Shown here in pieces: positions 1-64,000 of a stretch of DNA of 64,000 bases. Source of the stretch: a virus. Made by a program: the position numbers and the translations under genes. The notes beneath the pieces are model-generated. The model saw only the letters and a list, made by a program, of their open reading frames with translations, searched no databases and was not told the origin of the DNA. Position 1 is the first letter of the stretch, and each line of letters opens with the position of its first letter. The stretch lies in IMG/VR virus record IMGVR_UViG_3300047322_001237, positions 1-64,000 of that record; one strand, 5' to 3'.

Positions 1-1652
1 GTGTAGGCGAGCATCACCTTATTGCTTCGCACGCACGTGTAGACCTTCGTCGGGTCCGTCGACCAAGTGAGCAGCGTCCCCACGACCGAGTACTGACTGC
101 TGTCGGTCACGTCTTCCCAGGCATAGGTCGGCTTGTCGGTGATCGGATTGATCGGGCACGTGTACATCCGGTAGTCGAGCGCAGGATTGAGGGTTTGCGT
201 CGTCATCCCGTACGTGTCGTCGAGCTGCTGGCCTGCTGTGCCGGCGTACATCTCAACGAGCGCGCAGTTGCTGTTCTGGCAGGTGTAGACGCCACCGCTC
301 GCGTGGTTATAGAAACCAAGGAGTGTGCCGTTGCTGTCGTACTCCCATGCTGACGAGTTGCTCTGCAGGTTGTACGGCAACGTGACAAGCAATTGACCAG
401 ATTGCTTGGTCGGGATGAGCGGACTGTTGCCGACGAGGACACTCGTGGCGTTGTAGCCGTACGCGTCTTCGACAAGTTGTCGCGTGACCTTGGTCGAGGG
501 TTGCGCGCCCATTACCTGCGCATACGCAGACGCTTCGAGCGTCGCTGCCTGCCAGTTTTCGAGCGTCGCGTTGGCGCCGGCCATGGCGCTGACGATACCG
601 GCATCCGGAAGCTTGTACAGCTCCATGATGCGGTTGTTCTCGTACGCAAGCGGACGTGCGAACCCGGCCTGACGAATGTGAAGCCGAATCGTGACCTTCG
701 CAGCTGCTACCCAATCGTCCTGATCCGCTACGAACCCTGCGACATAGGCCGTCGGAATCGAGTAGTCGCGGTGCGTGACGTTACGCAGTGCGTCCGGACG
801 ATTGTGATGGTAGAAGAGTCCCTTCGTGTATCCGCTCGGCAACGTGTAGTAGATCCACACGTCCACGTCGTCCTGGAAGTCGATCGTGTTGTCGCTCGGA
901 CCGTTGTAGTGCAGCAAATACTTGAACTTGCTGTCGAGCGTGCTGTTGAACGTCGGCAGATTCAAGAACGGAAAATCCACGACCTTATAGATCGAGCTGT
1001 CGTAGACGTACTCGATCACATCGCCGATTTGCGCGGTCAGCACGTTGACCTGGTCGGCCTTGTAGCCGTTGATGAACGCATATACCGCACCGGGCTTGGT
1101 CGAGAGCGCCGCGATCTTGTTCTGGATGTTCAGGATGTCGCTCTTGAAGACCGGAATCACACCGGCCGTCTCGATGTGGTTCTTCGTCGCGCTGAGCGTC
1201 GCCCGTGGGCTCTGGAAAAACGCGTTGCTGTACAGACGGAGAAAAAGCGCGTCCGTGTCCAGGTTGACCGCGATGGGCGATTCGAACTGGACTGCCACGA
1301 TGAGGTTCTTGTTCTTCGTGACCATGAAGTACGACTGGAACCGAGGCATCTGCAGGCCCTCGTTCGTGTACAGGTCCGCGATCAGATTGTTCGCGTTCAT
1401 GGCTGCAGAGAACGTGGTCCATGTCGTCGCCGACGAGAGCAGTCCGACCATATGCGGACCGATCTGACCAATCTGATACACGTGGAAGTACACGCCCTTG
1501 GACGGGAGATCGTATTGCTTCCAGCCCACCTGCACCGTGTTCATCACGCCACCATCGGGCGTCAATCTCGCCAGCTGGAAGATGTCCTGCCGGTCTTGCG
1601 CCGGCGCGCACCAGATATTTTTCAGTGCGTTATCGACGAGGTAATCAAACAT
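1..1652 (-). CDS. Large unrecognised protein, probably virion structural; 3' end cut by window edge
   Basis: An open frame runs leftwards from an ATG at 1652 to the window edge without a stop, giving at least 550 residues; the C-terminus lies outside. The protein begins MFDYLVDNALKNIW and is rich in aromatic, Asn, Thr and Ser residues with few charged runs, as is common in phage virion proteins. I see no transmembrane segment, signal peptide or catalytic motif. A perfect 10-bp inverted repeat lies just upstream and separates it from the gene transcribed before it. I do not recognise the family; structural assignment is inferred from composition and nearby tail genes. The long plus-strand frame over the same DNA is a GC-rich shadow. 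Confidence 0.75.
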   Translation of the reverse strand, partial: MFDYLVDNALKNIWCAPAQDRQDIFQLARLTPDGGVMNTVQVGWKQYDLPSKGVYFHVYQIGQIGPHMVGLLSSATTWTTFSAAMNANNLIADLYTNEGLQMPRFQSYFMVTKNKNLIVAVQFESPIAVNLDTDALFLRLYSNAFFQSPRATLSATKNHIETAGVIPVFKSDILNIQNKIAALSTKPGAVYAFINGYKADQVNVLTAQIGDVIEYVYDSSIYKVVDFPFLNLPTFNSTLDSKFKYLLHYNGPSDNTIDFQDDVDVWIYYTLPSGYTKGLFYHHNRPDALRNVTHRDYSIPTAYVAGFVADQDDWVAAAKVTIRLHIRQAGFARPLAYENNRIMELYKLPDAGIVSAMAGANATLENWQAATLEASAYAQVMGAQPSTKVTRQLVEDAYGYNATSVLVGNSPLIPTKQSGQLLVTLPYNLQSNSSAWEYDSNGTLLGFYNHASGGVYTCQNSNCALVEMYAGTAGQQLDDTYGMTTQTLNPALDYRMYTCPINPITDKPTYAWEDVTDSSQYSVVGTLLTWSTDPTKVYTCVRSNKVMLAY

Positions 1653-1671
1653 GAGTCACCCAATGGCGAAT

Positions 1672-1701
1672 ACTCCTGGGGCCGGACAGCACCCCAGGAG
1701 T
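1672..1701. terminator. Perfect 10-bp inverted repeat between two minus-strand genes
   Basis: Arms actcctgggg (1672-1681) and ccccaggagt (1692-1701) pair perfectly around a 10-nt loop. It lies between the stop at 1718 and the start at 1652 of two co-directional genes. There is no clean T-tract on the minus strand, so it could be a terminator, an RNA-processing site or a stability hairpin. Confidence 0.55.
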
Positions 1702-1717
1702 CTTTCTTGAAGAGGAT

Positions 1718-2632
1718 TTAGGCGGTTGCCAGTTGCGTGAGATTGAGCACCGCGCGCAGGAACTGCTTGTTCGGTTCCTTGTGCGCCTGACGCTCGACGA
1801 GCTTGGCAAGGCCCGAATTCTTGTAGGTGCGCTCCACGTGCGCAGCCATCAGGAGAGCAAGCCAGGTGGGCGGGTGCTCAAGGGCGACAGCGAGCATCTC
1901 CGCTGCGCCCGTGCCGAACCAGGTGCCCTTGATGATGCTCACGAGCACGCCCGGATTGAACGCCTGCAGACGCACACTTCCGGTCGCACCCGCGGCGAAC
2001 GAGCAAAAGTCGGCAATGCTGTGGCAGGGACGCGATTGATCGTCCAAAACCGAGAGCACGTCTTCGGCCGAGATACGCATACCGCGCGAGATCTGCGTTG
2101 CCATCTTCATGCGCATCGTGTCATCGAGGAAGGATGCATCGGTGAAGAGCGACAGGTAGTGGAACGCCGCCAAGATGGCGAGGTTGAGCTGCTCCTTCGG
2201 ATCCAATGCGAACCGACGAGCCACGTTCTCGCTTATCCAGCCCGCGAACAGATTCATCGCAACCGGCGAGACATCGCGCAAGAGCGCGGGGTCTTCGTTG
2301 ACCCAGACGTCGTTCAGTTGAGCACGCCGTAGCAGCAGTGCGTGTTCGATCGTGTTGCGAACCGTGAAGCTTCCCTTCAGACGGTCGAAGGAACCATACG
2401 GGCGAGCGTCGATAGCGATCAGTTTCTCGCCGTCGAACTCGAGCAGAAAGGGATGCTGGAACTCGGGCACCACCGCAGCGATGGATCCGTTGCCCTGAAT
2501 CTCGATGATGTTCGAGCCATTGTCACGGTGATATTGCCCGTGAATCAGCGCTGCTTTGAGGCTCGCCTCGAGCTTGTCCAACACGTAGCCGCCACACGCG
2601 GTCGTGTCGTATGCAGTGTAAAAGAGCTTCAT
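1718..2632 (-). CDS. Conserved-looking phage protein of unknown function (304 aa)
   Basis: I chose the ATG at 2632 (MKLFYTAYD) rather than an in-frame start at 2653 because GAGG lies about 8 nt before it. The protein is soluble-looking, with an N-terminal mixed alpha/beta part (VVPEFQHPFLLEFDGEKLIAID) followed by a mostly helical C-terminal two thirds. No signal peptide, membrane segment or catalytic motif is visible. It is divergent from the tail sheath gene across a 188-bp intergenic region and is followed by a hairpin and the large left-edge gene. Proximity to sheath and tube suggests a virion or assembly role, but that is inference only. Confidence 0.7.
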   Translation of the reverse strand: MKLFYTAYDTTACGGYVLDKLEASLKAALIHGQYHRDNGSNIIEIQGNGSIAAVVPEFQHPFLLEFDGEKLIAIDARPYGSFDRLKGSFTVRNTIEHALLLRRAQLNDVWVNEDPALLRDVSPVAMNLFAGWISENVARRFALDPKEQLNLAILAAFHYLSLFTDASFLDDTMRMKMATQISRGMRISAEDVLSVLDDQSRPCHSIADFCSFAAGATGSVRLQAFNPGVLVSIIKGTWFGTGAAEMLAVALEHPPTWLALLMAAHVERTYKNSGLAKLVERQAHKEPNKQFLRAVLNLTQLATA

Positions 2633-2820
2633 CTTAGAGCCTCGTCGCGTCATGCCGTCGGGGGCGCCGACAGCATCCTATGTCTTAAAGAAATTCGTGC
2701 GTTTCTTGCACACCGGGTCTGTGTGCCGGGGTCATACACCTAAGTAGTGCGAAACGTCGGAATTAATATGATGCGGCGCATCGTCTTCGAACCCATACCA
2801 TTATTGACAGGAACTCAACC
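2633..2820. promoter_or_regulatory. Divergent promoter region upstream of tail sheath
   Basis: Starts face away on both sides, so promoters in both directions should lie here. Visible elements are AAGAAA/TTTCTT arms around 2687-2706, a GATGCG-G-CGCATC palindrome at about 2770-2782 that could be an operator or hairpin, AT-rich attaatat before it, and a CTATG at 2678-2682. The sheath ribosome site is AGGAAC just before the ATG at 2821. No clear sigma-70 -35/-10 pair was found. Confidence 0.4.
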
Positions 2821-4923
2821 ATGACAACGGCACAGATTGTCAATGGCGCTCCGATGACCATCATGCAAGGCACTCAGGATCTGAGTACCCAGCAGGTCAC
2901 ACCGACGCCGGAGCAGATCCCGCAGCACCTCCCGGTGATCCCGCTGTACACGCAGAAGGGCCCATTGACGACCGAGCTGGCGTCTGGGGCTGACCTGCAA
3001 ACCATCTACGGCGCAGACTCTTTCGATCTGCGCAAGAAGTGGGCAAACCACGCCACCGTGTTGGCAAACACCGTCAACGCAGCAGGCAACGCCATCCAGG
3101 TGCGTCGCATGCAACCGACGGACGCGAATCCGCCGGCGTCGCTGCGCCTGTGGCTCGACGTGCTGCCCACGCAAGTCCAGCAGTACGAGCGCAATACCGA
3201 CGGTTCGTTCAAGACGGATGGCAGCGGCGCGAAGGTTCCCGTGACGGGCAATGGCGCAACGCTGGCCGGCTTCGTCGCAAAATGGGTGCTCTCGCAAGTC
3301 ACCTACACCGAGGGCGAAAGCGACTTCGGCACCGCGACGCAGAAGGCTGGCGACCAGACGTCTGGCACCTCCACCACCTCGACCCGCTTCCCGATTCTCG
3401 ACTTGCAAGTGCCGAGCTTCGGCGACTACGGCAACAATTGCGGTCTGCGCCTGTGGGCACCGACGGCAAACTCCAGCACGCCGGCCAACCCGAATTTCAT
3501 CGAAGACGATCTGGTCTACCCGTTCCGTGTCGCGTGCGTGCAGCGCAGCTCGTCCAATGCAACGGGCACCGTCGCCGCAACCATCGCTGGTTCGCAGTCG
3601 CTGGAAGTGACGTTCAAGCCGAACACGATCAACGTCGCGCTCGACAATCAGATCTCCATCCAGGACGTCTTCATCTCGGCCTACCAGAGCCTGAACGACC
3701 CGAGCGGCGCAGCCGACATCTTCGGCACGTTCGGTCAGCTGCACGTGTACGACGCGAACGTCGCACAGCTCGTGGCCGAGTTCTACGCGGCGGAAGTCCC
3801 CGCGATCAACCAGTTCTCCGACTTCACCGGCGCTGACGGCGAAGAGTGGCTCTTTAACTTCGTGAGCGGTGTGTCCTCGCAAGGCGCTCCGTACTCGACG
3901 TTCCAGATCGACTCGGAAGGCACGGACGCAGCCTACCTGGGCCAGTCGACGACCCTCTGGGCTTCCGGTGGCTCGGACGGCACGATGAGCGATGCGCTCT
4001 TCGCGGATCTGGTGTCGGACTTCATGTCGATTTACTCGGATCTCACGAACCCGGTTCAGGACATGGTCTTGGCACCCGAATCGATCTTCTGGGATTCGGG
4101 CTACCCGCTCCCCGCGAAGAAGGCGATCGCGCAGTTCATCTCGCAGCGCAAGGACACGTTCGTCGCGCTCTCCACGTTCTCGACGCTGTCGCCCCCGCTG
4201 ACCGCAGAAGAAGAATCGTCGATGGCGATCGCGCTGAAGGCCTACCTCCAGCAGTTCCCGGAATCGGACTACTTCGGCACGCCGACCATGCGCGGCATGA
4301 TCGTGCCGGGTTCGGGCACCCTCACGGGCAGCCAGTACACGAAGCCGCTCCCACTCACGATCGAACTGGCTTCGAAGGCCGCGGCCTACATGGGCGCGAG
4401 CAACGGCAAGTGGAAGTCGGGCAACGCGTTCGATACGACGCCGGGTTCGGAAATCGATCTGTTCTCGGATCTGAACTGCGTGTTCTGGCCGGCGAAGGTC
4501 CGCAACGTGGACTGGACCAACGGCATGGTGGGCGTGGAAGCGTTCGAGCGTCGGAAGGCTTACTTCCCGGCGCTGAAGACGATCTACGACAACGACACGT
4601 CGGTGCTGAATTCGTTCTTCAACGCGATGGCGATCTGCCAGCTCGAGAAGATCGGTGACAAGGCTCGTCGTACGTTCTCGGGCGACACGAAGCGCACGAG
4701 CGCCCAGCTCATCAAGGACGTCAACAAGTTCGTGACAGATCGCGTGTCGGGCATCTTCGACAACCGGTTCACGATCGTTCCGACGACGACCATCACGGGC
4801 GCCGACGCGCAGCGCGGCTACAGCTGGACCCTGGTGATCGCGATCTACGCGCCGAACATGAAGACCGTCGGCACGCTGTCGATCCAGTCGTATCGCCTGG
4901 ACGCACTCTCGTCGAGCAACTAA
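2821..4923 (+). CDS. Tail sheath protein (contractile tail)
   Basis: A 700-residue protein with good ribosome site AGGAAC before its ATG. Length and layout fit the large sheath proteins of jumbo myoviruses such as phiKZ gp29 (about 695 aa). The C-terminal third looks like the conserved sheath core: LASKAAAYMGASNGKW, then DLNCVFWPAKVRNVDW, and a region after about residue 560 with RRKAYFPALKTIYDND and a terminal beta-rich segment ending SYRLDALSSSN. The sheath polymerises round the tail tube and contracts to drive it into the host envelope. The next gene, 63 nt downstream on the same strand, is the likely tube, the usual sheath-tube order. The call rests on family resemblance read by eye; another large virion protein is the alternative. 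Confidence 0.75.
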   Translation: MTTAQIVNGAPMTIMQGTQDLSTQQVTPTPEQIPQHLPVIPLYTQKGPLTTELASGADLQTIYGADSFDLRKKWANHATVLANTVNAAGNAIQVRRMQPTDANPPASLRLWLDVLPTQVQQYERNTDGSFKTDGSGAKVPVTGNGATLAGFVAKWVLSQVTYTEGESDFGTATQKAGDQTSGTSTTSTRFPILDLQVPSFGDYGNNCGLRLWAPTANSSTPANPNFIEDDLVYPFRVACVQRSSSNATGTVAATIAGSQSLEVTFKPNTINVALDNQISIQDVFISAYQSLNDPSGAADIFGTFGQLHVYDANVAQLVAEFYAAEVPAINQFSDFTGADGEEWLFNFVSGVSSQGAPYSTFQIDSEGTDAAYLGQSTTLWASGGSDGTMSDALFADLVSDFMSIYSDLTNPVQDMVLAPESIFWDSGYPLPAKKAIAQFISQRKDTFVALSTFSTLSPPLTAEEESSMAIALKAYLQQFPESDYFGTPTMRGMIVPGSGTLTGSQYTKPLPLTIELASKAAAYMGASNGKWKSGNAFDTTPGSEIDLFSDLNCVFWPAKVRNVDWTNGMVGVEAFERRKAYFPALKTIYDNDTSVLNSFFNAMAICQLEKIGDKARRTFSGDTKRTSAQLIKDVNKFVTDRVSGIFDNRFTIVPTTTITGADAQRGYSWTLVIAIYAPNMKTVGTLSIQSYRLDALSSSN

Positions 4924-4986
4924 CCACCCATGCCATGACCGGATCCGCGTGACCGTGGGTCCGGATGGCCTTCAGGAGAACGAAAC

Positions 4987-5961
4987 ATGGGTCGTATCGC
5001 AAACGCGATTCTGCAGAACACGACAGCGTTCGCGCAGGGTCACAACAACCCCATGCTGGACCTCCAGTATGGTGGTCAGATGGGCTTCACCCCGAACTAC
5101 ACGCAGTGGGTGAACAACCAGCAGTACATCCGTCGCAACCTGATCTGCTTGCTGATCGAAGCGCCGCTGGGCTTCCAGTATCTGCCGAATCCGGACGTCT
5201 GGGTGGGCACGCTGCGCTCGCTCGTCGAACTGCACGCTATTCGTATCGAGGGTTTGAACGCGCACCTCACGGTCGAAACGGCAGAAACTCCGGTCGGCGG
5301 TGGCGGGAACATGCAGCAGGACGTCGTGAACGTCACGCGCGAGCGTTCGCAGCCGCAGTTCACGTGGAACGAAAAGTACGGCATGCCCGTCACGATGTTC
5401 CACCAGGGCTGGATCACGAACCTGCTGATGGATCCGGACACGAAGTTCGCGAATGTCGCGACGCTGGGTTCGGGTTCGTCGTACGGTCCGCCGCCCGACA
5501 TGCTGGCCGACATGTATTCGGCAACGATGATCTTCATCGAACCGGATCCGACGCACACGCGCGTCGTGAAGTCGTGGCTCGTCACGAACATGTTCCCGTT
5601 GTCGACGGGCGACATCGTCGGCTCGCGTGACATCACGGCACAGGGCGACAAGCTCGATCTGAACATCACGTACGCGGGCATCGCCCAGTACGGCCTCGGC
5701 GTCGACGCATTCGCGCAACAGCTGCTCACCTCGATCAGCATCGCGAACGCGAACCCGTACACCGAGAACGCATTCGTTCAAGGCATCGATCCGAACGTCG
5801 CAGCGACGACGACCGGCTACCAGAACGAAGTCGCGCAGATCGCGGTGAACCAGGTCAGCGCCACCTCGGCGCTCGGCACCGGCATCAGCATCACGGCGGA
5901 TATGGTGATCTCGGCTCAGGACTCGGTCTCGGCCGTCCCGAACGAGACCATTCTCGCGTAA
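4987..5961 (+). CDS. Putative tail tube protein (324 aa)
   Basis: Starts at ATG 4987 after a clear CAGGAGAACGAAAC ribosome site and ends at TAA 5959-5961. It directly follows the sheath gene, where contractile phages normally encode the tube. It is about the size of phiKZ-type tube proteins, beta-rich, with no signal peptide, membrane segment or catalytic motif. The middle contains a glycine run (PVGGGGNMQQD) and a stretch WNEKYGMPVTMFHQGWITNLLMDPD. Composition is typical of a self-assembling virion protein. A palindromic terminator follows and faces the converging minus-strand gene. The tube assignment is mainly by position and size; a second minor tail protein is the alternative. Confidence 0.6.
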   Translation: MGRIANAILQNTTAFAQGHNNPMLDLQYGGQMGFTPNYTQWVNNQQYIRRNLICLLIEAPLGFQYLPNPDVWVGTLRSLVELHAIRIEGLNAHLTVETAETPVGGGGNMQQDVVNVTRERSQPQFTWNEKYGMPVTMFHQGWITNLLMDPDTKFANVATLGSGSSYGPPPDMLADMYSATMIFIEPDPTHTRVVKSWLVTNMFPLSTGDIVGSRDITAQGDKLDLNITYAGIAQYGLGVDAFAQQLLTSISIANANPYTENAFVQGIDPNVAATTTGYQNEVAQIAVNQVSATSALGTGISITADMVISAQDSVSAVPNETILA

Positions 5962-5995
5962 GATCTTTTAGGCTTGAAACAGCCAAAAAAATAAG

Positions 5996-6047
5996 GACCG
6001 TCATAAGGCCCAAGCCCCCGCAAGGAGGCTTGGGCTCTTATGCCGTT
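5996..6047. terminator. Palindromic bidirectional terminator, conserved-arm family, copy 1
   Basis: Outer arms accgtcataa and ttatgccgtt flank an inner stem gcccaagcc / ggcttgggc. It separates the converging tail tube gene and the 145-aa secreted protein gene. A smaller hairpin with an A-run (5971-5991, ggctt-gaaac-agcc then seven A) lies just before it. See the repeat-family finding for the other copies. Confidence 0.8.
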
Positions 6048-6063
6048 AAATGGATTACTCTAA

Positions 6064-6501
6064 TCAGTTCCTTGTCGACTGGCGCCAATTCTCCACATGG
6101 AGCTGATCCATTGGAACGCCGGAAATCTGGCGCAAAACAAGCCAAGTAGCATTGTTGAGTCTGATGTTCCGGTTGCGAAAATCAACGTAAAAGGCGTCTA
6201 GACCGTCGACTAGCTGGTTTGCCGTAACGCCGGTCATGTACCTGCGGGTCATCTCGTCGTACGAATTCGACACCAGCGTTGCGACCGCGTCTGCAGCCTT
6301 ATCCTTGTCGATTGTGTACTTCCAGACGGAAAAACTCTCTCCGAGATTCATACCATCGAAGAATCCGAGGATGTAGTCGACATGTGAAACGTTGTTATGC
6401 GTGCGCCACCAATTCCCATCTCTCGCCTGGTCTGCGTGCGCAAGTTGAGCGGAAAACGCGAGCGCGAGTGCAGCTCCGAGGACTGACGTAATTTTTTTCA
6501 T
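6064..6501 (-). CDS. Secreted (periplasmic) small protein of unknown function
   Basis: A 145-residue protein with a textbook Sec signal peptide: MKK basic start, hydrophobic core VLGAALALAFSAQL, and AHA-D cleavage at about residue 23. The mature part begins DQARDGNWWRTHNNVSH and has the segment YILGFFDGMNLGES, resembling the G-x-x-x-G/A-x-x-D helix of small periplasmic proteins such as Rap1a/Tai-type immunity proteins, though I cannot confirm this. No lipobox, so it is predicted soluble in the periplasm. Exported phage proteins of this size often alter the envelope, for example in superinfection exclusion or lysis timing; that is inference. It is the last gene of a minus-strand run of small accessory genes. 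Confidence 0.7.
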   Translation of the reverse strand: MKKITSVLGAALALAFSAQLAHADQARDGNWWRTHNNVSHVDYILGFFDGMNLGESFSVWKYTIDKDKAADAVATLVSNSYDEMTRRYMTGVTANQLVDGLDAFYVDFRNRNIRLNNATWLVLRQISGVPMDQLHVENWRQSTRN

Positions 6502-6620
6502 TTTCGTTAGCGTTCTTTTCGGTAGGGAGCAGCTGCCGACGGTGTTTCTATCGGGCAGTATTGATTCTTCTTAAGAGAGCGGGTCTTGTCAGTTACCCAG
6601 GCCTCACCTGAGTCGACCAC

Positions 6621-6722
6621 TCCTTCTTGATTGGGGCAGACAAAGGAGATTCACCGAGGGTCGTTTGGCTCCAGGCGCAAACTACTTATAGACCATCGAT
6701 CGGGCGGCTTCTCCGGCCTTTA
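6621..6722 (-). pseudogene. Decayed duplicate of the 3' half of the gene at 7349-7573
   Basis: Read leftwards, this stretch encodes KAGEAARSMVYK, a stop, then FAPGAKRPSVN, against KAGEVARAMVYKQFAPAAKKPSVN in the intact gene about 700 bp away. The stop is TAG at 6682-6684 where the intact copy has CAG. Similarity continues past PQS and then fades. At the other end it stops exactly at a copy of the palindrome arm (cctttatgccgtt, 6717-6729). The piece has no start or ribosome site and is not expected to be translated. Confidence 0.8.
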
Positions 6723-6727
6723 TGCCG

Positions 6728-7135
6728 TTAGTTTGGCAGAGCGGGATTGGAGGGGCGGGGTTTCGGCGTCAGCATCGCGACGACGTGTCTGACGATCCAG
6801 ATCACCTCATCATCAGATTGGTGCGGCTTCAAGATACCTCCAGCTTGACCGCCCTCGGAGCCCTTGACGATGTACGCGTACTGGACACCACCGAACGGCA
6901 GGCATTTCATCCGCAGATCAACATCGAGGTCGTCATCCTTGCGCACCCACTGCATGGAGACCGAGCCGTCAACGTTCGGAGCGATCTCGCCGTTCAACAT
7001 ACTGGCGGGCAGACGCGACAAGAGTCCCTGTGCACGCTGGAGGGCTGGCTGGGTGACAGCCATTCCACGCTGCGTGTCCAGTTTCAGAAGCAGTGGGAGT
7101 TGGCCGGGCAAGGCCGGGATTATCGGGTTGTTCAT
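6728..7135 (-). CDS. Hypothetical protein (135 aa)
   Basis: Start taken at ATG 7135 (MNNPIIPALPG) because it follows the stop of the preceding gene at 7140 by 4 nt; a longer frame would overlap that gene heavily. The central part, RLPASMLNGEIAPNVDGSVSMQWVRK, looks like a beta-sheet domain with the pattern W/L-P...N...I.P..DGS...W seen in small bacterial hypothetical proteins. No membrane segment or signal peptide. It lies in a closely spaced run of small accessory genes and its stop codon lies in a palindrome half-arm. Function unknown. Confidence 0.6.
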   Translation of the reverse strand: MNNPIIPALPGQLPLLLKLDTQRGMAVTQPALQRAQGLLSRLPASMLNGEIAPNVDGSVSMQWVRKDDDLDVDLRMKCLPFGGVQYAYIVKGSEGGQAGGILKPHQSDDEVIWIVRHVVAMLTPKPRPSNPALPN

Positions 7136-7139
7136 GGCG

Positions 7140-7352
7140 TTAGCTCGCGTCCAGGAAGGTGAGACCGTGTCGCGCGATGACGCTTTGGACCTGCAGTGCA
7201 GCAGCGATCTCCTTCTTCGCATCGTGCCATGCCGGATAATAGAAGCCCCATTCGTTCATGCGATCCTCCTCGGGATCAATCCCGCGCGCCTTGCAAAGAT
7301 CGCGTGCAGCCTGCTCGATTTTGTTCACGACTTCAACTTTGACGTTGCTCAT
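7140..7352 (-). CDS. Small hypothetical protein (70 aa)
   Basis: A soluble, mostly helical protein, MSNVKVEVVNKIEQAARDLCKARG, with acidic middle DPEEDRMNEWGFYYPAWHDAKKEI. Its ATG overlaps the stop of the upstream gene in ATGA, so the two are translationally coupled. No recognised family. Confidence 0.65.
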   Translation of the reverse strand: MSNVKVEVVNKIEQAARDLCKARGIDPEEDRMNEWGFYYPAWHDAKKEIAAALQVQSVIARHGLTFLDAS

Positions 7353-7573
7353 TTCTTCGGACTGGATTGGGGGACGCAGGCGAAGTTCACGGAGGGCTTC
7401 TTGGCTGCAGGCGCAAACTGCTTATAGACCATCGCCCGAGCGACTTCCCCGGCTTTCATGCAGGCTTGGGCGTCTGCAAAGGTCGCGGTTGTATAGTTGC
7501 CGGCCGCTCCCCCTGTTGGCCCGCCTGTTGTGACGCTCCACAGAATCGAGAGGATGAGAACGAATCCGTCCAT
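7349..7573 (-). CDS. Small exported or membrane-anchored protein (74 aa)
   Basis: AGGAG lies 8 nt before the ATG at 7573, which is preferred over an in-frame TTG at 7579. The N-terminus MDGFVLILSILWSVTTG is hydrophobic and could be a signal anchor. The rest, with two Cys (ACMKAGE and FACVPQS), could be periplasmic. It overlaps the next gene by 4 nt (ATGA). A broken copy of its 3' half, with an in-frame stop, lies at 6621-6722. Function unknown. Confidence 0.7.
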   Translation of the reverse strand: MDGFVLILSILWSVTTGGPTGGAAGNYTTATFADAQACMKAGEVARAMVYKQFAPAAKKPSVNFACVPQSSPKK

Positions 7574-7585
7574 TTTCAAATCTCC

Positions 7586-7837
7586 TTAGCGTCGTGCGGC
7601 GCATTGTTCACGGGTGACCCGCAGGATACCGCGAATGTATGCGAGTCCGATGTAGATCGACCAGACGGGCCAGAGGATAGCCATGGCCATCGAGGAGATC
7701 AGGAAGACGATGTCGTTGTTGGCGGTTCGTCGGATGATGCGAACGACTTCAGGGTTACTGCGAAGCCAGAACAGACCGAGGACGAGATAGAAGGGGAGGA
7801 AGAAGCTGAGGCCTGCGAAAATCGCAACAGTATTCAT
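7586..7837 (-). CDS. Small membrane protein with two transmembrane helices (83 aa)
   Basis: Two hydrophobic segments are visible: VAIFAGLSFFLPFYLVLGLFW near the N-terminus and IVFLISSMAMAILWPVWSIY in the middle, joined by a basic loop (RIIRRTANND). The C-terminus is basic. Two-helix proteins of this size can be holins, but it is far from the spanin-like genes at 61319-62459, so other membrane roles are equally likely. Its ATG overlaps the stop of the DUF488-like gene by 4 nt. Confidence 0.7.
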   Translation of the reverse strand: MNTVAIFAGLSFFLPFYLVLGLFWLRSNPEVVRIIRRTANNDIVFLISSMAMAILWPVWSIYIGLAYIRGILRVTREQCAARR

Positions 7838-8241
7838 GGTTGTTCTTTTACGTGGGGTGGAATAGCTGAACGGAGCTCGCCAGCGTAAGTGACCTCGAAC
7901 TTGGCGTCCTTGAGGTAGTCGGTGAGCAAGTCCCTGAACGGATGACGGTGGCAGAACGCGCCGTCTCGGCAGTAGCAGGCGACAGCAATCTTGTCAGAGA
8001 GCGTCTTGAGCTTTTCCCACTCGTCCGGGAACTTGCGGCGTGACTGACGCATGCGCATCAGGTAACGCTCGAGATACTCCTCTTCAGAGAGCTCTCCGCG
8101 CTTGTAGGCCATCACGTTATCGAAGAGCGGAGCGAAGGCGGGATTGCCGGACTTGGCAGTGACGTCGAGGAGGGTGATGCCCAACTCACGCACCAGTCGC
8201 CACTTGGAGAGCTGCACGGTGTAGAGCGTGACTTTCTTCAT
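7834..8241 (-). CDS. DUF488-like protein (135 aa)
   Basis: The ATG at 8241 overlaps the upstream stop in ATGA, so I prefer it over the longer frame from 8256. The protein matches the plan of DUF488 proteins: an N-terminal strand LYTVQLSKWRL, a central helix with Y.RGELSEEEYLERYLMRM, and the diagnostic C-terminal CYCRDGAFCHRHPFRDLL with clustered Cys and His. DUF488 proteins are common in bacteria and mobile elements; their biochemical role is not settled. It belongs to a translationally coupled chain of four small genes. Confidence in the family is moderate because the assignment comes from the C-terminal motif alone. Confidence 0.65.
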   Translation of the reverse strand: MKKVTLYTVQLSKWRLVRELGITLLDVTAKSGNPAFAPLFDNVMAYKRGELSEEEYLERYLMRMRQSRRKFPDEWEKLKTLSDKIAVACYCRDGAFCHRHPFRDLLTDYLKDAKFEVTYAGELRSAIPPHVKEQP

Positions 8242-8441
8242 GATGCTTGATTGCACTTAGCCGCGGGATCCTTGCTGTGGCGTGAGGGGTAGGGACCATA
8301 CTTGCAGTCCTCGCAGGCAATGACGGTGTTGTAGCCGCACTCGTATTCATCGCCATCGAGAGCGAAGGAGCGACGGTATCCCTTGCACTTCGAGTTCTTC
8401 TTCGGCTGCGGTTCAAAGAGCTGGATCACTGCTGAGGTCAT
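8238..8441 (-). CDS. Small Cys-rich protein (67 aa), possible zinc binder
   Basis: Five cysteines lie in the pattern SKCKGYR...YECGYN...IACEDCKYGPYP...AKCNQAS; the ACEDCKYG knuckle and flanking Cys suggest metal binding. No membrane segment. It is the first gene after a strong terminator and starts the coupled run that includes the DUF488-like gene. Function unknown. Confidence 0.65.
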   Translation of the reverse strand: MTSAVIQLFEPQPKKNSKCKGYRRSFALDGDEYECGYNTVIACEDCKYGPYPSRHSKDPAAKCNQAS

Positions 8442-8472
8442 GCGGTGTCCGAGAAAAAAAGAAGGGGGAAAT

Positions 8473-8503
8473 AAAAAACCCCCGCCCGAAGGCAGGGGTT
8501 TTC
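8473..8503 (-). terminator. Rho-independent terminator of the 178-aa gene
   Basis: Stem aaaacccc-c-gcc / ggc-a-ggggtttt closed by a cgaa loop, with an A-run on the plus strand (8473-8478) that reads as a U-tract leftwards. It lies between the stop at 8535 and the start at 8441 of co-directional genes. Confidence 0.85.
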
Positions 8504-8534
8504 TCGTCTTCGAATCGATACCGCTGACGGTTGC

Positions 8535-9071
8535 TTAGCTGCCGAACACCTTCGCAGCGTCGTTCGCGAGCTGCTCCTTGACCTTCAGGAGTTCGCCGCG
8601 GCTCTTCGTGCCGTAGGTCTTGTAGCCCACGCGCAGCGAACCGAACGCCGTCTTCGTGCCGGCCGTAACCGAGCCGTCCGCATTACGTTCCGGCGTTTGC
8701 ACCTGACGCGAGCGGTCGTACGTGAAGTCGAAGCCGTCCTTGCCGATCGTCGGCAGTTCGAGCGTCGAGCGCTCGAGTTCCTTGTTGGCCTGCATCGCGT
8801 CTTGCGACAGCTGACCGAACGCGAGGCCGGCGGCCGCAGCGACGACCGTGTTGTGATCTTGCACGCTCTTGATGATCGGCACCACGTCGTTCTCGATGCC
8901 GGGGTACTTCGCCTTGATGTCGTCCGGAACCGCACGACCCAGGTTGTTGACGTACCAGCCTTCGGTCACGCTGCCGACGCCGGTCTTCGGGTCGAGCTTC
9001 ATTTCCTTCTTGATCTCGGCGGACAGTTCCGTCGTGGTCGGCTTGAACTTGATGTCGGTGGTCGTGGTCAT
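8535..9071 (-). CDS. Hypothetical protein (178 aa), separately terminated
   Basis: ATG 9071 is preceded by AAGGAA and an AT-rich leader. The protein begins with a Thr-rich disordered stretch (MTTTTDIKFKPTTTE), then a soluble Lys/Glu-rich body, ending KEQLANDAAKVFGS. No membrane segment, signal peptide or recognisable catalytic motif. Having its own leader, with a GC hairpin at 9111-9127, and a strong terminator makes it a one-gene unit that may be expressed at high level. It could be a head or internal protein given the prohead protease nearby, but nothing in the sequence proves that. Confidence 0.7.
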   Translation of the reverse strand: MTTTTDIKFKPTTTELSAEIKKEMKLDPKTGVGSVTEGWYVNNLGRAVPDDIKAKYPGIENDVVPIIKSVQDHNTVVAAAAGLAFGQLSQDAMQANKELERSTLELPTIGKDGFDFTYDRSRQVQTPERNADGSVTAGTKTAFGSLRVGYKTYGTKSRGELLKVKEQLANDAAKVFGS

Positions 9072-9110
9072 GATTACAGATTCCTTATTTTGCGTTTGTT
9101 AATGCTTAAT

Positions 9111-9127
9111 GCCCCGGGAATCGGGGC
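9111..9127 (-). terminator. GC-rich hairpin between co-directional genes
   Basis: gccccg-ggaat-cggggc forms a perfect 6-bp GC stem between the stop at 9164 and the start at 9071. Leftwards it is followed by attaagcatt rather than a pure U-tract, so terminator strength is uncertain; it could instead mark the leader of the 178-aa gene. Confidence 0.5.
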
Positions 9128-9163
9128 GGTGGTTTTTGGGAGGCGAATTACGGACGGCAGCCA

Positions 9164-9697
9164 TTACGACTTGTGAAAGTCCCTCCGCGTGCTGGTGCCG
9201 TTTGAATTGGGGTTGTATCGATTGGAGTACGGACGCGCACCTTCCCGAGGCGATCGTTCGCTCCGATAGGGTCTATTGCCGTTGTCGCGCTTGTAAAACT
9301 CCGAACTGCGGATGTGTTGCGTGGATGGCACAGCCACTTCAATGGGAGAGCTGGTGGAGATCCGAATCTTCTTCAGCCCAGGCGAGGAAATCAGGCGGCC
9401 CTTGACGGTAGCTGCGCCTTGCTCGAACGCCTTCTGCACGGAACCCTTGCCAAGCAATACCGTGTACTTGCCTTCCTGCTTGAAGAAGGCGATTTCCCCG
9501 TATTGCAGCTCCGGTGCAGCAGGCGCGTAGCATACACCGAAATTCTGCACGTCGGCGCCTGTCGGATCGAGTGTGTTCAGATCTTCGGGTTTGACTTCGA
9601 TTACGGGAGCCTGACGCATCAGGCCAACCAGCGACTTCACGAGATACTCTTCGCCTTTGAATTGCAGGCGAATCTCATCGCGTTTTTCCATGTTCAT
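9164..9697 (-). CDS. Hypothetical protein with basic disordered tail (177 aa)
   Basis: Start is uncertain among ATG 9697 (MNMEKRDEIRLQF), ATG 9691 and a GTG at 9778; I use 9697 because sequence character becomes protein-like there. Residues 1-120 form a compact mixed domain with ELQYGEIAFFKQEGKYTVLLGKG. The last 45 residues are Arg/Asn/Ser/Pro-rich (for example KRDNGNRPYRSERSPRE), a typical nucleic-acid-binding disordered tail. No family recognised. It could be a DNA- or RNA-binding virion or early protein; inference only. Confidence 0.6.
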   Translation of the reverse strand: MNMEKRDEIRLQFKGEEYLVKSLVGLMRQAPVIEVKPEDLNTLDPTGADVQNFGVCYAPAAPELQYGEIAFFKQEGKYTVLLGKGSVQKAFEQGAATVKGRLISSPGLKKIRISTSSPIEVAVPSTQHIRSSEFYKRDNGNRPYRSERSPREGARPYSNRYNPNSNGTSTRRDFHKS

Positions 9698-9837
9698 AGA
9701 GCTATTTGGTTTCCGGTTTAGTTCTAGCCATAACAAGGGGTTAACCGCGTAAAAATTCCCCAGGTTCCTTGAGAACACTGAGGTACCAGGTTCAAGTTAG
9801 TGATATGTGTTTGTTTTCGGTTTCAATCAGGTAAGCA

Positions 9838-9882
9838 GACGGCATAAGCGCCAGCCGGTTTCCCGGCTGGCGTATGCCAGTC
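9838..9882. terminator. Palindromic bidirectional terminator, conserved-arm family, copy 2
   Basis: gacggcataagc ... gtatgccagtc outer arms around an inner stem gccagccgg / ccggctggc. It lies immediately downstream of the 29-aa zinc-ribbon gene, between co-directional genes. This is unlike most copies, which sit between converging genes. Confidence 0.75.
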
Positions 9883-9884
9883 GA

Positions 9885-9974
9885 TTAGTCTTTCCAATTG
9901 TTGCCACAGTGCATGCAACACCACCAACCGTCCTCATGCTCCGCGAGCATGAAGCTTCCGCATCGGGGACACAT
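9885..9974 (-). CDS. Mini zinc-ribbon protein (29 aa)
   Basis: A 30-codon frame encodes MCPRCGSFMLAEHEDG followed by WWCCMHCGNNWKD. Two knuckles, CPRCG and CMHCG, separated by about 15 residues, make a complete four-Cys zinc ribbon. AAGGAAC lies 6 nt upstream of the ATG. The gene sits just after the start of the prohead protease transcript's end and is followed by a palindromic terminator. Such mini ribbons bind nucleic acids or proteins, for example in transcription factors and RNA polymerase subunits; the role here is unknown. Its compact fit between terminator and upstream gene supports it as real. Confidence 0.75.
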   Translation of the reverse strand: MCPRCGSFMLAEHEDGWWCCMHCGNNWKD

Positions 9975-9985
9975 CGGTTAGTTCC

Positions 9986-10744
9986 TTACCAGTTCAGGTA
10001 GGCAGGCTTGCTACCGTTGTCCGACGCCCATCCGAGCGAGGTGAACAGCTCCTGAACGTTCAGGCGAACGGATTCCTGAGCGATGCCCTGTGCGGACGCA
10101 CGGTGCGCGCCTTCCAGGTGGCGGCGGGAGAACATCGATTCGGCGATCTCCTCGAGGGCGGGCGACTTGAACTTGTTGGCGATCGCAATGCCCGGTTCGT
10201 TCACGTAGTCCCACGTCACGATGTTCTTCAGCACGCGGTGCGTCGTGCGGCCGACCTGATCGTCACGCGTGAAGGCCCGGATCGAGAAGCAGACGTTCTC
10301 GTTCTTGTTCTCGAGCGAGCGACGCAGCGCGTCACCCTTCGGGCCGCTCGGGCAAACTTTACCGACGATCGCGATGCACTTGCGACCCTGCGGATCACGG
10401 ATGCGATCGAAGTCCAGCGTGATCTCCCTGATGTGGTGGGAGACGTCGCCTTCGTAGATCGACAGGATGCGTTGAGCGTACGAATCGTAGCTCTGGCCCG
10501 GCACCATCTTGGGATGGCCGTATTCACCGCGCAACGCGCCGTTGGCCACGCGTCGCATGAGCTGGCTGGAGCTCGTGAAAAGCTCCTTGGCGGGCTCGTA
10601 CGGATAGAACTGGTCGGCGGAGTTGTACACGTCCAGTCCGCCCAGCACCACCTCGTAGTAGCCGTCTTCGTCCGGTCGGAGATCACCGGCCTTGTTCGTG
10701 CCGTTGAGCGCCGTGAAACCGAAACGGATGTAGTTGTTACCCAT
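9986..10744 (-). CDS. Putative prohead (capsid maturation) protease
   Basis: A 252-residue protein resembling the T4 gp21-type (U9/U35) prohead protease fold. Residues 63-78 read MRRVANGALRGEYGHP, matching the family G-E-x-x-H-P block with H77 as likely catalytic histidine. Residues 150-157, NVCFSIRA, match the V-x-x-S-S/I-R block with S154 as likely nucleophile. Between them lies ITLDFDRI...CIAIVGKVCPSGPKGDALRRSLE, the typical strand and helix linking them. The enzyme would cleave scaffold and capsid N-termini during head maturation. It is followed downstream by small genes rather than an obvious scaffold or capsid gene, which is unusual. Catalytic residues are inferred from motif position. 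Confidence 0.7.
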   Translation of the reverse strand: MGNNYIRFGFTALNGTNKAGDLRPDEDGYYEVVLGGLDVYNSADQFYPYEPAKELFTSSSQLMRRVANGALRGEYGHPKMVPGQSYDSYAQRILSIYEGDVSHHIREITLDFDRIRDPQGRKCIAIVGKVCPSGPKGDALRRSLENKNENVCFSIRAFTRDDQVGRTTHRVLKNIVTWDYVNEPGIAIANKFKSPALEEIAESMFSRRHLEGAHRASAQGIAQESVRLNVQELFTSLGWASDNGSKPAYLNW

Positions 10745-10770
10745 GATGCGGTTCTCGTTCTAAAAAGGGA

Positions 10771-11496
10771 TCACTGCGTGAGGAGTGCATCCAGTCGCTC
10801 GACGCGCTCAGACGGGGAGACCAGAGCACTGACGACGCCGCGACTGAAGTAGCTGCCTGCGAGCTTGCTGAGGGTGTTGCTTGCTGCGAATTCGACTGAG
10901 CGCAGCGGAATGAAGACGGGCTTGTTCGTGTCCAAGTCCTTCATCTCCTTGACCGTCGTGCGGTAGTACTCGTGGCGATTCGCAGGGTTGCGCGCGACAA
11001 TGGAGACAAGCAACTCGGTCACTTCGTGATTTCCACCCACGTTGGCGCCGGCGTGATAGCGGGCCGTGTCGAAGATCCGGGCCATCTCGTTGTAGCCCAT
11101 GTACCAAGGCGTGTGACCGCCCTCGATGATCTCCTTGTAGACGCGATAGACAAGCGTGTCGGTCTTCACGAGATCGAGCGTCGGTGTGATCACCGCACCC
11201 TTTTCGAATTCGAATTCGAAGTACTCGTCCTCGTCGATCATGATCTTCATCATCGACGTGGGTTCGATCCGGATGAGCGCGTTCACCAGGGACACTGCGT
11301 AATAGCTGTCTTCGACGGTCATCGCGTAGATGCCGTAGATGTACGTCTCAATCCCGATCGAGGCCAGCCCTCGCTCGGCGAACCGGGTCGGGATGTAGAT
11401 CTTCACCGGTTCCTTGGCGATGAGCTGACCATCTTCCGTTTCCCGGAGAGCGTTCTTGACCCGTTCCGGGTCTCTGATAAGAGTTTTCGGATCCAT
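10771..11496 (-). CDS. Conserved-looking phage protein, probably head or virion assembly (241 aa)
   Basis: ATG 11496 (MDPKTLIRDPERVK) is preferred over a GTG one codon upstream; GAGG lies just before. The middle contains EDEYFEFEFEKGAVITPTLDLVKTD, an acidic beta segment. No membrane segment or catalytic motif seen. It sits directly upstream of the prohead protease (26 nt) in the same transcript, so a head-assembly role is plausible. Family unrecognised. Confidence 0.7.
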   Translation of the reverse strand: MDPKTLIRDPERVKNALRETEDGQLIAKEPVKIYIPTRFAERGLASIGIETYIYGIYAMTVEDSYYAVSLVNALIRIEPTSMMKIMIDEDEYFEFEFEKGAVITPTLDLVKTDTLVYRVYKEIIEGGHTPWYMGYNEMARIFDTARYHAGANVGGNHEVTELLVSIVARNPANRHEYYRTTVKEMKDLDTNKPVFIPLRSVEFAASNTLSKLAGSYFSRGVVSALVSPSERVERLDALLTQ

Positions 11497-11529
11497 CACG
11501 TCCTCACGGAGAAACAGAAAAGCTCGCGC

Positions 11530-12963
11530 TTAGCCGACGACCTTCAATTGGGTGCCGACCCAGTACGCGATGTAGTTGATGACACTGGCTGCTGCCGCTT
11601 CACGCACGGAGATGTCCGGGTTCTCGCGCTTCGCTTGCTCGATGCCGACGAGGATGCGTTCCGCATCCGTCTTGAAAAACCGGGCACGACACACGAGGAT
11701 CAGGCAGGCGCTGTACAGATCGTTCAGGTCGCTCTCGCGCAACTTGGCGAGGCAATCCTTGAACAGACGGAGCACGGTTTCGCGGTTGGACGCGGTCGCT
11801 TCTTCGCCGTCGGTCACTTCCGAGAGTTGTGCGCGGAAATGCAGATCGAGCAGATCCTTGGTGACGTTGAATCGCTTGTTCGATTCCGCGGTGCGGGTGA
11901 TCGATGCGTGTGTGTTCCAGCGCTTGGCGAGCACTTCGCGCTGCGCCATGATCGCGTCGATCGAGGTCGCAAACGGAATGGCGAGCGAGTTCGCGAAGAG
12001 CATCTCGTTCGTACCGCCTTCTTCGAGGAAGCGGCGATAGACCGGCTCGTACACCACCGTCTTCGTGCCGACCACGTCGCGCACCAACTGACCCGACTTG
12101 GCCGAGCGTTCGATCTTGTCCAGCGCACGGCACAGTGCAGCACCAGCTTGATTGCGGAACTCGACGATCGTGTTCTGGTAGCTCGAGAGCGACATCGTGG
12201 TGCCCGCGAGAGGTTTGCCGTCGCTCAGCTTGCGTGCGATCAGGAACACGGTCAGTGCCACGTCCACGCCCTGCGCGCGATCCGTGACCCATTCGCCGAA
12301 CGAACGCACGCGCTCGCCGTCACGCGGGAATGTCTGTTGGAACAGGCTTGCCCAGACGTAGCGGAAGAAGTCGTCGCCCTTTTCCGCCATCCATTCAGCG
12401 ATGTCAGCGTCCAATCCACCTGCACCAGAGTGCATGATTTCGCGGATCTCATCCATCGACAGATCCGGCAGACGCAGCGTGAGCGAAGGGTTGTCGAACG
12501 ACAGACCTTCGAATTTACGGACAGCGCTTTGGAGCGCGCCGTTATCGAGCGGCTTGGGTTCGCGCAGCACTTCGACTTCCATACCGAGCAGCGACTGCTG
12601 GTTGACTTCGGCCAGTGACGCCTTCACGCGGGAATACAAATCGTTGATCGCCGGTGCGACGACCGTACGCGCAAACGCGATGTGTCCTTTCACTGCGGAG
12701 ATCGCGGTTTCGGCGATCGAATCGAGCACAACGTCGTGCTCGGAGCACTGCATCAACGGGTCGGTCGTGTTGGCCATCGTGCAGATGCTGCCGATGAGTG
12801 CACGGGGATCGCCGTTGGCAGCGATGAAGAGAGCCGAGTCCGAACGGGTCGACGAGCACAGCGCGTCAAGCGGCGTACCCGAAACCGGATACACGGCGAA
12901 GCCGCGTGCGTCCAGTCGCTCGGTCAGCGGCAGCGAAGCCATCAGGACTTTTTCGTTCAACAT
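11530..12963 (-). CDS. Unrecognised 477-aa protein in the head/RNA polymerase operon
   Basis: A largely helical soluble protein starting MLNEKVLMASLPLTERLDARG. It lies in a run of minus-strand genes between RNA polymerase beta and the prohead protease. The C-terminal half contains FRNQAGAALCRALDKIERSAK and a stretch CLILVCRARFFKTDAERILVG, but no nucleotide-binding or catalytic motif. A 548-aa plus-strand frame over this gene is a codon-bias shadow. Possible virion or assembly protein; function unknown. Confidence 0.7.
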   Translation of the reverse strand: MLNEKVLMASLPLTERLDARGFAVYPVSGTPLDALCSSTRSDSALFIAANGDPRALIGSICTMANTTDPLMQCSEHDVVLDSIAETAISAVKGHIAFARTVVAPAINDLYSRVKASLAEVNQQSLLGMEVEVLREPKPLDNGALQSAVRKFEGLSFDNPSLTLRLPDLSMDEIREIMHSGAGGLDADIAEWMAEKGDDFFRYVWASLFQQTFPRDGERVRSFGEWVTDRAQGVDVALTVFLIARKLSDGKPLAGTTMSLSSYQNTIVEFRNQAGAALCRALDKIERSAKSGQLVRDVVGTKTVVYEPVYRRFLEEGGTNEMLFANSLAIPFATSIDAIMAQREVLAKRWNTHASITRTAESNKRFNVTKDLLDLHFRAQLSEVTDGEEATASNRETVLRLFKDCLAKLRESDLNDLYSACLILVCRARFFKTDAERILVGIEQAKRENPDISVREAAAASVINYIAYWVGTQLKVVG

Positions 12964-12977
12964 GGTCTTCGCGTCCT

Positions 12978-13166
12978 TTACAGGTAGGTCTGCAGCGCGG
13001 CCTGAAACTTGGCCTGTGCGATTTGGTTGATCACATCCGTCGTGAGCGGCGTGCCCCCGAGGGTGTCTGCGACGTCGTTGCCGAGGACGCCCTGAACGAT
13101 GGTGCGCACGAGAGTCGTGGCATTCGCGAGCGTCACGAGCGTCTTTTCAGATTCTCTGGATTTCAT
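12978..13166 (-). CDS. Small helical protein (62 aa)
   Basis: MKSRESEKTLVTLANATTLV begins an amphipathic helical protein with no hydrophobic anchor; it ends FQAALQTYL. It lies 14 nt upstream of the 477-aa gene, and a hairpin separates it from the RNA polymerase beta gene. Function unknown. Confidence 0.6.
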   Translation of the reverse strand: MKSRESEKTLVTLANATTLVRTIVQGVLGNDVADTLGGTPLTTDVINQIAQAKFQAALQTYL

Positions 13167-13201
13167 GAAAATTCCTATCAGCAGGACTAAATAAAACTAG
13201 A

Positions 13202-13233
13202 ACAAACAGCAGACCCGAGGGTCCGCCGTTTGT
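13202..13233 (-). terminator. Hairpin terminator after RNA polymerase beta
   Basis: Arms acaaac.gc.gaccc and gggtc.gc.gtttgt pair around a short loop. Leftwards it is followed by TTCTAGTTTTATTT, a loose U-rich tract. It lies 10 nt after the beta stop codon at 13243. Confidence 0.7.
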
Positions 13234-13242
13234 CCGTGAGAT

Positions 13243-16200
13243 TTACGACCGGTAGAGTTCCACGGCCTTCTGGCCAATCACATCGAGCAAGGTCGTTGTG
13301 GTCGCGATGAGTTCCGGAGACGACACGATCCGGTCTGCAACAGACTTCGCGCCAAAGATCGCATCGACCTTCAGTCCGGATTCCGTTCTCAGCTCACGCT
13401 CCATCACCTGACCGAACACCGTTTTCAACTGGTTGCCGAACACGCCCTTGTCACCCACGCCAGCCGGGACGTCCGCAGTGATGTAGATCTGAATCGCTGC
13501 GGTGTCCAACTGAAGCGGAGTGCCTTCGACGCGGAAGCTTTCATCCACGCTGCCGGTGTAGCCCTTCTTGCCCACGGAGCGCGAACGCTTGATCATGGCC
13601 GCATCGGATGTGGCCGCGAGTTTCTGGAGCGAAGGCGACATGTCCTCCAGCTCCCCGTGGTAAAAGACCTCAATGCGCTCAACGATGCCCGCGGATTTCG
13701 CCTTGGGTGTTTGCTCGCTCAGCACACGCAGTGTGTCAAGAGACTCCTCGTCGAACAGACGGTTGCCCGCTGTCACGGCGTCCTCGATGACGCATAAAAT
13801 ATCCTCGGAGCCCAGAACGGCGCCTGGCTTTGTGAGCTTGTGGATCTCCTGATCGAAGTTGACGACGATGGTTCGCACCTTCGTCATCTGCGTGGTCAGT
13901 AGTTCCGAGACCTCTCTCGAGATCGCCGAAGAGTCTTCCAGCGTCACCATCGCTTCCATGAACACGGTCTTCACCGTGATCCCGGCCTTCCACACGACGC
14001 TTTCCGGATTCAGGACATCCGGCTCGAAGAAGCCGTCGTTGTAGGAGAGCAGGGTACCGGGTTTGAACGCTTGACCGGCCTTCATGTTGGTGTTGACCTG
14101 ATGCGGTACCACGAGACCTGCTGCATTGCCGTAGCGACGTCCCAGCTCAATGCCCTGGATCTCGCCGTCTTCGTACTGCACTTGCATGCCGTGCTCGTTG
14201 ACAGAAAGCACCTTGCCGCCTTTCTTCGCCGTGACTGCAAACAGGTCGCCCGCGCGATGAGCAATGACGCCCTCGTAACCCGTGCGAAGAGAGGCCTGCT
14301 TGTAACCACGACACGCGATGCCGTGACTCTGCTGAATGCCGATGAAGTTCACCCGCTTCGGATCGTCACGGTCGGCAGCCGGCGACAGCAGCGCTGACGT
14401 CGAGAGCAAAGCCGTCGCACCCGTTTTCTTCACGTCGTAGGGGCGGGAGACACCGCGCAACGAAGTGAACTGCGGATCCGCGCTGGTGTACGTGTTGATC
14501 GCCACGTCCGAGGAGTCGACGGTCGATTCCGAGATCGTCCCCATGTCGTTCTGGTGATAAGCACGGGTCGACTTCGTCATACTGCGCGAGCCTCGGCCAC
14601 CCACACCCGAGTACGTCACGGCTTCCATCTCTTTCAGGTTCTGGATCGGATTGATTTCCGACACCTGGATCTTTGCGGGATCCTGGGTGATGTTTTTCCA
14701 GACCTGGAACGGATGCAGGTCGATCGGCAGGCGCGACTTGCCAGCCCGGCCGTTGTGCACGCGAATCGAACGCACGATTTCCGAGTACACAGCACCCGCC
14801 ATCCGCTCGTAGCCCTTGATCCGCATGTAACGCGAATCGAGTTCGTCCGGATGGTGGTCCGTGAGCAGCATCTCGCAAGCCTTGAGCAACAGGCTCTGAT
14901 AATCCGTCGGCTCCTTCATGTCCATGAGCAACTCGCGCGTGATCGGATCGATGAAAAGCTGATACTGCAGATCGATCTCGCGCAGATAGCGCTGTGATGC
15001 GCCACCCGACTCCAGGACGTTCAGGTACACGCCACGCCGATCGAACTCGTGCACGTTGTACGTGCGCAGGCTCCGGTGATACTCATTGAAGCCGGCGAGC
15101 ACCATCGAGGCGAATGTCTTGTCGCGCGGGAACACCAGCGTCTCATCCGAGAACACCAGGCTGTATTCGTTCGGTTGAAGGTTGACGCGCTGTCCAGCCG
15201 GCACCCGGCGCGGCTCGACCTTGAGCATCTTCATCAGACGCTCTAGTCCCATTTCGTAGCCAAGCACCACGCCCAACGGAATTGTCCGGCCCAACACCTT
15301 CACTTCCGCGAAGTCGACCGGAGCCTTGGCCGGTTCCAGCTGAAGCATCTCCTCGATCGAAGGCAGCACCTGGGGCAAGCGCTTCTCGCCGCGGGTCGCT
15401 TCATACAGCGCGCCGTTGCGGTCCATCAACAGGAACGTGTTCGGCTTCTTGAGCGACTTGCCGCAGACTTCCATGCCGTGCTCAGCCATCAGCTTCAACG
15501 TGTCTTCGCCGTATAGTGCTACGCGCTTCGTGTGGTCGAAGTTCCATTCGAACCCGGCCAGCGTGAAGCCACGGAAGGACATCGCCAAGATGCTGTACAG
15601 ACGCGGACACGGGAACAGGTTGTCGAACACGTCTGCCATGTGCATGTTCGCGAGCAGGCTGTTGCCTTTCTCCAGACCGATGGCCCGAATGGAGTTACAC
15701 AGCCACGTGCCGTAGTCGTTAACGCGCTTCGGCGAACGGGAGACGAACACCTTGCCGTAGTAGCTGGTGAGTGCCACAGTCTCCGGGTCGATCTTGCGGA
15801 TCGGTAGGTCGCCGCGCTGCTTACGAACACGGTACTTCACGCCATTGCTGGTGAACGTGCCATCTTCAGCCAGCGTCGGCAGACGGAAGCGGAACGTCGA
15901 TTGCGCTCCATCGACGGGCGTAACACGAACTGTGTAGATCTTGTATTCGCCCATGACGTCATCCACGTCCTCGACCTCGTAGCCGGTGACGCAGAGACCA
16001 GCCTGCTGAAGGTTGAGCACCATGCTGGCGACATCCTTCTGCATGACCTTCTTGATGTAGTGCGAGTCGAAGACCATCAACGACGACTTGAGCATCGTCT
16101 TGTCCGGTACCGTCGCAACGTCGGGAAGTGCGGGCGATTCAGGAATCTGCACATCTTCCTGAGCGACCTGCGAGAAGTCACCCAGCGTCGACTTCCCGTC

Positions 16201-17601
16201 CGGAGCCACGATCTTCTTGTACGCCTGAGACAGTGCCTGATAGCGACGGTGTTCACCCGCGCTCAACATGCCCTGTTCCGCGAGGCGATCGCAGATCTTC
16301 ATCACAGCGCCTTCGGGACTGAGCGTCACGGGTGCTTCGACGGTCACTTCCTTGCGCGTTTCTTCGTCCGGATCGCTCAGATTCGCGATGTGCTCCAGCT
16401 GGTCCAGGTCCGCGTCGATCTGCTTCTCGAGCTCTGCGTCACGATGGATGTCAGTACCGCGCTCATCCGGTGCGTCTTCTTCGTGCTTGAGTGAGGCGAC
16501 CACGCGCATTGTCTTGCTGCGGTTCGCCAACTCTTCATCGTCGAGATCATCGTCCAGCTGCTTCGGTGCCTGGAAGTAGGTCGGAGCCTCGGTCGGTTGC
16601 TGTACCGTCTTGGTGATTTCGCCCGTGGTCGGGTTGACCGAGTCCACCACGTTGGTCGGTTCCTGCGGGGTCTCGCCCGATGCGGGTACTGCGCTGTCGC
16701 TCTCGGCCATGACTTCAGGCGCGGCTGCCGTACGGACTTCCATCAGCGACATGAGCATGCGCAGGAAGAAACGCTGCAGTCGAATGGGCGGGTAGCCGTG
16801 CTGGTTCGCTTCGGGGTTGACTTCCAGTTCGGTCGGCGTCGCAATCCGCCAGCCGTTGAGCGTGGCGAGGTTCACCACGAACCAGCGGCCGCTCTCTTCG
16901 AACAGGAGGTTGACGCGACCGATGTGCGCATCGCTCACGTGGGAGAGCATCGACGACTTGCGGTTCTCACCGAGCCACTTCCAGATTTCGAGAATCATCA
17001 GCGCTTCGTGCGAATTGAAACGCTTGATGAGACGCTGGTTGATGCCGCCGGCTTCGCCGACCTTCAGATCGGCCAGACACGGCAGGATCTTGGGCAGGGT
17101 GATCGGGATGAACTGATTCCGGTTGGAGCGCGCGGCGATGTCACCGACCTGGCTCCAGAGCGTCTCCGCGACGTTGTGCCACTGGTAATAGTTGGCGAAC
17201 AGCGATCGCGGGTAGCGATACATCCGCCACAGGAACGCGTAGTTCATCACGGCGAGCGTGTTGTCGTCCCGTGTGCCAGTCTCGAAATTCACGAGCTTCT
17301 TGTAGCGGCGATGCTTCTGAAACCACTGCGAGGACAGCAACGGCGTCGACGTCGGTATCAGACGCGGGTTGCCCTGATTCGCAGCCTGCTGGAAAACGTG
17401 AGAGACGACGATCGGTCGGGTGATTCCCCGGAACTCGATCTGGTTCGAATCCGGACCACTGTCGAGCGGGCCGCCGCCCATGAAGTGAAACAGGCTGCGC
17501 TTGGGCAGCGCCATTTGATCCATACCCGGCAGGGGCGGCTGGATCAGCTGTGCGGTGCGGCGCACGCCGTATCGTCGATAGAAGTATTCGTACAGGAACA
17601 T
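13243..17601 (-). CDS. Phage RNA polymerase beta subunit, N-terminal and core part (1,452 aa)
   Basis: The C-terminal half carries recognisable beta landmarks. Residues 983-1040 (INPIQNLKEMEAVTYSGVGG then RAYHQNDMGTISEST) parallel the bacterial Q-NPL...R..S.LGPGG...RD.H..HYG block. Residues about 1080-1120 (DDPKRVNFIGIQQSHGI, RTGYEGVIAHRAG) parallel the R..MG.NMQRQAVP / TG.E..VA.DSG block. Residues 1381-1390, GVGDKGVFGN, match the GDK...RHGNKGV lysine loop of the catalytic barrel. The chain ends about 60 residues later, where bacterial beta goes on into its C-terminal clamp-anchoring region; that region seems to be a separate gene at 34194-34880. An acidic, proline-rich linker at about 300-470 splits the N-terminal lobes. 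Ribosome site GGGGAT; 5 nt after the beta' gene, so co-transcribed. Confidence 0.85.
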   Translation of the reverse strand: MFLYEYFYRRYGVRRTAQLIQPPLPGMDQMALPKRSLFHFMGGGPLDSGPDSNQIEFRGITRPIVVSHVFQQAANQGNPRLIPTSTPLLSSQWFQKHRRYKKLVNFETGTRDDNTLAVMNYAFLWRMYRYPRSLFANYYQWHNVAETLWSQVGDIAARSNRNQFIPITLPKILPCLADLKVGEAGGINQRLIKRFNSHEALMILEIWKWLGENRKSSMLSHVSDAHIGRVNLLFEESGRWFVVNLATLNGWRIATPTELEVNPEANQHGYPPIRLQRFFLRMLMSLMEVRTAAAPEVMAESDSAVPASGETPQEPTNVVDSVNPTTGEITKTVQQPTEAPTYFQAPKQLDDDLDDEELANRSKTMRVVASLKHEEDAPDERGTDIHRDAELEKQIDADLDQLEHIANLSDPDEETRKEVTVEAPVTLSPEGAVMKICDRLAEQGMLSAGEHRRYQALSQAYKKIVAPDGKSTLGDFSQVAQEDVQIPESPALPDVATVPDKTMLKSSLMVFDSHYIKKVMQKDVASMVLNLQQAGLCVTGYEVEDVDDVMGEYKIYTVRVTPVDGAQSTFRFRLPTLAEDGTFTSNGVKYRVRKQRGDLPIRKIDPETVALTSYYGKVFVSRSPKRVNDYGTWLCNSIRAIGLEKGNSLLANMHMADVFDNLFPCPRLYSILAMSFRGFTLAGFEWNFDHTKRVALYGEDTLKLMAEHGMEVCGKSLKKPNTFLLMDRNGALYEATRGEKRLPQVLPSIEEMLQLEPAKAPVDFAEVKVLGRTIPLGVVLGYEMGLERLMKMLKVEPRRVPAGQRVNLQPNEYSLVFSDETLVFPRDKTFASMVLAGFNEYHRSLRTYNVHEFDRRGVYLNVLESGGASQRYLREIDLQYQLFIDPITRELLMDMKEPTDYQSLLLKACEMLLTDHHPDELDSRYMRIKGYERMAGAVYSEIVRSIRVHNGRAGKSRLPIDLHPFQVWKNITQDPAKIQVSEINPIQNLKEMEAVTYSGVGGRGSRSMTKSTRAYHQNDMGTISESTVDSSDVAINTYTSADPQFTSLRGVSRPYDVKKTGATALLSTSALLSPAADRDDPKRVNFIGIQQSHGIACRGYKQASLRTGYEGVIAHRAGDLFAVTAKKGGKVLSVNEHGMQVQYEDGEIQGIELGRRYGNAAGLVVPHQVNTNMKAGQAFKPGTLLSYNDGFFEPDVLNPESVVWKAGITVKTVFMEAMVTLEDSSAISREVSELLTTQMTKVRTIVVNFDQEIHKLTKPGAVLGSEDILCVIEDAVTAGNRLFDEESLDTLRVLSEQTPKAKSAGIVERIEVFYHGELEDMSPSLQKLAATSDAAMIKRSRSVGKKGYTGSVDESFRVEGTPLQLDTAAIQIYITADVPAGVGDKGVFGNQLKTVFGQVMERELRTESGLKVDAIFGAKSVADRIVSSPELIATTTTLLDVIGQKAVELYRS

Positions 17602-17606
17602 CTTGT

Positions 17607-19232
17607 TTAATCCCCGGTCAGGTTGTGCAGCACCAGGTTCACTGTGGAGACTGCTACGCTTGCGAGTGCTCGTCCGTCCGTGCCCACGTAGGCGCGCCGG
17701 CTGGCGAGGAAGTCGTCAACTTCTTGAATGCTTTCGTCGGTGTAGGTGACGTTGCCCGAGGACGTGTCGCCGTCGAAGTCAGCGCCCATCAGACCCAGCT
17801 TCGAGCTGTGCGGAACCAGCGAGTTGATGAACGCGCCACCGTCGACAGGGAACTCGTAGGCGATATAGTCGTCACCAATCGGGTTCCAGTCCGGTCCCAG
17901 TTCCTTGCGACGCTCCGAGAGCACCGTCGTGCGAACGTGTGCCTTACTCGGTACGATCGAGCCGATACCCGTGATGGGGTAGCGGGTGACGAAGAGCGGC
18001 AGACGATCCATCTCCCGATAGGTCGAGAGGTAGAGCAACTGGCAGAACGTAATGGGCGAGACGTCTTTCTTGTCGCGACCCTCGGGCAACTCGTCGATGC
18101 CGTTCATCAATCGGAAAGTCATGTCGGGGCCGCGGTAGATGAGGCCCAAGTACTTGCCGTCGATCTCGATCGGTTTGTGCCGCAGATCTTCTTCGCCAAA
18201 CGCCGTTAGGATCTTCTCGATCCCTTCGCTCGTCATCCAGCGATCGAAGTAATCCATCGACAGCTGCGTTGGCTCAGTCTGCAGCGTCTTCTTGTTCACG
18301 AGCTTTGCAGCGATGCCCGCACCCGGGAAGACCTTCTGGAGAAAGCCGTTGCGGATGTGGTAGACGGCGACCGGTCGCGCGGCCTTGAGCATCTGGTACA
18401 GGCCGATCACGGTGTTGTTGAAGCCCACGTTGCCGGGCGCGCCGAGATAGGCAGCGGAAGTGTCCATCGCCGTGATCACGTTTCGCGTACCGTCAAACAC
18501 GCGGCGACTTGCCCACTTGCCCATCAGCAGCTTGCGCTTGCCTTCCACCATGCTCTCGAGCAGGTCATAGAGCTTGTTGAAGGTCATCTGCAGGCTGTAG
18601 CGAACCGTGTTGATGATCTCGGGGTTCGTGCGCAGCGCCGAATCGGTCACGCTGTTGGACTTGGCGATGAGCTCACGGTAGATCGTGTTGATCTCGTCCT
18701 CGCGCACCCGGCCATCCGGGCCGATTTCCAGATCGCGCATGCCCGCAGGCATCACCACGATCTTCGAGGTCATGCCTTTTTCCTTGAACTTCTCGATGAG
18801 CAGGATGTTCTGCTCACGCGTGTCGCTCTTCGTCTTCTCGAAGACGATGTTCTTCCAGTTCGACACAAAGAACTGAAAGCCCGTCTTTCCGTTCACCGGA
18901 TCGCTACGCTCGAAGTCGCGGATCTCCGGATTCCATACGGCGTACTCCGCGCCCGAGATGATGTCGCCGTATAGACGCTTCAGGCTCACGAGCGCACGGA
19001 AGATCACCGGGTGAAAGATCGGTACGCGGATATCGATGAAGGAAAAGCGTTGCGAGCGCTTCTCGTCGCCGACCTTGCCGAAGATGCTCACGGAGAACAG
19101 GCCGTCCTCAGCGAAGTTGTTGCTGTTGCCGTCGAAGAAGGCGAGTGAGGTCACAGGCTTCAGACCCTGCAACTTGGCTGGCGTCAAGTCCAGCAAGCTC
19201 AGATTGAAAGGAATCGCAGAACGCTGAGGCAT
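17607..19232 (-). CDS. Phage RNA polymerase beta' subunit, N-terminal half (541 aa)
   Basis: Residues 483-489 read GADFDGD, the universal metal-binding loop of multisubunit RNA polymerase; D485, D487 and D489 coordinate the catalytic magnesium. Upstream, KRKLLMGKWASRRVFDGTRN parallels the K.GR...RV..SGRSVI switch/lid region of beta'. The protein stops about 52 residues after DFDGD, so bridge helix, trigger loop and the rest of beta' must be encoded elsewhere, as in phiKZ-type split polymerases; no candidate was seen in this window. It is first in a beta'-beta transcript (reverse of the bacterial order) with ribosome site TAGGAAC. Its place among virion genes suggests a virion-packaged polymerase, which is inference. 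Confidence 0.88.
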   Translation of the reverse strand: MPQRSAIPFNLSLLDLTPAKLQGLKPVTSLAFFDGNSNNFAEDGLFSVSIFGKVGDEKRSQRFSFIDIRVPIFHPVIFRALVSLKRLYGDIISGAEYAVWNPEIRDFERSDPVNGKTGFQFFVSNWKNIVFEKTKSDTREQNILLIEKFKEKGMTSKIVVMPAGMRDLEIGPDGRVREDEINTIYRELIAKSNSVTDSALRTNPEIINTVRYSLQMTFNKLYDLLESMVEGKRKLLMGKWASRRVFDGTRNVITAMDTSAAYLGAPGNVGFNNTVIGLYQMLKAARPVAVYHIRNGFLQKVFPGAGIAAKLVNKKTLQTEPTQLSMDYFDRWMTSEGIEKILTAFGEEDLRHKPIEIDGKYLGLIYRGPDMTFRLMNGIDELPEGRDKKDVSPITFCQLLYLSTYREMDRLPLFVTRYPITGIGSIVPSKAHVRTTVLSERRKELGPDWNPIGDDYIAYEFPVDGGAFINSLVPHSSKLGLMGADFDGDTSSGNVTYTDESIQEVDDFLASRRAYVGTDGRALASVAVSTVNLVLHNLTGD

Positions 19233-19308
19233 TTAGTGTTCCTACTTAAAAACGGGAAATCTATGAGGGGTCGCGAAGTTCCGCGGCCCTATTTTTTTGG
19301 AGTCGCTT
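19233..19308. promoter_or_regulatory. Divergent leader with terminator-like hairpin before the giant gene
   Basis: Between the beta' start and the giant gene. On the plus strand AGGG-gt-CGCG (19266-19275) pairs with CGCG-g-CCCT (19282-19290) and is followed by seven T (19292-19298), then GGAG and ATG at 19309. CTATGAGGGG at 19261-19270 precedes and overlaps the hairpin; CTATGAGGG also occurs at 59693-59701. A promoter, attenuator or both could lie here. Confidence 0.5.
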
Positions 19309-22300
19309 ATGGCCAAGAAAAAGAAGTTGTCCGCCGTCGACGACTTTGGCTTCGACGAAGATCTGGATTTCGCGTCGGATTGGAACGCTTCCGCACCGAA
19401 GGGTAAGAAGAAGGACGACCGGAAGCCCACGACCCAAGCGGCAATGGATTTTGGTAAGGGTGCAGTGAGCGGCGTCTGGGACTCGGCCCGGAGCAGCTCG
19501 TTCATCAAGAAGACCATCAAATCGGCCTTGCCGACGGGCTATGGAACAGCCCTCGACATGGCAGATCAGTCCTCTGCGTCCCTGCGGACTCTATACAATT
19601 CGTCCGTTAAAGAGGTTCGGCCGCTGCTCAACGACATGAAGCGGGCGACCAATAAGCTGCTTCCCACGACGGAAAAATTCCTGCCGAAAAAGGTTCAGGA
19701 ACGTCTCAAATCGTGGTCCGAGTCGAGCGACAATGGCTCGACCGGTATCTCGGAAGAAGCGTCTCGTCACGCCGCACTCCAGTCCACGCTGGGTGACATC
19801 TTCAAGTTTCAGGCTGAGACGAACGCCCAACAGCGCGCGGAAGACAAGGCCGAATCCGACATCCAGAAGACGATCGATAACGACCGCTCCAATAACCAGT
19901 TGGGGCAGCTGAACTCGATGCGAATCGCGCTGCAGCGACTGGCGGATTATCAAGACCGGGTGACGGTCAACTTCCAGCGCAAGTCGCTTGAGATCCAATA
20001 CCGTCACTACTTTGTCGCGATGGACTCGCTGGCGGAGCAAAAGGCACAGGGTGCGCGCAATAAGGAGCTGCTGGAGAACATCCAGAAGAACACCGCATTG
20101 CCGGACGTGCTCAAGATCAAGATGCGCGAAGACTGGCCGACCCTCGCGCGGAACAAGTTCTTCGGCAATGTGGGCGGCATGGTCCTTGGTCAGCGCTCCG
20201 CATTCATGCGCAACTTGACCGACCGTATCCAGAAGCAGGTTTCATCCAGCCTGTCGGGATTCGTGGGCGGTGCGCAGATGGCGCTGAGTGCTGCCGACAT
20301 GGCGGCCGACACGAGCGACATGTTGGGTGAAGGTGGCCCTAGCAAATCCCAGATGGCTGGCGAATTCGCTGGTGGTCTGGTGGCGGACTCGTTGGGGGCC
20401 AAGGCTGGGCGCTGGGTCGGGAAGAAACTCAAAGGCACACGCCTCGGAGACAAGATCGACAGGTACGGCAACAAGGCACAGTACTACGCCGGTAACGCTC
20501 CGCAGCACCTGACGGAATGGGCACACTCCGACCACCTCAATGACGTCCCGCTCGTGGGCGGTGGCATCCGCTGGCTGAAGGACCAGATCCGTGCGTCGAC
20601 CGGGGTTGAGACCGGAATGCACGTCGACAACCTGCGCAATCTTCAGGACCCGGCGCCGTTCAACGGAATAGCTCGCAAGTCGCTCACGGAAGTCATCCCG
20701 GGCTACCTCGCACGCATCTATCGTGAGCTGCAGATTCTGCGCACGGGCAACGCCAAAACCGAACTCACGACCTACGACTACACCAAGAACGCGTTCCATA
20801 GCCGAAGCGAGATGGCGAAGAATGCGTTCGGTTCACTCGTGCGAAAGGAGGACAAAGCCTGGGTGAGCGAGAAGGGCCGGAACCTGGTCGATCACCTCGA
20901 GAAGGAGAGCGGGGTCCAGCTCACGAAGAAGCAGCGCAAGGCACTGCTGCGCCGGATGATGCAGGACAACCTGATGAACCGGACGGGGTCGGCGAAGCGT
21001 TATAGCGACGTCTTCAGCTATGGCGGCGACGATGCCGAACACGCTGGGACGTTCGCGAAGCTGTTCGAGAATTACTTTAAGGACGACCACGACGGCCGCA
21101 AGCAGATGCGCTTCCAAGCGCGATTCGCCGACCTCGGGGCGGGCATGGGTGATCCGCGGGCCGCAATCCAGGACATGATGAACAGCGGCATGCTGGATGT
21201 AGTCATGCAGACCGGGCTGGTCAAGAGCGGTCGGCTGGATCTCGACAAGCTGATGGACTATTACCTGCACGACACGTTCAATCCGGCAGCGAGCTACGCC
21301 GGCGGCAACGTTCGTCCGATGGGTGGCGGTGGTAGTCACGGTATCCATGCGTCGATGGCCACACGCCATCGCGGTGCACAGCGCGTGAAGGGGCAGTCCC
21401 CGCGTAAGAAGCGCCGCCGCGCGTTTACACCGACTGCGCGCCATCGGCCGTCTGCGCAGGCCCTCGGAGCGATGAACTGGAACGCGGGGCAGCGCCACGT
21501 GCCTGACGGTATGGACGAATGGCTGCGTGCTCTGGACGAGCAACACGACGAACCGGCAGAAGCGACACAGCACCACCTGAACATCGGTGGCCGCACGACG
21601 ACGGAAACGGGTGTCAAAGACTGCTGCAATCAGACGCCGGTCATCGAGGCCATCAAGGCAAGCAGCAGCAAATCAATTTCGGAGAAGATCCATGAAACTC
21701 TACTCGCGATTCAAAAGAAGGTCGAAGAAGGTATTGATGTCCGTCATTATCGCTCGGGCGTTGGAAATCACGTGGATGAGGCCGGTGGAGGTGGCGTACG
21801 ACGCGCGAAGAATCTGCTGAAGTGGACGCTCGGTGATTTTGGCGGTGCCGTAGCCGACGCCGGCAAGTGGGGCGTCGATAAGGTCAAGGACGGCGTGAAG
21901 GGTGCGTGGGACTGGTGGAAGGGTCCGTCGCCCATGATGGACAAGGTCAAGGGCTGGGGCAAGTCCGGTCTCGGCGCGATCACAGGCGGTGGTAAGAAGG
22001 CACTGGCTTATGCCAAGAGCTTCGACGACATCTACGTGCCGGGATCGAAAGAGCCTGTCCTCCTCGCTTGGAAGATGCGTGCCGGTCACTACCGTGACAA
22101 GGCGACGGGCAAGATCATCAAGTCCTACAAGGACATCACCGGCGACGTCGAGGACATCTTCGACAACGACAACATCGTGCTCGAGGCCAAGGACATCGGC
22201 CGCGCCTACAGCAAGAGCAAGATGGGCGTGAAGGCGATCTCTGCATTGGGGTCGGCAGGGAAGGGAATCAGAGGCGCTTACGACAGTATCGCCGGCGGAA

Positions 22301-25300
22301 TCTTCAAGCTGGCACCCGGGGCACTTGAAGCGGGTATCAAGCTCGCACGCAAAGGTCTCGACCTGCTCGACCAGCCGATCGACATCTACGTTAGGGGCAA
22401 GAACGACCCGGTCATGCTGGCGATCATGATGCGCTCCGGTGCCTACCGGTCGCAGATCAGCGGGAAGCCGATCACGCGCCCGAGCCTCATTGATGGTCCG
22501 GTCGAAGACATCAGCGACGCGAACAATCCGGTTCTCGTTGTGACGAAGGAAGATCTCGTCAAGGGCCTCGTCGATCGGAACGGAGAACCGCTCAAGACGC
22601 CGCTCGCCAAGGCATTCGCCCTAGCGAAGAAGCCATTCGCAATGGCGGGGCGCGCGCTGTCGAAGGGCTTCCAGATGGCGAAGACCTTCGTCTCTGCACC
22701 GTTCAAGGCACTGGGTAACTGGTTCGAGAACTGGTTGGGCAAGGACGGCATCGTCTTTGCCGGCTCCCGCACCATGATCGATCGCCTCACGGAGATCCGC
22801 GACATCCTCACTGAGCGTTTGCCGCGCCCGAAGAAACGCCTCTTGGGGGACGATGGCGAAGGCTTCGTCAAGGGTTCCTGGCAAGAGAAGGAGCACGAGA
22901 AGGAACACGCCGGTGACGGTAAGGCTGGCGAGACCGGAATGGGCGCTGCTCTGTCCAAAATTAAGGACGCGATCAAGGGTTTGTCGGATCGCTTCAAGAA
23001 GAAGGACGAGCAGGAGGCCGAGGAGGCAGACGAAGCGACTGCAGGTAAGGGCTTCTTCCGGAAGGCGATCGGCAAGATTGCGCCTGGCTTGTCACGAGCG
23101 GGCAATATGCTTGGCGGGATGGCCAGTTCCCTCGGTATGAATCGTGTCGCCAAATTCCTGAGTGGTTCGTCGTTGCCACCTGAGTTGGCGAAGGACGGCA
23201 AGATCGCAGGCATGTACGCTGCGATGAAGGCTGCGATTCAGGACTCAGAGAGCGACGGTCTCGACGGCGGTGGAAAGGGGTTGTTTGGGAATGCCAAGCG
23301 GTTGCTGAAGCGCATTCCCGGCGCTGGCCGCGTAGGCAGGATGCTTGGGGGCGCGAAGAGCCTTGTCCGGAGCGGCATGGGTCGTCTTCTTGGCCGTGGC
23401 GCAATGGCGGCCGGTGAAGCTGGACTGGAAGGTGCGGCAGCTGTTGGCGCAGAAGGTGCGGCCGCGGCCACTGGTCTTGGCGCAGCAGAAGCAGGTTTGG
23501 GCGCGGCTGCACTGACCGGTGCCGAAGGTGCCGGCCTTCTTGCCGGTGCGACCGGAGGAGGTGCGCTTGTTGCCGGAGGCGCGACAGTGTTGTCCGGTAT
23601 CGCCACCGGTGCCGGCATGCTGGGCGCTGCGTTGCTTACTCCGGTTGGCCTTGGCATCGCGGGTGCTGCTTTGTTGGGCTATGGTCTCTACAAGGGCTAC
23701 AAAGCGCTGACGAAGAAAAGGCTGGACTCGCTGTCGACCTTGCGTTTCGCGCAGTACGGTTTCACGAAGGAGCAGGAGAAATCGTATCTGCAGGCCGTCT
23801 TCGGTCTTGAAGACAAACTGATGAAGGGCGTCGTCTTCCAAAACGGCCAAGCCAGTATCGACGCGAAGAAGGTGCCCGAGCTGCAGAAACCGAAGGAGAT
23901 CGCCGAAGGGTTCGATCTGGAGCTGAAGGACCAGCAGCAGTGTGCGAACTTTGCGCAGTGGTTCAGAGGTCGTTTCTGTCCGGTCTTCTTGAAGCACATG
24001 ACGGCCCTTCAGATGGCGAATGCCAACGTGAAGCTCGATGAGGTCGACTCGAAGCTCAAGTCCGACGAAAAGAAAAAGTACTTCGAGGGGGCGAAGTGGC
24101 CGCAGGGTCCGTACTACATCTCCGTCTCACCGTTCTGGGATCAGGCGAGCCTGCAGGCCGGGCCGGCATACGTCCAGAAGATCACACAGGAAGTTGCTGC
24201 TGAAATCGATAAGGACGCGGGGAAGAGGGACGGCGAGAAGGGAACCGCCGGCGTGGTTGCGAGTGCTGCTGCAGCTGCCGCATTGGCTGGGAAGACGCTG
24301 GATTCGGTGACGCCGAAGGACGCCGGGCAGGACAAGGCGAAAGCACTCGTTGCGCAGGCTCTGGGTATCAGCACCGCCAAGCCCAGCGAAACAGGGGTTG
24401 GTGGCAAGCCGATTGCGTCTTACGCGATCGATCCATCGCTCGCAAAGCCAGGCCAAAGACCGGACAAGGTCGAAACGCTCACGGGCGTGCGTTACCGGAC
24501 GTACGGCTTGAAGGACCTCGATGCCGACAAGTGCGCGCTGCTGCGGGCGCTCGAAGCGGAGACCTTCAAGTTCGTTCGCGTGACGAACGACGCCGCGCAG
24601 TTCAACGGCGATCCGGCACAGCTTCAGGAGAAGTTCGGTGCGCAGTTTGGTATTGCGGGTCACCACAATAACCAGGCGTACACCTGGAACGCATGGTTCA
24701 ACATGCGCTTCCTGCCCGTCTACCTGAACTACCTTGGCACGATGTCCAGGCTGAGCGGCGGACCCACCATGGTCGGTAAGCTCACCGGCCGGTCGGAGGA
24801 CATGCTTGAGCCGTTCCTTGCAGCACAAATCGCAAAGGCGATCGTGGGGACGCGTACACCGGATAGCAAGTCGGTGTGGGAGGTCACGCAATCCCCGTGG
24901 CCGGGCTACGCGATGAACACGGATCAAAAGTCCGTGCAAGGCGCGCTCGACTTCCTCGATGGCAAAAGCAAGGACAAGGTCAAGACGCTGAAGGATGGAA
25001 CGGGCGTGTCGAAGGACAAGCCGAAGGCCGATCCGAAGAAGTCCGACGATAAAAAGGAGGGCGACGGCGGGAAGGGCTGGACCAACTACTTGGCTGATAA
25101 GGCTGGGGAAGGTTGGAAGAGCGTCAAGGATTGGGCGAGCAATGCGTTCAACTCGGCGAAGAACGTGGTCAGCAACGTCGCGTCTTCGATTGGGAATGCT
25201 GCGGGCAAGGCATACGACTCCTTCAAGAACACGAAGGTCGGCGGTGCCATTGTCTCGGGCGTCAAGTCCGCTGGCAACTGGGTTGAGAAGAAGTATTCAG

Positions 25301-26442
25301 CGAGCGCTCAAGCAATCAAGAATGCTCTTCTCAAAGCGATGGTCGCGGCTGGCATTACGAAGCCCGAAGAGCAGGCAATGCTGATGGCGCAGTGCGATCA
25401 CGAGAGCGGAGGATTCAAGTCGCTCACGGAGAACCTGCACTATAGTGCGAGCAACCTGATGAAGGTGTTCGGTCCGAAGCATTTCCCGACCATGCAGGCC
25501 GCGCAGGAGGCAGTCGCCGGAGGCGAGCGAGGAATCGCTGACGCCGCCTACGGCGGTCGTCTGGGGAACAGCGATGCCGACGATGGGTACAAGTATCGTG
25601 GCCGAGGCATGATCCAGCTCACGGGCAAGGCGAACTACGCTCACTTCGGAAAGAAGATCGGGGTTGACCTGATCAACAACCCGGACCTCGCTTCCGAGCC
25701 GAATACCGCAGCAAAACTCGCTATTGCCTTCTGGCAAGAGAACGTGAAGGCGGCGGGTAAGAACGGTGACGTGCGAACGGCGACGCTTGGTGTCAACGGC
25801 GGTCTCAACGGCTTGAACGATCGTGCGTCGAAGTATCAGTTCTACCTCAAGCAGGCGCAGGACGGAAAGCTCGTCCCGGCCGACATTGCGGGCAAGACGG
25901 ACGGTAAGACGGATGGCGCCTCGGCAGCGCAGACTCCGGCAGCTGGCGGTTCGGCTCCGGCATCCGGCTCTGGCGCTCCGGCGACCGCACCTGCTTCGGA
26001 CGCGTCCAGCGGTTCGACCGGTGGTAGCGCGCCGTCGACGGCTTCCACTGCTCCTGCCACGTCTGGTTCAGCGGCGCCGTCAGCTCCTGCCGCTTCCACA
26101 GCGAGCAGTCCGGTAGACTCGCCGTTCGGCTTCGGAGGCTCGTCCGCCAAGCCCGTCGGCACCGGAAGTCGCAACATCGCGGCGGTTCAGCAAGCTCAGC
26201 ATGACGAGCACATGGACGCCTTAGGCGGTGTGGGCGACACGCTCGGCAAGTCGTTGAAGGTTCACGAGGAAAGCCTTGGCACGCTAAAGGCAATCCTTGC
26301 CCTGATGCAATCAACCGCGAAACCGAGCGATCAGGGCGCGGCACCTGCTCCTGCGAAGCCGATCGCGGGCACAGGAACGATTCAGTCCGGACCGGCTCAG
26401 CAGATGCCGACGCCGCCGGTGTCAATGCGGAAGATGGTCTGA
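19309..26442 (+). CDS. Giant virion protein with GH19 muralytic domain; tape-measure candidate (2,377 aa)
   Basis: Start at ATG 19309 (MAKKKKLSAVDDFG) after GGAG, preferred over an upstream in-frame ATG. Residues about 2000-2190 form a glycoside hydrolase family 19 (lysozyme/chitinase-type) domain: CDHESGGF with E2032 as likely acid catalyst, GGRLGN, KYRGRGMIQLTGKANY. This would cut peptidoglycan during tail penetration. Residues about 1365-1465 are Gly/Ala-rich and hydrophobic, as in membrane-inserting tape measures. Two internal duplications are visible: DIYVPGSKEPVLLAWKMRAG (about 906) with DIYVRGKNDPVMLAIMMRSG (about 1024), and a segment near 1475 with one near 1720. The tail end is Ala/Ser/Pro/Thr-rich linker. 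Position beside sheath-type genes and length favour tape measure; a large internal virion lysin is the alternative. Confidence 0.75.
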   Translation: MAKKKKLSAVDDFGFDEDLDFASDWNASAPKGKKKDDRKPTTQAAMDFGKGAVSGVWDSARSSSFIKKTIKSALPTGYGTALDMADQSSASLRTLYNSSVKEVRPLLNDMKRATNKLLPTTEKFLPKKVQERLKSWSESSDNGSTGISEEASRHAALQSTLGDIFKFQAETNAQQRAEDKAESDIQKTIDNDRSNNQLGQLNSMRIALQRLADYQDRVTVNFQRKSLEIQYRHYFVAMDSLAEQKAQGARNKELLENIQKNTALPDVLKIKMREDWPTLARNKFFGNVGGMVLGQRSAFMRNLTDRIQKQVSSSLSGFVGGAQMALSAADMAADTSDMLGEGGPSKSQMAGEFAGGLVADSLGAKAGRWVGKKLKGTRLGDKIDRYGNKAQYYAGNAPQHLTEWAHSDHLNDVPLVGGGIRWLKDQIRASTGVETGMHVDNLRNLQDPAPFNGIARKSLTEVIPGYLARIYRELQILRTGNAKTELTTYDYTKNAFHSRSEMAKNAFGSLVRKEDKAWVSEKGRNLVDHLEKESGVQLTKKQRKALLRRMMQDNLMNRTGSAKRYSDVFSYGGDDAEHAGTFAKLFENYFKDDHDGRKQMRFQARFADLGAGMGDPRAAIQDMMNSGMLDVVMQTGLVKSGRLDLDKLMDYYLHDTFNPAASYAGGNVRPMGGGGSHGIHASMATRHRGAQRVKGQSPRKKRRRAFTPTARHRPSAQALGAMNWNAGQRHVPDGMDEWLRALDEQHDEPAEATQHHLNIGGRTTTETGVKDCCNQTPVIEAIKASSSKSISEKIHETLLAIQKKVEEGIDVRHYRSGVGNHVDEAGGGGVRRAKNLLKWTLGDFGGAVADAGKWGVDKVKDGVKGAWDWWKGPSPMMDKVKGWGKSGLGAITGGGKKALAYAKSFDDIYVPGSKEPVLLAWKMRAGHYRDKATGKIIKSYKDITGDVEDIFDNDNIVLEAKDIGRAYSKSKMGVKAISALGSAGKGIRGAYDSIAGGIFKLAPGALEAGIKLARKGLDLLDQPIDIYVRGKNDPVMLAIMMRSGAYRSQISGKPITRPSLIDGPVEDISDANNPVLVVTKEDLVKGLVDRNGEPLKTPLAKAFALAKKPFAMAGRALSKGFQMAKTFVSAPFKALGNWFENWLGKDGIVFAGSRTMIDRLTEIRDILTERLPRPKKRLLGDDGEGFVKGSWQEKEHEKEHAGDGKAGETGMGAALSKIKDAIKGLSDRFKKKDEQEAEEADEATAGKGFFRKAIGKIAPGLSRAGNMLGGMASSLGMNRVAKFLSGSSLPPELAKDGKIAGMYAAMKAAIQDSESDGLDGGGKGLFGNAKRLLKRIPGAGRVGRMLGGAKSLVRSGMGRLLGRGAMAAGEAGLEGAAAVGAEGAAAATGLGAAEAGLGAAALTGAEGAGLLAGATGGGALVAGGATVLSGIATGAGMLGAALLTPVGLGIAGAALLGYGLYKGYKALTKKRLDSLSTLRFAQYGFTKEQEKSYLQAVFGLEDKLMKGVVFQNGQASIDAKKVPELQKPKEIAEGFDLELKDQQQCANFAQWFRGRFCPVFLKHMTALQMANANVKLDEVDSKLKSDEKKKYFEGAKWPQGPYYISVSPFWDQASLQAGPAYVQKITQEVAAEIDKDAGKRDGEKGTAGVVASAAAAAALAGKTLDSVTPKDAGQDKAKALVAQALGISTAKPSETGVGGKPIASYAIDPSLAKPGQRPDKVETLTGVRYRTYGLKDLDADKCALLRALEAETFKFVRVTNDAAQFNGDPAQLQEKFGAQFGIAGHHNNQAYTWNAWFNMRFLPVYLNYLGTMSRLSGGPTMVGKLTGRSEDMLEPFLAAQIAKAIVGTRTPDSKSVWEVTQSPWPGYAMNTDQKSVQGALDFLDGKSKDKVKTLKDGTGVSKDKPKADPKKSDDKKEGDGGKGWTNYLADKAGEGWKSVKDWASNAFNSAKNVVSNVASSIGNAAGKAYDSFKNTKVGGAIVSGVKSAGNWVEKKYSASAQAIKNALLKAMVAAGITKPEEQAMLMAQCDHESGGFKSLTENLHYSASNLMKVFGPKHFPTMQAAQEAVAGGERGIADAAYGGRLGNSDADDGYKYRGRGMIQLTGKANYAHFGKKIGVDLINNPDLASEPNTAAKLAIAFWQENVKAAGKNGDVRTATLGVNGGLNGLNDRASKYQFYLKQAQDGKLVPADIAGKTDGKTDGASAAQTPAAGGSAPASGSGAPATAPASDASSGSTGGSAPSTASTAPATSGSAAPSAPAASTASSPVDSPFGFGGSSAKPVGTGSRNIAAVQQAQHDEHMDALGGVGDTLGKSLKVHEESLGTLKAILALMQSTAKPSDQGAAPAPAKPIAGTGTIQSGPAQQMPTPPVSMRKMV

Positions 26443-26464
26443 TCCGTTTAATCTTGTAGTCCAG

Positions 26465-26502
26465 GCGAGGGAGGAGCTTCGGCTCTTCCTTCGCTTTTTT
26501 TT
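26465..26502 (+). terminator. Strong rho-independent terminator after the giant gene
   Basis: Arms 26465-26477 (gcgagggaggagc) and 26482-26494 (gctcttccttcgc) with a TTCG loop, followed by eight T (26495-26502). The next gene starts only 21 nt further on. Confidence 0.9.
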
Positions 26503-26523
26503 CGCATCGTTTAGGAGTCCAAC

Positions 26524-28644
26524 GTGGCAGCTCCATTAACAAGTGTGCCTGATGTCAGTTGGGTCAGAAACTCGTTTCTCGTGCAGAGCAGCGACCTCGA
26601 CAACATCGACAAGCAAAATCGGTTCTACACCACCGCCATCCTCAAATACACGGACACAACGCCCGGCGGAAACATCGCAATCAACCCGCCGCCTCAGTTC
26701 ACCGCCTTTGCTGATCCGAAAGCACCTTCGCGAAAGAGCGGTGGAAAGGGAATGGGCATCTACTACTCCGAGGCGATCGACGACCACTCGCAAGTGATCC
26801 ACATGCGCTTCGGCATGCCCGAGTTCAATTCGCTCACCCAGTTCTTCACGCATTTTTACAACAGCGGCGCTGGGATGGTGGCACGCACCGGCCGTGCACC
26901 GAGCGTCCTTTATCAGATCGGTAAAGCAGCCGGGTTCGTCGTTTCGGTGATGAACTGGAAACTGCTCGGCTTTATGATGCTCGGCGTCGGTTTGCGCTTC
27001 ATGATGAACAAGCCTTCGTCGAAGTTCTACTATCTGAAGCCCGCGATGCCGGTCTACTGGCAGGTGGTGCAGACGATCGTGAACCAGATTGCGGTGAACA
27101 AAGGCGTCATCCCGCGCGCCGGCGGCGCTGTTGCTGACCCGACCGTGAACAGAACGATCGCGGACAACTACGCGTTCGACGACGGCGGGAATCAGCGTCT
27201 GCATGACCTTCTGCCCGACATCTTTTTTGAGAAGGGCGGCATCGACGTCTATGCACTCGCCACCCGGGCCAAGCGTCTCCAGCGCAAGCAGCATCAGCTC
27301 GAAATGCAGACCTTGGGCAACTCGTCGGTCAACCTGAATACGGCCATCCAGTCGCTGTTCAGCCCGCAGAACAAGTTGACAGACGATAAGCGTCCCAACT
27401 TCCCTGACTACCAGAAGAAGTGGTTCGACACGGCCAACTCGAAACCCAAGCCTTCAACTGGTGACTCGGGTAATACGCCGGACGCGGGCTCCGAAGCGCT
27501 GGACACGACGGAGGCGGGGAATGCAGGACTGTTCGACTTCTTCAAAGCGGAATTGGACGACGGATCCGCCTTCGTCAGCTTTCGCGTTGATCCTACTGGT
27601 CCGGTGAGCGAGTCGTTCTCGAACCAGGCCGGAGACTCGCCACTTGCCAGCAAAATCAACAGCATGTCGAGTCAGTCGCGGGAGACGCGGTTTGATATGG
27701 CAGATGGGAATGTGAGCAGCAACGCGATCGCACAAGCAGTTCAGGGGATAGTTGGTGACGTTGCCAGCTTCGTTGGCGGTCTCGGCGACGGGCTGGGGTT
27801 TTCGGGCGTGGCCGCGCTCGGCGGGTCCGCGTTTGTTGACATTCCGAAACACTGGACGTCGGCGTCAGCAGAACTTGGTCGGTCGACATACACGATCCAG
27901 CTGAGAAGCCCCTATGGAAATCCCGTGTCGCAGCTGCTCAATCTCTACCTGCCGCTCGCCATGTTGCTTGCCGGCGCGCTCCCTTTGGCAACCGGTCCGC
28001 AATCCTACACGTCGCCATTCATTTGTGAGTTGTATGACCGCGGCCGTCGTCAGGTTCGCCTGGGTATTATCGACAGTCTGCAGATCACGCGCGGCACGGG
28101 CAATCTCGGCTTCGACGAGCAAGGCAACGCGATGGGAATCGACGTCTCGTTTAGCGTGCTCGATCTGTCGAATCTGATCTACCTGCCGATCTCGCAGGGT
28201 TTGACGCAGTCGGCGTCGCAGCAGCTCGGGGAGCTTGGCTTTGATATTGGCGCGGCAGCTGGTGGTGTCGCCGGCGGCGTCGCCGGCAGTGCGGCAGGTC
28301 CGGTCGGTACTGTGGCGGGGGTAGCGGGTGGCGCTGCTGCTGGCGGCACGGTCGGTGCAGCGGCTTTGGGTGCAGTGGGCGTGGGCGTGGACGCGATCAA
28401 TAATGTCCAGGATTCACTCAACGGTCTGTTTGACGGCGACAACCCTTTCGCTGACTACATGGCGGTATTGGGTGGCATGGGACTGGCGGATCAGATTTAC
28501 ATGATGCGTCGGTTGAAGTTGAACCTGACCATGCAGATGGCACAGTGGCGCAGCTGGCTCACACCGGCACACTTTGCAAGCATGGCGGGCGATCTGCTTC
28601 CGGCACGATTGGTCGGCATGTTCTTCAAGGGGACCAACAAGTAA
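26524..28644 (+). CDS. Virion protein, baseplate/tail-tip candidate (706 aa)
   Basis: Starts at GTG 26524 with AGGAG spaced 8 nt upstream. It directly follows the giant tape-measure-like gene, where tail-tip and baseplate genes usually lie. Residues about 495-550 contain ICELYDRGRRQVRLGIIDSL, QITRGTGNLGFDEQGN and MGIDVSFSVLDLS. This strand-rich pattern resembles tail-tube-related and LysM-adjacent baseplate proteins, where a loop with N-GF/F precedes a hydrophobic beta strand. A Gly/Ala-rich segment (about 570-625, GGVAGGVAGSAAG) probably forms a flexible or membrane-active stretch. No enzyme motif. Exact role unresolved. Confidence 0.65.
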   Translation: MAAPLTSVPDVSWVRNSFLVQSSDLDNIDKQNRFYTTAILKYTDTTPGGNIAINPPPQFTAFADPKAPSRKSGGKGMGIYYSEAIDDHSQVIHMRFGMPEFNSLTQFFTHFYNSGAGMVARTGRAPSVLYQIGKAAGFVVSVMNWKLLGFMMLGVGLRFMMNKPSSKFYYLKPAMPVYWQVVQTIVNQIAVNKGVIPRAGGAVADPTVNRTIADNYAFDDGGNQRLHDLLPDIFFEKGGIDVYALATRAKRLQRKQHQLEMQTLGNSSVNLNTAIQSLFSPQNKLTDDKRPNFPDYQKKWFDTANSKPKPSTGDSGNTPDAGSEALDTTEAGNAGLFDFFKAELDDGSAFVSFRVDPTGPVSESFSNQAGDSPLASKINSMSSQSRETRFDMADGNVSSNAIAQAVQGIVGDVASFVGGLGDGLGFSGVAALGGSAFVDIPKHWTSASAELGRSTYTIQLRSPYGNPVSQLLNLYLPLAMLLAGALPLATGPQSYTSPFICELYDRGRRQVRLGIIDSLQITRGTGNLGFDEQGNAMGIDVSFSVLDLSNLIYLPISQGLTQSASQQLGELGFDIGAAAGGVAGGVAGSAAGPVGTVAGVAGGAAAGGTVGAAALGAVGVGVDAINNVQDSLNGLFDGDNPFADYMAVLGGMGLADQIYMMRRLKLNLTMQMAQWRSWLTPAHFASMAGDLLPARLVGMFFKGTNK

Positions 28645-28652
28645 GCGACGTA

Positions 28653-28693
28653 ACGGCATAAGAGCCCGGGATGACCCGGGCGATTATGCTGTC
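28653..28693. terminator. Palindromic bidirectional terminator, conserved-arm family, copy 3
   Basis: acggcataagagcccggg and cccgggcgattatgctgt form the arms. It fills the gap between two converging genes (stops at 28644 and 28697). Confidence 0.85.
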
Positions 28694-28696
28694 AGT

Positions 28697-30271
28697 TTAG
28701 CCGCTGTTCGTGAGACGCTGCAACGTTACCGGATCCACTGCAAAGTAGTTGTCCGTCCCGTCGCCGTGATCCACCCCACCGAAGTTGATGCCGGTGCTGG
28801 TCCATGCCTGGCCGTTACCTTCGCCCTTCGCGACGAGGTAAGTCTCCGTGCCGCCATATTCGTTCTTGACCGTTTGATACGTCTGGCCGTTGACTACCTT
28901 GTAGGTACCGGGGTTCGGCTGACTCCCTACCTTGTCGCTGGCGGGAGGGGTTGCGGGCGTGGCCTCGCCGCTACTCACCGGGTAGTAATTATTCGTACCG
29001 TCCCCGTGCGCAACACCGTCCCCGACGTTGATGGCGTTGGACCTCCAGCCCTCTCCATTTCCGTCGTTCGTCACGCGATAAGTCGTGCCACCGATATTCT
29101 GGTAGGTGGGCGGCGCAGGCACAGCGGTCGTGCTTGTCGCGGCGTCGACAGCCGGCGTTGCGGCCGCGGCCTGCTCAGGTTCCACTGAAACGGGAGTGGA
29201 CCGCAGAGCCGGGTCAATGTAGGTCGTCGGATACATTGCCTTGAGATCACTGTCCACGTCGCTCGGCTGGTAGACCGTGGCGAGGCCGTTCATCTGTTCC
29301 ACCGGATCGCTCGAGTTCATTACCCCTGAAGCGAGGACCCCCGTGAAGTCATCGGTTCCACCCAGAAGACTCGATATGTCCACTGCATCGTCGTCCTCTC
29401 CGCCGCTACTACGGGTCGAGACGTTCCATGTCGGATCGGCCGTGTTGAACGTGTCCATCATCTGCACATAGGTCGCGCCGTCCTGATACGGCGTGCGCTG
29501 AATCGCGCTTCCAATCAATGACCGGTTGTACGACTGCACAAAGCTCGGCAGCAGGCTCGGATTCACCGCGGAGATACCGACACTGCTTGCGATCATTGAA
29601 AGGCTCTGGAGGCTCGTCAAGTCGCCAGTGCGGATCAGACTCGGCAGTGTTTGAGCCACGATGGAGTTCAGCACGTACGGGTTGGTGATGTTCTTCACCA
29701 TGTGTTCGAACGCGCCCGAGATCCCGTATGTTGCGCACTGGTTGATGACACCCGCGGCCATGCCAGCGAGGGCATGCGTGTCGACCATCAGAAACGCACC
29801 CGCATCGTTAGCGAATCCGTTGATGACTGCCCCGAGCGCCTGAATGTCACCGACTGCGCCGTTCACGATGGTGTTGACGACGCCACCGACCGTTGCCTCG
29901 ACTTGACCCAGCACCTGACCAGCTTCACCGATCGCGCTCTGCACGCCCGAGGAGAGGGCGCTGAAGGCGCTGTTGAGATTCGCACCGCCCACGGCAGAGA
30001 CAAGTCGATTGGAGGCCGTCAAGAGCCGCGCAAGAGCTGCCTGGGGGTTCATCAGCAGCTTGCCGTTAGCGATGCCTTCAATGACGGGCACAAGCTGTGC
30101 CGCGGCCGCGCCAGCGCGCAGCATGCCGATCAGATCGACGTTGTACTTCGCTTCCAGGCTCTTGATCGAGTTGACAATACCGCCGGAGGTGCCGGTGTAG
30201 ACGTCAACGGTGACCAGGTTGTCTTGCGGTCCCGTTAGAAAACTTGGGGATGCCAACACGTTCACAGGCAT
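28697..30271 (-). CDS. Virion-like protein with C-terminal tandem repeat (524 aa)
   Basis: ATG 30271 is preceded by GTAGGAGTGTTTC. The N-terminal 250 residues are Ala/Gly/Val-rich amphipathic helix (for example AGAAAAQLVPVIEGIANGK and AGMAAGVINQCATYG). A Ser/Thr/Ala/Pro linker follows, then two copies of a roughly 55-residue beta unit: one with TYRVTNDGNGEGWRSNAINV and one with TYLVAKGEGNGQAWTSTGIN, each followed by HGDGT-N/D-NY. The repeat looks like a small adhesion or carbohydrate-binding-like module. The plan resembles a minor virion protein; no family recognised. A strong terminator lies directly upstream of the start. Confidence 0.7.
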   Translation of the reverse strand: MPVNVLASPSFLTGPQDNLVTVDVYTGTSGGIVNSIKSLEAKYNVDLIGMLRAGAAAAQLVPVIEGIANGKLLMNPQAALARLLTASNRLVSAVGGANLNSAFSALSSGVQSAIGEAGQVLGQVEATVGGVVNTIVNGAVGDIQALGAVINGFANDAGAFLMVDTHALAGMAAGVINQCATYGISGAFEHMVKNITNPYVLNSIVAQTLPSLIRTGDLTSLQSLSMIASSVGISAVNPSLLPSFVQSYNRSLIGSAIQRTPYQDGATYVQMMDTFNTADPTWNVSTRSSGGEDDDAVDISSLLGGTDDFTGVLASGVMNSSDPVEQMNGLATVYQPSDVDSDLKAMYPTTYIDPALRSTPVSVEPEQAAAATPAVDAATSTTAVPAPPTYQNIGGTTYRVTNDGNGEGWRSNAINVGDGVAHGDGTNNYYPVSSGEATPATPPASDKVGSQPNPGTYKVVNGQTYQTVKNEYGGTETYLVAKGEGNGQAWTSTGINFGGVDHGDGTDNYFAVDPVTLQRLTNSG

Positions 30272-30288
30272 GAAACACTCCTACGGGC

Positions 30289-30319
30289 AAAAAAAAAGAG
30301 GACACTCGAAAGTGTCCTC
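30289..30319 (-). terminator. Strong rho-independent terminator
   Basis: Perfect 9-bp stem gaggacact / agtgtcctc around CGAA, with nine A on the plus strand (30289-30297) reading as a U9 tract leftwards. It terminates the gene ending at 30343 and lies 17 nt before the start of the next at 30271. Confidence 0.93.
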
Positions 30320-30342
30320 GTTGCATGGGTGAGCAGCTTCGC

Positions 30343-30897
30343 TTAGGCCGTAGCCTGCTGCGGTTCCACGAATTCAACCGTGGGCGCCGCCGGCATCGTC
30401 TTGCCTTCTTTCAGCAACTCGCGGATCTGCTGGAAACCAGCGCACAGCCACGGAGCCTGCTGGGGAAAGATCTGGAGCTGCTTCGGACCGAACATGTAGT
30501 AGTACGCGAACGGCAGCTCGGACTCGATCATCGCTTGCTTGATGTCTTCGTGCTGAACGATCTTGTGGAAGTTCCCCTCGTTGATGACCTCGACGAAGTG
30601 CTCGCGCCACACCATCTTCTTCGTCTTCGCATACGCCTTGGCGCGGCTGGCGGTCAGCGTGCGGAAGTTGTCGTCTTTCTCCTCACACTTCGTGAAGTGC
30701 CAGAAGCCTTCCATGGACTTGAACGGTCCGTAGATAGGGTGGATGAAGGGCGTGACGGCGAAGTGCGCGAGCTTACGGCCAAGCTCGGTCTTGCCATTCG
30801 TCGACACGTTGATGTGGGTTTCCCCATCTTTCTCGGGGTCGAATACCGTCCGCGGAATCAGCAGGGCGGGGAGCCGGTTATTGGCGCTCGTGTTCAT
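30343..30897 (-). CDS. NADAR-like protein (184 aa)
   Basis: The central region resembles the NADAR (YbiA-type) fold. GRKLAHFAVTPFIHPIYGPF precedes SMEGFWHFTK, where E63 and K70 keep the spacing of the family E-x6-K motif in S-E-H-x-F-Q-A-x-K. Residues 98-124, including FVEVINEGNFHKIVQHEDIK, parallel the V-M...KF.Q...L helix. Known NADAR proteins are N-glycosidases acting on ADP-ribosylated or riboflavin-pathway substrates, and some remove ADP-ribose from DNA guanine. If this holds, a role in reversing host ADP-ribosylation defence is possible. The assignment is by motif only. The gene overlaps its upstream neighbour by 20 nt and is followed by a strong terminator. Confidence 0.5.
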   Translation of the reverse strand: MNTSANNRLPALLIPRTVFDPEKDGETHINVSTNGKTELGRKLAHFAVTPFIHPIYGPFKSMEGFWHFTKCEEKDDNFRTLTASRAKAYAKTKKMVWREHFVEVINEGNFHKIVQHEDIKQAMIESELPFAYYYMFGPKQLQIFPQQAPWLCAGFQQIRELLKEGKTMPAAPTVEFVEPQQATA

Positions 30898-31597
30898 GAT
30901 TGGTATTTCCGTTGTTTTTGTCCGCCAGGTAACGCCGATACATCTGATCGGCTTCCATCTGGACGGCGCCGAGCGCGTGAATGCTTTCGTCGAGACGCTC
31001 GCTCTGGAGCGTGCGGGCTTCGTAGAGATCAGCCGTGAGAATCACGGGTTGCGCTTTACCGGCGTTGGCGTTGTTTCCGGTCGGGTGTTCAGTCTCCGAT
31101 TCGAAGGGGAACATGACGCTCTGGGCGATGACGCCGCAGAATTCGTGCACCTGTTCGTCCTCGATCTCGGGCGAGGTCGGGGGAGTCACTTGCAGCTCTT
31201 CCAGAAACTGGTTGATCTGCGGTCGGCTCCCGAAGTCCACCGTCGTGCCGTGCGTGGTCGTACGGCCGTTAGCGTAATGGCACTTGATCGCGAATTCGAC
31301 TTTGACGACTTGCAGAAAACGCAACGCCTTCATAAAGACCTTCCAGGTCATCTGAGGCCGAGCGAATTCCTTGGTGATATTGCCGCGCGCGCTCGTCTGG
31401 TCTTTACGCGTCGGCGCAATGCCGTTGCGAATGTCGGTGACGAAATCGCGCATGAGGTCGCCGTAACGAGCGGGACCGATATTCAAATCCAATAACATCT
31501 GTCGCCACAGACGCGAGAGAACCCCGTTCGCGCCCGAAGTCTTGCTAACGCCTTTATCCTCGGAATGCAGGATGCGTTGGAAAGGGTTGCGTGCCAT
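30878..31597 (-). CDS. Unrecognised phage protein (239 aa)
   Basis: Begins MARNPFQRILHSEDKGVSK and is a soluble mixed protein with WRQMLLDLNIGPARYGDLMRD near the N-terminus and TWKVFMKALRFLQVVKVEF in the middle, giving the look of a helical domain followed by a beta part. The C-terminus is charged and Asn/His-rich. It overlaps the NADAR-like gene by 20 nt, so the two are probably co-translated. No motif recognised; could act with the NADAR-like protein. Confidence 0.65.
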   Translation of the reverse strand: MARNPFQRILHSEDKGVSKTSGANGVLSRLWRQMLLDLNIGPARYGDLMRDFVTDIRNGIAPTRKDQTSARGNITKEFARPQMTWKVFMKALRFLQVVKVEFAIKCHYANGRTTTHGTTVDFGSRPQINQFLEELQVTPPTSPEIEDEQVHEFCGVIAQSVMFPFESETEHPTGNNANAGKAQPVILTADLYEARTLQSERLDESIHALGAVQMEADQMYRRYLADKNNGNTNHEHERQ

Positions 31598-31663
31598 ATT
31601 AGCTTCCTTGTGGACCTGCTTGATTGACCTGCTTGATTAGACTGCTTTATTGGGGTCGTGCCC

Positions 31664-32206
31664 TCATTCATCGATTTCGAAGCTGACATCGATGAGAGTC
31701 ACTACCAGTTGACGGAGGTTGACCATGATTCGGGTCAGCATCCGGAGATTGTGTTCGTCGATACCGAGGGCGGCATTATCGCTGGTTTCCATCAACGTAC
31801 ATAGGATCAACGCGTCTCTTTTGAACGCCGTTAGCGTTTCCGCCACATTCAAATAGAAACCCTCGGACGAGGTGAAGAACTGGTCTAGTCCAATGGAGCG
31901 ACTGTCAAGGGTCGCCCATGTCGTCGGAAGGGCGACGCCTCTCGCCAGATGGGAGTTGATGATCTTGATCTCCCGATGATACGCATCGACGGTCGCGAAA
32001 AAGGGGCTGATCGTGACGCCGACCGAATGGGAGTTTCGATAGTGATCAAACTTGCTCACATCGAGCGTATTCAGTAACGCAGCCAGGATGCCCCGGCTGG
32101 GATTATGGTTCGAGAGAGAAAAGGCCTGCACTTTCAACACGGCGTATTCGCTTCGGAGACGTCGCGCTCTCCGTCTGTTTTGGAGCTGCGTAAACCAACG
32201 CCACAT
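31664..32206 (-). CDS. Unrecognised protein (180 aa)
   Basis: ATG 32206 (MWRWFTQLQNRRRARRLRSEY) follows GGGGGTAAAGAAA and is preferred over longer starts. After a basic N-terminal helix the protein is helical with SVGVTISPFFATVDAYHREI. No signal peptide, membrane segment or catalytic motif. It faces the plus-strand gene at 32332 across a divergent region. Function unknown. Confidence 0.6.
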   Translation of the reverse strand: MWRWFTQLQNRRRARRLRSEYAVLKVQAFSLSNHNPSRGILAALLNTLDVSKFDHYRNSHSVGVTISPFFATVDAYHREIKIINSHLARGVALPTTWATLDSRSIGLDQFFTSSEGFYLNVAETLTAFKRDALILCTLMETSDNAALGIDEHNLRMLTRIMVNLRQLVVTLIDVSFEIDE

Positions 32207-32331
32207 TTTCTTTACCCCCGATTTGTGAAACGTCTTGTGGAGATGCTTGATAAACGAATACCCCCTCGTAAATCGCTCATGAAAATAATATGTACCCAAG
32301 ATTCTTTTGAGCTTTTTACCGGAGGTGGACT
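32207..32331. promoter_or_regulatory. Divergent intergenic region
   Basis: Promoters for the minus gene at 32206 and the plus gene at 32332 should lie here. An AT-rich patch (atgaaaataatatgta, 32279-32294) follows ccctcgtaaatcgctcat (32264-32281). A similar ccctcgtaacgctcat occurs before the gene at 59746. Ribosome site for the plus gene is ACCGGAGGTGGACT. Confidence 0.35.
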
Positions 32332-32838
32332 ATGTCCGACCAGTACGAACAGGATGAACATGACCGCTTCCCTGAAACCAGTAGTCCGGATGCGGCGATT
32401 CAAAACATAGAGGTCATCGAGAACGAGGATCAGGTTCTCAATTTCACGCAGAGAAAGCGTCAGCAAATCATCACGCAGATGATGGGTACCAACGGCGAGA
32501 AGCTGAAGGAACTCGAACGGGGCGACAAGATGGTGCTGCTCCAGGCATTGGATGGCATGGATCGATCAGCGCTCGGCAAGAAGCGCTTGAAGACGGACGA
32601 AAAGACTGCGGCATCCGCCGCGGCCGCCGCTGCGCTCATTGCACAGGTGCTCACCGCACCGGGCGTCAGTCAGGCTGGCAGAAGCGACGCTCCGCGCGCA
32701 TCGGTCCCAACCTTGCCGACGAACATACCGGATCCCCAGTTGGTACCCGGGGAAATCGCGACAGACGCTCCACAAATGGACGTCGACAGCTTTATGGCCC
32801 AATCCTGTGTCGAGGGACTGGGCCAGCAAGACGTGTGA
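32332..32838 (+). CDS. Unrecognised protein (168 aa)
   Basis: Start ATG 32332 with excellent GGAGGT site. An acidic N-terminus is followed by a helical block NFTQRKRQQIITQMMGTNGE ... LERGDKMVLLQALDGMDRSA, an alanine run (AASAAAAAALIAQV) and a Pro/Asp-rich C-terminus. It stands alone on the plus strand between two minus blocks. Helix-plus-disordered plan could suit a regulatory, scaffold or small terminase-like role; nothing confirms any of these. Confidence 0.65.
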   Translation: MSDQYEQDEHDRFPETSSPDAAIQNIEVIENEDQVLNFTQRKRQQIITQMMGTNGEKLKELERGDKMVLLQALDGMDRSALGKKRLKTDEKTAASAAAAAALIAQVLTAPGVSQAGRSDAPRASVPTLPTNIPDPQLVPGEIATDAPQMDVDSFMAQSCVEGLGQQDV

Positions 32839-32850
32839 CCGCGCGTCTTA

Positions 32851-32913
32851 CCTCCTCCCACACCCTGCCCAGAAAGATTAGGCGGGGAGTGGGAGGGGGT
32901 TTTATGCCGGTCG
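32851..32913. terminator. Terminator hairpin with one conserved arm (family copy 4, partial)
   Basis: cctcctcccacaccctgccc pairs with ggcggggagtgggaggggg, followed by gttttatgccggtcg, which matches the right arm of the palindromic family. The left conserved arm is missing. It lies between converging genes (stops 32838 and 32916). Confidence 0.75.
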
Positions 32914-32915
32914 TC

Positions 32916-33626
32916 TTACGGAGCTGCAACGATGCTGAAATACCTGATGTCGATGAGTTCGAGCCCGACAAGTGGAGAGGCGAGCATGGTCATCGCGATG
33001 AAGGGATGAGCCGCGTCGCGGACGAGTGACTTCAGGGTTTTCTCGTCCGGTTTTTCATTGAAGTACAGCGCAGGGGCGATAAGGTGGACCTCATTGAGCC
33101 GAGTATCCTTGAATGCCTCCGCGTGCATGTTCATCCAGGCTTCGTACTCGTACATGAACAGCATTGCGTAATGCGTCTTCACGACTGCGGGCGTCAGTTG
33201 CTCAGGGCGGATAGAGACGAGTTCGACGGGGACATTGCCCCCAATCCAAGCCGTCACAGCTTTGCCAATCGCGTCTGCCGTCACTGCATCGAGGACGTAC
33301 GGAAACGTATTTACAGCAATCTGGACCCCATCGAAATAGGGACGCTCGATCGCCATCTCAGTCAGGAACGTGGTGAGTTCCCGAAACCGAGTTGTTAGCG
33401 CCGTAACCTTCGAGTGCTTCAGCGTTTCCACATCACGGGCTTGATAGAGTTGCCGGTAGGCTTCCCGATCGATTCCGTCAAAGACGTCATGCTCCCTGGC
33501 CAGGTAAGCAGGCGTCAGAACGCGGGCTGCGTGTTCCTCACCCATGCGTTCGATTGTTCCCAGACGTGTATCCAGCAAGCAGTCAAGCTCAACTAGAATC
33601 GTCTCGATCTTTTTAGTTCCTGCCAT
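32916..33626 (-). CDS. Unrecognised protein (236 aa)
   Basis: Soluble, mostly helical: MAGTKKIETILVELDCLLDT begins it, with FFxY-type aromatic patches near AMLFMYEYEAWMNMHAEAF. No motif recognised. It is the last gene of a minus-strand transcript with the 179-aa gene 11 nt upstream. Function unknown. Confidence 0.65.
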   Translation of the reverse strand: MAGTKKIETILVELDCLLDTRLGTIERMGEEHAARVLTPAYLAREHDVFDGIDREAYRQLYQARDVETLKHSKVTALTTRFRELTTFLTEMAIERPYFDGVQIAVNTFPYVLDAVTADAIGKAVTAWIGGNVPVELVSIRPEQLTPAVVKTHYAMLFMYEYEAWMNMHAEAFKDTRLNEVHLIAPALYFNEKPDEKTLKSLVRDAAHPFIAMTMLASPLVGLELIDIRYFSIVAAP

Positions 33627-33637
33627 CTTCGCACGCT

Positions 33638-34177
33638 CTACTGGTTAGCCGTATCGCGCGCTTGGTCTTGCACGTTGTTGCGTTTGCTCGTTTGCCTCGG
33701 AGGCTCCGGCACGAGAACAAACAACTGGATCATCAACAGCGTCACCAGCCATTTGTTTTGTTGAAGGAGGTCCAGTACGCCATCGGGATCCGGCAGGAGA
33801 TCCGCGATGTCGACGGGCATCATGACGAGCGAGTCCTGTCCTCGAACAGGATTGCCGTCCCCACTTACTGCAAATGCAAGGGCTTGCACCAACTCGACGT
33901 ACCGGCCAGAACCGCCCCAGCGCGCGAGGAAGGTGAATCCCAACGTGAAGACGAAGTCGCGGATTACTTCATCTTCCATAACGAGTTCGATCGCGTGTTG
34001 CACGCCCTTCGGACTTGCGATCATGTACGGCTTTTCAGCCAACACCATCGAGTACAGGAACTTCGAGAGCTTGGCATAGCGTTCTTCGCTCATGCGTTTG
34101 CTGTTCGCAAGGACGTGCTCGATGCTTGCCACAAAGACTTCGCCTGTTTCGATCAGTTCGTTAGGTAGGAGACTCAT
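33638..34177 (-). CDS. Unrecognised protein (179 aa)
   Basis: Starts MSLLPNELIETGEVFVASIE. The middle has a hydrophobic stretch FVFTLGFTFLARWGGSGRYV and a later one WLVTLLMIQLFVLV; the second could be membrane-associated or a buried helix. The C-terminus is polar. It is 16 nt downstream of the RNA polymerase beta C-terminal gene. Function unknown. Confidence 0.6.
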   Translation of the reverse strand: MSLLPNELIETGEVFVASIEHVLANSKRMSEERYAKLSKFLYSMVLAEKPYMIASPKGVQHAIELVMEDEVIRDFVFTLGFTFLARWGGSGRYVELVQALAFAVSGDGNPVRGQDSLVMMPVDIADLLPDPDGVLDLLQQNKWLVTLLMIQLFVLVPEPPRQTSKRNNVQDQARDTANQ

Positions 34178-34193
34178 GCTCCATCTCCTTGGG

Positions 34194-34880
34194 TTATACG
34201 AGGCCGCTGACTTGATAGTGCATCGAAGTCAGAATCGTGTTCAGGGCCTGCGTTGACTTCACGCCACCGCGCAGATGCTCGATGGCCTTCTGTGACGCCC
34301 CGCCCGTGCGAGCGAAGCTGTCGTTCATTGCGTTGAAGCCTTGCGTGTCGCCACCGCGCAAGCTGATCATCTCCGCAATGTTCTTGTCGAGCTTCAGTGC
34401 CGACAGAACCTGCGTTTCCGGGTAGGAGATCTTGCTTGCTTCCGACTTGCCCGAAGGCTGGCCGGTCATGTCGTCGACGCTGCGGTTGTCCTCAGGGATC
34501 GAGATCTTCTTAACAAGCAGCTGTGCCTGACGACGCAGCGTGATGTCGCCGACGAGGTACTTCACCGGCGAGAGATACGGCGGGATGTCGTTGCCGTTAT
34601 CGATCCAGAGCCGCTCGAAGAAGTTGTGTCCCAACTCGTCGCCGATCGCGAGGTTGTTGGGGATCGTCACCTTCTCCTTCGAGAGGTTAGGCGCGATGAT
34701 CGCCAGTCGGATTTCCTTGCGAGCGATCTTGCCCATCCAGTCGTCGAACGCCTTGTCATCCATCCGGGCGAACAAGTCCTTATACAACTGGACGTTCGTA
34801 GAAGACCCCGGAATGAGCTTCTGAATATACTTCAGGATGAACGCTTCGGTTTCGGCTCTCTTTCCAAGCGGTTTGGTCAT
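34194..34880 (-). CDS. Putative RNA polymerase beta C-terminal subunit (228 aa)
   Basis: This protein lines up with the C-terminal part of bacterial beta, missing from the 1,452-aa beta gene. VGDITLRRQAQLLVKKIS matches the V..MYMLKL.H.V.DK.. block. TGQPSGKSEASKISYPETQV (139-158) matches T.QPLGGKA..GGQR.GEMEV.AL. EMISLRGGDTQGFNAMND (170-187) matches E.LT.KSDD..GR...Y. The end, VKSTQALNTILTSMHYQVSG, matches .PESF.VL..EL.SLG. The call rests on this order of motifs read by eye. ATG 34880 has AGGAAAG upstream and overlaps the SLOG gene by 100 nt. It is 15 kb from the other polymerase genes. Confidence 0.65.
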   Translation of the reverse strand: MTKPLGKRAETEAFILKYIQKLIPGSSTNVQLYKDLFARMDDKAFDDWMGKIARKEIRLAIIAPNLSKEKVTIPNNLAIGDELGHNFFERLWIDNGNDIPPYLSPVKYLVGDITLRRQAQLLVKKISIPEDNRSVDDMTGQPSGKSEASKISYPETQVLSALKLDKNIAEMISLRGGDTQGFNAMNDSFARTGGASQKAIEHLRGGVKSTQALNTILTSMHYQVSGLV

Positions 34881-35355
34881 TGCTTTCTTTCCTATCAGGA
34901 TCGATCAAGAAGATCTTGGGCTCGATCTGACAGCGCCGCGCCTCGTCGATCATGTTCCGAGTGCCGGGTGAGCGGCCATCCCAGAAGGTAACGACGCGTG
35001 TAGCGTGTTGAGCCATGAGGCGGTTGCGGAAATGACCTGCCGCAGCGTTGTAACGCTTTCCACTGCGATTGACTCGAATCACGGCACCAGGCACTGTCAG
35101 ATCATCCCAATCAGCCGGGAACTCGGTCCAGGCGCGGCCGTTCTCACGGCACCAACGGATAATCATAGAATCTGGACCGCGACTGGCTTTACCCGAGATG
35201 AAGATCGGGCGAGCCGTGGGAAGCTCCATGCAGAGATACGCTTCGAGGTGGTTCACGAACTGCGGGTAGTCGTTGAAGTTCCGACCACCAGCCACGACGA
35301 TCGCCTCATCAAAATCGCGTATCGCTGCATGCGATAGCGCGACGTGCTCGATCAT
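34780..35355 (-). CDS. SLOG-superfamily (DUF2493/YspA-like) protein (191 aa)
   Basis: The ATG at 35355 overlaps the upstream stop as ATGA; longer frames only shadow that gene. Residues about 17-140 match the DUF2493 family: AIVVAGGRNFNDYPQF, PIFISGKASRGPDSMIIRWC, PADWDDLTVPG, AAGHFRNRLMAQHATRVVTF and WDGRSPGTRNMIDEAR. SLOG proteins have a Rossmann-like fold and bind nucleotide derivatives such as ADP-ribose or cyclic ADP-ribose, and several take part in defence or counter-defence. The last 30 residues overlap the next gene. The NADAR-like gene lies 4 kb downstream on the same strand. Confidence 0.85.
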   Translation of the reverse strand: MIEHVALSHAAIRDFDEAIVVAGGRNFNDYPQFVNHLEAYLCMELPTARPIFISGKASRGPDSMIIRWCRENGRAWTEFPADWDDLTVPGAVIRVNRSGKRYNAAAGHFRNRLMAQHATRVVTFWDGRSPGTRNMIDEARRCQIEPKIFLIDPDRKESNDQTAWKESRNRSVHPEVYSEAHSGVFYERPVV

Positions 35356-35708
35356 TCCGAGAGGGGCAGCGAGTGCTCGATGATGCAAGGCAGGACTCCC
35401 ATTTCGAACAGACGTTTCCAGTTCTCCACCGAACCCTTCTGATCGATCAGGCAGTAGCGCACGTCCATCGTGTCGACGCCCTTTGCCTCGTTGAGCTTGC
35501 CGAAGATCACGCGCCATGCACGATTGATCGCGAACTGCTGATAGTCCGGATCGGGCAGGGTATCCACGCCGGGCTGGAGATACTGTTTCCATGCTTCCGG
35601 ATTCGGATGGCCCTTGCCGATGAGCAAGTTGGTCACGTGGCCGACGAGATTCTCGATGGCTTCACCTGCGGGTACCTCGGTGGAGGTTTCTTCTACATCA
35701 TGAGTCAT
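35352..35708 (-). CDS. Unrecognised protein (118 aa)
   Basis: Begins MTHDVEETSTEVPAGEAIEN, an acidic soluble helical protein with FAINRAWRVIFGKLNEAKG. Its stop overlaps the SLOG gene start by 4 nt, implying coupling. An AT-rich segment and hairpin gtgcgctaccgcac (35741-35754) lie upstream. Function unknown. Confidence 0.65.
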   Translation of the reverse strand: MTHDVEETSTEVPAGEAIENLVGHVTNLLIGKGHPNPEAWKQYLQPGVDTLPDPDYQQFAINRAWRVIFGKLNEAKGVDTMDVRYCLIDQKGSVENWKRLFEMGVLPCIIEHSLPLSE

Positions 35709-35776
35709 GGCAGTAAAAAATCTCTAGTAATCTTATTAACGTGCGCTACCGCACACAGCGAAGTAGCGCCTTGAAA

Positions 35777-36199
35777 TCACTTCCAGCCGTACTGGCCGAG
35801 TGCATCATTCAGACCGACCTTCTCGTCTTCGGTCCACTCGCGATCCATCCCTTCGAAGGGCGCGGTAGCCATCGGCTTCTCAGTCGCTTCTTTCTCGGCG
35901 ACGTAGGCGCGCGCTGTTCCTTCTGGAACCGATTCAAAGCGACCGTCTTCCATCTCTGCCTGCGAACGAACGCAGATGCGACCGTCGGCCATCATGTACG
36001 CGTAGGCAGGTTCACGAGAATGCTCGAGCACATATTCACTCGGCAAACCTGTGATGATGTAAACGCCGCCCTTGGTGTGGCGCACTTCTTCGCCGACACG
36101 GAACTTGAAGGTGCCATTGACCGCACCAATCGTGACGGCGAGGTTCGCTTGCAGGTACGGATGCACCTGGCTGATCTTCTCTTGCTTGTCTGCGTCCAT
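35777..36199 (-). CDS. DUF1653-like protein (140 aa)
   Basis: ATG 36199 (MDADKQEKISQVHPY) has ACGAGGTCCCT upstream. Residues 30-85 resemble DUF1653: FKFRVGEEVRHTKGGVYIIT, then LEHSREPAYAYMMADGRICV, RSQAEMEDGRFESV. In that family a G.Y.H.KG..Y motif is followed by a strand and a V/R-x-x-MF block; function is unknown. It is a soluble protein in a tight minus-strand run after the RecA-like gene. Confidence 0.55.
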   Translation of the reverse strand: MDADKQEKISQVHPYLQANLAVTIGAVNGTFKFRVGEEVRHTKGGVYIITGLPSEYVLEHSREPAYAYMMADGRICVRSQAEMEDGRFESVPEGTARAYVAEKEATEKPMATAPFEGMDREWTEDEKVGLNDALGQYGWK

Positions 36200-36212
36200 A
36201 GGGACCTCGTGT

Positions 36213-37718
36213 TTAAGCTGCCATCGCGTGCAGAAGACCGTCACGCTCGGCAATGCGTTGAATCAGTTCCTGATACTGCGGCAGCGGCTTCTTGTCCTCG
36301 CCCATCCAGTACGGGAAGTAGTGCTCCGGGTGTTCCTTCGGCAGCGTCATGCGCAGCAAATCCATCGTCGAGAGGAACGGCAGCTCATGCGCTTCGCCCA
36401 GTTCGTGCGTCCACCAGCCACGCGTCGTCAGCAGCACATTCCAGTCGAAGCCCAAGGCCTTCAGGCTGTCGTACAGTTGCTTCGGGCTGAGCTTGAGCTC
36501 GGGCGCCATGGTGTGCCACAGGTAGCTCATCTGGCACATCTCGCTCGTGATGTTGAGCGCACGGCGCAGCATCGGATCGTTGTCGATCTTGCGGCGAACC
36601 GTCGTGCGTTGCAGCTTGACATCAGGGTACAGGGCGAGGCTGTAGTTGATGTTGTTGCCTTCCAGACCGTAGCGACCCTGTTCCTTGATGTGGTGGAACT
36701 CGGTGAGCGACGGCAGCACACCTTCGCTCTGCGAGACGATCAGCGTGAACGCCATGCCCGATGCACCCGACTTCGAACGCAGATTGCGCAGCTGCACGGT
36801 GTTCAGATCCGTGTCGAGCTTAAGCGTGTCTTCTTGGTTGCGCGGGTACTCCGGCGCACGGTTGCCGTCGAGCAGCGGGGCCGAGTTGTAGCAGTGCCAG
36901 CAATTGTGCGTAATGAACGTGAACTTGTCGGTCGTGCCCTTGATCTTGTCGCCGTTCTTCAGGTGCTTGAGCTTCTGAATCGGTACGGAACCGGCGGGAC
37001 CCGCGTTCTGCATCGTCGACTCTTTGCCGAGGTGGGCAGTCATCAGCAGGTAGTCGTAGGCCTGACCGTGTAGACGCGGTGCTTCCATCAGGATACGCAA
37101 CTTGGCGAGACCCTGACGCATGTGAATCGTGTTGCCGCCGGATTCGCCCAGATCGTTCTTGTCCTGCATCTCGATCACGTCCGACGTCTCGAACTCGGTG
37201 AACGAGTCGATTTCGGTGAACGTCGGGATCAGCATGGTAAATGCCCCCGTGCGCTCGCGGTTGTGGAAGGGCGTATTGACGATGATGTCCTTCCGCTTGG
37301 TCTTCTCTTCCAGCTCGTTCTTGTGGTTCTTGTACCACTCGTCGCCGACATAAACCGTCTTGTCGGTGATCGACCAGCGTTGCGACTCCAGCACATCCTC
37401 GCCGTGGAACGCTTCCGTACGAGCGACGAACTCGCGGTAGTGCCATTCGTGAATGTTGACTTCGGTGTCGTACGTCTTGGCGGCCGAGTACAGCATGCGT
37501 GACATGGCGGTCAGCATCATGTAGTGCTCGGTCGTGGATTTGAAGTTGTTGCCGATACCCGTAATCCCGGTCAGCGGTGCCAATCCACCGTTCAGGATCG
37601 ACTCATTACGACGACCCTTGATGTAGTGGCCAGTCGGAATGTCGAAGCCTGCCCCGATATTGATCATCACCTTGACATTCGGTGCTGGTGTCAGCTTTGT
37701 TCTTAAGTCAATCGTCAT
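36213..37718 (-). CDS. RecA/UvsX-type ATPase (501 aa)
   Basis: The N-terminal part has a Walker A-like loop GITGIGNNFKST (51-62), where T4 UvsX-type recombinases also have a modified loop ending FKS. ML/IPTFTEIDSFT (about 162-173) would be Walker B with D171-S172, and YDYLLMTAHLGK (221-232) the sensor strand, as the V-I-N-Q strand in RecA. These suggest a RecA-fold strand-exchange or helicase-like ATPase for recombination-dependent replication. The 501 residues exceed typical RecA (about 350) or UvsX (about 390); the C-terminal 200 residues have no recognised motif. The modified Walker loop lowers certainty; a DnaB-like helicase is the alternative. Confidence 0.6.
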   Translation of the reverse strand: MTIDLRTKLTPAPNVKVMINIGAGFDIPTGHYIKGRRNESILNGGLAPLTGITGIGNNFKSTTEHYMMLTAMSRMLYSAAKTYDTEVNIHEWHYREFVARTEAFHGEDVLESQRWSITDKTVYVGDEWYKNHKNELEEKTKRKDIIVNTPFHNRERTGAFTMLIPTFTEIDSFTEFETSDVIEMQDKNDLGESGGNTIHMRQGLAKLRILMEAPRLHGQAYDYLLMTAHLGKESTMQNAGPAGSVPIQKLKHLKNGDKIKGTTDKFTFITHNCWHCYNSAPLLDGNRAPEYPRNQEDTLKLDTDLNTVQLRNLRSKSGASGMAFTLIVSQSEGVLPSLTEFHHIKEQGRYGLEGNNINYSLALYPDVKLQRTTVRRKIDNDPMLRRALNITSEMCQMSYLWHTMAPELKLSPKQLYDSLKALGFDWNVLLTTRGWWTHELGEAHELPFLSTMDLLRMTLPKEHPEHYFPYWMGEDKKPLPQYQELIQRIAERDGLLHAMAA

Positions 37719-37831
37719 CTTCTGCTCGTTCGTAAGGACGTCTATGTTCGATAACTAACGCTTGCGCAAAAGATGGATTTGACTTCGTACATTTTTATGA
37801 ACTGCCCTATTGATTTCTCAACGGACCCCCT
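37719..37831. promoter_or_regulatory. Divergent intergenic region
   Basis: Promoters for the RecA-like gene (minus) and the 272-aa gene (plus) should lie here. CTATG occurs at 37742-37746 and an AT-rich ttgacttcgtacattttt tract follows at about 37780-37797. No clear -35/-10 pair. Confidence 0.35.
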
Positions 37832-38650
37832 ATGACGACCCTGCTCGAGAACCAACGCGCCGTGGTGGCGCTTGAAGCCTTCACCCTGCCGGATACCGGG
37901 AGCCTCCTGCATCGGGTCTTCCCGGCGATTCAGGCAGGTTTCCGCGATCTCTACAACCTCGTGTCGACCAACGACAAGCCGGCGGCGCCGATCACGAGTC
38001 AGCAGAAGGAGTTTCTGGAAGCCATCGCAAACCGGAACTACGTGTCGATCTCGCCGCTGCCGGCGCGCGTGCCGGAAGGCCTGAAGGTTCCCTATCTCGT
38101 CTATGGCGAGGCACTGTCGCAGGCGGTGGAAAATGCCACAAAGATTGTGGATCAGCTCTCGCTCTACACCCTGTTCTTGGGTCAGCTCGTCACCAACCAC
38201 GATCACCAGTTCAGTTCCGAGTTCAATCCCAGCTACTACAAGAAGCTGCAGGCAACCCGCGACATGGACAATCAGCAACTGGGCGCCTGCTTTCAGGCGG
38301 GCTCCACGAAAGCCGATCGGACCTTCGGGGACGTGGTAGCGCGCAACGCTGACTGGAAGAGCGTCTTCAACCTGACCAACGCCGTGAGCGAACAGGTCGA
38401 CGCGGTCAACCGTCGCACGCTCAAGAAGAAAATCGAGGAAGCAGGCCAACTGCTCGATACGATCGAGAAGAAGCTCGAACGAAAGGAGCTCGAAGACGTC
38501 TCGCCGCAGGTGGTGACGGAGCTCTCCGAAGGCGCGTATCAGATCGCCTCGCAGCTCGAGATGTACAGCGCCGTGTACTACAAAGTGCAGGCGTTCGTGA
38601 CGGCCGTGAATTATTCGATGGGTGTTGCGATCCGTGCATTCGGGAAGTAA
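37832..38650 (+). CDS. Unrecognised protein (272 aa)
   Basis: Starts MTTLLENQRAVVALEAFTLP and is a helical, soluble protein with coiled-coil potential at about 195-225 (LKKKIEEAGQLLDTIEKKLE). No catalytic motif, signal or membrane segment. It is a lone plus-strand gene between divergent and convergent junctions; a palindromic terminator follows. Function unknown; could be a head or replication-associated protein. Confidence 0.65.
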   Translation: MTTLLENQRAVVALEAFTLPDTGSLLHRVFPAIQAGFRDLYNLVSTNDKPAAPITSQQKEFLEAIANRNYVSISPLPARVPEGLKVPYLVYGEALSQAVENATKIVDQLSLYTLFLGQLVTNHDHQFSSEFNPSYYKKLQATRDMDNQQLGACFQAGSTKADRTFGDVVARNADWKSVFNLTNAVSEQVDAVNRRTLKKKIEEAGQLLDTIEKKLERKELEDVSPQVVTELSEGAYQIASQLEMYSAVYYKVQAFVTAVNYSMGVAIRAFGK

Positions 38651-38653
38651 GCA

Positions 38654-38706
38654 AGCGGCATAAGAGCCAGAGGGGACCGAGAGGCCCTCTCTGGCTTCTA
38701 TGACGT
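38654..38706. terminator. Palindromic bidirectional terminator, conserved-arm family, copy 5
   Basis: agcggcataagagccagag ... ctctggcttctatgacgtt forms the arms around a loop of about 12 nt. It sits between the converging genes at 38650 and 38713. Confidence 0.85.
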
Positions 38707-38712
38707 TCGTCG

Positions 38713-39156
38713 CTATGCACCCACGTGTTGCCAGTTGCGCAGCAGTCGCTCGACATCGCCCAACATCCGGCCATCGTCGCCGTAACGTAGCCACTTTGGC
38801 ATGGCCGATACGATCCGCATCCCCAGTCCCCGCACATCCGTCTGATCTTGCAGCGTTCTGGTGTCGATTCGTGTGCCCGCTTCGAACGGACGGTTTCGCC
38901 AGATGGCACCGCTGATATGGATGGGGAACTTGAGAGCCGCGTCGTCCGCCGACAAGTCCAGCATCTTGTTCAGCTTGTGCAACATCTCGCGGTTGAACTC
39001 CTGCGGCGCTTTCAGCTGGGCTGAGAACGAAGCGAGGAACAACAACCGTTTGGTGCGCTCGGGCAGATGACGATCGAGCATGCTTGAAAACCGAACTCGC
39101 ATGCCGACGGTGACACCCGAGAACCGGCCTCGAATGACGTCTGTGACACGATTCAT
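38713..39156 (-). CDS. Unrecognised protein (147 aa)
   Basis: A basic, soluble protein beginning MNRVTDVIRGRFSGVTVGMR and containing LPERTKRLLFLASFSAQLK. No recognised domain. It is the last gene of the transcript carrying RNase HI, 84 nt upstream. Function unknown. Confidence 0.6.
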   Translation of the reverse strand: MNRVTDVIRGRFSGVTVGMRVRFSSMLDRHLPERTKRLLFLASFSAQLKAPQEFNREMLHKLNKMLDLSADDAALKFPIHISGAIWRNRPFEAGTRIDTRTLQDQTDVRGLGMRIVSAMPKWLRYGDDGRMLGDVERLLRNWQHVGA

Positions 39157-39240
39157 TGAAAGAAACTCCTGAATGGCTTGGCAACCAGAACGGACCTGCG
39201 TTGCTCTGGGAGTGCCGTGCCTTAAAAGGAATGGAAAGGG

Positions 39241-40785
39241 TTATGCGACCATGCGCAGGTTCGAGTACACGCCCGCCCAGATTCCTACGTCACCGTCTGC
39301 TTCCACCACGGTCGCGTAACGGAACGCCGTGGGGGACTCCAGCCAGGTAAGGAGGGTGACCTTGGGTCGAGCCTTCTCCAGACGCTTGAGCGAATTGCGG
39401 TTAAGCAAGTCGATGCCCAGCGTCAGAGTCACCGGAACCTGTGCAATCCCGTCTCCGACTCGGTAGTTTGCTTGAACCTCGAGTGCTGCAAAGCCAACCA
39501 CAAACTGCGGACGCAGCTCCATGGCCGAGACCGTTTCAGCCTTCTTCCCGACAGACTTTTCACGTGTCTCATAAAGTATCTCGGTCAGGTCCGTCGCGGT
39601 GACGAGCGGATCGTTCGCTTGATACATCTCCAGCTTGATGATCAGCTCGGAGAGTGCTTCCACAGCGCGCATGGCGAGCTTGGGAGGACGGCATTCGCGC
39701 GTCAGAGGCTTTCGCTTGTGGCCCGGCCCCGGTTCCTCGTCCAAGCAGTTCAGATCGAGCCGCGAGTTGCTGGCCCGCGGCATCGCGATCGTTCCGTAGC
39801 GCATGACTTCCTTGTGGGTGCCAGCGCTGAACAGTTGATCAAGTCGGATCATGACGATGGAGTCCATCCCGCAGGCGAGATCCGTCGTATGGTTGCGCAC
39901 GAACTCGATCGAGTCGTCCACTTCTTTCAAGCGCACGACCGAGTACGCACCGTCGCTGATGCGCTTGCCGAGTAGATCATCTTCGGTACCGTGCTCGCCG
40001 AGATAGTATTCGCCCGACTTCTGATACTCCTTGACCGTGTTGAAGTACATCCGGCGATTCGCCAGCATCGGATGGCGCTCGCTGTCGTACTTCCAGTAGC
40101 CTTCGGCGATCGATGTCGTCACATCGCTCTTGAGGATGTCTTGTTGTGCGAGGAGGACACCGAGCGTGGCGTGCTTGTCGGCGATGTCGTTGCCCAGATG
40201 CCCGTCGTGTCCCTTCACCCACGCGAAGTTCACTTCGACACCACGGTCAACGAGCCGCTGCTTGGCCGCGAGCAATTCTTTCCAGAGTGCCTCGTTCGCA
40301 ACGGGCTTACCGTCCCGCGTCACCCAGCCGTTGCGTTGCCAGCCCTGGATCCATTCCTCCATACCCTTACGCACGTACTGCGAATCGGTGGTGACGAGCA
40401 CGCGCTTGATTTCGTAGTTGATCGCGTGCTCGAGTGCACGCGTCGCTGCCATCAACTCGCCAACGTTGTTCGTCGGCTTTTTCAGCGGATTGGTCACGGG
40501 AATCGACCCGTAGCCATCCACGTAATGAATCGGAGTTACTTCGGCCACGCCGCCCTTCTGGACCGCGTCAGCCTTCGAGACGTAGCCGCGCTGGGTCAGC
40601 AGCCAGCCACCGTTACCTGTTCCCTTCTTTGGCTTCTCGTCCGAGTAGAGGAAGCCGTGAATGCCCCAACCACTGGGACCCGGATTCGGATTCGCCCCGC
40701 CGTCAGCATAGATCATCATGCCATGCGTGACGGTTACTGCTGCCTCTGCGGAGGCTTCTTGTTGAACTTCTACTGTTTCACTCAC
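39241..40785 (-). CDS. RNase HI with long C-terminal extension (514 aa)
   Basis: I chose the GTG at 40785 (reading VSETVEVQQE) because AGGA lies upstream; ATG codons shortly before the domain are alternatives. The RNase HI core is clear. YADGGANPNPGPSGWG gives the first Asp (D28), NNVGELMAATRALEHA the Glu (E110), VTTDSQYVRKGMEEWIQGW the second Asp (D134), and HDGHLGNDIADKHA the last Asp (D203). The enzyme cuts RNA in RNA-DNA hybrids and would remove primers in phage replication. The domain carries an insertion before the Glu (GNGGWLLTQRGYVSKADAVQ and following). The roughly 300-residue C-terminal part matches no family I know. Confidence 0.9.
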   Translation of the reverse strand: MSETVEVQQEASAEAAVTVTHGMMIYADGGANPNPGPSGWGIHGFLYSDEKPKKGTGNGGWLLTQRGYVSKADAVQKGGVAEVTPIHYVDGYGSIPVTNPLKKPTNNVGELMAATRALEHAINYEIKRVLVTTDSQYVRKGMEEWIQGWQRNGWVTRDGKPVANEALWKELLAAKQRLVDRGVEVNFAWVKGHDGHLGNDIADKHATLGVLLAQQDILKSDVTTSIAEGYWKYDSERHPMLANRRMYFNTVKEYQKSGEYYLGEHGTEDDLLGKRISDGAYSVVRLKEVDDSIEFVRNHTTDLACGMDSIVMIRLDQLFSAGTHKEVMRYGTIAMPRASNSRLDLNCLDEEPGPGHKRKPLTRECRPPKLAMRAVEALSELIIKLEMYQANDPLVTATDLTEILYETREKSVGKKAETVSAMELRPQFVVGFAALEVQANYRVGDGIAQVPVTLTLGIDLLNRNSLKRLEKARPKVTLLTWLESPTAFRYATVVEADGDVGIWAGVYSNLRMVA

Positions 40786-40848
40786 GATTGCTGATCCTAA
40801 GTCTTCTTGAACTACACCATGGGCACCGTGCGTCAAAAATGCCTGTGC

Positions 40849-41328
40849 TCACGATCTAGCGCGATGTTCGATGCGCTTCTTGTTCGTCTCGCAACGCCGG
40901 ACGTAGTCCTGGTACGACTTCTTCAGGATGCTTTGCGTCTGGTCTATGTACTTGTGCAACTCCACGATGTGTGCGCGCGCAAGCGCGTCCACAGCCGCAT
41001 CGTCGGAGGGCTTGATGGCATCGAGCTGTTTGATCGGAACCTCAGGCGCGCGCGGTAGGGCAGGCATGCGGTAGGCAGGGCACAGACCTTTGGTCACGAC
41101 ACTCGGTTCATCGGGCGGTGCCGGAGGCGGCGTTTTAGCGATGGTCGGGTCGACACGCGTGTCCGGAATGATCACGACGAGTCCACTGATTTGCGACGCC
41201 GGATGGTCGGCCGCCGCCGCGCGAATCGTGTCCGGGTTTATTTCCAGGTAGGTGCTCTTGTTGAAGCTGTTGCATCCGGCCAAAGCGAGGCCCAGCGCGA
41301 GTCCCGCGCCAAAAAGGAACTTGAACAT
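40849..41328 (-). CDS. Putative outer-membrane lipoprotein, o-spanin-like (159 aa)
   Basis: ATG 41328 is preceded by GGAAGTCCATC. The N-terminus MFKFLFGAGLALGLALAGCN is a lipoprotein signal with lipobox LALAGC. A Pro-rich stretch (KTPPPAPPDEP) follows, then a charged helical C-terminus (IDQTQSILKKSYQDYVRR). This plan fits an outer-membrane lipoprotein, possibly an o-spanin linking outer and inner membrane in lysis. It is directly downstream of a TM-plus-coiled-coil protein (gap 19 nt). A second, more typical spanin-like pair lies at 61579-62459, so this could have another envelope role. Confidence 0.6.
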   Translation of the reverse strand: MFKFLFGAGLALGLALAGCNSFNKSTYLEINPDTIRAAAADHPASQISGLVVIIPDTRVDPTIAKTPPPAPPDEPSVVTKGLCPAYRMPALPRAPEVPIKQLDAIKPSDDAAVDALARAHIVELHKYIDQTQSILKKSYQDYVRRCETNKKRIEHRARS

Positions 41329-41347
41329 GATGGACTTCCTGGGAGAG

Positions 41348-41764
41348 TTAGCGGTGCGCAGCTTGCAGACCGGCGAATGTGTTTTTGAGCGCTTGATAGC
41401 TGTCAAGCGGGGCCGCGTGCGGCGGCTCGGGAGGCGTGGCGCTCGCTGCGGGCAGCGGTGCGTCAGCAAGCTCGGGCGGCAGGCATTCGTGCTCGATGCG
41501 TGCCTTTAGGCGAATGATTTCGGCGCGTGACGATTTGTATTGCTTCTCGACCTCGACGTACTTCGCGAGAATCGAGACGAGTCGAACGTCTGCACTCAGA
41601 TTCACTAAGTTGAGCGTGAAGCTCGCCATTACCACGATGCTGAAGATGGCGCGGCGCTTATTGTTTTTGAAGGCATAGGCGAGGCTTTTGCCGTCCAAAA
41701 CCATTTCCTTGACGAATGGCCAAGCGCTCCATACGAGCTTTCCAATGAATTCAATCGGGCTCAA
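41348..41764 (-). CDS. Inner-membrane protein with coiled coil, i-spanin-like (138 aa)
   Basis: Start taken as TTG 41764 because AAAGGGG lies just upstream; the next ATG would remove 20 residues. A transmembrane helix AIFSIVVMASFTLNLVNL (about 39-56) follows a basic stretch, then a coiled-coil segment VEVEKQYKSSRAEIIRLKAR. The C-terminal part is Pro/Ala-rich with two Pro-clusters. Together with the adjacent lipoprotein gene it resembles an inner- and outer-membrane pair, but its TM follows a long N-terminal segment, which is unlike classical Rz. Confidence 0.55.
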   Translation of the reverse strand: MSPIEFIGKLVWSAWPFVKEMVLDGKSLAYAFKNNKRRAIFSIVVMASFTLNLVNLSADVRLVSILAKYVEVEKQYKSSRAEIIRLKARIEHECLPPELADAPLPAASATPPEPPHAAPLDSYQALKNTFAGLQAAHR

Positions 41765-41865
41765 GGTGAATCCCCTTTAGCTAATTTTATAGTCTGAGTA
41801 GTTATTCCAGAGAAGGGCTGGCCATGCCCTTTTCGTCGCCGCGATGTCATGGGAGAGGGAACGCG
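41765..41865. promoter_or_regulatory. Divergent intergenic region
   Basis: Separates the minus gene start at 41764 and the plus gene start at 41866. AT-rich ctaattttatagtc (41781-41794) is the best -10-like tract. Ribosome site for the plus gene is GGGAGAGGGAACGCG. Confidence 0.35.
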
Positions 41866-43230
41866 ATGTACTCGCTTAAAGGCTTTATCAGTAACGATGT
41901 GTTTGCGGACAACGCCCCGGGAGCGATCGCAACCATCGGCGAACTGTCGACACAATCGAGCACCTATTCGCTCGACAAGATTTACTACACTCAGGAGGCT
42001 TATCCGGACCTCACGTTCGTGAGCTTCCTCAGCCAGGATCCGGACAATGGACCTGTCGGTGTCCCGGCAAACCTCGTCACACAGGTAATGCAGGTTGCTG
42101 CGTGGGTGTTTGCTCAAACCCAAGCCGTGCCGAACCCCGGGCAGATTGCGGCAAGCACGATCCTCTCGGGCGTGCTCAACCAGTTCCAGACGAGCGCGAA
42201 GAACTTCACCTGCGGCGACATGGTCAGCGACGGCACGTACTGGGTGCCCGAATGGATGCAGTGGGAGAACACGACCGATTCGACCTACGGTTCGATCGCG
42301 ACGGGCAAGGACAACCTGATCAAGATCTGGTTCGTCGATGCTTCGTTCAAGGCGGAATACGACGAGTATTCGATCGTCGTCGTGCCGCCGATGGCACAGC
42401 TCGACAACTTCTTCACCACGTCGTCGAATGTGCAGGCGGAGCTCAATGCTCAGACCTTCGTCAACACGATGACGCTCGTTCAGGCGGCAAAGGGCGACAA
42501 CCCAGAATCGATCCTCGACGCGCTGAGCTTCGACTACATTGATCCGGCACTGCCCACGAATACGATCCCGACGAACTGGACCGTGCTGATCTATGGTCAG
42601 GCTGGTAACAACATCGACGCGATCGCGAACGCCATCATCGACTACGTGCTCGCGAACAGCACGCACACGCAAGCCGAGTGGACCGAGATCCTTCCGGACC
42701 TCTTCAAGCGGACGGAATTCACGCTGATCCCGATGTACGACCAGTACGGGATTCCGAACCGCAACCAAGTGAGCGGCATTTACTCACCCGTTGCAAATCC
42801 GACCCGCGTCCTCGCGATGATGACGCAGGTGGCGACCGCTTATCCGCAGGCTCATATTAATTCCAACTGCTGCGTTCAGACCTATCCGTATAAGTCGGTT
42901 GCTCTGATCAGCTGCGGTTCGCCGAACAACAAGAATTCTGCGTTCCAAATCGAGCAGGTGTTCCCGGACATCCTGTCGGTCCCGTCGCAAAGCTTGGACT
43001 TTGCTCGCATGTCGACGGACACGCAGAACTTCATGCTTCTGTTGGGGAAGATGCTGGCTGCGGCTGAGGCGCTCACGCAATACGGCAACGTGCCCGCGGG
43101 CATGACGAAGCTCACCCGCAACGGCGTTCTGTACCTGGTCGCGACCTACGAGGGCATCAACTACCTCATGGTCGCGAAATCCAATTTTCCGCTCGCGAAT
43201 GTCCCGGTGTTTCCCGTGAACAACTCGTAA
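41866..43230 (+). CDS. Virion-like protein (454 aa)
   Basis: Start ATG 41866 (MYSLKGFISNDVFADNAPGA) after GAGAGGGAACGCG; a longer in-frame start at 41824 lacks a site. The protein is aromatic, Asn- and Thr-rich with long beta-like stretches and no catalytic motif or signal peptide. It is followed, 27 nt later, by the SPRY-like protein, so both belong to a virion module. Family unrecognised; it could be a baseplate or tail-associated component. Confidence 0.65.
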   Translation: MYSLKGFISNDVFADNAPGAIATIGELSTQSSTYSLDKIYYTQEAYPDLTFVSFLSQDPDNGPVGVPANLVTQVMQVAAWVFAQTQAVPNPGQIAASTILSGVLNQFQTSAKNFTCGDMVSDGTYWVPEWMQWENTTDSTYGSIATGKDNLIKIWFVDASFKAEYDEYSIVVVPPMAQLDNFFTTSSNVQAELNAQTFVNTMTLVQAAKGDNPESILDALSFDYIDPALPTNTIPTNWTVLIYGQAGNNIDAIANAIIDYVLANSTHTQAEWTEILPDLFKRTEFTLIPMYDQYGIPNRNQVSGIYSPVANPTRVLAMMTQVATAYPQAHINSNCCVQTYPYKSVALISCGSPNNKNSAFQIEQVFPDILSVPSQSLDFARMSTDTQNFMLLLGKMLAAAEALTQYGNVPAGMTKLTRNGVLYLVATYEGINYLMVAKSNFPLANVPVFPVNNS

Positions 43231-43257
43231 GTCGACAAGGAATAAACAAGGAGCATC

Positions 43258-45216
43258 ATGACCACCCCTCTGAATCCGAATATCGGATCGTCGGGCCTCT
43301 GGACGCTAGCCAGTCCGTTCGATGCGAAGCTGCAGGCAGGCGTCTCGTACAGCTGCGTCGCGGTCCGGCTGCTGAGCGACATCATCGGGAACGGAGGGGA
43401 TCCGTTCACGCTGTACTATTCGCCGAACGGTCTCACGCAGACCGATTTCCAGAATGACGTTTCGGCGGGCGCATCGATCGTTTCGCTGCAGGCGACGGGC
43501 GGTACGTGGCTGTATCTGCCAAACACGTACATCACGCAGATGCCGAGTCAGAACAATGTTCCCTACACGAGCATCGTGCTCGGGGTTCATTGCGGGGCAC
43601 TGCCTGATTTGCTCGACCTCACCTACGTGAAGTCAAAGGTGTCGCTGGCCGTGCAGGACGCGATTGGCGTGACGCCCACGATCAAGTCTCTGGCGGTTTC
43701 GGCGAAAACACTGATCAGTCAGACGGAGCACGCTGCGATCACATCGACGCGCAATGCTGCGATCAGCCAGGCGGGCACGCCGACGGCGCAACTCATCACG
43801 GTGAAGGGTCAGTTGACCAGCTGCCAGCAACAGGTGACGTCACTCACCTCGTACATCTCGTCGCTGGTCTCCGCGGGACTCATCGATGAGAACGGCAACA
43901 TCGTCTCCGGCGGTGGTGGCGGTGTGACAAACACGCTCGATCCGCAAAGCCTTCCGGACGGGCTCGTGTTGGTGGACGACAATCTCTCGGTAGCGGCTCC
44001 GCTCGGCTTCGGTGCAGCGCGTTCGATCATTGCCCATAACAGCGGCCTGTATTACGTTGAGGCGACGGTCGTAAATCTGAACACCGCTGCTGGCGTTGGA
44101 CTCGTGAACGGCCGGGAGGACCTGACCGGAGTAGGCAGCGATGCGAACGGGATCATGGCGTTCTGCGGTCTCGACTCCGGCAATGGCGTGTTCACCAACA
44201 ACGCCTTCCTCGCGGGAACCAGTCAACAGTTCACTCTGTCGGCCGGTGATATTGTCGGGATGGCGATCAATCTCGATGCGAAGTTGATCTGGTTCTATCA
44301 CCCGATGACGAGGCTTTGGAACGCAAGCGCGTCCGCGAATCCGGTCGGCAACGTCGGCGGTATCGACATCAGCGGGATCTTGTCCGGTGGCTATAACGGA
44401 TACGTCTATCCGTGCGCGATGGTTGAAATGACTGGAGACGGTGGTGTGGTCGAAACGGCCGACACGGTGACGGTCAATCTCGGCGATCAGCCGTTCATCA
44501 ACGTAGTCCCGGCGGGATACAGTGTCTGGGGTCATTCGACGTCGTCTGGCGGCTCGGGCGGTGACAATGGCGGTGGTACCGTCACGAATCCGACTGTGAA
44601 TGCGACCTTCGATTCAGCGGTGCTCCCGTCTGGCATGGTGCTGCAGAATGCCAGCATGACGGTGGTGGGCACGAAGAACGAATGGCAGACCGCACGCACG
44701 ACCTATGGTCAATCCTCGGGCTTGCTGTACGCGGAAGCGACCATCAACCGTCTGACGGGTGCGGTGGGCTTCGGTATCTGTAATCAACTCGAGGCGCCGA
44801 GCGGCGAGCTGGGCGCGGACGCCAACGGCATCATGATGTACACCAACATGTCGAAGGTGACGAGTGGTGTCTTCTACCTGGGTGCCACGGTGAACGCCAT
44901 CGGCTCGCAGGCACCGATGCAGGGCAGTACGGTTGGTATTGCGGTGAACCTCTCGCGCAAGCTGATCTGGTTCTACAACCCGATCACGCAGCAGTGGAAC
45001 GGTGGCACTCCGACCGAGCAGAACCCGGACGGCAATATCGGCGGTATCTCGATCGCCAGCATCTGCACAGAGGGCGGCCTGCCGGCGCAGGTCTTCCCGG
45101 CCGTGTCGACGTGGCAGGTCTCCGACTCGGTGACGTACAACCCGGGCAGCAACACGTTCGTGAATCCGGTTCCGGCGGGCTACAGCGCCTGGAATACGGA
45201 AGTCGTATCGTCCTAA
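43258..45216 (+). CDS. Virion protein with two SPRY-like domains (652 aa)
   Basis: ATG 43258 follows AAGGAGCATC. Two homologous beta-sandwich modules lie at about 232-430 and 448-650, separated by a Gly/Ser linker (SSGGSGGDNGGG). In both, a stretch SGLYYVEATV / SGLLYAEATI, then GVGLVN / GFGICN, GSDANGI / GADANGI, GDIVGMAINLDAKLIWFYHP / GSTVGIAVNLSRKLIWFYNP and a final PAGYS-W. The pattern is like SPRY/B30.2 domains (GD.VG..LD......FY.NG). Such domains bind proteins or glycans, so this may be a decoration or receptor-binding protein. It ends at a palindromic terminator. Confidence 0.7.
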   Translation: MTTPLNPNIGSSGLWTLASPFDAKLQAGVSYSCVAVRLLSDIIGNGGDPFTLYYSPNGLTQTDFQNDVSAGASIVSLQATGGTWLYLPNTYITQMPSQNNVPYTSIVLGVHCGALPDLLDLTYVKSKVSLAVQDAIGVTPTIKSLAVSAKTLISQTEHAAITSTRNAAISQAGTPTAQLITVKGQLTSCQQQVTSLTSYISSLVSAGLIDENGNIVSGGGGGVTNTLDPQSLPDGLVLVDDNLSVAAPLGFGAARSIIAHNSGLYYVEATVVNLNTAAGVGLVNGREDLTGVGSDANGIMAFCGLDSGNGVFTNNAFLAGTSQQFTLSAGDIVGMAINLDAKLIWFYHPMTRLWNASASANPVGNVGGIDISGILSGGYNGYVYPCAMVEMTGDGGVVETADTVTVNLGDQPFINVVPAGYSVWGHSTSSGGSGGDNGGGTVTNPTVNATFDSAVLPSGMVLQNASMTVVGTKNEWQTARTTYGQSSGLLYAEATINRLTGAVGFGICNQLEAPSGELGADANGIMMYTNMSKVTSGVFYLGATVNAIGSQAPMQGSTVGIAVNLSRKLIWFYNPITQQWNGGTPTEQNPDGNIGGISIASICTEGGLPAQVFPAVSTWQVSDSVTYNPGSNTFVNPVPAGYSAWNTEVVSS

Positions 45217-45218
45217 TC

Positions 45219-45264
45219 AGACGGCATAAGCGCCCAGGGGGAGACCCCTGGGCTTTATGTCGCT
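45219..45264. terminator. Palindromic bidirectional terminator, conserved-arm family, copy 6
   Basis: agacggcataagcgcccagg ... cctgggctttatgtcgc arms with inner stem cccagggg / cccctggg. It lies between converging genes; its right arm touches the stop of the minus gene (45264). Confidence 0.88.
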
Positions 45265-46238
45265 TAGTTGTATTTCAGGTTCGGTGCCGTGATCGACTGC
45301 GTTGCGGCGATCGTGACCGCAGACACGTTCCCCTTGACATCCATACTGCCGAGCAACTCAGTCTGTCCAGCAATGGTGATCTTGCCTGTGCCAGCTGTAC
45401 CACCGTTGCCGCCACCGCCTGCGGAGGTGGTCATGTCGCCATTCAGCCCCATCGCACCGTTTTCGGTGAAGTCGCCGTTGTGAGTGGTCGTCGCCTTGAT
45501 GCCGAGCGTGTTCGACGTGATGTTCGACGTTTCGGATTCGAGGTTCCAGTGCTTGGTCTTCATGGAGATCGAATCCTGCGTCTCCAGCGCGATCTTCTGC
45601 CGCATCATCTGCAAAAGCGACTGGTCACCGTTCCCCATCTCGAAGTGGTTCTGCGTCGAGTCGAGGATCAGGTAGTTCCCGACGTCATCCTGCATGCGGA
45701 AGTAGCCTTCCTTCGTGTTGAGCTGGATGTCATAGCCGTAAGGCTCGCTATTCGCCTTCGACGTATGTAGCGTGATCAATCCCGAATGCGTCGAGACTTC
45801 GATGTAGTAGCTGTTCGATGCGTCCGTGCCTTTCGATTCGTCGCTCGTTCCACTGAAGGCCCAGACGACCGTTTCCAGCTTCCGCAGCGCTGAGTCATCC
45901 GTCAGCGTAGTCCACCAGTATTTGTCCTCGTCCGCGAACTGATAGATCGCCACCGTGGCGCCCCGGCGCACGTCCGGTGCCGTCATGCGGTTGCCCGTCC
46001 CCAGTTTGAGCCAAGTTGCCTTGATCGTGTTCGACGACGCGACCTGAGTCTTGTAGGCCGAGCCGGTGTTATCGGCACCCGACGCGGTGATCTGGCTTCC
46101 CATGTCGGAGAGTTCGCCGTTCAGGAACGGCAGCTTCTCGATGGGGGTGACTTCGATTTCGTTGCTCGAAAGGAGCTTGTTTGCGGCGACGATGCCGTTG
46201 CTGAAAAACTTGAGTTGAGAGGGCTTGTTGCCATCCAT
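45264..46238 (-). CDS. Baseplate spike-like (gpV/gp5-C-like) protein (324 aa)
   Basis: The middle contains VRRGATVAIYQFADEDKYWW, resembling the OB-fold of phage spike proteins (gpV family), where RRGA/GxVxVxQ..D starts the barrel. The C-terminal half is a string of short beta-strand repeats (SISMKTKHWNLESETSNITS, TTTHNGDFTENGAMGLNGDM, TIAGQTELLGSMDVKGNVS), typical of triple-stranded beta-helix spikes. This would form the membrane-piercing needle at the baseplate centre. A tip domain with metal ligands is not evident. A fibre or decoration protein is the alternative. Confidence 0.55.
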   Translation of the reverse strand: MDGNKPSQLKFFSNGIVAANKLLSSNEIEVTPIEKLPFLNGELSDMGSQITASGADNTGSAYKTQVASSNTIKATWLKLGTGNRMTAPDVRRGATVAIYQFADEDKYWWTTLTDDSALRKLETVVWAFSGTSDESKGTDASNSYYIEVSTHSGLITLHTSKANSEPYGYDIQLNTKEGYFRMQDDVGNYLILDSTQNHFEMGNGDQSLLQMMRQKIALETQDSISMKTKHWNLESETSNITSNTLGIKATTTHNGDFTENGAMGLNGDMTTSAGGGGNGGTAGTGKITIAGQTELLGSMDVKGNVSAVTIAATQSITAPNLKYN

Positions 46239-46307
46239 TTCTGACTCGCTTGGTAAAAGTTACGCCATAGGATCATCGTCTGTGGAACAACAAAGAAGGG
46301 GACCGCG
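46239..46307. promoter_or_regulatory. Divergent intergenic region
   Basis: Promoters for the spike-like gene (minus) and the Rad50-like gene (plus) should lie in these 69 bp. On the minus strand CTATG (46266-46270) lies 28 nt before the spike start. Ribosome site for the plus gene is AAGGGGACCGCG. Confidence 0.35.
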
Positions 46308-48830
46308 ATGCGCTACACGGCACTGAAACTCACTGGCTATAAGCGGTTCAAGCTCAACCAGATTGAAACGTTCGAGATCCGTCCGACCGAGCTGATCCAG
46401 CTCATCCTCGGCACCAACGGCTCGGGCAAGTCCTCGCTGATCGAGGAACTCACGCCGTTGCCGGCGAACCCTGCCTACTTCACGAAGGAGGGCAGCAAAG
46501 AGATCCATATCGTCGATCGCGGGCATCAGTTCGTCTTGACGAGCACCTTTGCGTCGGGCAACAAGCACAGCTTCATGAAGGACGGTGAGGAGCAGAACCC
46601 GGGCGGGACGGGGGCCGTGCAAAAGGAATTGGTCAGGCAGGAGTTCGGGATCACGGGAGAAACCCATGATCTGGCGACTGGCGTGGAAAAGTTCACCAGC
46701 ATGGGTCCGGCTCGCCGCCGTGAATGGTTCACCCGGCTAGCGGAAACCAACTTCGACTATGCGATCGGTGTGTACAACAAGTTGCGGGAGGAATTCCGGA
46801 ACGTGTCGGGCGCACTGAAGCTGGACAAGAAGCAGCTCGTGATTGAGCAGGCGAAGATCATTTCGGAAGAGGAGCAGCAGCAGCTCATCAGGGACGTGAA
46901 GGATCTGCACGTCGAGCTGACCCGTCTGATCGAAATGCGCGCACCGATCGAGCGGCCGCTGTCGCAGGTCGATTCCGCACGGATGGCAACGGAAGCACAG
47001 CTCCGGTCGCTGAGTGAGCGCCTGCTGAATCTTCGCGTCGAGTCGCCCGCCCGCGCCTACCGGAACGAATGGTACGAGCTGGTTACGCCCGTGTTCAACT
47101 CGGTCGACGATGTGGATCGGCACATGGACCTGATCCGGCACCGAATTACCGCGCAGGAGGCTGTGCTCACGAAGAGTGTGACCGATCACGAGAAGTTGAA
47201 GGAGACGGTTGAGATTCTGAAGAAACGCGGCACTGAGGGGGTCAAGTCGGTTCAGCTCCGAATCCAGCAAGCACGCGACGCCCGCGACGCACTGTTGAAA
47301 GGTCGACAATTGAAATTGGAAGGCTTTGACCCGACCGCAGCGATGCAGTCGTTCGAGTCGATCCACGAGGCAATGTTCGACTTGCTCAACCGCCTTCCGG
47401 AGAACCAAGATGAACGGTTCAGCCGTGCCAAGTTAGATGAAACGCGCGCCACGCTGCTAACGTTCAAAGAGCAGCGGACAAAAAAGGGACAGGAGCTCGC
47501 TCACTTCCAAGCGAAGAAGCAGCACCTCGAACAGCACAAGGCAAATGGCGCGACAACGTGCCCCAAATGCCAGCACACGTTCACCCAAGGCGTGAGTCCG
47601 GAAGCACTCGATGTGCTCACCCGTCAGGTCGTCAGGAATCAGGCGGAGCTGGCCACGCTTGAAGCCTTGGTCGGGAAGACCGAGGAAACCATCGCGCAGA
47701 TTCAGTCCTACGGTGAGCTTTTCCGGGAGGTGCATCAGACGATCCGGGGCACGCCGGCACTGCGGCCGTTTTGGGATCACCTGCTGGAGACCGACTACCT
47801 GAAGACCGCACCTAAGGTTGCGGCCAACATGCTCGTTGGGGTACTTCGGGAAGATCTCGAGTTGGAGGTCAAGGCGAAGCGCCACGTCGACGACATTGAG
47901 GAACTAACTAAGCTTCTTGTGCAGTCGGAAGAGCTCGGTGATCAGAACCTGGCCGAGGTCTCCGTGAAGCTCGGCGAGTCCAGTTTGCAGATCGAGGCGT
48001 TGACCAAAACGCTTTCGGAAGCCCGACAGGATCTCAACGCGTTCGCCCTGTACCGGCGCCAGCTCATGGAGGCGATCGACCTGTCCCATCAGATCGAGGT
48101 TGCCCGAAGGAGCTTCCACGACCTCACCGAAATGCAGGTCGAGACGCTGCGCCGGATGACGGTCCAGCAATGCATCCAGCACACGCAAAGCACGCTCGCC
48201 CGCAAGGAAGAGATTCTGAACGCCCTCAACCAGCAAAAGGCAATCGTCGAAAGCCTCAACAAGACGATCGCTCGCCGGACGCTGGAAGAGGAGGCGCTGC
48301 GTGTGAGCGTTCGCGGACTGTCGCCCACGGACGGGCTGATTGCAGACGGACTGCTGGGGTCGATCAGAAGTTTTACCCACCAGATGAATCAGTTGATCCG
48401 CAAGATCTGGTCGTACCCGCTGGAAGTCTTGCCGTGCGGGATGTCGAGCGAACGCGGCGCGGAACTGGACTACAAGTTCCCGCTTCTCGTCGGTAATCGG
48501 GACAACATCGTTGCGGACGTGAGCCGTGGCAGCAGCGGCATGCAGGAAATTGTCGATTTGGCTTTCAAGGTCGTCGCCCTGAACCGCCTGCATCTCGACC
48601 ACGGTCCGTTGACGCTCGACGAGTTCGGAAAGACGCTCGACCTCGAACATCAGCACGCGGCCGTCATGGCCATCAAGACGCTGATGGACACGAAGCCTTT
48701 CACGCAGCTTTTCATGATCTCGCACTTCGAGGCCCACTACGGCGCCTTCACGAACGCGGAGGTCTGCGTGCTGGACGCCCGGAACATCGCGGTGCCGAAG
48801 GTCTACAACACACACGTCACCATGCATTAA
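46308..48830 (+). CDS. Rad50/SbcC-type recombination ATPase (840 aa)
   Basis: Walker A GTNGSGKSS (35-43) follows LIQLILGT at the N-terminus. Near the middle, TTCPKCQHTF (416-425) gives the zinc hook C418-x2-C421 that dimerises coiled coils. The C-terminal lobe has the ABC signature SRGSSGMQEI (about 738-747) and Walker B LTLDEFGK with D771-E772. Coiled coil lies on both sides of the hook. In phages this protein pairs with an Mre11/SbcD-type nuclease (T4 gp46/gp47) for end processing in recombination-dependent replication; the partner is not in this window. It is short for SbcC (about 1,000 aa) but longer than T4 gp46 (560). Confidence 0.93.
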   Translation: MRYTALKLTGYKRFKLNQIETFEIRPTELIQLILGTNGSGKSSLIEELTPLPANPAYFTKEGSKEIHIVDRGHQFVLTSTFASGNKHSFMKDGEEQNPGGTGAVQKELVRQEFGITGETHDLATGVEKFTSMGPARRREWFTRLAETNFDYAIGVYNKLREEFRNVSGALKLDKKQLVIEQAKIISEEEQQQLIRDVKDLHVELTRLIEMRAPIERPLSQVDSARMATEAQLRSLSERLLNLRVESPARAYRNEWYELVTPVFNSVDDVDRHMDLIRHRITAQEAVLTKSVTDHEKLKETVEILKKRGTEGVKSVQLRIQQARDARDALLKGRQLKLEGFDPTAAMQSFESIHEAMFDLLNRLPENQDERFSRAKLDETRATLLTFKEQRTKKGQELAHFQAKKQHLEQHKANGATTCPKCQHTFTQGVSPEALDVLTRQVVRNQAELATLEALVGKTEETIAQIQSYGELFREVHQTIRGTPALRPFWDHLLETDYLKTAPKVAANMLVGVLREDLELEVKAKRHVDDIEELTKLLVQSEELGDQNLAEVSVKLGESSLQIEALTKTLSEARQDLNAFALYRRQLMEAIDLSHQIEVARRSFHDLTEMQVETLRRMTVQQCIQHTQSTLARKEEILNALNQQKAIVESLNKTIARRTLEEEALRVSVRGLSPTDGLIADGLLGSIRSFTHQMNQLIRKIWSYPLEVLPCGMSSERGAELDYKFPLLVGNRDNIVADVSRGSSGMQEIVDLAFKVVALNRLHLDHGPLTLDEFGKTLDLEHQHAAVMAIKTLMDTKPFTQLFMISHFEAHYGAFTNAEVCVLDARNIAVPKVYNTHVTMH

Positions 48831-48844
48831 AAGGAAACAAGAAG

Positions 48845-49759
48845 ATGGAAGTCAAAGACATCATCGACACGCTGACCGCGGTCAACCAGCATCTCACCAG
48901 CGCCCAGCGCGAGCTTTTGCAACTAACGCTCCGTCTCCAGAACGTCGCCGAAGATCAACTGAACCTAGCTGCGGTTGAGCAGACCGCTGGGAACCTGCAG
49001 GCGACTGCGCAGGCCGTGCAAGAGACGGCGCAGCGCTGGACGATGCCCTCGGCTGAGAATCCGGTCGTTCCGGGCGTCCACCGGATCCACGTCGGAGCCG
49101 ATTATCAGGCCCGGCGCTTCACGGGAGACGAAGTCAATCCCGCGGCGGCCGCGCCGTCGATGTCAGATGCGCTGCAAACCGCGAAGACCGTGCTGAAAGA
49201 TGCGCTCCGTGCCGCCGGTCAGTCGCAACTCGTGGACATGGTCGACCACGTGAGCGAAGCCGATCTGAAGCGCGTTCAGTCAGTGGCCGAGCAACCGACA
49301 CCGGCCGATGGCCCGACGCCGGTAACATCGACGGAGTCGCACGAGGCCAAGCGCGATCGCGAGTCGCTGGCAGCGTTCGCTGGCCCCGGCAGCATCTTCG
49401 TCACGCATCTCAACGCAGACACGGTGCAGGGTGGCCGCGGCCAGCTCGGGAAGGGCATCGCGGGTCTCAGCCGCTGGCAAGAGGACGCGCGCTGGATCGA
49501 CGAAACGCGTCTGAAGGGTTGGCCGTCCGGCTTCTATCAGAATCGGGATACGAAGGCGACGCAGCTGCTCATCAACACGGCACGCGCTGCCATCCTCGTC
49601 GATGGCTTGCCTAACCCGGGCGCTCAGGTTTTCGTGTTGCGATACGACATGAAGGCTGGCTTCGAACCCGCGGAGGTGCTCCCGCTGCTCGAGCGCACGC
49701 GTGTGCTTTCGTACATCCAGACGGCATTCAATAAGATGTTGCTGGAGGCTGCAGCGTAA
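48845..49759 (+). CDS. Unrecognised protein co-transcribed with the Rad50-like ATPase (304 aa)
   Basis: Starts 14 nt after the ATPase stop with AAAAGGAAACAAG upstream. An N-terminal coiled-coil-like helix (VNQHLTSAQRELLQLTLRLQ) is followed by a Pro/Thr linker and a C-terminal domain with SIFVTHLNADTVQGGRGQLG and AAILVDGLPNPGAQVFVLRY. It could work with the Rad50-like protein, but no nuclease motif is visible, so it is not an SbcD homologue. Confidence 0.65.
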   Translation: MEVKDIIDTLTAVNQHLTSAQRELLQLTLRLQNVAEDQLNLAAVEQTAGNLQATAQAVQETAQRWTMPSAENPVVPGVHRIHVGADYQARRFTGDEVNPAAAAPSMSDALQTAKTVLKDALRAAGQSQLVDMVDHVSEADLKRVQSVAEQPTPADGPTPVTSTESHEAKRDRESLAAFAGPGSIFVTHLNADTVQGGRGQLGKGIAGLSRWQEDARWIDETRLKGWPSGFYQNRDTKATQLLINTARAAILVDGLPNPGAQVFVLRYDMKAGFEPAEVLPLLERTRVLSYIQTAFNKMLLEAAA

Positions 49760-49765
49760 GTAACA

Positions 49766-49817
49766 GACGTCATAGAAGCCAGAGAGGACGCAAAGTCCTC
49801 TCTGGCCTTTATGCCGT
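49766..49817. terminator. Palindromic bidirectional terminator, conserved-arm family, copy 7
   Basis: gacgtcatagaagccagag ... ctctggcctttatgccgtt with inner stem gccagagagga / tcctctctggc. It sits between converging genes at 49759 and 49833. Confidence 0.88.
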
Positions 49818-49832
49818 TCGCTTGCTACGGAG

Positions 49833-50438
49833 TCAGATCGGGGACAGAAGTTGATCCCTGAGCCGGCTGTATTCTCGATGAACGACCTGATACCTTGACT
49901 GAATCCCATCCAGCGTTCTATAGAGAGAACGCTTCGCCTGGCTTCGCTTTTCGTCATCAGCAGATGACTTTCCGGTTATTTTGGAAAGGTCATTGTGGGC
50001 TTTAAGGCCGCCCGGGTTCATTGCAAACCGATTGGGCGAGACACCCGGATCGTTGATGACATCGGGAAAACGGTCGGGGTCGTAGACGACCTCAAAGTAC
50101 AAAGCGATGGCTATTGTGAAGTTAATGAATTCTTCCCTTCGGGCTGGAGTCCGTAGGATTCCGAGCGCCTTTGCATGAAGATGCCTGGACAATGCGCTGT
50201 CGCGTTCAAGCTCTTCGAACAACGGGTGGTCGCTTGTGACCTCAACTGATCGATCGTCGAGAAGTCTTAGGTACCGGCCAAATCTTTCCATGTAGTTTTG
50301 ATGGACCGCCTCCAGGTCATTCATCACCGGAACCACAAAGTCCGAAAAGCTGTTGCGATTGACTTTCTCTCGCCGATCAATCAACTGGGCGAGTCGGTCA
50401 AGTACAGCAACGAGCGACAAAATGGTCTCAGCGATCAT
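49833..50438 (-). CDS. Unrecognised protein (201 aa)
   Basis: MIAETILSLVAVLDRLAQLI begins a helical, soluble protein with acidic and basic patches; a middle stretch reads EEFINFTIAIALYFEVVYD. No signal peptide or known motif. It is separated from the 417-aa gene by a 76-bp gap with small inverted repeats (tccgcc / ggaggcgagga). Function unknown. Confidence 0.6.
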   Translation of the reverse strand: MIAETILSLVAVLDRLAQLIDRREKVNRNSFSDFVVPVMNDLEAVHQNYMERFGRYLRLLDDRSVEVTSDHPLFEELERDSALSRHLHAKALGILRTPARREEFINFTIAIALYFEVVYDPDRFPDVINDPGVSPNRFAMNPGGLKAHNDLSKITGKSSADDEKRSQAKRSLYRTLDGIQSRYQVVHREYSRLRDQLLSPI

Positions 50439-50514
50439 GCCGGGCTCCGAGACGATCTAGTCTAAGCAATATACGCCTCCGCCACGGAGGCGAGGACGGT
50501 CATCGAATCGCGTG

Positions 50515-51768
50515 TTAGCTACCGCTCACACTTAAATCACAGCCAATCCGTAAGAAGAATGCAGGACTGATGTCCCGCGCGTTCATCGGATTGCGTGAAT
50601 CAGTGAGCGTTACTTGTGCTTTCGATTCCACCGTATTGAAGAGATAGTTGTCGCGCAATGTGTCTTCCGTCGTCAGTGCCCACTGGCCGTCTTCTTTGAT
50701 CGACCAGTATTCCGACACCTTCCCGTATCCGGCGACGAGCGGCCACTCAGGCTCAACATAGCTCACGTACAGGTTCGGAAACTTCGCAGCCCGTACCCGC
50801 ACCAGATCCGTCCAGAGCTCGGTGTTGTTGACCAACACGACAAACGACTGAGACAGGGTGAGATACGCCTCGATGAAGTCGTCCGAGAGCATGTCGTCCA
50901 CCGAGAAGGCTTCCGAATTGTTCGGGTAGCTCGTGAGCGGCAAACTGGACAGATCGATGAACGGCTTCGACTCGAAGTAGCGCTCAAACAGCGGCAGGTT
51001 ATTGAAGTCGATCATGATCGAGTTCTTGCCCACCATCCGGACCGTCTTCGAATCGAGGACGTGCAGGTACCCGCCGACCACCACCATCACGGTGTAGTTG
51101 GTTAGGTCCCGCCCCAAATTCAGATATGCGTGGTTGGCGTAGGACTGCGTGTCCTTCTGCTTGAACAGCATGCTGCTCGTGATCGGGATGTGGGTGAGCT
51201 TGCCGAGATCTTGGAAGCTCACGACGCCGAGCTTGTTCTTCTTCGAATGGATGCAGGACTTCATCCCGTCCGTCACCCAGACGCCCGTCTGCTTGTCCGT
51301 GTCGATCAGATGGAAGAAACCGTTCACCGACACGAGACAGCTCTCGTAGAAGGTCTCGTAGTTGATGTCCGAACGCGTCAGGAGCAGGTCGGTCTTTTCC
51401 GAGGTTGGCAGGGGGGCGGTGACCGACGCACGATGGCTGATAGGCGTGATGCTGTAACCCGCGCGGAAGCCGTCCTGATAGCGCGCGTACTTTGTCGACA
51501 GCGTGGGGATCGTGGTGGTGGTCGGAAGTGCCTTGTTCCCGAGGCCAGCCAGATACGCATTGAACGTCTGAAACTGGTTCGTGATCTTGGGGAGAATCTT
51601 GTTCAGATTCAGGCTGACGTTGCCTGCCAAGAAGGTGTTCGAAAGGACCGCGTACACGGTCGAATAGTTCTGAATAACCGTGGCAAACGTCATGTTGCCA
51701 AGGTCAATGGCGCTCCATTTTTCGCCGTTTGTGAGCGACTTGCCAATGGCACTTACCAAGGTATACAT
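50515..51768 (-). CDS. Virion-like protein (417 aa)
   Basis: Starts MYTLVSAIGKSLTNGEKWSA. Aromatic-, Asn-, Leu- and Thr-rich, beta-type composition (VGGYLHVLDSKTVRMVGKNS, LPLFERYFESKPFIDL), no motif, signal or membrane segment. The composition resembles the large left-edge gene. It is divergent from the tail fibre cluster, so a baseplate or tail-associated structural role is plausible, unproven. Confidence 0.65.
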   Translation of the reverse strand: MYTLVSAIGKSLTNGEKWSAIDLGNMTFATVIQNYSTVYAVLSNTFLAGNVSLNLNKILPKITNQFQTFNAYLAGLGNKALPTTTTIPTLSTKYARYQDGFRAGYSITPISHRASVTAPLPTSEKTDLLLTRSDINYETFYESCLVSVNGFFHLIDTDKQTGVWVTDGMKSCIHSKKNKLGVVSFQDLGKLTHIPITSSMLFKQKDTQSYANHAYLNLGRDLTNYTVMVVVGGYLHVLDSKTVRMVGKNSIMIDFNNLPLFERYFESKPFIDLSSLPLTSYPNNSEAFSVDDMLSDDFIEAYLTLSQSFVVLVNNTELWTDLVRVRAAKFPNLYVSYVEPEWPLVAGYGKVSEYWSIKEDGQWALTTEDTLRDNYLFNTVESKAQVTLTDSRNPMNARDISPAFFLRIGCDLSVSGS

Positions 51769-51854
51769 GCGTCTCTCCGAGCAACCGAATCGTAATCGTA
51801 TGTCAAGTTGACCTAACCATACGATGAGCTTTCCGGCGTTCGGGAGTCTTCAGC
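51769..51854. promoter_or_regulatory. Divergent intergenic region before the fibre cluster
   Basis: The 86-bp gap contains imperfect arms cgtatgtcaagttgacctaaccatacg (51798-51824) with CGTATG/CATACG ends, a possible operator or hairpin. Ribosome site for the first fibre is the GGGAGTCTTCAGC upstream of ATG 51855. Confidence 0.4.
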
Positions 51855-54122
51855 ATGTCCACATCCACTCTTTCGTATCCGTTCGATCCGACGGGTTCGC
51901 TGGCATCGAACCTGATCAAGGGCGAGCAACAACAGCTGGTAGCTCAGAATTTTCGGGACCAGCATCTCATCATTCCGGCCGCCGCGCCGTTCTTCGCTGA
52001 CACCGTCCAGATCACGTATAAAGACACGTCGGGTCAGATCAGCACGCTTCACGAAGGCGTCGACTTTTACTTCACGCACTGGTTCATCTCCGCAAGCCGT
52101 GCTTGCGCGAAACGGGTGTATGGCTCGATCAGTTTCATCGACACCGCACTCGCCGGTATTGTATCCCTTCAATATCAGACGGTCGGTGGTGTCTGGACCC
52201 TGAGCGCGCAGCAGATCGCAACGCTGCTGGCGAACACGCTGGACAACGCACGCGTCACGTCGTGGGAAGAAATCAGCGGCACGCCTTATGCCTTCCCGCC
52301 CGAAGCGCATAGCTGGGACATCACCGATCTTGTCGGCATGACCGAAGTGGTCGATGCGCTTTCCGGCATCCAGACCGTTCTCCAGCAGACTGGCGGCACG
52401 GGTCTGGCCGCGCACATCGCGGACCACGGTAACCCGCACGTCGTGACCGCGACTCAAGTGGGTCTCGGCAAAGTCCAGAACTACGCGACAGCGGCGAACA
52501 GTGACGGGGTAGCGGGTACGTCGACCACCCTGTACATGACGCCAGCAACCACCGCTGCGGCAATCCAGTCGCAGGTGCTGGGTCCGATGAATTCGCACAT
52601 CGCGAACTACTCGAACCCCCACCACGTCACGGCTGCACAGGTGGGCTTGGGCAACGTTCAGAACTACGGCGTGGCCACACCTGCGGATGCTGCAGCTGGC
52701 GTCTCGACGTCGCTCTACATGACGCCTGCCACGACGATGGCTGCGATCAACAACTCGCTGGGCTCGTCACTCAACGCTCACTTGCTCGACTTCAACAACC
52801 CTCACGAAGTCAGCGCGGCACAGGTGGGTCTCGGCAACGTCCGCAACCTGTCGACGGCCACAACCGCCGATGCGATCGCTGGCACGAGCAACGATCTGTA
52901 CATGACGCCTGCCGCCACGGCCGCCGCCCTCAATGCGAGCGGGGCAATGGGTCTGATCACGGCGCACGAGGCGGATTTCACGAATCCGCACCACACGACC
53001 GCTGCTCAGGTCGGCGCTTATTCGAGTGCCCAGATCGATTCCATGTTGCTGGGCTATCTGACGACAACAGGCAAGGCCGCGGACACTTCGCTGTTCAACG
53101 GACTGACCCTGGCGCAAGTGACCTCGCAGATCCTGTCAGGCACGGCCAACAACGCGACCATGCTCGGCGGTATGACGCCCGCGCAGTTTCAGTCGTATGT
53201 GTCCGGCGGCACGGCGAACGACTCCGAAATGTTCGGTGGCATGTCGCCTGCCGACTGGGACACGTATATCGCGAACGCGACGGTGGCAAATGCGAATCTG
53301 GTCTATGGCCTCACGCAAGCGGCGCTCACCTCCGCAATCCTGTCTGGCACCGCCGCCAATGCGTTGGAACTCGGCGGTCAGAACGTCTCTCAGCTAACGG
53401 CCTCCATCCTCGCAGGCACGGCGGCGAATTCGACGCAGCTCAACGGGTTGACGCAGGCCCAGCTGACCTCGGCAATCCTTGCCGGAACGGCGGCGAATGC
53501 GACCGCTCTTGGCGGTCAGTCAGCATCGCAGCTGCAGGCAGCGACCATTGCGGCAAGCAACGCTCAGATGTGGACCGCGGGCACGGTCGCTGCACAAGAA
53601 TCGGTACCTTCGAACACGAGCGCGGCGGCGAACGTCTGGACGCCGATCGGCAAGCTGAATATGCCGGGCAGCGCGCAAACGCAGACGGTGTTTCCGGATG
53701 TTCAATGGCTCGTCGCCGGCGGCGATGCGACCAGCGATACCCAGAGCGGCGCCTGGTTCCTGCGAATCTCGGTGCGTGACACGACGCAGACCAACAACGT
53801 CGCGCTGCAGGCAATTAGCTTGAGTGGCATCAACGTGACCTCGGCTGTTTTTGGCTACACGATCGACAGCACGAACGCGAACGCACCGGTTCTGACGGTC
53901 TGGATGAAAACGCCGGGCCATACGAACCAGATCTCGGTGACTTCGCTCTCGGAAAACACCAGCCAGTTCCTCTCGACGATCGCGCAAGTCACGACGGAGC
54001 CGACCGGCATCGTCTACACGACGACAGACACGTTTGCCCTGGCTTCCGAGATGAGCAACATGCTCACGCAGTTGACCACTGCCTTCACCACGCTCGCCAA
54101 CGCGGTGAACGGTACCTCCTAA
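51855..54122 (+). CDS. Tail fibre 1, NPH-repeat type (755 aa)
   Basis: Residues 1-115 resemble the N-terminal domains of the three following fibres (YPFDPTGSLASNLI). Four repeat units of about 70-80 residues follow, each with HI.D..NPH.VTA.QVGLGNV and LYMTPATT. Then six or so 23-residue repeats of the type LNGLTQAQLTSAILAGTAAN form a shaft. A C-terminal globular domain (about 580-755) is unique, including VFPDVQWLVAGGDATSD. NPH.VT.AQ.G repeats are typical phage fibre repeats. It is the first of four tandem fibre genes. Confidence 0.85.
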   Translation: MSTSTLSYPFDPTGSLASNLIKGEQQQLVAQNFRDQHLIIPAAAPFFADTVQITYKDTSGQISTLHEGVDFYFTHWFISASRACAKRVYGSISFIDTALAGIVSLQYQTVGGVWTLSAQQIATLLANTLDNARVTSWEEISGTPYAFPPEAHSWDITDLVGMTEVVDALSGIQTVLQQTGGTGLAAHIADHGNPHVVTATQVGLGKVQNYATAANSDGVAGTSTTLYMTPATTAAAIQSQVLGPMNSHIANYSNPHHVTAAQVGLGNVQNYGVATPADAAAGVSTSLYMTPATTMAAINNSLGSSLNAHLLDFNNPHEVSAAQVGLGNVRNLSTATTADAIAGTSNDLYMTPAATAAALNASGAMGLITAHEADFTNPHHTTAAQVGAYSSAQIDSMLLGYLTTTGKAADTSLFNGLTLAQVTSQILSGTANNATMLGGMTPAQFQSYVSGGTANDSEMFGGMSPADWDTYIANATVANANLVYGLTQAALTSAILSGTAANALELGGQNVSQLTASILAGTAANSTQLNGLTQAQLTSAILAGTAANATALGGQSASQLQAATIAASNAQMWTAGTVAAQESVPSNTSAAANVWTPIGKLNMPGSAQTQTVFPDVQWLVAGGDATSDTQSGAWFLRISVRDTTQTNNVALQAISLSGINVTSAVFGYTIDSTNANAPVLTVWMKTPGHTNQISVTSLSENTSQFLSTIAQVTTEPTGIVYTTTDTFALASEMSNMLTQLTTAFTTLANAVNGTS

Positions 54123-54146
54123 CGACTTTCCCGACCCTCCTCAAGA

Positions 54147-54179
54147 CCCACGTTAGGCGGCAGGTGCGCCCGGCGTGGG
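54147..54179 (+). terminator. Weak hairpin between fibre genes 1 and 2
   Basis: cccacg (54148-54153) pairs with cgtggg (54174-54179) over a long loop with a cgcccgg patch. It could be a weak terminator or processing site; there is no T-tract. Confidence 0.35.
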
Positions 54180-54242
54180 CTTGGGCATGGTCGCCGTATG
54201 TATTCAAGCCGGGCATTCGTGCTCTGGCCGGAGTCAACCCTT

Positions 54243-55649
54243 ATGTCTACGCCACCGCTTACGCTACCTTTGGACCCAACCGGTAGCGCAGCCAGCAATC
54301 TCATCACGGCTGAGGTCCAAACGATCGGAACGCGCGGCACGCGGGCGTTTCCGGTCAACTACGGTCTTTTTTTCCGGAAGTCTTTGGTCGTTAAAGACAC
54401 GACCACGAACAAGGTTCTCGTTCAGGGGACGCAGTACTACGCCACGCAGATGGACGTCGAAGCCTCGATGCGGTACGGACAGGAGATCGACGCGAGCATC
54501 GTCATCACCGATTCGACCGTGGGCTCGAGCGTCAGCGTCACGTACCAGGCGCTGGGTGGTGTCAACAGCATTTCGCAGGCTGCGGTGACCACAGCGGTCA
54601 CGGCTTTGCAGATCGACGACGCGCCCGCAACCTGGGCGAGCATTACGAACAAGCCAAGCAAATACCCGGTCGCGCCTCACCAGCACATCGCTGATGACAT
54701 GTACGGCATGGAGTTTGTCGTTGTTGCATTGAATCGTCTCGGAAGCGCGATCCAGTTGGGGCAGGGTACAGCACAGGCTGAGTTGCAAGCATACGCCGAG
54801 GCGGTCATTCAGGAGCTCATCGGTCAGATCGCCGCTGCAAACGCGGCGCTCAACGCGCACACGACGAATTTTGGCAACCCGCACCAGGTGACGGCGCATC
54901 AGATCGGATCGTACACGACCGAGGAAACGACGGCGGCTCTTGCGACAGAGACTACGAACCGGACCAACGGCGACTCGTCGATCCAGAGTCAGCTCAATAC
55001 GCATACGGCCGATCACACCAATCCGCACAAGGTCACAACCGCGCAGCTCGGGGCATTCAGCGCGACGCAGTCAGATTCGGCGATGACGGCCATGCAGACC
55101 GCACTGCAAAGCACGATTACGGCGAACGAGACGACCCAGAACGCGCACATTGCGAACTACAGCAACCCTCACCAAGTCACCGCTGCGCAGATCGGGACGT
55201 GGACCACGGGACAGATTGCGAGCGCCGTGGCCTCCTCGCAAGCGACGTTGCAAACGCAGGTGACTGCATTCGAAAGCTCGCTCAACGCGCACACGTCGAA
55301 CAAAAGCAACCCGCACAGCGACACCGCGGCCAACATCGGAACGTGGACGTACACGACGATCCAGAACTCGATCGTGAGTCCATACACGTCGCACGTCAAC
55401 AATAAGAGCAATCCGCATGGGGTGACGATCGCGCAGCTCGGCACGTATGCCGCCACGGACATCAACAACAATATCGCCGCGTATTACGGGAATGTCGTGA
55501 ACGAAGTCAATGCGCTAAACGGCACGATCAACGCCCACGTCAGCAATCAGAACAACCCACACGGGGACAACGTGAACAACACCGGCGGTGCGTACACCGG
55601 CGCGTACCTGCAGAACCTTATCAACACCACGTTGCATTCCCCAGGTTGA
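54243..55649 (+). CDS. Tail fibre 2, NPH-repeat type (468 aa)
   Basis: ATG 54243 (MSTPPLTLPLDPTGSAASNL) has GGAG upstream; a longer frame from 54198 lacks one. N-terminal about 110 residues share the pattern LPLDPTG..SN.I..E...IG...RAF...YG.FF with the neighbours. Six repeats of the type LNAHT.N..NPHQVT..QIG.. follow to the C-terminus. It is nearly the same length as fibre 3 and lacks a distinct C-terminal head. Could be a short or side fibre of a branched set; inference from paralogy. Confidence 0.82.
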   Translation: MSTPPLTLPLDPTGSAASNLITAEVQTIGTRGTRAFPVNYGLFFRKSLVVKDTTTNKVLVQGTQYYATQMDVEASMRYGQEIDASIVITDSTVGSSVSVTYQALGGVNSISQAAVTTAVTALQIDDAPATWASITNKPSKYPVAPHQHIADDMYGMEFVVVALNRLGSAIQLGQGTAQAELQAYAEAVIQELIGQIAAANAALNAHTTNFGNPHQVTAHQIGSYTTEETTAALATETTNRTNGDSSIQSQLNTHTADHTNPHKVTTAQLGAFSATQSDSAMTAMQTALQSTITANETTQNAHIANYSNPHQVTAAQIGTWTTGQIASAVASSQATLQTQVTAFESSLNAHTSNKSNPHSDTAANIGTWTYTTIQNSIVSPYTSHVNNKSNPHGVTIAQLGTYAATDINNNIAAYYGNVVNEVNALNGTINAHVSNQNNPHGDNVNNTGGAYTGAYLQNLINTTLHSPG

Positions 55650-55668
55650 TCGACGGAGTAAAGGAAAC

Positions 55669-57078
55669 ATGACACCGAATCTCTATCGGTATCCGCTGGA
55701 TAAGACCGGTCAAAGTAAGGATAACTACGTGACGGGCGACGCCCACGCGATCGGGACGGATCCAGTCAGAGCCATTGCGCCTAACTACGGCGCGTTCTTC
55801 GCAGCGTCGATGGAGATCGTCGACAGCTTCACCCAGAAGACGCTAGACGGCACGCAGTACGAATTCCAGTTTCTGCACGAAGGAGCATCGCGCCTGGTCG
55901 GGCAGGAGATCTACGGCGTCGTGGTGATTACCGACCCGACGGTGGGTCCGAATGTCGAGTTGAGCTATCAGGCGCTCGGTGGCGAATACAGTCGCCCGAT
56001 TGCAGCGATTGCGACTGAAGTCGCGACGTTGGCGAACGACAATCGGAGCGTGAAGTTCTCGAACATCACGGATCTGCCGGATACGTTCCCTCCCGTTTTG
56101 CATATGCATGCGGTGGGCGACACGTACAACTGGGACTACGTGGTAAGCGCGCTCGAGATGATTTTGAATGCGATGACGCTCATCAAGGCGTCCTCGTACG
56201 ACTCGACGCTGAACTACGTCGACCAGCAGGCCGCCCTTCGCAACGCAGACATCGCGAACTTGGCCCAGGCGCTCGCGGCACACATCGCGAACAAGAACAA
56301 TCCTCACCAGGTCACCCTCGCTCAGGTCGATGTGTGCTCGTCAACCCAAGTGAACGGCCTGATCGCAATCGAGGCAAGTGCTCGCACGGCCGGTGACGCG
56401 ACGCTGACGACGAACATCACGGCGCACGCGACCCGTACGGATAATCCGCATCAGGTGACCGCTGCGCAAGCAGGCGGTTACACCACGACGCAGGCCGACG
56501 CGAACCTGAACGCCATCACCACGGCGCTCAACGCGACGCTCACGACCGACGCGGCCGCGATGAGTGCGCACATCGCGAACAAGAACAACCCGCACCGGGT
56601 CACGCTCACGCAGATCAACGGACAGACGACGGCGCAGATCAATACCACGATCAGCAACGCGATGTCGCCTGTCACGACGCAGCTGAACGCTGATGAAGCG
56701 ACGATGAGCGCGCACATTGCGAACACGAGCAATCCGCACGGTGTGACGCTCACACAGATCAACGGGTGGGACAGCGCCAGTATCGGGAACGTCAATAGCG
56801 GTGTGGCGAGCCACATCGCCAGTACGAACAACCCGCACCAGGTGACGACGGCGCAAATCGGCACGCTCACCGCGACGCAGATCAACAACAACATCGCCAA
56901 CAACTTCACGACGCCTGCGCAGGTCTCGTACCTGAACCCACAGACGAACTGGATCAACAGTCACATCTACAACTACAGCAACCCCCACAACGTGACGGTC
57001 GCTCAGTTGGGTGGCTGGACGTACGCCCAATGGCAATCGGCCTTGGCAACGGCGGTCTACAACCTTTCGTATCACTAA
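55669..57078 (+). CDS. Tail fibre 3, NPH-repeat type (469 aa)
   Basis: ATG 55669 (MTPNLYRYPLDKTG) after AAAGGAAAC. Shares the fibre N-terminal domain (PNYGAFFAASMEIVD, YQALGG) and six NPH repeats such as MSAHIANKNNPHRVTLTQIN. The last repeat ends near the C-terminus (LSYH). Twin of fibre 2; probably arose by duplication. No separate receptor-binding head is visible. Confidence 0.82.
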   Translation: MTPNLYRYPLDKTGQSKDNYVTGDAHAIGTDPVRAIAPNYGAFFAASMEIVDSFTQKTLDGTQYEFQFLHEGASRLVGQEIYGVVVITDPTVGPNVELSYQALGGEYSRPIAAIATEVATLANDNRSVKFSNITDLPDTFPPVLHMHAVGDTYNWDYVVSALEMILNAMTLIKASSYDSTLNYVDQQAALRNADIANLAQALAAHIANKNNPHQVTLAQVDVCSSTQVNGLIAIEASARTAGDATLTTNITAHATRTDNPHQVTAAQAGGYTTTQADANLNAITTALNATLTTDAAAMSAHIANKNNPHRVTLTQINGQTTAQINTTISNAMSPVTTQLNADEATMSAHIANTSNPHGVTLTQINGWDSASIGNVNSGVASHIASTNNPHQVTTAQIGTLTATQINNNIANNFTTPAQVSYLNPQTNWINSHIYNYSNPHNVTVAQLGGWTYAQWQSALATAVYNLSYH

Positions 57079-57105
57079 GCGGTGCTTGGTGGGAGGAAAT
57101 ACATC

Positions 57106-59628
57106 ATGTCAGAAGTCTTGACTTTGCCGCTGGATCCCACGGCTAAGGCACCGACCAATCACATTACGTCGGAGAACCACAGTATCGGATCCGGACTGAT
57201 TCGTGCGTTCGCGCCGGCCTATGGCGGCTTCTACGAATCGAGCCTGAAGATAACTGATGTCGCGACGGGCCGGCCCGTCACTGCATCGCAGTACTTCACC
57301 ACCGGGCTGATGGACCTCGCAACGACGAAGTATGGCACGCCGAACAACACCAATGTCGTGTCGCTCGTCGTCGTGACCGATGCGAGCGTGTCCGGCAACC
57401 TCGTGATCGAGTACCAGGCCCTGGGTGCTGGGTTTGCTACGCCCCAGACAGTGCTTGCATCCGAAGTCGACACGTTCGAACCGGCGACGCGTCCGTCGAC
57501 GTGGCCGTCGGTGGTTGACCGCACGGCCGATGTGCCGCCATCGCAAGCAATGCATGATGAGGGGCAGGCGGGTCTCATCACATTCGAGTATGTCGTGCAT
57601 GCCATCGACCGCATTGCACAACTCGCGATCATGGGCGACCCGCTCGCGCAGTCGCGCGTTCGTGCGTACGCCGACGCGATGGAGAACGGCGAACTTCAGA
57701 TCGTCTCAGGTCAGAACACATCACTCGCTGCGCACATCGCGAACCACAGCAACCCGCACCAGGTGACGTCCGCGCAGCTCGGCGCGATGACGGAGGCGCA
57801 GCAGGACGCAGCTATTCTTGTTGAGACGCAGGCACGACAGGCAGGGGATGTGAATGCCACGCAGACGTTGACCAGCCACACCTCCAACCAGAATAACCCG
57901 CACAACGTCACGCTGACCCAGGTGGGGATGTACTCAGTATCGCAGGCGAATGGGAAGATCAGTGCTGCCCAAACGAGCGTCAACGCGACCATCAGCGCGA
58001 ACGCGGCCGCGATGACCGCGCACCTGAACGATACCAACAATCCTCACCAGGTGACGGTCACCCAGTTAGGCACGGAAAGCGTATCGGCGATCCAAGCAGC
58101 GATCTCGGCTGCGGCAGCCACGGTGTCGAGCAGTGCTAGCAGTGCAAGTTCAACGCTGAGCACGCACGTGTCCAACACGAACAACCCCCACGCCGTCACC
58201 CCGGCGCAATTGGGTACGTGGACGTCGGCTGCGTTGACGACGTTGATGAACACGCTTAACAGCCATATCGCCAACAAGAGCAATCCGCATAACGTGACGA
58301 TCGGACAGCTAGGAGGGATGACGCAGGCGCAGTACTCCGCGGCCATCACCGCTGCGTCGAACTGGATGGCGGGAATCTTCAACTCGAATTCGTCGAGCAT
58401 CAACAACCATATCGGGAACTACAACAACCCGCATGGCGTTAATGCGCAAGCCCTCGGCGCGGTTGGACCGTGGAATAACCTCGGTGGCGATCTGGCCAAC
58501 GCGCAGGCTCAGATCAACGCAAGTGGTCACCAGGTCACGGAAACGGGCACGCAGTACTACAACATCAACTACTCCGGTGCGATGGCTGCCAACTTTGGAC
58601 GCCAGTTGGAGATTTGCTATGCGATCACGGATTCGGCGTATTGGCGACCCACCGGCGGTGACACTACCGTAACAGGAAGCTTCCCCTGGTTCAGCGCGCC
58701 CGGCGGGGCGCAACTCCAGGGCTTCTTCCGGTCGGGCAACATCATCACGATCATTGTTCTGAATGGCAGCCTGGACGGGATGGTGTTCCACTCGTCGCTT
58801 GGCGAGAATCTGGCCCTGTCCAACGATCGGTCGTATACGTTCATGCAAACGGGGGCCGGACTCTACACGGCATACTCCGCCGTCTCGAACGTCGGTCAGA
58901 CCGGCTCGCCGCGCAGCTACGCAGTAATCATTCAGGGCTGGCCGAGCCGCGGTCAACCACCGCTGTACTACGTTAACAATGCTGCGCCGCCGCCGGACAA
59001 CTCAGGTGGTGGTGGTGGCGATGTGTCAGTCTGCTGCTTCACGGCAGGCAGTCTGGTGCTCATGGCGGATCAGAGCTGGAAGCCGATCGAAACCGTCCGC
59101 AAGGGCGATTGGGTCATGGGTGCGACGGGACCGGAAGAAGTTCAGCGTCTCCACGTCTCCCGCCTGGGCCATCGTCACCTGATGGGGTTCGCCGGCGAGC
59201 GGTTGCGTTGGAGCGAGGAGCATTCGTTCTGGGCTCGCAAGGACGGCCGTCAGTGGTGGTGGTCAGCCAATCCTGCCATGTGGCGAAAGGAAGTCGAGCT
59301 CGGCGTGGTCAAGGGATTGAAGGATCTTTACAGCCACTTCGATGGAGACGTTGATTTCGCCCATCTCGACGGTTTCGTCAGACGCAAAGTTGAAGTGATG
59401 CCGTCGACGCCGGACACGCTGGTGTATCTTCCGGTGACGAAGGGATCCCCGATCATTGTGGATGGTTACGTGGTCGGAGCCTCAGTCAACGAGTTCATGT
59501 ACGACTATGCGTCGCTCGATTGGCTCGAGCACGTGCGCAGTCACAGGAAGGCTGCTGTCGGTCTGGAAAAGAAGTCGCGGGTACGTCGCTGGAAGGACGG
59601 CCTCAAACGCCTGCTCTGGATGAAGTAA
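57106..59628 (+). CDS. Tail fibre 4 with C-terminal Hint (intein/hedgehog-type) domain (840 aa)
   Basis: ATG 57106 follows GGGAGGAAATACATC. Residues 1-110 are the shared fibre N-domain; six NPH repeats run to about residue 450. A unique globular part follows (about 450-620), then a Gly-rich linker (NSGGGGGDVSV). Residues 643-672, CCFTAGSLVLMADQSW and following KPIETVRKGDWVMG, are the hallmark Hint N-terminal block with C644 as splice Cys. LRWSEEHSFWARKDG holds H706 of block B. Block G is degenerate (VDGYVVGASVNEF) with no His-Asn, so only N-terminal cleavage is expected. The domain may cleave the fibre or attach it to something. The last 50 residues are basic (KKSRVRRWKDGLKRLLW). Confidence 0.88.
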   Translation: MSEVLTLPLDPTAKAPTNHITSENHSIGSGLIRAFAPAYGGFYESSLKITDVATGRPVTASQYFTTGLMDLATTKYGTPNNTNVVSLVVVTDASVSGNLVIEYQALGAGFATPQTVLASEVDTFEPATRPSTWPSVVDRTADVPPSQAMHDEGQAGLITFEYVVHAIDRIAQLAIMGDPLAQSRVRAYADAMENGELQIVSGQNTSLAAHIANHSNPHQVTSAQLGAMTEAQQDAAILVETQARQAGDVNATQTLTSHTSNQNNPHNVTLTQVGMYSVSQANGKISAAQTSVNATISANAAAMTAHLNDTNNPHQVTVTQLGTESVSAIQAAISAAAATVSSSASSASSTLSTHVSNTNNPHAVTPAQLGTWTSAALTTLMNTLNSHIANKSNPHNVTIGQLGGMTQAQYSAAITAASNWMAGIFNSNSSSINNHIGNYNNPHGVNAQALGAVGPWNNLGGDLANAQAQINASGHQVTETGTQYYNINYSGAMAANFGRQLEICYAITDSAYWRPTGGDTTVTGSFPWFSAPGGAQLQGFFRSGNIITIIVLNGSLDGMVFHSSLGENLALSNDRSYTFMQTGAGLYTAYSAVSNVGQTGSPRSYAVIIQGWPSRGQPPLYYVNNAAPPPDNSGGGGGDVSVCCFTAGSLVLMADQSWKPIETVRKGDWVMGATGPEEVQRLHVSRLGHRHLMGFAGERLRWSEEHSFWARKDGRQWWWSANPAMWRKEVELGVVKGLKDLYSHFDGDVDFAHLDGFVRRKVEVMPSTPDTLVYLPVTKGSPIIVDGYVVGASVNEFMYDYASLDWLEHVRSHRKAAVGLEKKSRVRRWKDGLKRLLWMK

Positions 59629-59650
59629 GAGGGTGGTGAGCTACACGCGT

Positions 59651-59688
59651 ACGGCCGGGCGGGAAACCGCTCCGGCTTTATGCCGTGA
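59651..59688. terminator. Terminator hairpin with one conserved arm (family copy 8, partial)
   Basis: tacggccgggcgg-gaaa-ccgctccggctttatgccgt: the stem GCCGG..CGG / CCG..CCGGC is followed by the family right arm ctttatgccgt. It lies between co-directional genes after the last fibre. Confidence 0.75.
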
Positions 59689-59745
59689 TTTCTATGAGGG
59701 AAATACACAACGAACCCTCGTAACGCTCATCCATAAGGCCCTAGC
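59689..59745 (+). promoter_or_regulatory. Candidate promoter segment before the 161-aa gene
   Basis: CTATGAGGGA at 59693-59702 matches CTATGAGGGG before the giant gene (19261). It is followed by ccctcgtaacgctcat (59713-59728), similar to a segment before the gene at 32332. Function is inferred only from recurrence. Confidence 0.35.
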
Positions 59746-60231
59746 ATGCCGACTCCCCTCTGCGACTACAGCAAGAAGTCCCAGGACATCATTCGGGACC
59801 TCATCTACGCGAGCAACGGTTTCATGTTGCCTGCGACCGGCGTGCTGTTTGGCAATCCAACTAGCACCACCCCGCTCGTTGCCGACGCCTATCAGCGCGA
59901 CACATTCGTCCGGTTGTCGATGGACCCGAACGTGTTTCCTCGTCGCTATCGCGGCTCCCGCACCTTCCTTTACAAGCGAATCGATCTGAGCACCTTGAAG
60001 GCGTCTGCATCAACGCCAACACCGATCCAGGTCATCAGCTTGCCGACGGACACGTACACCTTGCTCAACCAGATCAACGCCTACTATGGCCTGCAACTGG
60101 CACAGGCAGACGTGCAGAACATCACCTACGGATCTGTCAACGGTGCTGTCCTGGCGGCCGACGTTACCTCTCTTGCCTTTCAGGGATACCTCACACTGAA
60201 CCTTCAGTTGGCCACCCCTGTTCAGGCATAG
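59746..60231 (+). CDS. Small virion-like protein after the fibres (161 aa)
   Basis: MPTPLCDYSKKSQDIIRDLI begins it; the C-terminal part has LLNQINAYYGLQLAQADVQN, where asparagine, isoleucine and a D-V pattern resemble small phage structural proteins with an N...LL.AD... motif. No motif for catalysis or membrane. It follows the fibre genes and ends at a palindromic terminator. Possibly a baseplate or fibre-associated protein or chaperone. Confidence 0.6.
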   Translation: MPTPLCDYSKKSQDIIRDLIYASNGFMLPATGVLFGNPTSTTPLVADAYQRDTFVRLSMDPNVFPRRYRGSRTFLYKRIDLSTLKASASTPTPIQVISLPTDTYTLLNQINAYYGLQLAQADVQNITYGSVNGAVLAADVTSLAFQGYLTLNLQLATPVQA

Positions 60232-60261
60232 CTAGTCCGCCTTCGGGGATAGGGGCGACTA

Positions 60262-60312
60262 GACGTCATAAAAGCCAGAGTGGACCCAGTCCACTCTGGC
60301 CTTATGTCCGTC
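60262..60312. terminator. Palindromic bidirectional terminator, conserved-arm family, copy 9
   Basis: gacgtcataaaagccagagt ... actctggccttatgtccgtc with inner stem agccagagtgga / tccactctggc. It lies between converging genes at 60231 and 60324. Confidence 0.9.
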
Positions 60313-60323
60313 ACGGCATCCAT

Positions 60324-61313
60324 TCAGACGATATTCCCGCCTGTCGCGGATTGAGGGAAAATCGACGCGCTGACCTTCTGCGCACCAAAACTCGCCACAA
60401 CACTGCCTTGCTCGGCGGGGTTGGGCACTTGATAAAAGTGTCCCTCCAACTCAACAGGCGTGGTCGCAGCAGCGTTAGGATCGGCCATCGCTAGCACCTC
60501 TTCGCGGTTAGGAAAGCCCAGTCCTTCAGGCATCGGTACAAAGCGCGCACCCATCGAGAGTGCCGTCTGTTCGGCCTTCGACATGTTCGCATTCGGAGCA
60601 GGAAGTCCGCTCGATCCGTCCTCTGCGTTGGCGCCTGGCTCCGGAGCGAGTCGCGCAAAACGGTTCTTCGCAAGGAACATGGTGTCGTAGAGCCCGCGCA
60701 GCTTGGCTTCTTCCTCTGCATCGCGCTCCCCGGTCTGCCGAAGGATCCACTCCTCAGCCTCGAACGGAAACGGCGGTAAGTCCGACAGGTCCGACACTCG
60801 CTTCCGCACTTCAAGATCAATCTTGACCCATGGGAAGAACGTACCATCAGGTTTCAGGAAGAAGTCCACTTCCCACTTCAGTCCCTTGCCAAGCCCTGCC
60901 GGAACTGCGCCGTCGTCGATCACGTACTCGTAGCGGTTCTTGACCATTCCACGATCCGAGAGGACACGAAACTGTTCGAAGTTGTCTTCCGTGGTCGGCA
61001 CGGCCACTTCGGTGTTGCTGCCGTCGGGCTTCCGCACCTTTGTCGTGATCACATACTCGGGAGCAACTTTGCCGCGGATGTTGATGAGCTGCGTTTTCCG
61101 GATGCGGATGCCGCCTTGTCCACCGTTTTGATCGGTCTTCGGGATCTTGAATTCCCACTGCTCCTGATGCTCCGAAAAGCCCCAGCCAGTCGGCACCTTG
61201 ACGGGTTCCGGGAGACGAGCATAGAAAACGTATTCGATTTCCTCGAATGCCTCGCCAGTTGCCTGTTCTTCAAGCGCCACGTCTTCCAGCGCCCGTTTCA
61301 TTAAGCTTGTCAT
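60324..61313 (-). CDS. CYTH-like (triphosphate tunnel) protein (329 aa)
   Basis: The N-terminal 200 residues resemble the CYTH fold: FEEIEYVFYARLPEP (signature E-x-E-x-F strand), GIRIRKTQL (basic RxRxT strand), APEYVITTKVRKPDG, then LKWEVDFFLKPDGT and VKIDLEVRKR, with alternating charged residues pointing into a tunnel. CYTH proteins hydrolyse or bind inorganic triphosphate, ATP or thiamin triphosphate; phage roles are poorly known. The C-terminal third (NANMSKAEQTALSMGARFVP...) is linker-like. The ATG at 61313 lies 5 nt after the holin-like gene; an alternative ATG is 12 nt on. Confidence 0.6.
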   Translation of the reverse strand: MTSLMKRALEDVALEEQATGEAFEEIEYVFYARLPEPVKVPTGWGFSEHQEQWEFKIPKTDQNGGQGGIRIRKTQLINIRGKVAPEYVITTKVRKPDGSNTEVAVPTTEDNFEQFRVLSDRGMVKNRYEYVIDDGAVPAGLGKGLKWEVDFFLKPDGTFFPWVKIDLEVRKRVSDLSDLPPFPFEAEEWILRQTGERDAEEEAKLRGLYDTMFLAKNRFARLAPEPGANAEDGSSGLPAPNANMSKAEQTALSMGARFVPMPEGLGFPNREEVLAMADPNAAATTPVELEGHFYQVPNPAEQGSVVASFGAQKVSASIFPQSATGGNIV

Positions 61314-61318
61314 GATTC

Positions 61319-61579
61319 TTATTCGGCCTCGAGAAAGAGCGTGACGATTTCCTTGGCCATGTCCAAAAGGTTGTGAAGGCAGGCGCCCGCGGTGATGACG
61401 CCCATGTGCACCGCAGTGGTGAGCACCGCACCGAGCAGCACGGCGACCATGAAGGCAAGGAGAACGCCAGCCAGAATGTAGACTTGCGTCTGCAGGCTGC
61501 GCGTCTCCCGTGTCAGCTCCTTCGTGTCATGCTCGGCGATCGGATCTTGATCTTTGTCCGCGTCGAGATGCTCGCTCAT
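61319..61579 (-). CDS. Holin-like small membrane protein (86 aa)
   Basis: ATG 61579 overlaps the stop of the o-spanin-like gene (TGATG). The N-terminal 33 residues are charged (MSEHLDADKDQDPIAEHD...), followed by a strongly hydrophobic helix VYILAGVLLAFMVAVLLGAV and a second less hydrophobic stretch (TTAVHMGVITAGACLHNLLD). Size and topology fit a holin or antiholin, which would permeabilise the inner membrane. The tight coupling to the spanin-like pair supports a lysis cassette; no endolysin gene is adjacent. Confidence 0.6.
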   Translation of the reverse strand: MSEHLDADKDQDPIAEHDTKELTRETRSLQTQVYILAGVLLAFMVAVLLGAVLTTAVHMGVITAGACLHNLLDMAKEIVTLFLEAE

Positions 61580-61917
61580 CACTTCGCTCCCGCGGGCGCG
61601 CTTGCTGCGTTGGCCTTGGCGACGAGCGCTTTCTGCTGCTTGTACCAGGTGCGAATTCCAGCCTTGTCCTGGTTGCAGCTGCCGAGGTTGTTCGTCTGCG
61701 CCTGATAGGCAGCCGAGAGCAACTGTTCCTTGGTCTCCGTGTCCGCTGCGGCGTAAACGTCTCGCTGCGGCGGAGGAGTAACAGGACAATCCGCCACCAG
61801 GATGGCGGGCAGCTCCGGAAGGAACGTCTGATAGCGTGTTTCCAAAGTCGGCTGGCTACCACATCCGGCAATCATTGCGGCAGCCACGACAGCTGCCAGA
61901 CAGCGAAGTCGTTTCAT
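61579..61917 (-). CDS. o-spanin (Rz1-like) lipoprotein (112 aa)
   Basis: ATG 61917 is preceded by GGGGATGAAA, a better site than the ATG two codons upstream. Signal MKRLRCLAAVVAAAMIAGCG has lipobox IAGC, so it is a lipoprotein. The mature part has FLPELPAILVADCPVTPPPQ, matching the P..LP..L..DCP..PPP style of Rz1-like proteins. It would anchor in the outer membrane and bind the upstream inner-membrane protein to complete lysis. It is coupled to the holin-like gene by a 1-nt overlap. Confidence 0.7.
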   Translation of the reverse strand: MKRLRCLAAVVAAAMIAGCGSQPTLETRYQTFLPELPAILVADCPVTPPPQRDVYAAADTETKEQLLSAAYQAQTNNLGSCNQDKAGIRTWYKQQKALVAKANAASAPAGAK

Positions 61918-61961
61918 TTTCATCCCCGAAAGGTCTTTGCTTCTATTCTTGTTAGTCCGTT

Positions 61962-62459
61962 CTAGACGGACGGATCGCTCGCGGGCGAAGTCGGAACCGC
62001 AGCGCATCCGGTTGTGGACGCCGGGACGTTGTTGCAATAGGTGTCCCAGAGGCTGTTCACACGGATGCGACTGATCGCATTGGATTCGGCTTGTGCTGCG
62101 CTGGCGGAAACGGGTTGACCTGCTACCGGCTCGTACTTCTTCTTGACGACTGCGATCTGAGCGTCCGCTTTGACGTCGACGGCGACCTGCGACGCCGCGG
62201 TCGCAGCCTTCGCCTGGACATCGTCGGTCACAACCTGGTCGTTGACCTTCTCGGATTTCTTGGCGACGTCGAGCTGGCCCTTGAGGTTGTCGTTGGCGGA
62301 CGTCAGGTCTTTGATCTGCTGCGTGGACTTGCCGGCCGCCTCAGTCAAGGACTTCACCTGGTGCGCCTCGTAGACACCAAAGGCGATCAGTCCCGCAACG
62401 ACGACAGCGATGGCGGTACCGATGATGGCGGTTGCGTATTCCTTCACTTGGTCAAGCAT
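61962..62459 (-). CDS. i-spanin (Rz-like) inner-membrane protein (165 aa)
   Basis: ATG 62459 overlaps the ruvC end by 16 nt, with GGAGGAACT inside ruvC. A transmembrane helix AIIGTAIAVVVAGLIAFGVY (about 10-30) is followed by a periplasmic coiled coil (SLTEAAGKSTQQIKDLTSAN...KGQLDVAKKSEKVNDQ), then a Cys-containing C-terminus (LWDTYCNNVPASTTGCAAV). This TM-plus-coiled-coil plan is that of an i-spanin; the o-spanin-like lipoprotein follows. Confidence 0.65.
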   Translation of the reverse strand: MLDQVKEYATAIIGTAIAVVVAGLIAFGVYEAHQVKSLTEAAGKSTQQIKDLTSANDNLKGQLDVAKKSEKVNDQVVTDDVQAKAATAASQVAVDVKADAQIAVVKKKYEPVAGQPVSASAAQAESNAISRIRVNSLWDTYCNNVPASTTGCAAVPTSPASDPSV

Positions 62460-63031
62460 AGTTCCTCCAGATGGGCTCGCCAGCGGCCGTACGCCACTGC
62501 CAGTGCATCGACAGAGTGTTCGTCGAGACGAGCGATTGGGATGTCCCCGTTGTATTGCAGATCGGGAAGTTTCATGAGCGCTTCCTTGACCTTCTCCTTA
62601 TCCGCATTGCCGGATGCGCCGACTGCTTTTTTCACGGACGGGGGATCAATCAGGTACAGGGGCTTCCACATGTCGTAACGCATGACCGCACTACGAATCG
62701 CGCAGATGACTTCGGTCAGTGCGCCGTATGCCTGTGGACGCCGCATGCTCATGAACGGGGACTCGGACGCGATCATGTACGGACTCACATTCACGAAGAG
62801 ACGAAGCAGCTCGTCCTCCAATGATGAAATGCGGCCGATACGATCGCCGAACAACTCGGCTGTCCACAACTCTTTGGAGAGTCGATCGCCGTGATAGGTC
62901 TTCGCGGAACTCGCGATGATCTTCATGATGGACAGATCGACCCAGAGAATCGAAGTACCCAGGCAGTTGCTGCCCGGGTCGATTCCGATGATGGAGATGA
63001 TGGATGCCGAATGCGCGGGCATTCTGAGCAT
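62444..63031 (-). CDS. RuvC-type Holliday junction resolvase (195 aa)
   Basis: The RNase H-like fold is clear from ISIIGIDPGSNCLGTSI (D18), PYMIASESPFMSMRRPQA (E90) and the C-terminal LDEHSVDALAVAYGRWR (D170/D175). Together these match the RuvC acidic triad D-E-D/D. PPSVKKAVGASGNADKEKVK (130-149) matches the V-K.A..G.G.A.K..V motif that binds DNA. It would cut branched intermediates before packaging or in recombination with the Rad50- and RecA-like proteins. ATG 63031 has GGAGTCACG. Size is standard for phage RuvC. Confidence 0.92.
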   Translation of the reverse strand: MLRMPAHSASIISIIGIDPGSNCLGTSILWVDLSIMKIIASSAKTYHGDRLSKELWTAELFGDRIGRISSLEDELLRLFVNVSPYMIASESPFMSMRRPQAYGALTEVICAIRSAVMRYDMWKPLYLIDPPSVKKAVGASGNADKEKVKEALMKLPDLQYNGDIPIARLDEHSVDALAVAYGRWRAHLEELCLTK

Positions 63032-63045
63032 CGTGACTCCAGTGC

Positions 63046-63891
63046 TTACGCCGAGACCAGGTTGAACAGCGGCTCGGTCGAACCCACGTTCAGGTTGATC
63101 GTCGTGCCGTTGTTCTGATAGTTCATCGGCACGAAGGTATCGATGAACGAGCAGATCTGGGCGCAGATGACTTCGTTCATGTTGAACGAGCCACCGCTTG
63201 CCGGGACCGACACCACATCGTCCACGCCCGAGACCATGCCGATCTCCGAGATGATGGCGTAGCGCGGATCACCGTAGATAATGTTCGCGCAGTTCACCAG
63301 CTCGGCCGCGTCCTGAGCGCTGAACGACAGACCCACGACAGCGGCCGCCGACAGGTAGTCACCTGACACTACGTTGACGGAGCCGTTCGCCACCGTGGGC
63401 GCCGTCGGGTTCAAGTTCGACGAGTTCGCGCTGTACGGCGTCGTGGTCGTGTTGCCACCCGAGACCGTGTTCAGGTTGATCTGCGCAGCCACACCCGTAT
63501 AGTCGATGCGGCGCAGGAAGTAGCACGCGTAAGCGATGCCACCGTACGTGATCACCTGACGCAGTGCGTACTGAGCCATCTGGCTCGCCGACAGGTCCGA
63601 GCTCACCGGACGCATGATGAACGGCAGGTGATTGTAGAGCGCTGCGTCCGTTGCTTCGTGCTGAATCGGGGAGGGTGCCGCGATGCCGTCGGAGCCAGCC
63701 GTGATGGTGTGTCCGCCGTTGCCGATGCAGTAGTAGCGTTGCGCCGGCAGGACGCTTGAAGCGGGTGCGACGCCCGCCTGAATCCCAAACTTCTCGTTAA
63801 GCGTCGAGTTCGGCATCATGGTGAAGGGCAGCTTCTGCAGCAGACACGTTTGCAGATACGCGCCCCAAGCGGTGCGAGTGGAGTTCTCCAT
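63046..63891 (-). CDS. Virion-like protein (281 aa)
   Basis: Begins MENSTRTAWGAYLQTCLLQK; Asn-, Thr- and Gly-rich, beta-type composition with INLNTVSGGNTTTTPYSANS and C-terminal LNVGSTEPLFNLV. No motif, signal peptide or transmembrane helix. It is the first gene of the minus-strand transcript that holds RuvC and the lysis cassette. Structural role is inferred from composition. Confidence 0.6.
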   Translation of the reverse strand: MENSTRTAWGAYLQTCLLQKLPFTMMPNSTLNEKFGIQAGVAPASSVLPAQRYYCIGNGGHTITAGSDGIAAPSPIQHEATDAALYNHLPFIMRPVSSDLSASQMAQYALRQVITYGGIAYACYFLRRIDYTGVAAQINLNTVSGGNTTTTPYSANSSNLNPTAPTVANGSVNVVSGDYLSAAAVVGLSFSAQDAAELVNCANIIYGDPRYAIISEIGMVSGVDDVVSVPASGGSFNMNEVICAQICSFIDTFVPMNYQNNGTTINLNVGSTEPLFNLVSA

Positions 63892-64000
63892 TTGGAATCC
63901 TTAATTAATCAGAAAATGACTTAGACTGAATCCCTCACAGGATTCGTTTTCGGACGATCAATTTTTTAATGTCAACTCGTCGGAGGCGAGTAAACAAGTC
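63892..64000 (-). promoter_or_regulatory. Leader region upstream of the 281-aa gene
   Basis: Leftwards it holds TTGACATTAAAAAATTG (a -35-like TTGACA with AT-rich tract), a GAATCC-tgtgag-GGATTC hairpin and an AAGGATTCCAA site before the ATG at 63891. An ACTCG...CGAGT hairpin lies near the window edge. No clear -10 at standard spacing. Confidence 0.35.

Follow-up and report, generated by a model that had tools for sequence, protein, structure and literature searches.

At the late promoters of phage phiKZ, the phage polymerase nvRNAP requires the bases T(-3)ATG(+1) (PMC4666361; PMC7598289), and nothing beyond TATG is conserved in the published late promoters (PMC4666361). The enzyme recognizes the motif on the non-template strand by means of a pocket in its core beta-like subunit GP123, and not through the sigma-like subunit; in the published transcribing complex, this pocket is incomplete (PMC12809450). 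Termination by the split, sigma-embedded polymerases of the phiKZ type is not discussed in the nvRNAP papers and jumbo-phage reviews that we searched, and terminators of the kind described below are not mentioned there. The novelty of the TATG tail is provisional, because this search did not extend to the transcriptome studies Ceyssens 2014 and Putzeys 2024.

Here, we describe a family of hairpin elements located at gene ends of a phage related to phiKZ. We consider it quite probable that these elements are intrinsic-type terminators of the phage nvRNAP, composed of a GC hairpin and, in place of the U-tract, a sequence-specific TATG tail, which we propose to be caught by GP123.

The phage and its RNA polymerase genes

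The window, i.e. the whole stretch of DNA analysed, comprises 64,000 nucleotides (positions 1-64,000) of the virus record IMGVR_UViG_3300047322_001237, which is 278,988 bases (279 kb) long and has a GC content of 59%. Virion RNA polymerase beta-type genes are found in the window at 13243-17601 and 17607-19232, while a GP123 homologue (73553-75163, minus strand) and a chimallin homologue (248546-250405, minus strand) are encoded in the same genome. Virion and non-virion multisubunit RNA polymerases together with chimallin are the gene criteria for Chimalliviridae. All of these are represented, and, judged by its genes, the window is part of a phiKZ-related, chimallin-encoding giant phage.

Two large genes of the window (51855-54122 and 57106-59628) have virion/tail-fibre modules in common (phrog_2163 and others), and resemble duplicated, mosaic tail-fibre-type genes. 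The genome is rich in long palindromes, and gene 46308-48830 encodes the SbcC-like subunit (phrog_77) of an endonuclease specific for palindromes.

Hairpin elements in the window

Gene gaps in the window were defined with the ORF list and the calls of a simple gene finder. A previous, sequence-only reading of the window had described a family of palindromic terminators with nearly invariant outer arms and variable cores. The sequences are present at all the coordinates that it listed, and its six full copies do lie in gaps between converging genes. All six are predicted to be two-sided terminators. The first (5996-6047, between genes 4987-5961(+) and 6064-6501(-)) has one hairpin common to both directions, with CTTATGCCGTT as the plus-strand tail and CTTATGACGGTC as the minus-strand tail. 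At 28652-28693, between 26581-28644(+) and 28697-30271(-), the hairpin GCCCGGG-ATGA-CCCGGGC is flanked by the tails TTATGCCGTT (-) and TTATGCTGTC (+). The element at 38654-38707, between 37832-38650(+) and 38713-39156(-), is made up of the hairpin GAGCCAGAGGGG..CCCTCTCTGGCTT and the tails CTATGACGTT (+) and TTATGCCGCT (-), and that at 45219-45264, between 43258-45216(+) and 45264-46238(-), of the hairpin GCCCAGGGG..CCCCTGGGC and the tails CTTATGCCGTC (-) and TTTATGTCGC (+). The last two are located at 49766-49818, between 48845-49759(+) and 49833-50438(-) (hairpin GCCAGAGAGGAC..GTCCTCTCTGGC; tails TTTATGCCGTT (+) and CTATGACGTC (-)), and at 60262-60312, between 59746-60231(+) and 60324-61301(-) (hairpin GCCAGAGTGGAC..GTCCACTCTGGC; tails TTTATGACGTC (-) and CTTATGTCCGTC (+)).

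Three further predicted terminators were also correctly placed by that reading. One, on the minus strand at 9838-9882, occupies a tandem gap 3' of gene 9986-10744(-) and ahead of gene 9164-9697(-); its hairpin CGCCAGCCGG..CCGGCTGGCG is followed by the minus-strand tail CTTATGCCGTC, and the opposite arm, TATGCCAGTC, is weak. The other two are one-sided and on the plus strand: 32851-32913, in a seventh convergent gap (32838/32916), has a long imperfect hairpin and the tail TTTTATGCCGGTCG, and 59651-59688, in the tandem gap between 57106-59628(+) and 59746-60231(+), has a GC hairpin and the tail TTTATGCCGTG. The lone plus-strand arm at 6717-6729 (CCTTTATGCCGTT), which had been included in the family, lacks both a hairpin (dG -7.5) and an upstream gene on its strand; it is probably a chance match, and is not counted as an element.

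At other gene 3' ends of the window, there are hairpins with ordinary U-rich tails and without TATG, at 8535 (-), 13243 (-), 26442 (+) and 30343 (-). Because plain U-tract hairpins are present in the same genome, the TATG tail is not the sole type of terminator predicted there. The U-tract hairpins perhaps belong to a separate class of terminators that works with a different polymerase, such as the virion enzyme or that of the host; alternatively, they may be weaker terminators used by the same polymerase.

A directional 3' tail

The symmetrical pattern GACGKCATAA-N-TTATGYCGTC, with which the sequence-only reading would have searched for further copies, has no exact match in the genome, but 25 sites were found with a relaxed directional pattern and 16 elements with a relaxed two-sided pattern. 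In the window, the directional pattern YTTATGNCGT has 8 matches vs 0.58 expected, a number reached in none of 100 shuffles; genome-wide (278,988 bases), it has 25 matches vs 2 for the reversed control pattern. A hairpin read in the same direction adjoins 22-23 of these 25 sites, with energies of about -11 to -26 kcal/mol (null mean -8.9; 5.5% of the null at or below -15). Most of the hairpin sites are preceded by a same-strand stop codon about 35-140 nt upstream, the sites at 69818 and 254931 being without a called same-strand gene just upstream. Two sites, 6719 and 118071, are clearly without a hairpin, and both are also without a same-strand gene upstream; the latter match (118071-118080 (+) of the virus record) is probably due to chance.

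All 16 two-sided elements have a hairpin core, although their number alone is not significant genome-wide (16 vs 11 for the reversed control). When the hairpin sites of YTTATGNCGT and the 16 two-sided elements are considered together, the genome contains about 30 distinct hairpin elements. In many copies, such as those at 97115, 126219, 175580, 218836, 248432, 254931 and 270905 of the virus record, the opposite arm is missing altogether.

The near-invariance attributed to the outer arms therefore needs to be qualified: the motif is recurrent and non-random, but the arms, taken together, do vary (one side has TATGCCG, the other TATGACG or TATGTCC) and need not base-pair. In the two-sided copies, the two tails differ from each other at the variable base N, and the region from tail to stem is often unpaired; for these reasons, arm pairing is, in our reading, not the conserved feature. 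The arm is best described as a directional 3' tail, i.e. a GC hairpin followed by YTTATGNCGTY, and the palindromic appearance as a by-product of two opposed tails placed on one hairpin at converging genes, tandem ends usually having a single tail.

A one-sided 3' tail and stems that differ from copy to copy also speak against the packaging signal or recombination-copied element that the sequence-only reading had considered. Dispersed palindromes ending in CGTC bear a superficial resemblance to the CGTC-tagged class of REP elements (PMC3733652). However, most copies have unrelated stems, and the sites are linked to the 3' ends of genes and reappear in distant phages at convergent junctions, so that a mobile or repeat element, or a recombination or packaging signal, appears extremely improbable. 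A Y1 transposase (RAYT-type, PF01797) had no match in the genome, and a search of the elements against Rfam gave no match; on these grounds, and on that of the varying stems, a REP/RAYT palindrome, which would combine a conserved stem and a GTAG/CGTC tag with a Y1-type transposase, was rejected.

Just 3' of the chimallin homologue, at 248432-248441 (-) of the virus record, the terminator has a hybrid tail, consisting of TTTATGCCGTA and then about ten Ts. Chimallin is an early gene in phiKZ; if its homologue is early here as well, this hybrid tail might serve both phage polymerases.

Gene ends of related phages

YTTATGNCGT is not enriched in phiKZ (9 matches vs 9 for the control), because phiKZ has the looser TATGYYGT. 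With the whole-genome pattern flat in phiKZ, a comparison of the tails at gene ends was therefore required, and the gene ends of IMG/VR relatives (large beta subunit 45-94% identical), of the Burkholderia phages FLC9 and SURPRISE13 and of phiKZ were examined without presupposing the motif. A TATG-based tail is present 3' of the hairpin in most convergent gaps of FLC9, SURPRISE13 and phiKZ, and also at convergent junctions of the IMG/VR relatives; the phiKZ gp174/175 element, for example, reads GCATAA-GCCCTCCC-loop-GGGAGGGC-ATTATGTC. The expectation that copies should occur in the remainder of the genome, and the same arms at convergent junctions of related phages, was borne out on both counts.

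The survey was extended to 32 phages, in which the tails 3' of strong hairpins at gene 3' ends were tabulated. TATG occurs in about 33-75% of the tails in 17 of them (per-phage binomial p from 0.016, with few hairpins, to 3e-15), namely phiKZ, PhiPA3, 201phi2-1, RVTF4, Noxifer, Goslar, OBP, pEt-SU, Desertfox, FLC9, SURPRISE13, Moabite, four IMG/VR relatives and the present phage. The genomes with the tail range in GC content from 37% (phiKZ) to 59% (present phage). YongMS32, pAEv1810, AerD9 and N1M2 are intermediate, while few or no TATG tails, and mostly U-rich ones, were found in SPN3US-type phages, CR5, PhiEaH1, Centimanus, EL, Aphrodite1, PDCC-1, pVp-JHP1101, AR9 and phiR1-37. In the convergent gaps of 11 TATG-poor phages, among them AR9, 8/85 tails have TATG and 50/85 have TTTT, whereas TTTT is less common than TATG within the TATG-tail phages; it should be noted that the pools were sorted by the same tail statistic, so that the contrast between pools partly restates the sorting, while the contrast between gap types does not.

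As to gap type, the 17 TATG-tail phages pooled have hairpin and TATG together on 99/127 convergent, 46/131 tandem-sense and 3/20 divergent strand-hairpins. These figures bear on the possibility that the tails are promoters, in which case TATG would be a late nvRNAP start, antisense in convergent gaps or re-initiating into the next gene in tandem ones, and the hairpin would be incidental or a boundary. Late promoters are indeed known to carry TATG, the G being position +1 (PMC4666361; PMC7598289), and at many tandem sites the next gene begins 10-142 nt downstream, so that these sites may have a dual stop/restart role. Nevertheless, convergent gaps, in which there is no gene ahead in the direction of the tail, have the combination most often, and it is rare in the divergent gaps, which must contain promoters; moreover, the tails keep YCGTY, while no such extension is conserved in the published promoters. 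We consider promoters quite unlikely for these reasons, and the outward promoter role put forward as a weaker alternative by the sequence-only reading loses ground on the same divergent-gap count.

Tail consensus and promoter motif

The 147 tails give the consensus TTATG-Y-C-G-T-Y. TATG begins 1-3 nt from the GC stem in 109/147 tails, and G is nearly absent at both positions after TATG (3/147 each). The tail core is, base for base, the TATG of the phiKZ late-promoter motif; this overlap, already pointed out in the sequence-only reading, is real and is the key point. The conserved NCGT/YCGTY that follows is not part of the promoter motif, and the location, enriched in convergent gaps, is not that of late promoters, upstream of genes or operons. 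In the divergent gaps of the TATG-tail phages, TATG is the most over-represented 4-mer (105 vs 68.9 expected, rank 1/256), as opposed to rank 40 in those of the other phages.

As in an intrinsic terminator, a stable GC-rich hairpin lies just past the 3' ends of genes, but the U-tract (about 7-8 U-rich positions) to be expected directly 3' of the stem is absent, its place being taken by the tail. It could be argued that these are ordinary intrinsic terminators for any RNA polymerase, with TTATG as a poor U-tract and the remainder due to drift or to bidirectional symmetry, as one to three Ts do follow the hairpin and bidirectional terminators are common at convergent genes. This appears very unlikely, considering that TATGNCGT is kept in one-sided copies without a pairing partner, in genomes of 37-59% GC, that TTTT is the less common tail in the same phages, and that G is nearly excluded at both positions after TATG.

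GP123 and the proposed mechanism

In the GP123 of the present phage, the aligned pocket residues S144, F151, H331, S334 and Q466 are kept, while H185 is replaced by Y and Y406 by F. At the position of Y406, which stacks on the first two bases, nearly all the TATG-tail phages have Y or F; ten phages, TATG-poor except Moabite, have W or H. The mean fraction of TATG tails is 0.48 with Y/F406 vs 0.12 with W/H406, with Moabite (W406, 10/27 TATG tails) and AerD9, pAEv1810 and YongMS32 (Y/F406, few TATG tails) as exceptions. The covariation of residue 406 with tail type is no more than suggestive: the correlation ranks 20 among 475 columns, comes from two substitution events in the tree, and is subject to an alignment that is uncertain at 20-30% identity. 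Both comparative tests, i.e. TATG in divergent gaps and, weakly, residue 406, fit a shared reader of the start and stop motif. For the W/H406 phages, mostly of the U-tract type, a late promoter motif different from TATG is predicted.

A signal for RNA processing or 3' protection, at which read-through transcripts would be cut or trimmed at the tail while the hairpin shields the 3' end, was also considered. A conserved single-stranded tail 3' of a hairpin at gene ends would look identical, and a processed 3'-UTR RNA is known in phiKZ (PMC8545117). Still, TATG-tail and U-tract phages differ in the tail that they have at sites of this kind, which is what alternative terminators would lead one to expect, and the tail core is the polymerase's own start motif, with tail and start motif covarying in their presence between phages; we therefore regard processing as unlikely.

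In the preferred reading, that of nvRNAP terminators, a directional unit consists of a GC-rich RNA hairpin and, within about 1-3 nt after it, the tail T-TATG-N-C-G-T-Y. The hairpin would form in the RNA, as its sequence strongly suggests. The nvRNAP would then pause, its late-promoter pocket in GP123 catching the TATG exposed on the non-template strand of the bubble, a step modelled on the promoter structure; capture during elongation would require rotation of the beta-lobe, because the pocket is incomplete in the transcribing complex. This sequence-specific pause would stand in for the U-tract and leave time for the hairpin to release the RNA, presumably a few bases past the stem, as in intrinsic termination. 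RNA ends would thus form at these hairpins, and nvRNAP rather than another polymerase would make them. Of the earlier proposal, a terminator with a sequence-specific signal outside the stem, probably read by the phage polymerase, is supported; the palindrome would not be recognized as such, the signal being a one-sided 3' tail.

A broader proposition is that a single GP123 pocket of phiKZ-type polymerases reads non-template TATG for starting and, after a hairpin, for stopping, with a switch to U-tracts in lineages with a changed pocket. We advance this only tentatively, as somewhat less likely true than false. If true, the promoter motif of a multisubunit RNA polymerase would double as the tail of its terminators; starting and stopping may share a single recognition site. 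A tail equal to the start motif makes for a directly testable model; with it, the ends of transcripts could be annotated in such phages, and TATG recognition could be studied in a second context. It may also bear on how a four-base motif suffices as a promoter, as some genomic TATGs would be stop signals.

Comparison with known systems

Like bacterial intrinsic (Rho-independent) terminators, the elements have a GC hairpin at gene 3' ends and are bidirectional at convergent junctions; unlike them, they have TTATGYCGTY in place of the U-tract, with TATG 1-3 nt past the stem. With the phiKZ late promoter, they have the whole TATG core in common, and they occur in phages that have a beta-like subunit of the GP123 type, but they lie 3' of hairpins at gene 3' ends and carry the extra conserved YCGTY. 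The uracil-DNA jumbo phages AR9 and phiR1-37 also have hairpins at gene ends and multisubunit RNA polymerases of their own, whereas their tails are U-rich and without TATG (TATG in 3/28 tails of AR9 and 1/19 of phiR1-37); moreover, the AR9 polymerase uses a different promoter, AACA-6N-UA/G, which is read on the template strand. Finally, bacterial RNA polymerase responds to promoter-like pause elements, such as sigma-dependent -10-like pauses and the core recognition element. There, as proposed here, a promoter-recognition site is re-used in elongation for pausing; the pause proposed here differs in being part of a terminator, and in acting through the beta-like core subunit that is the main reader of the promoter.
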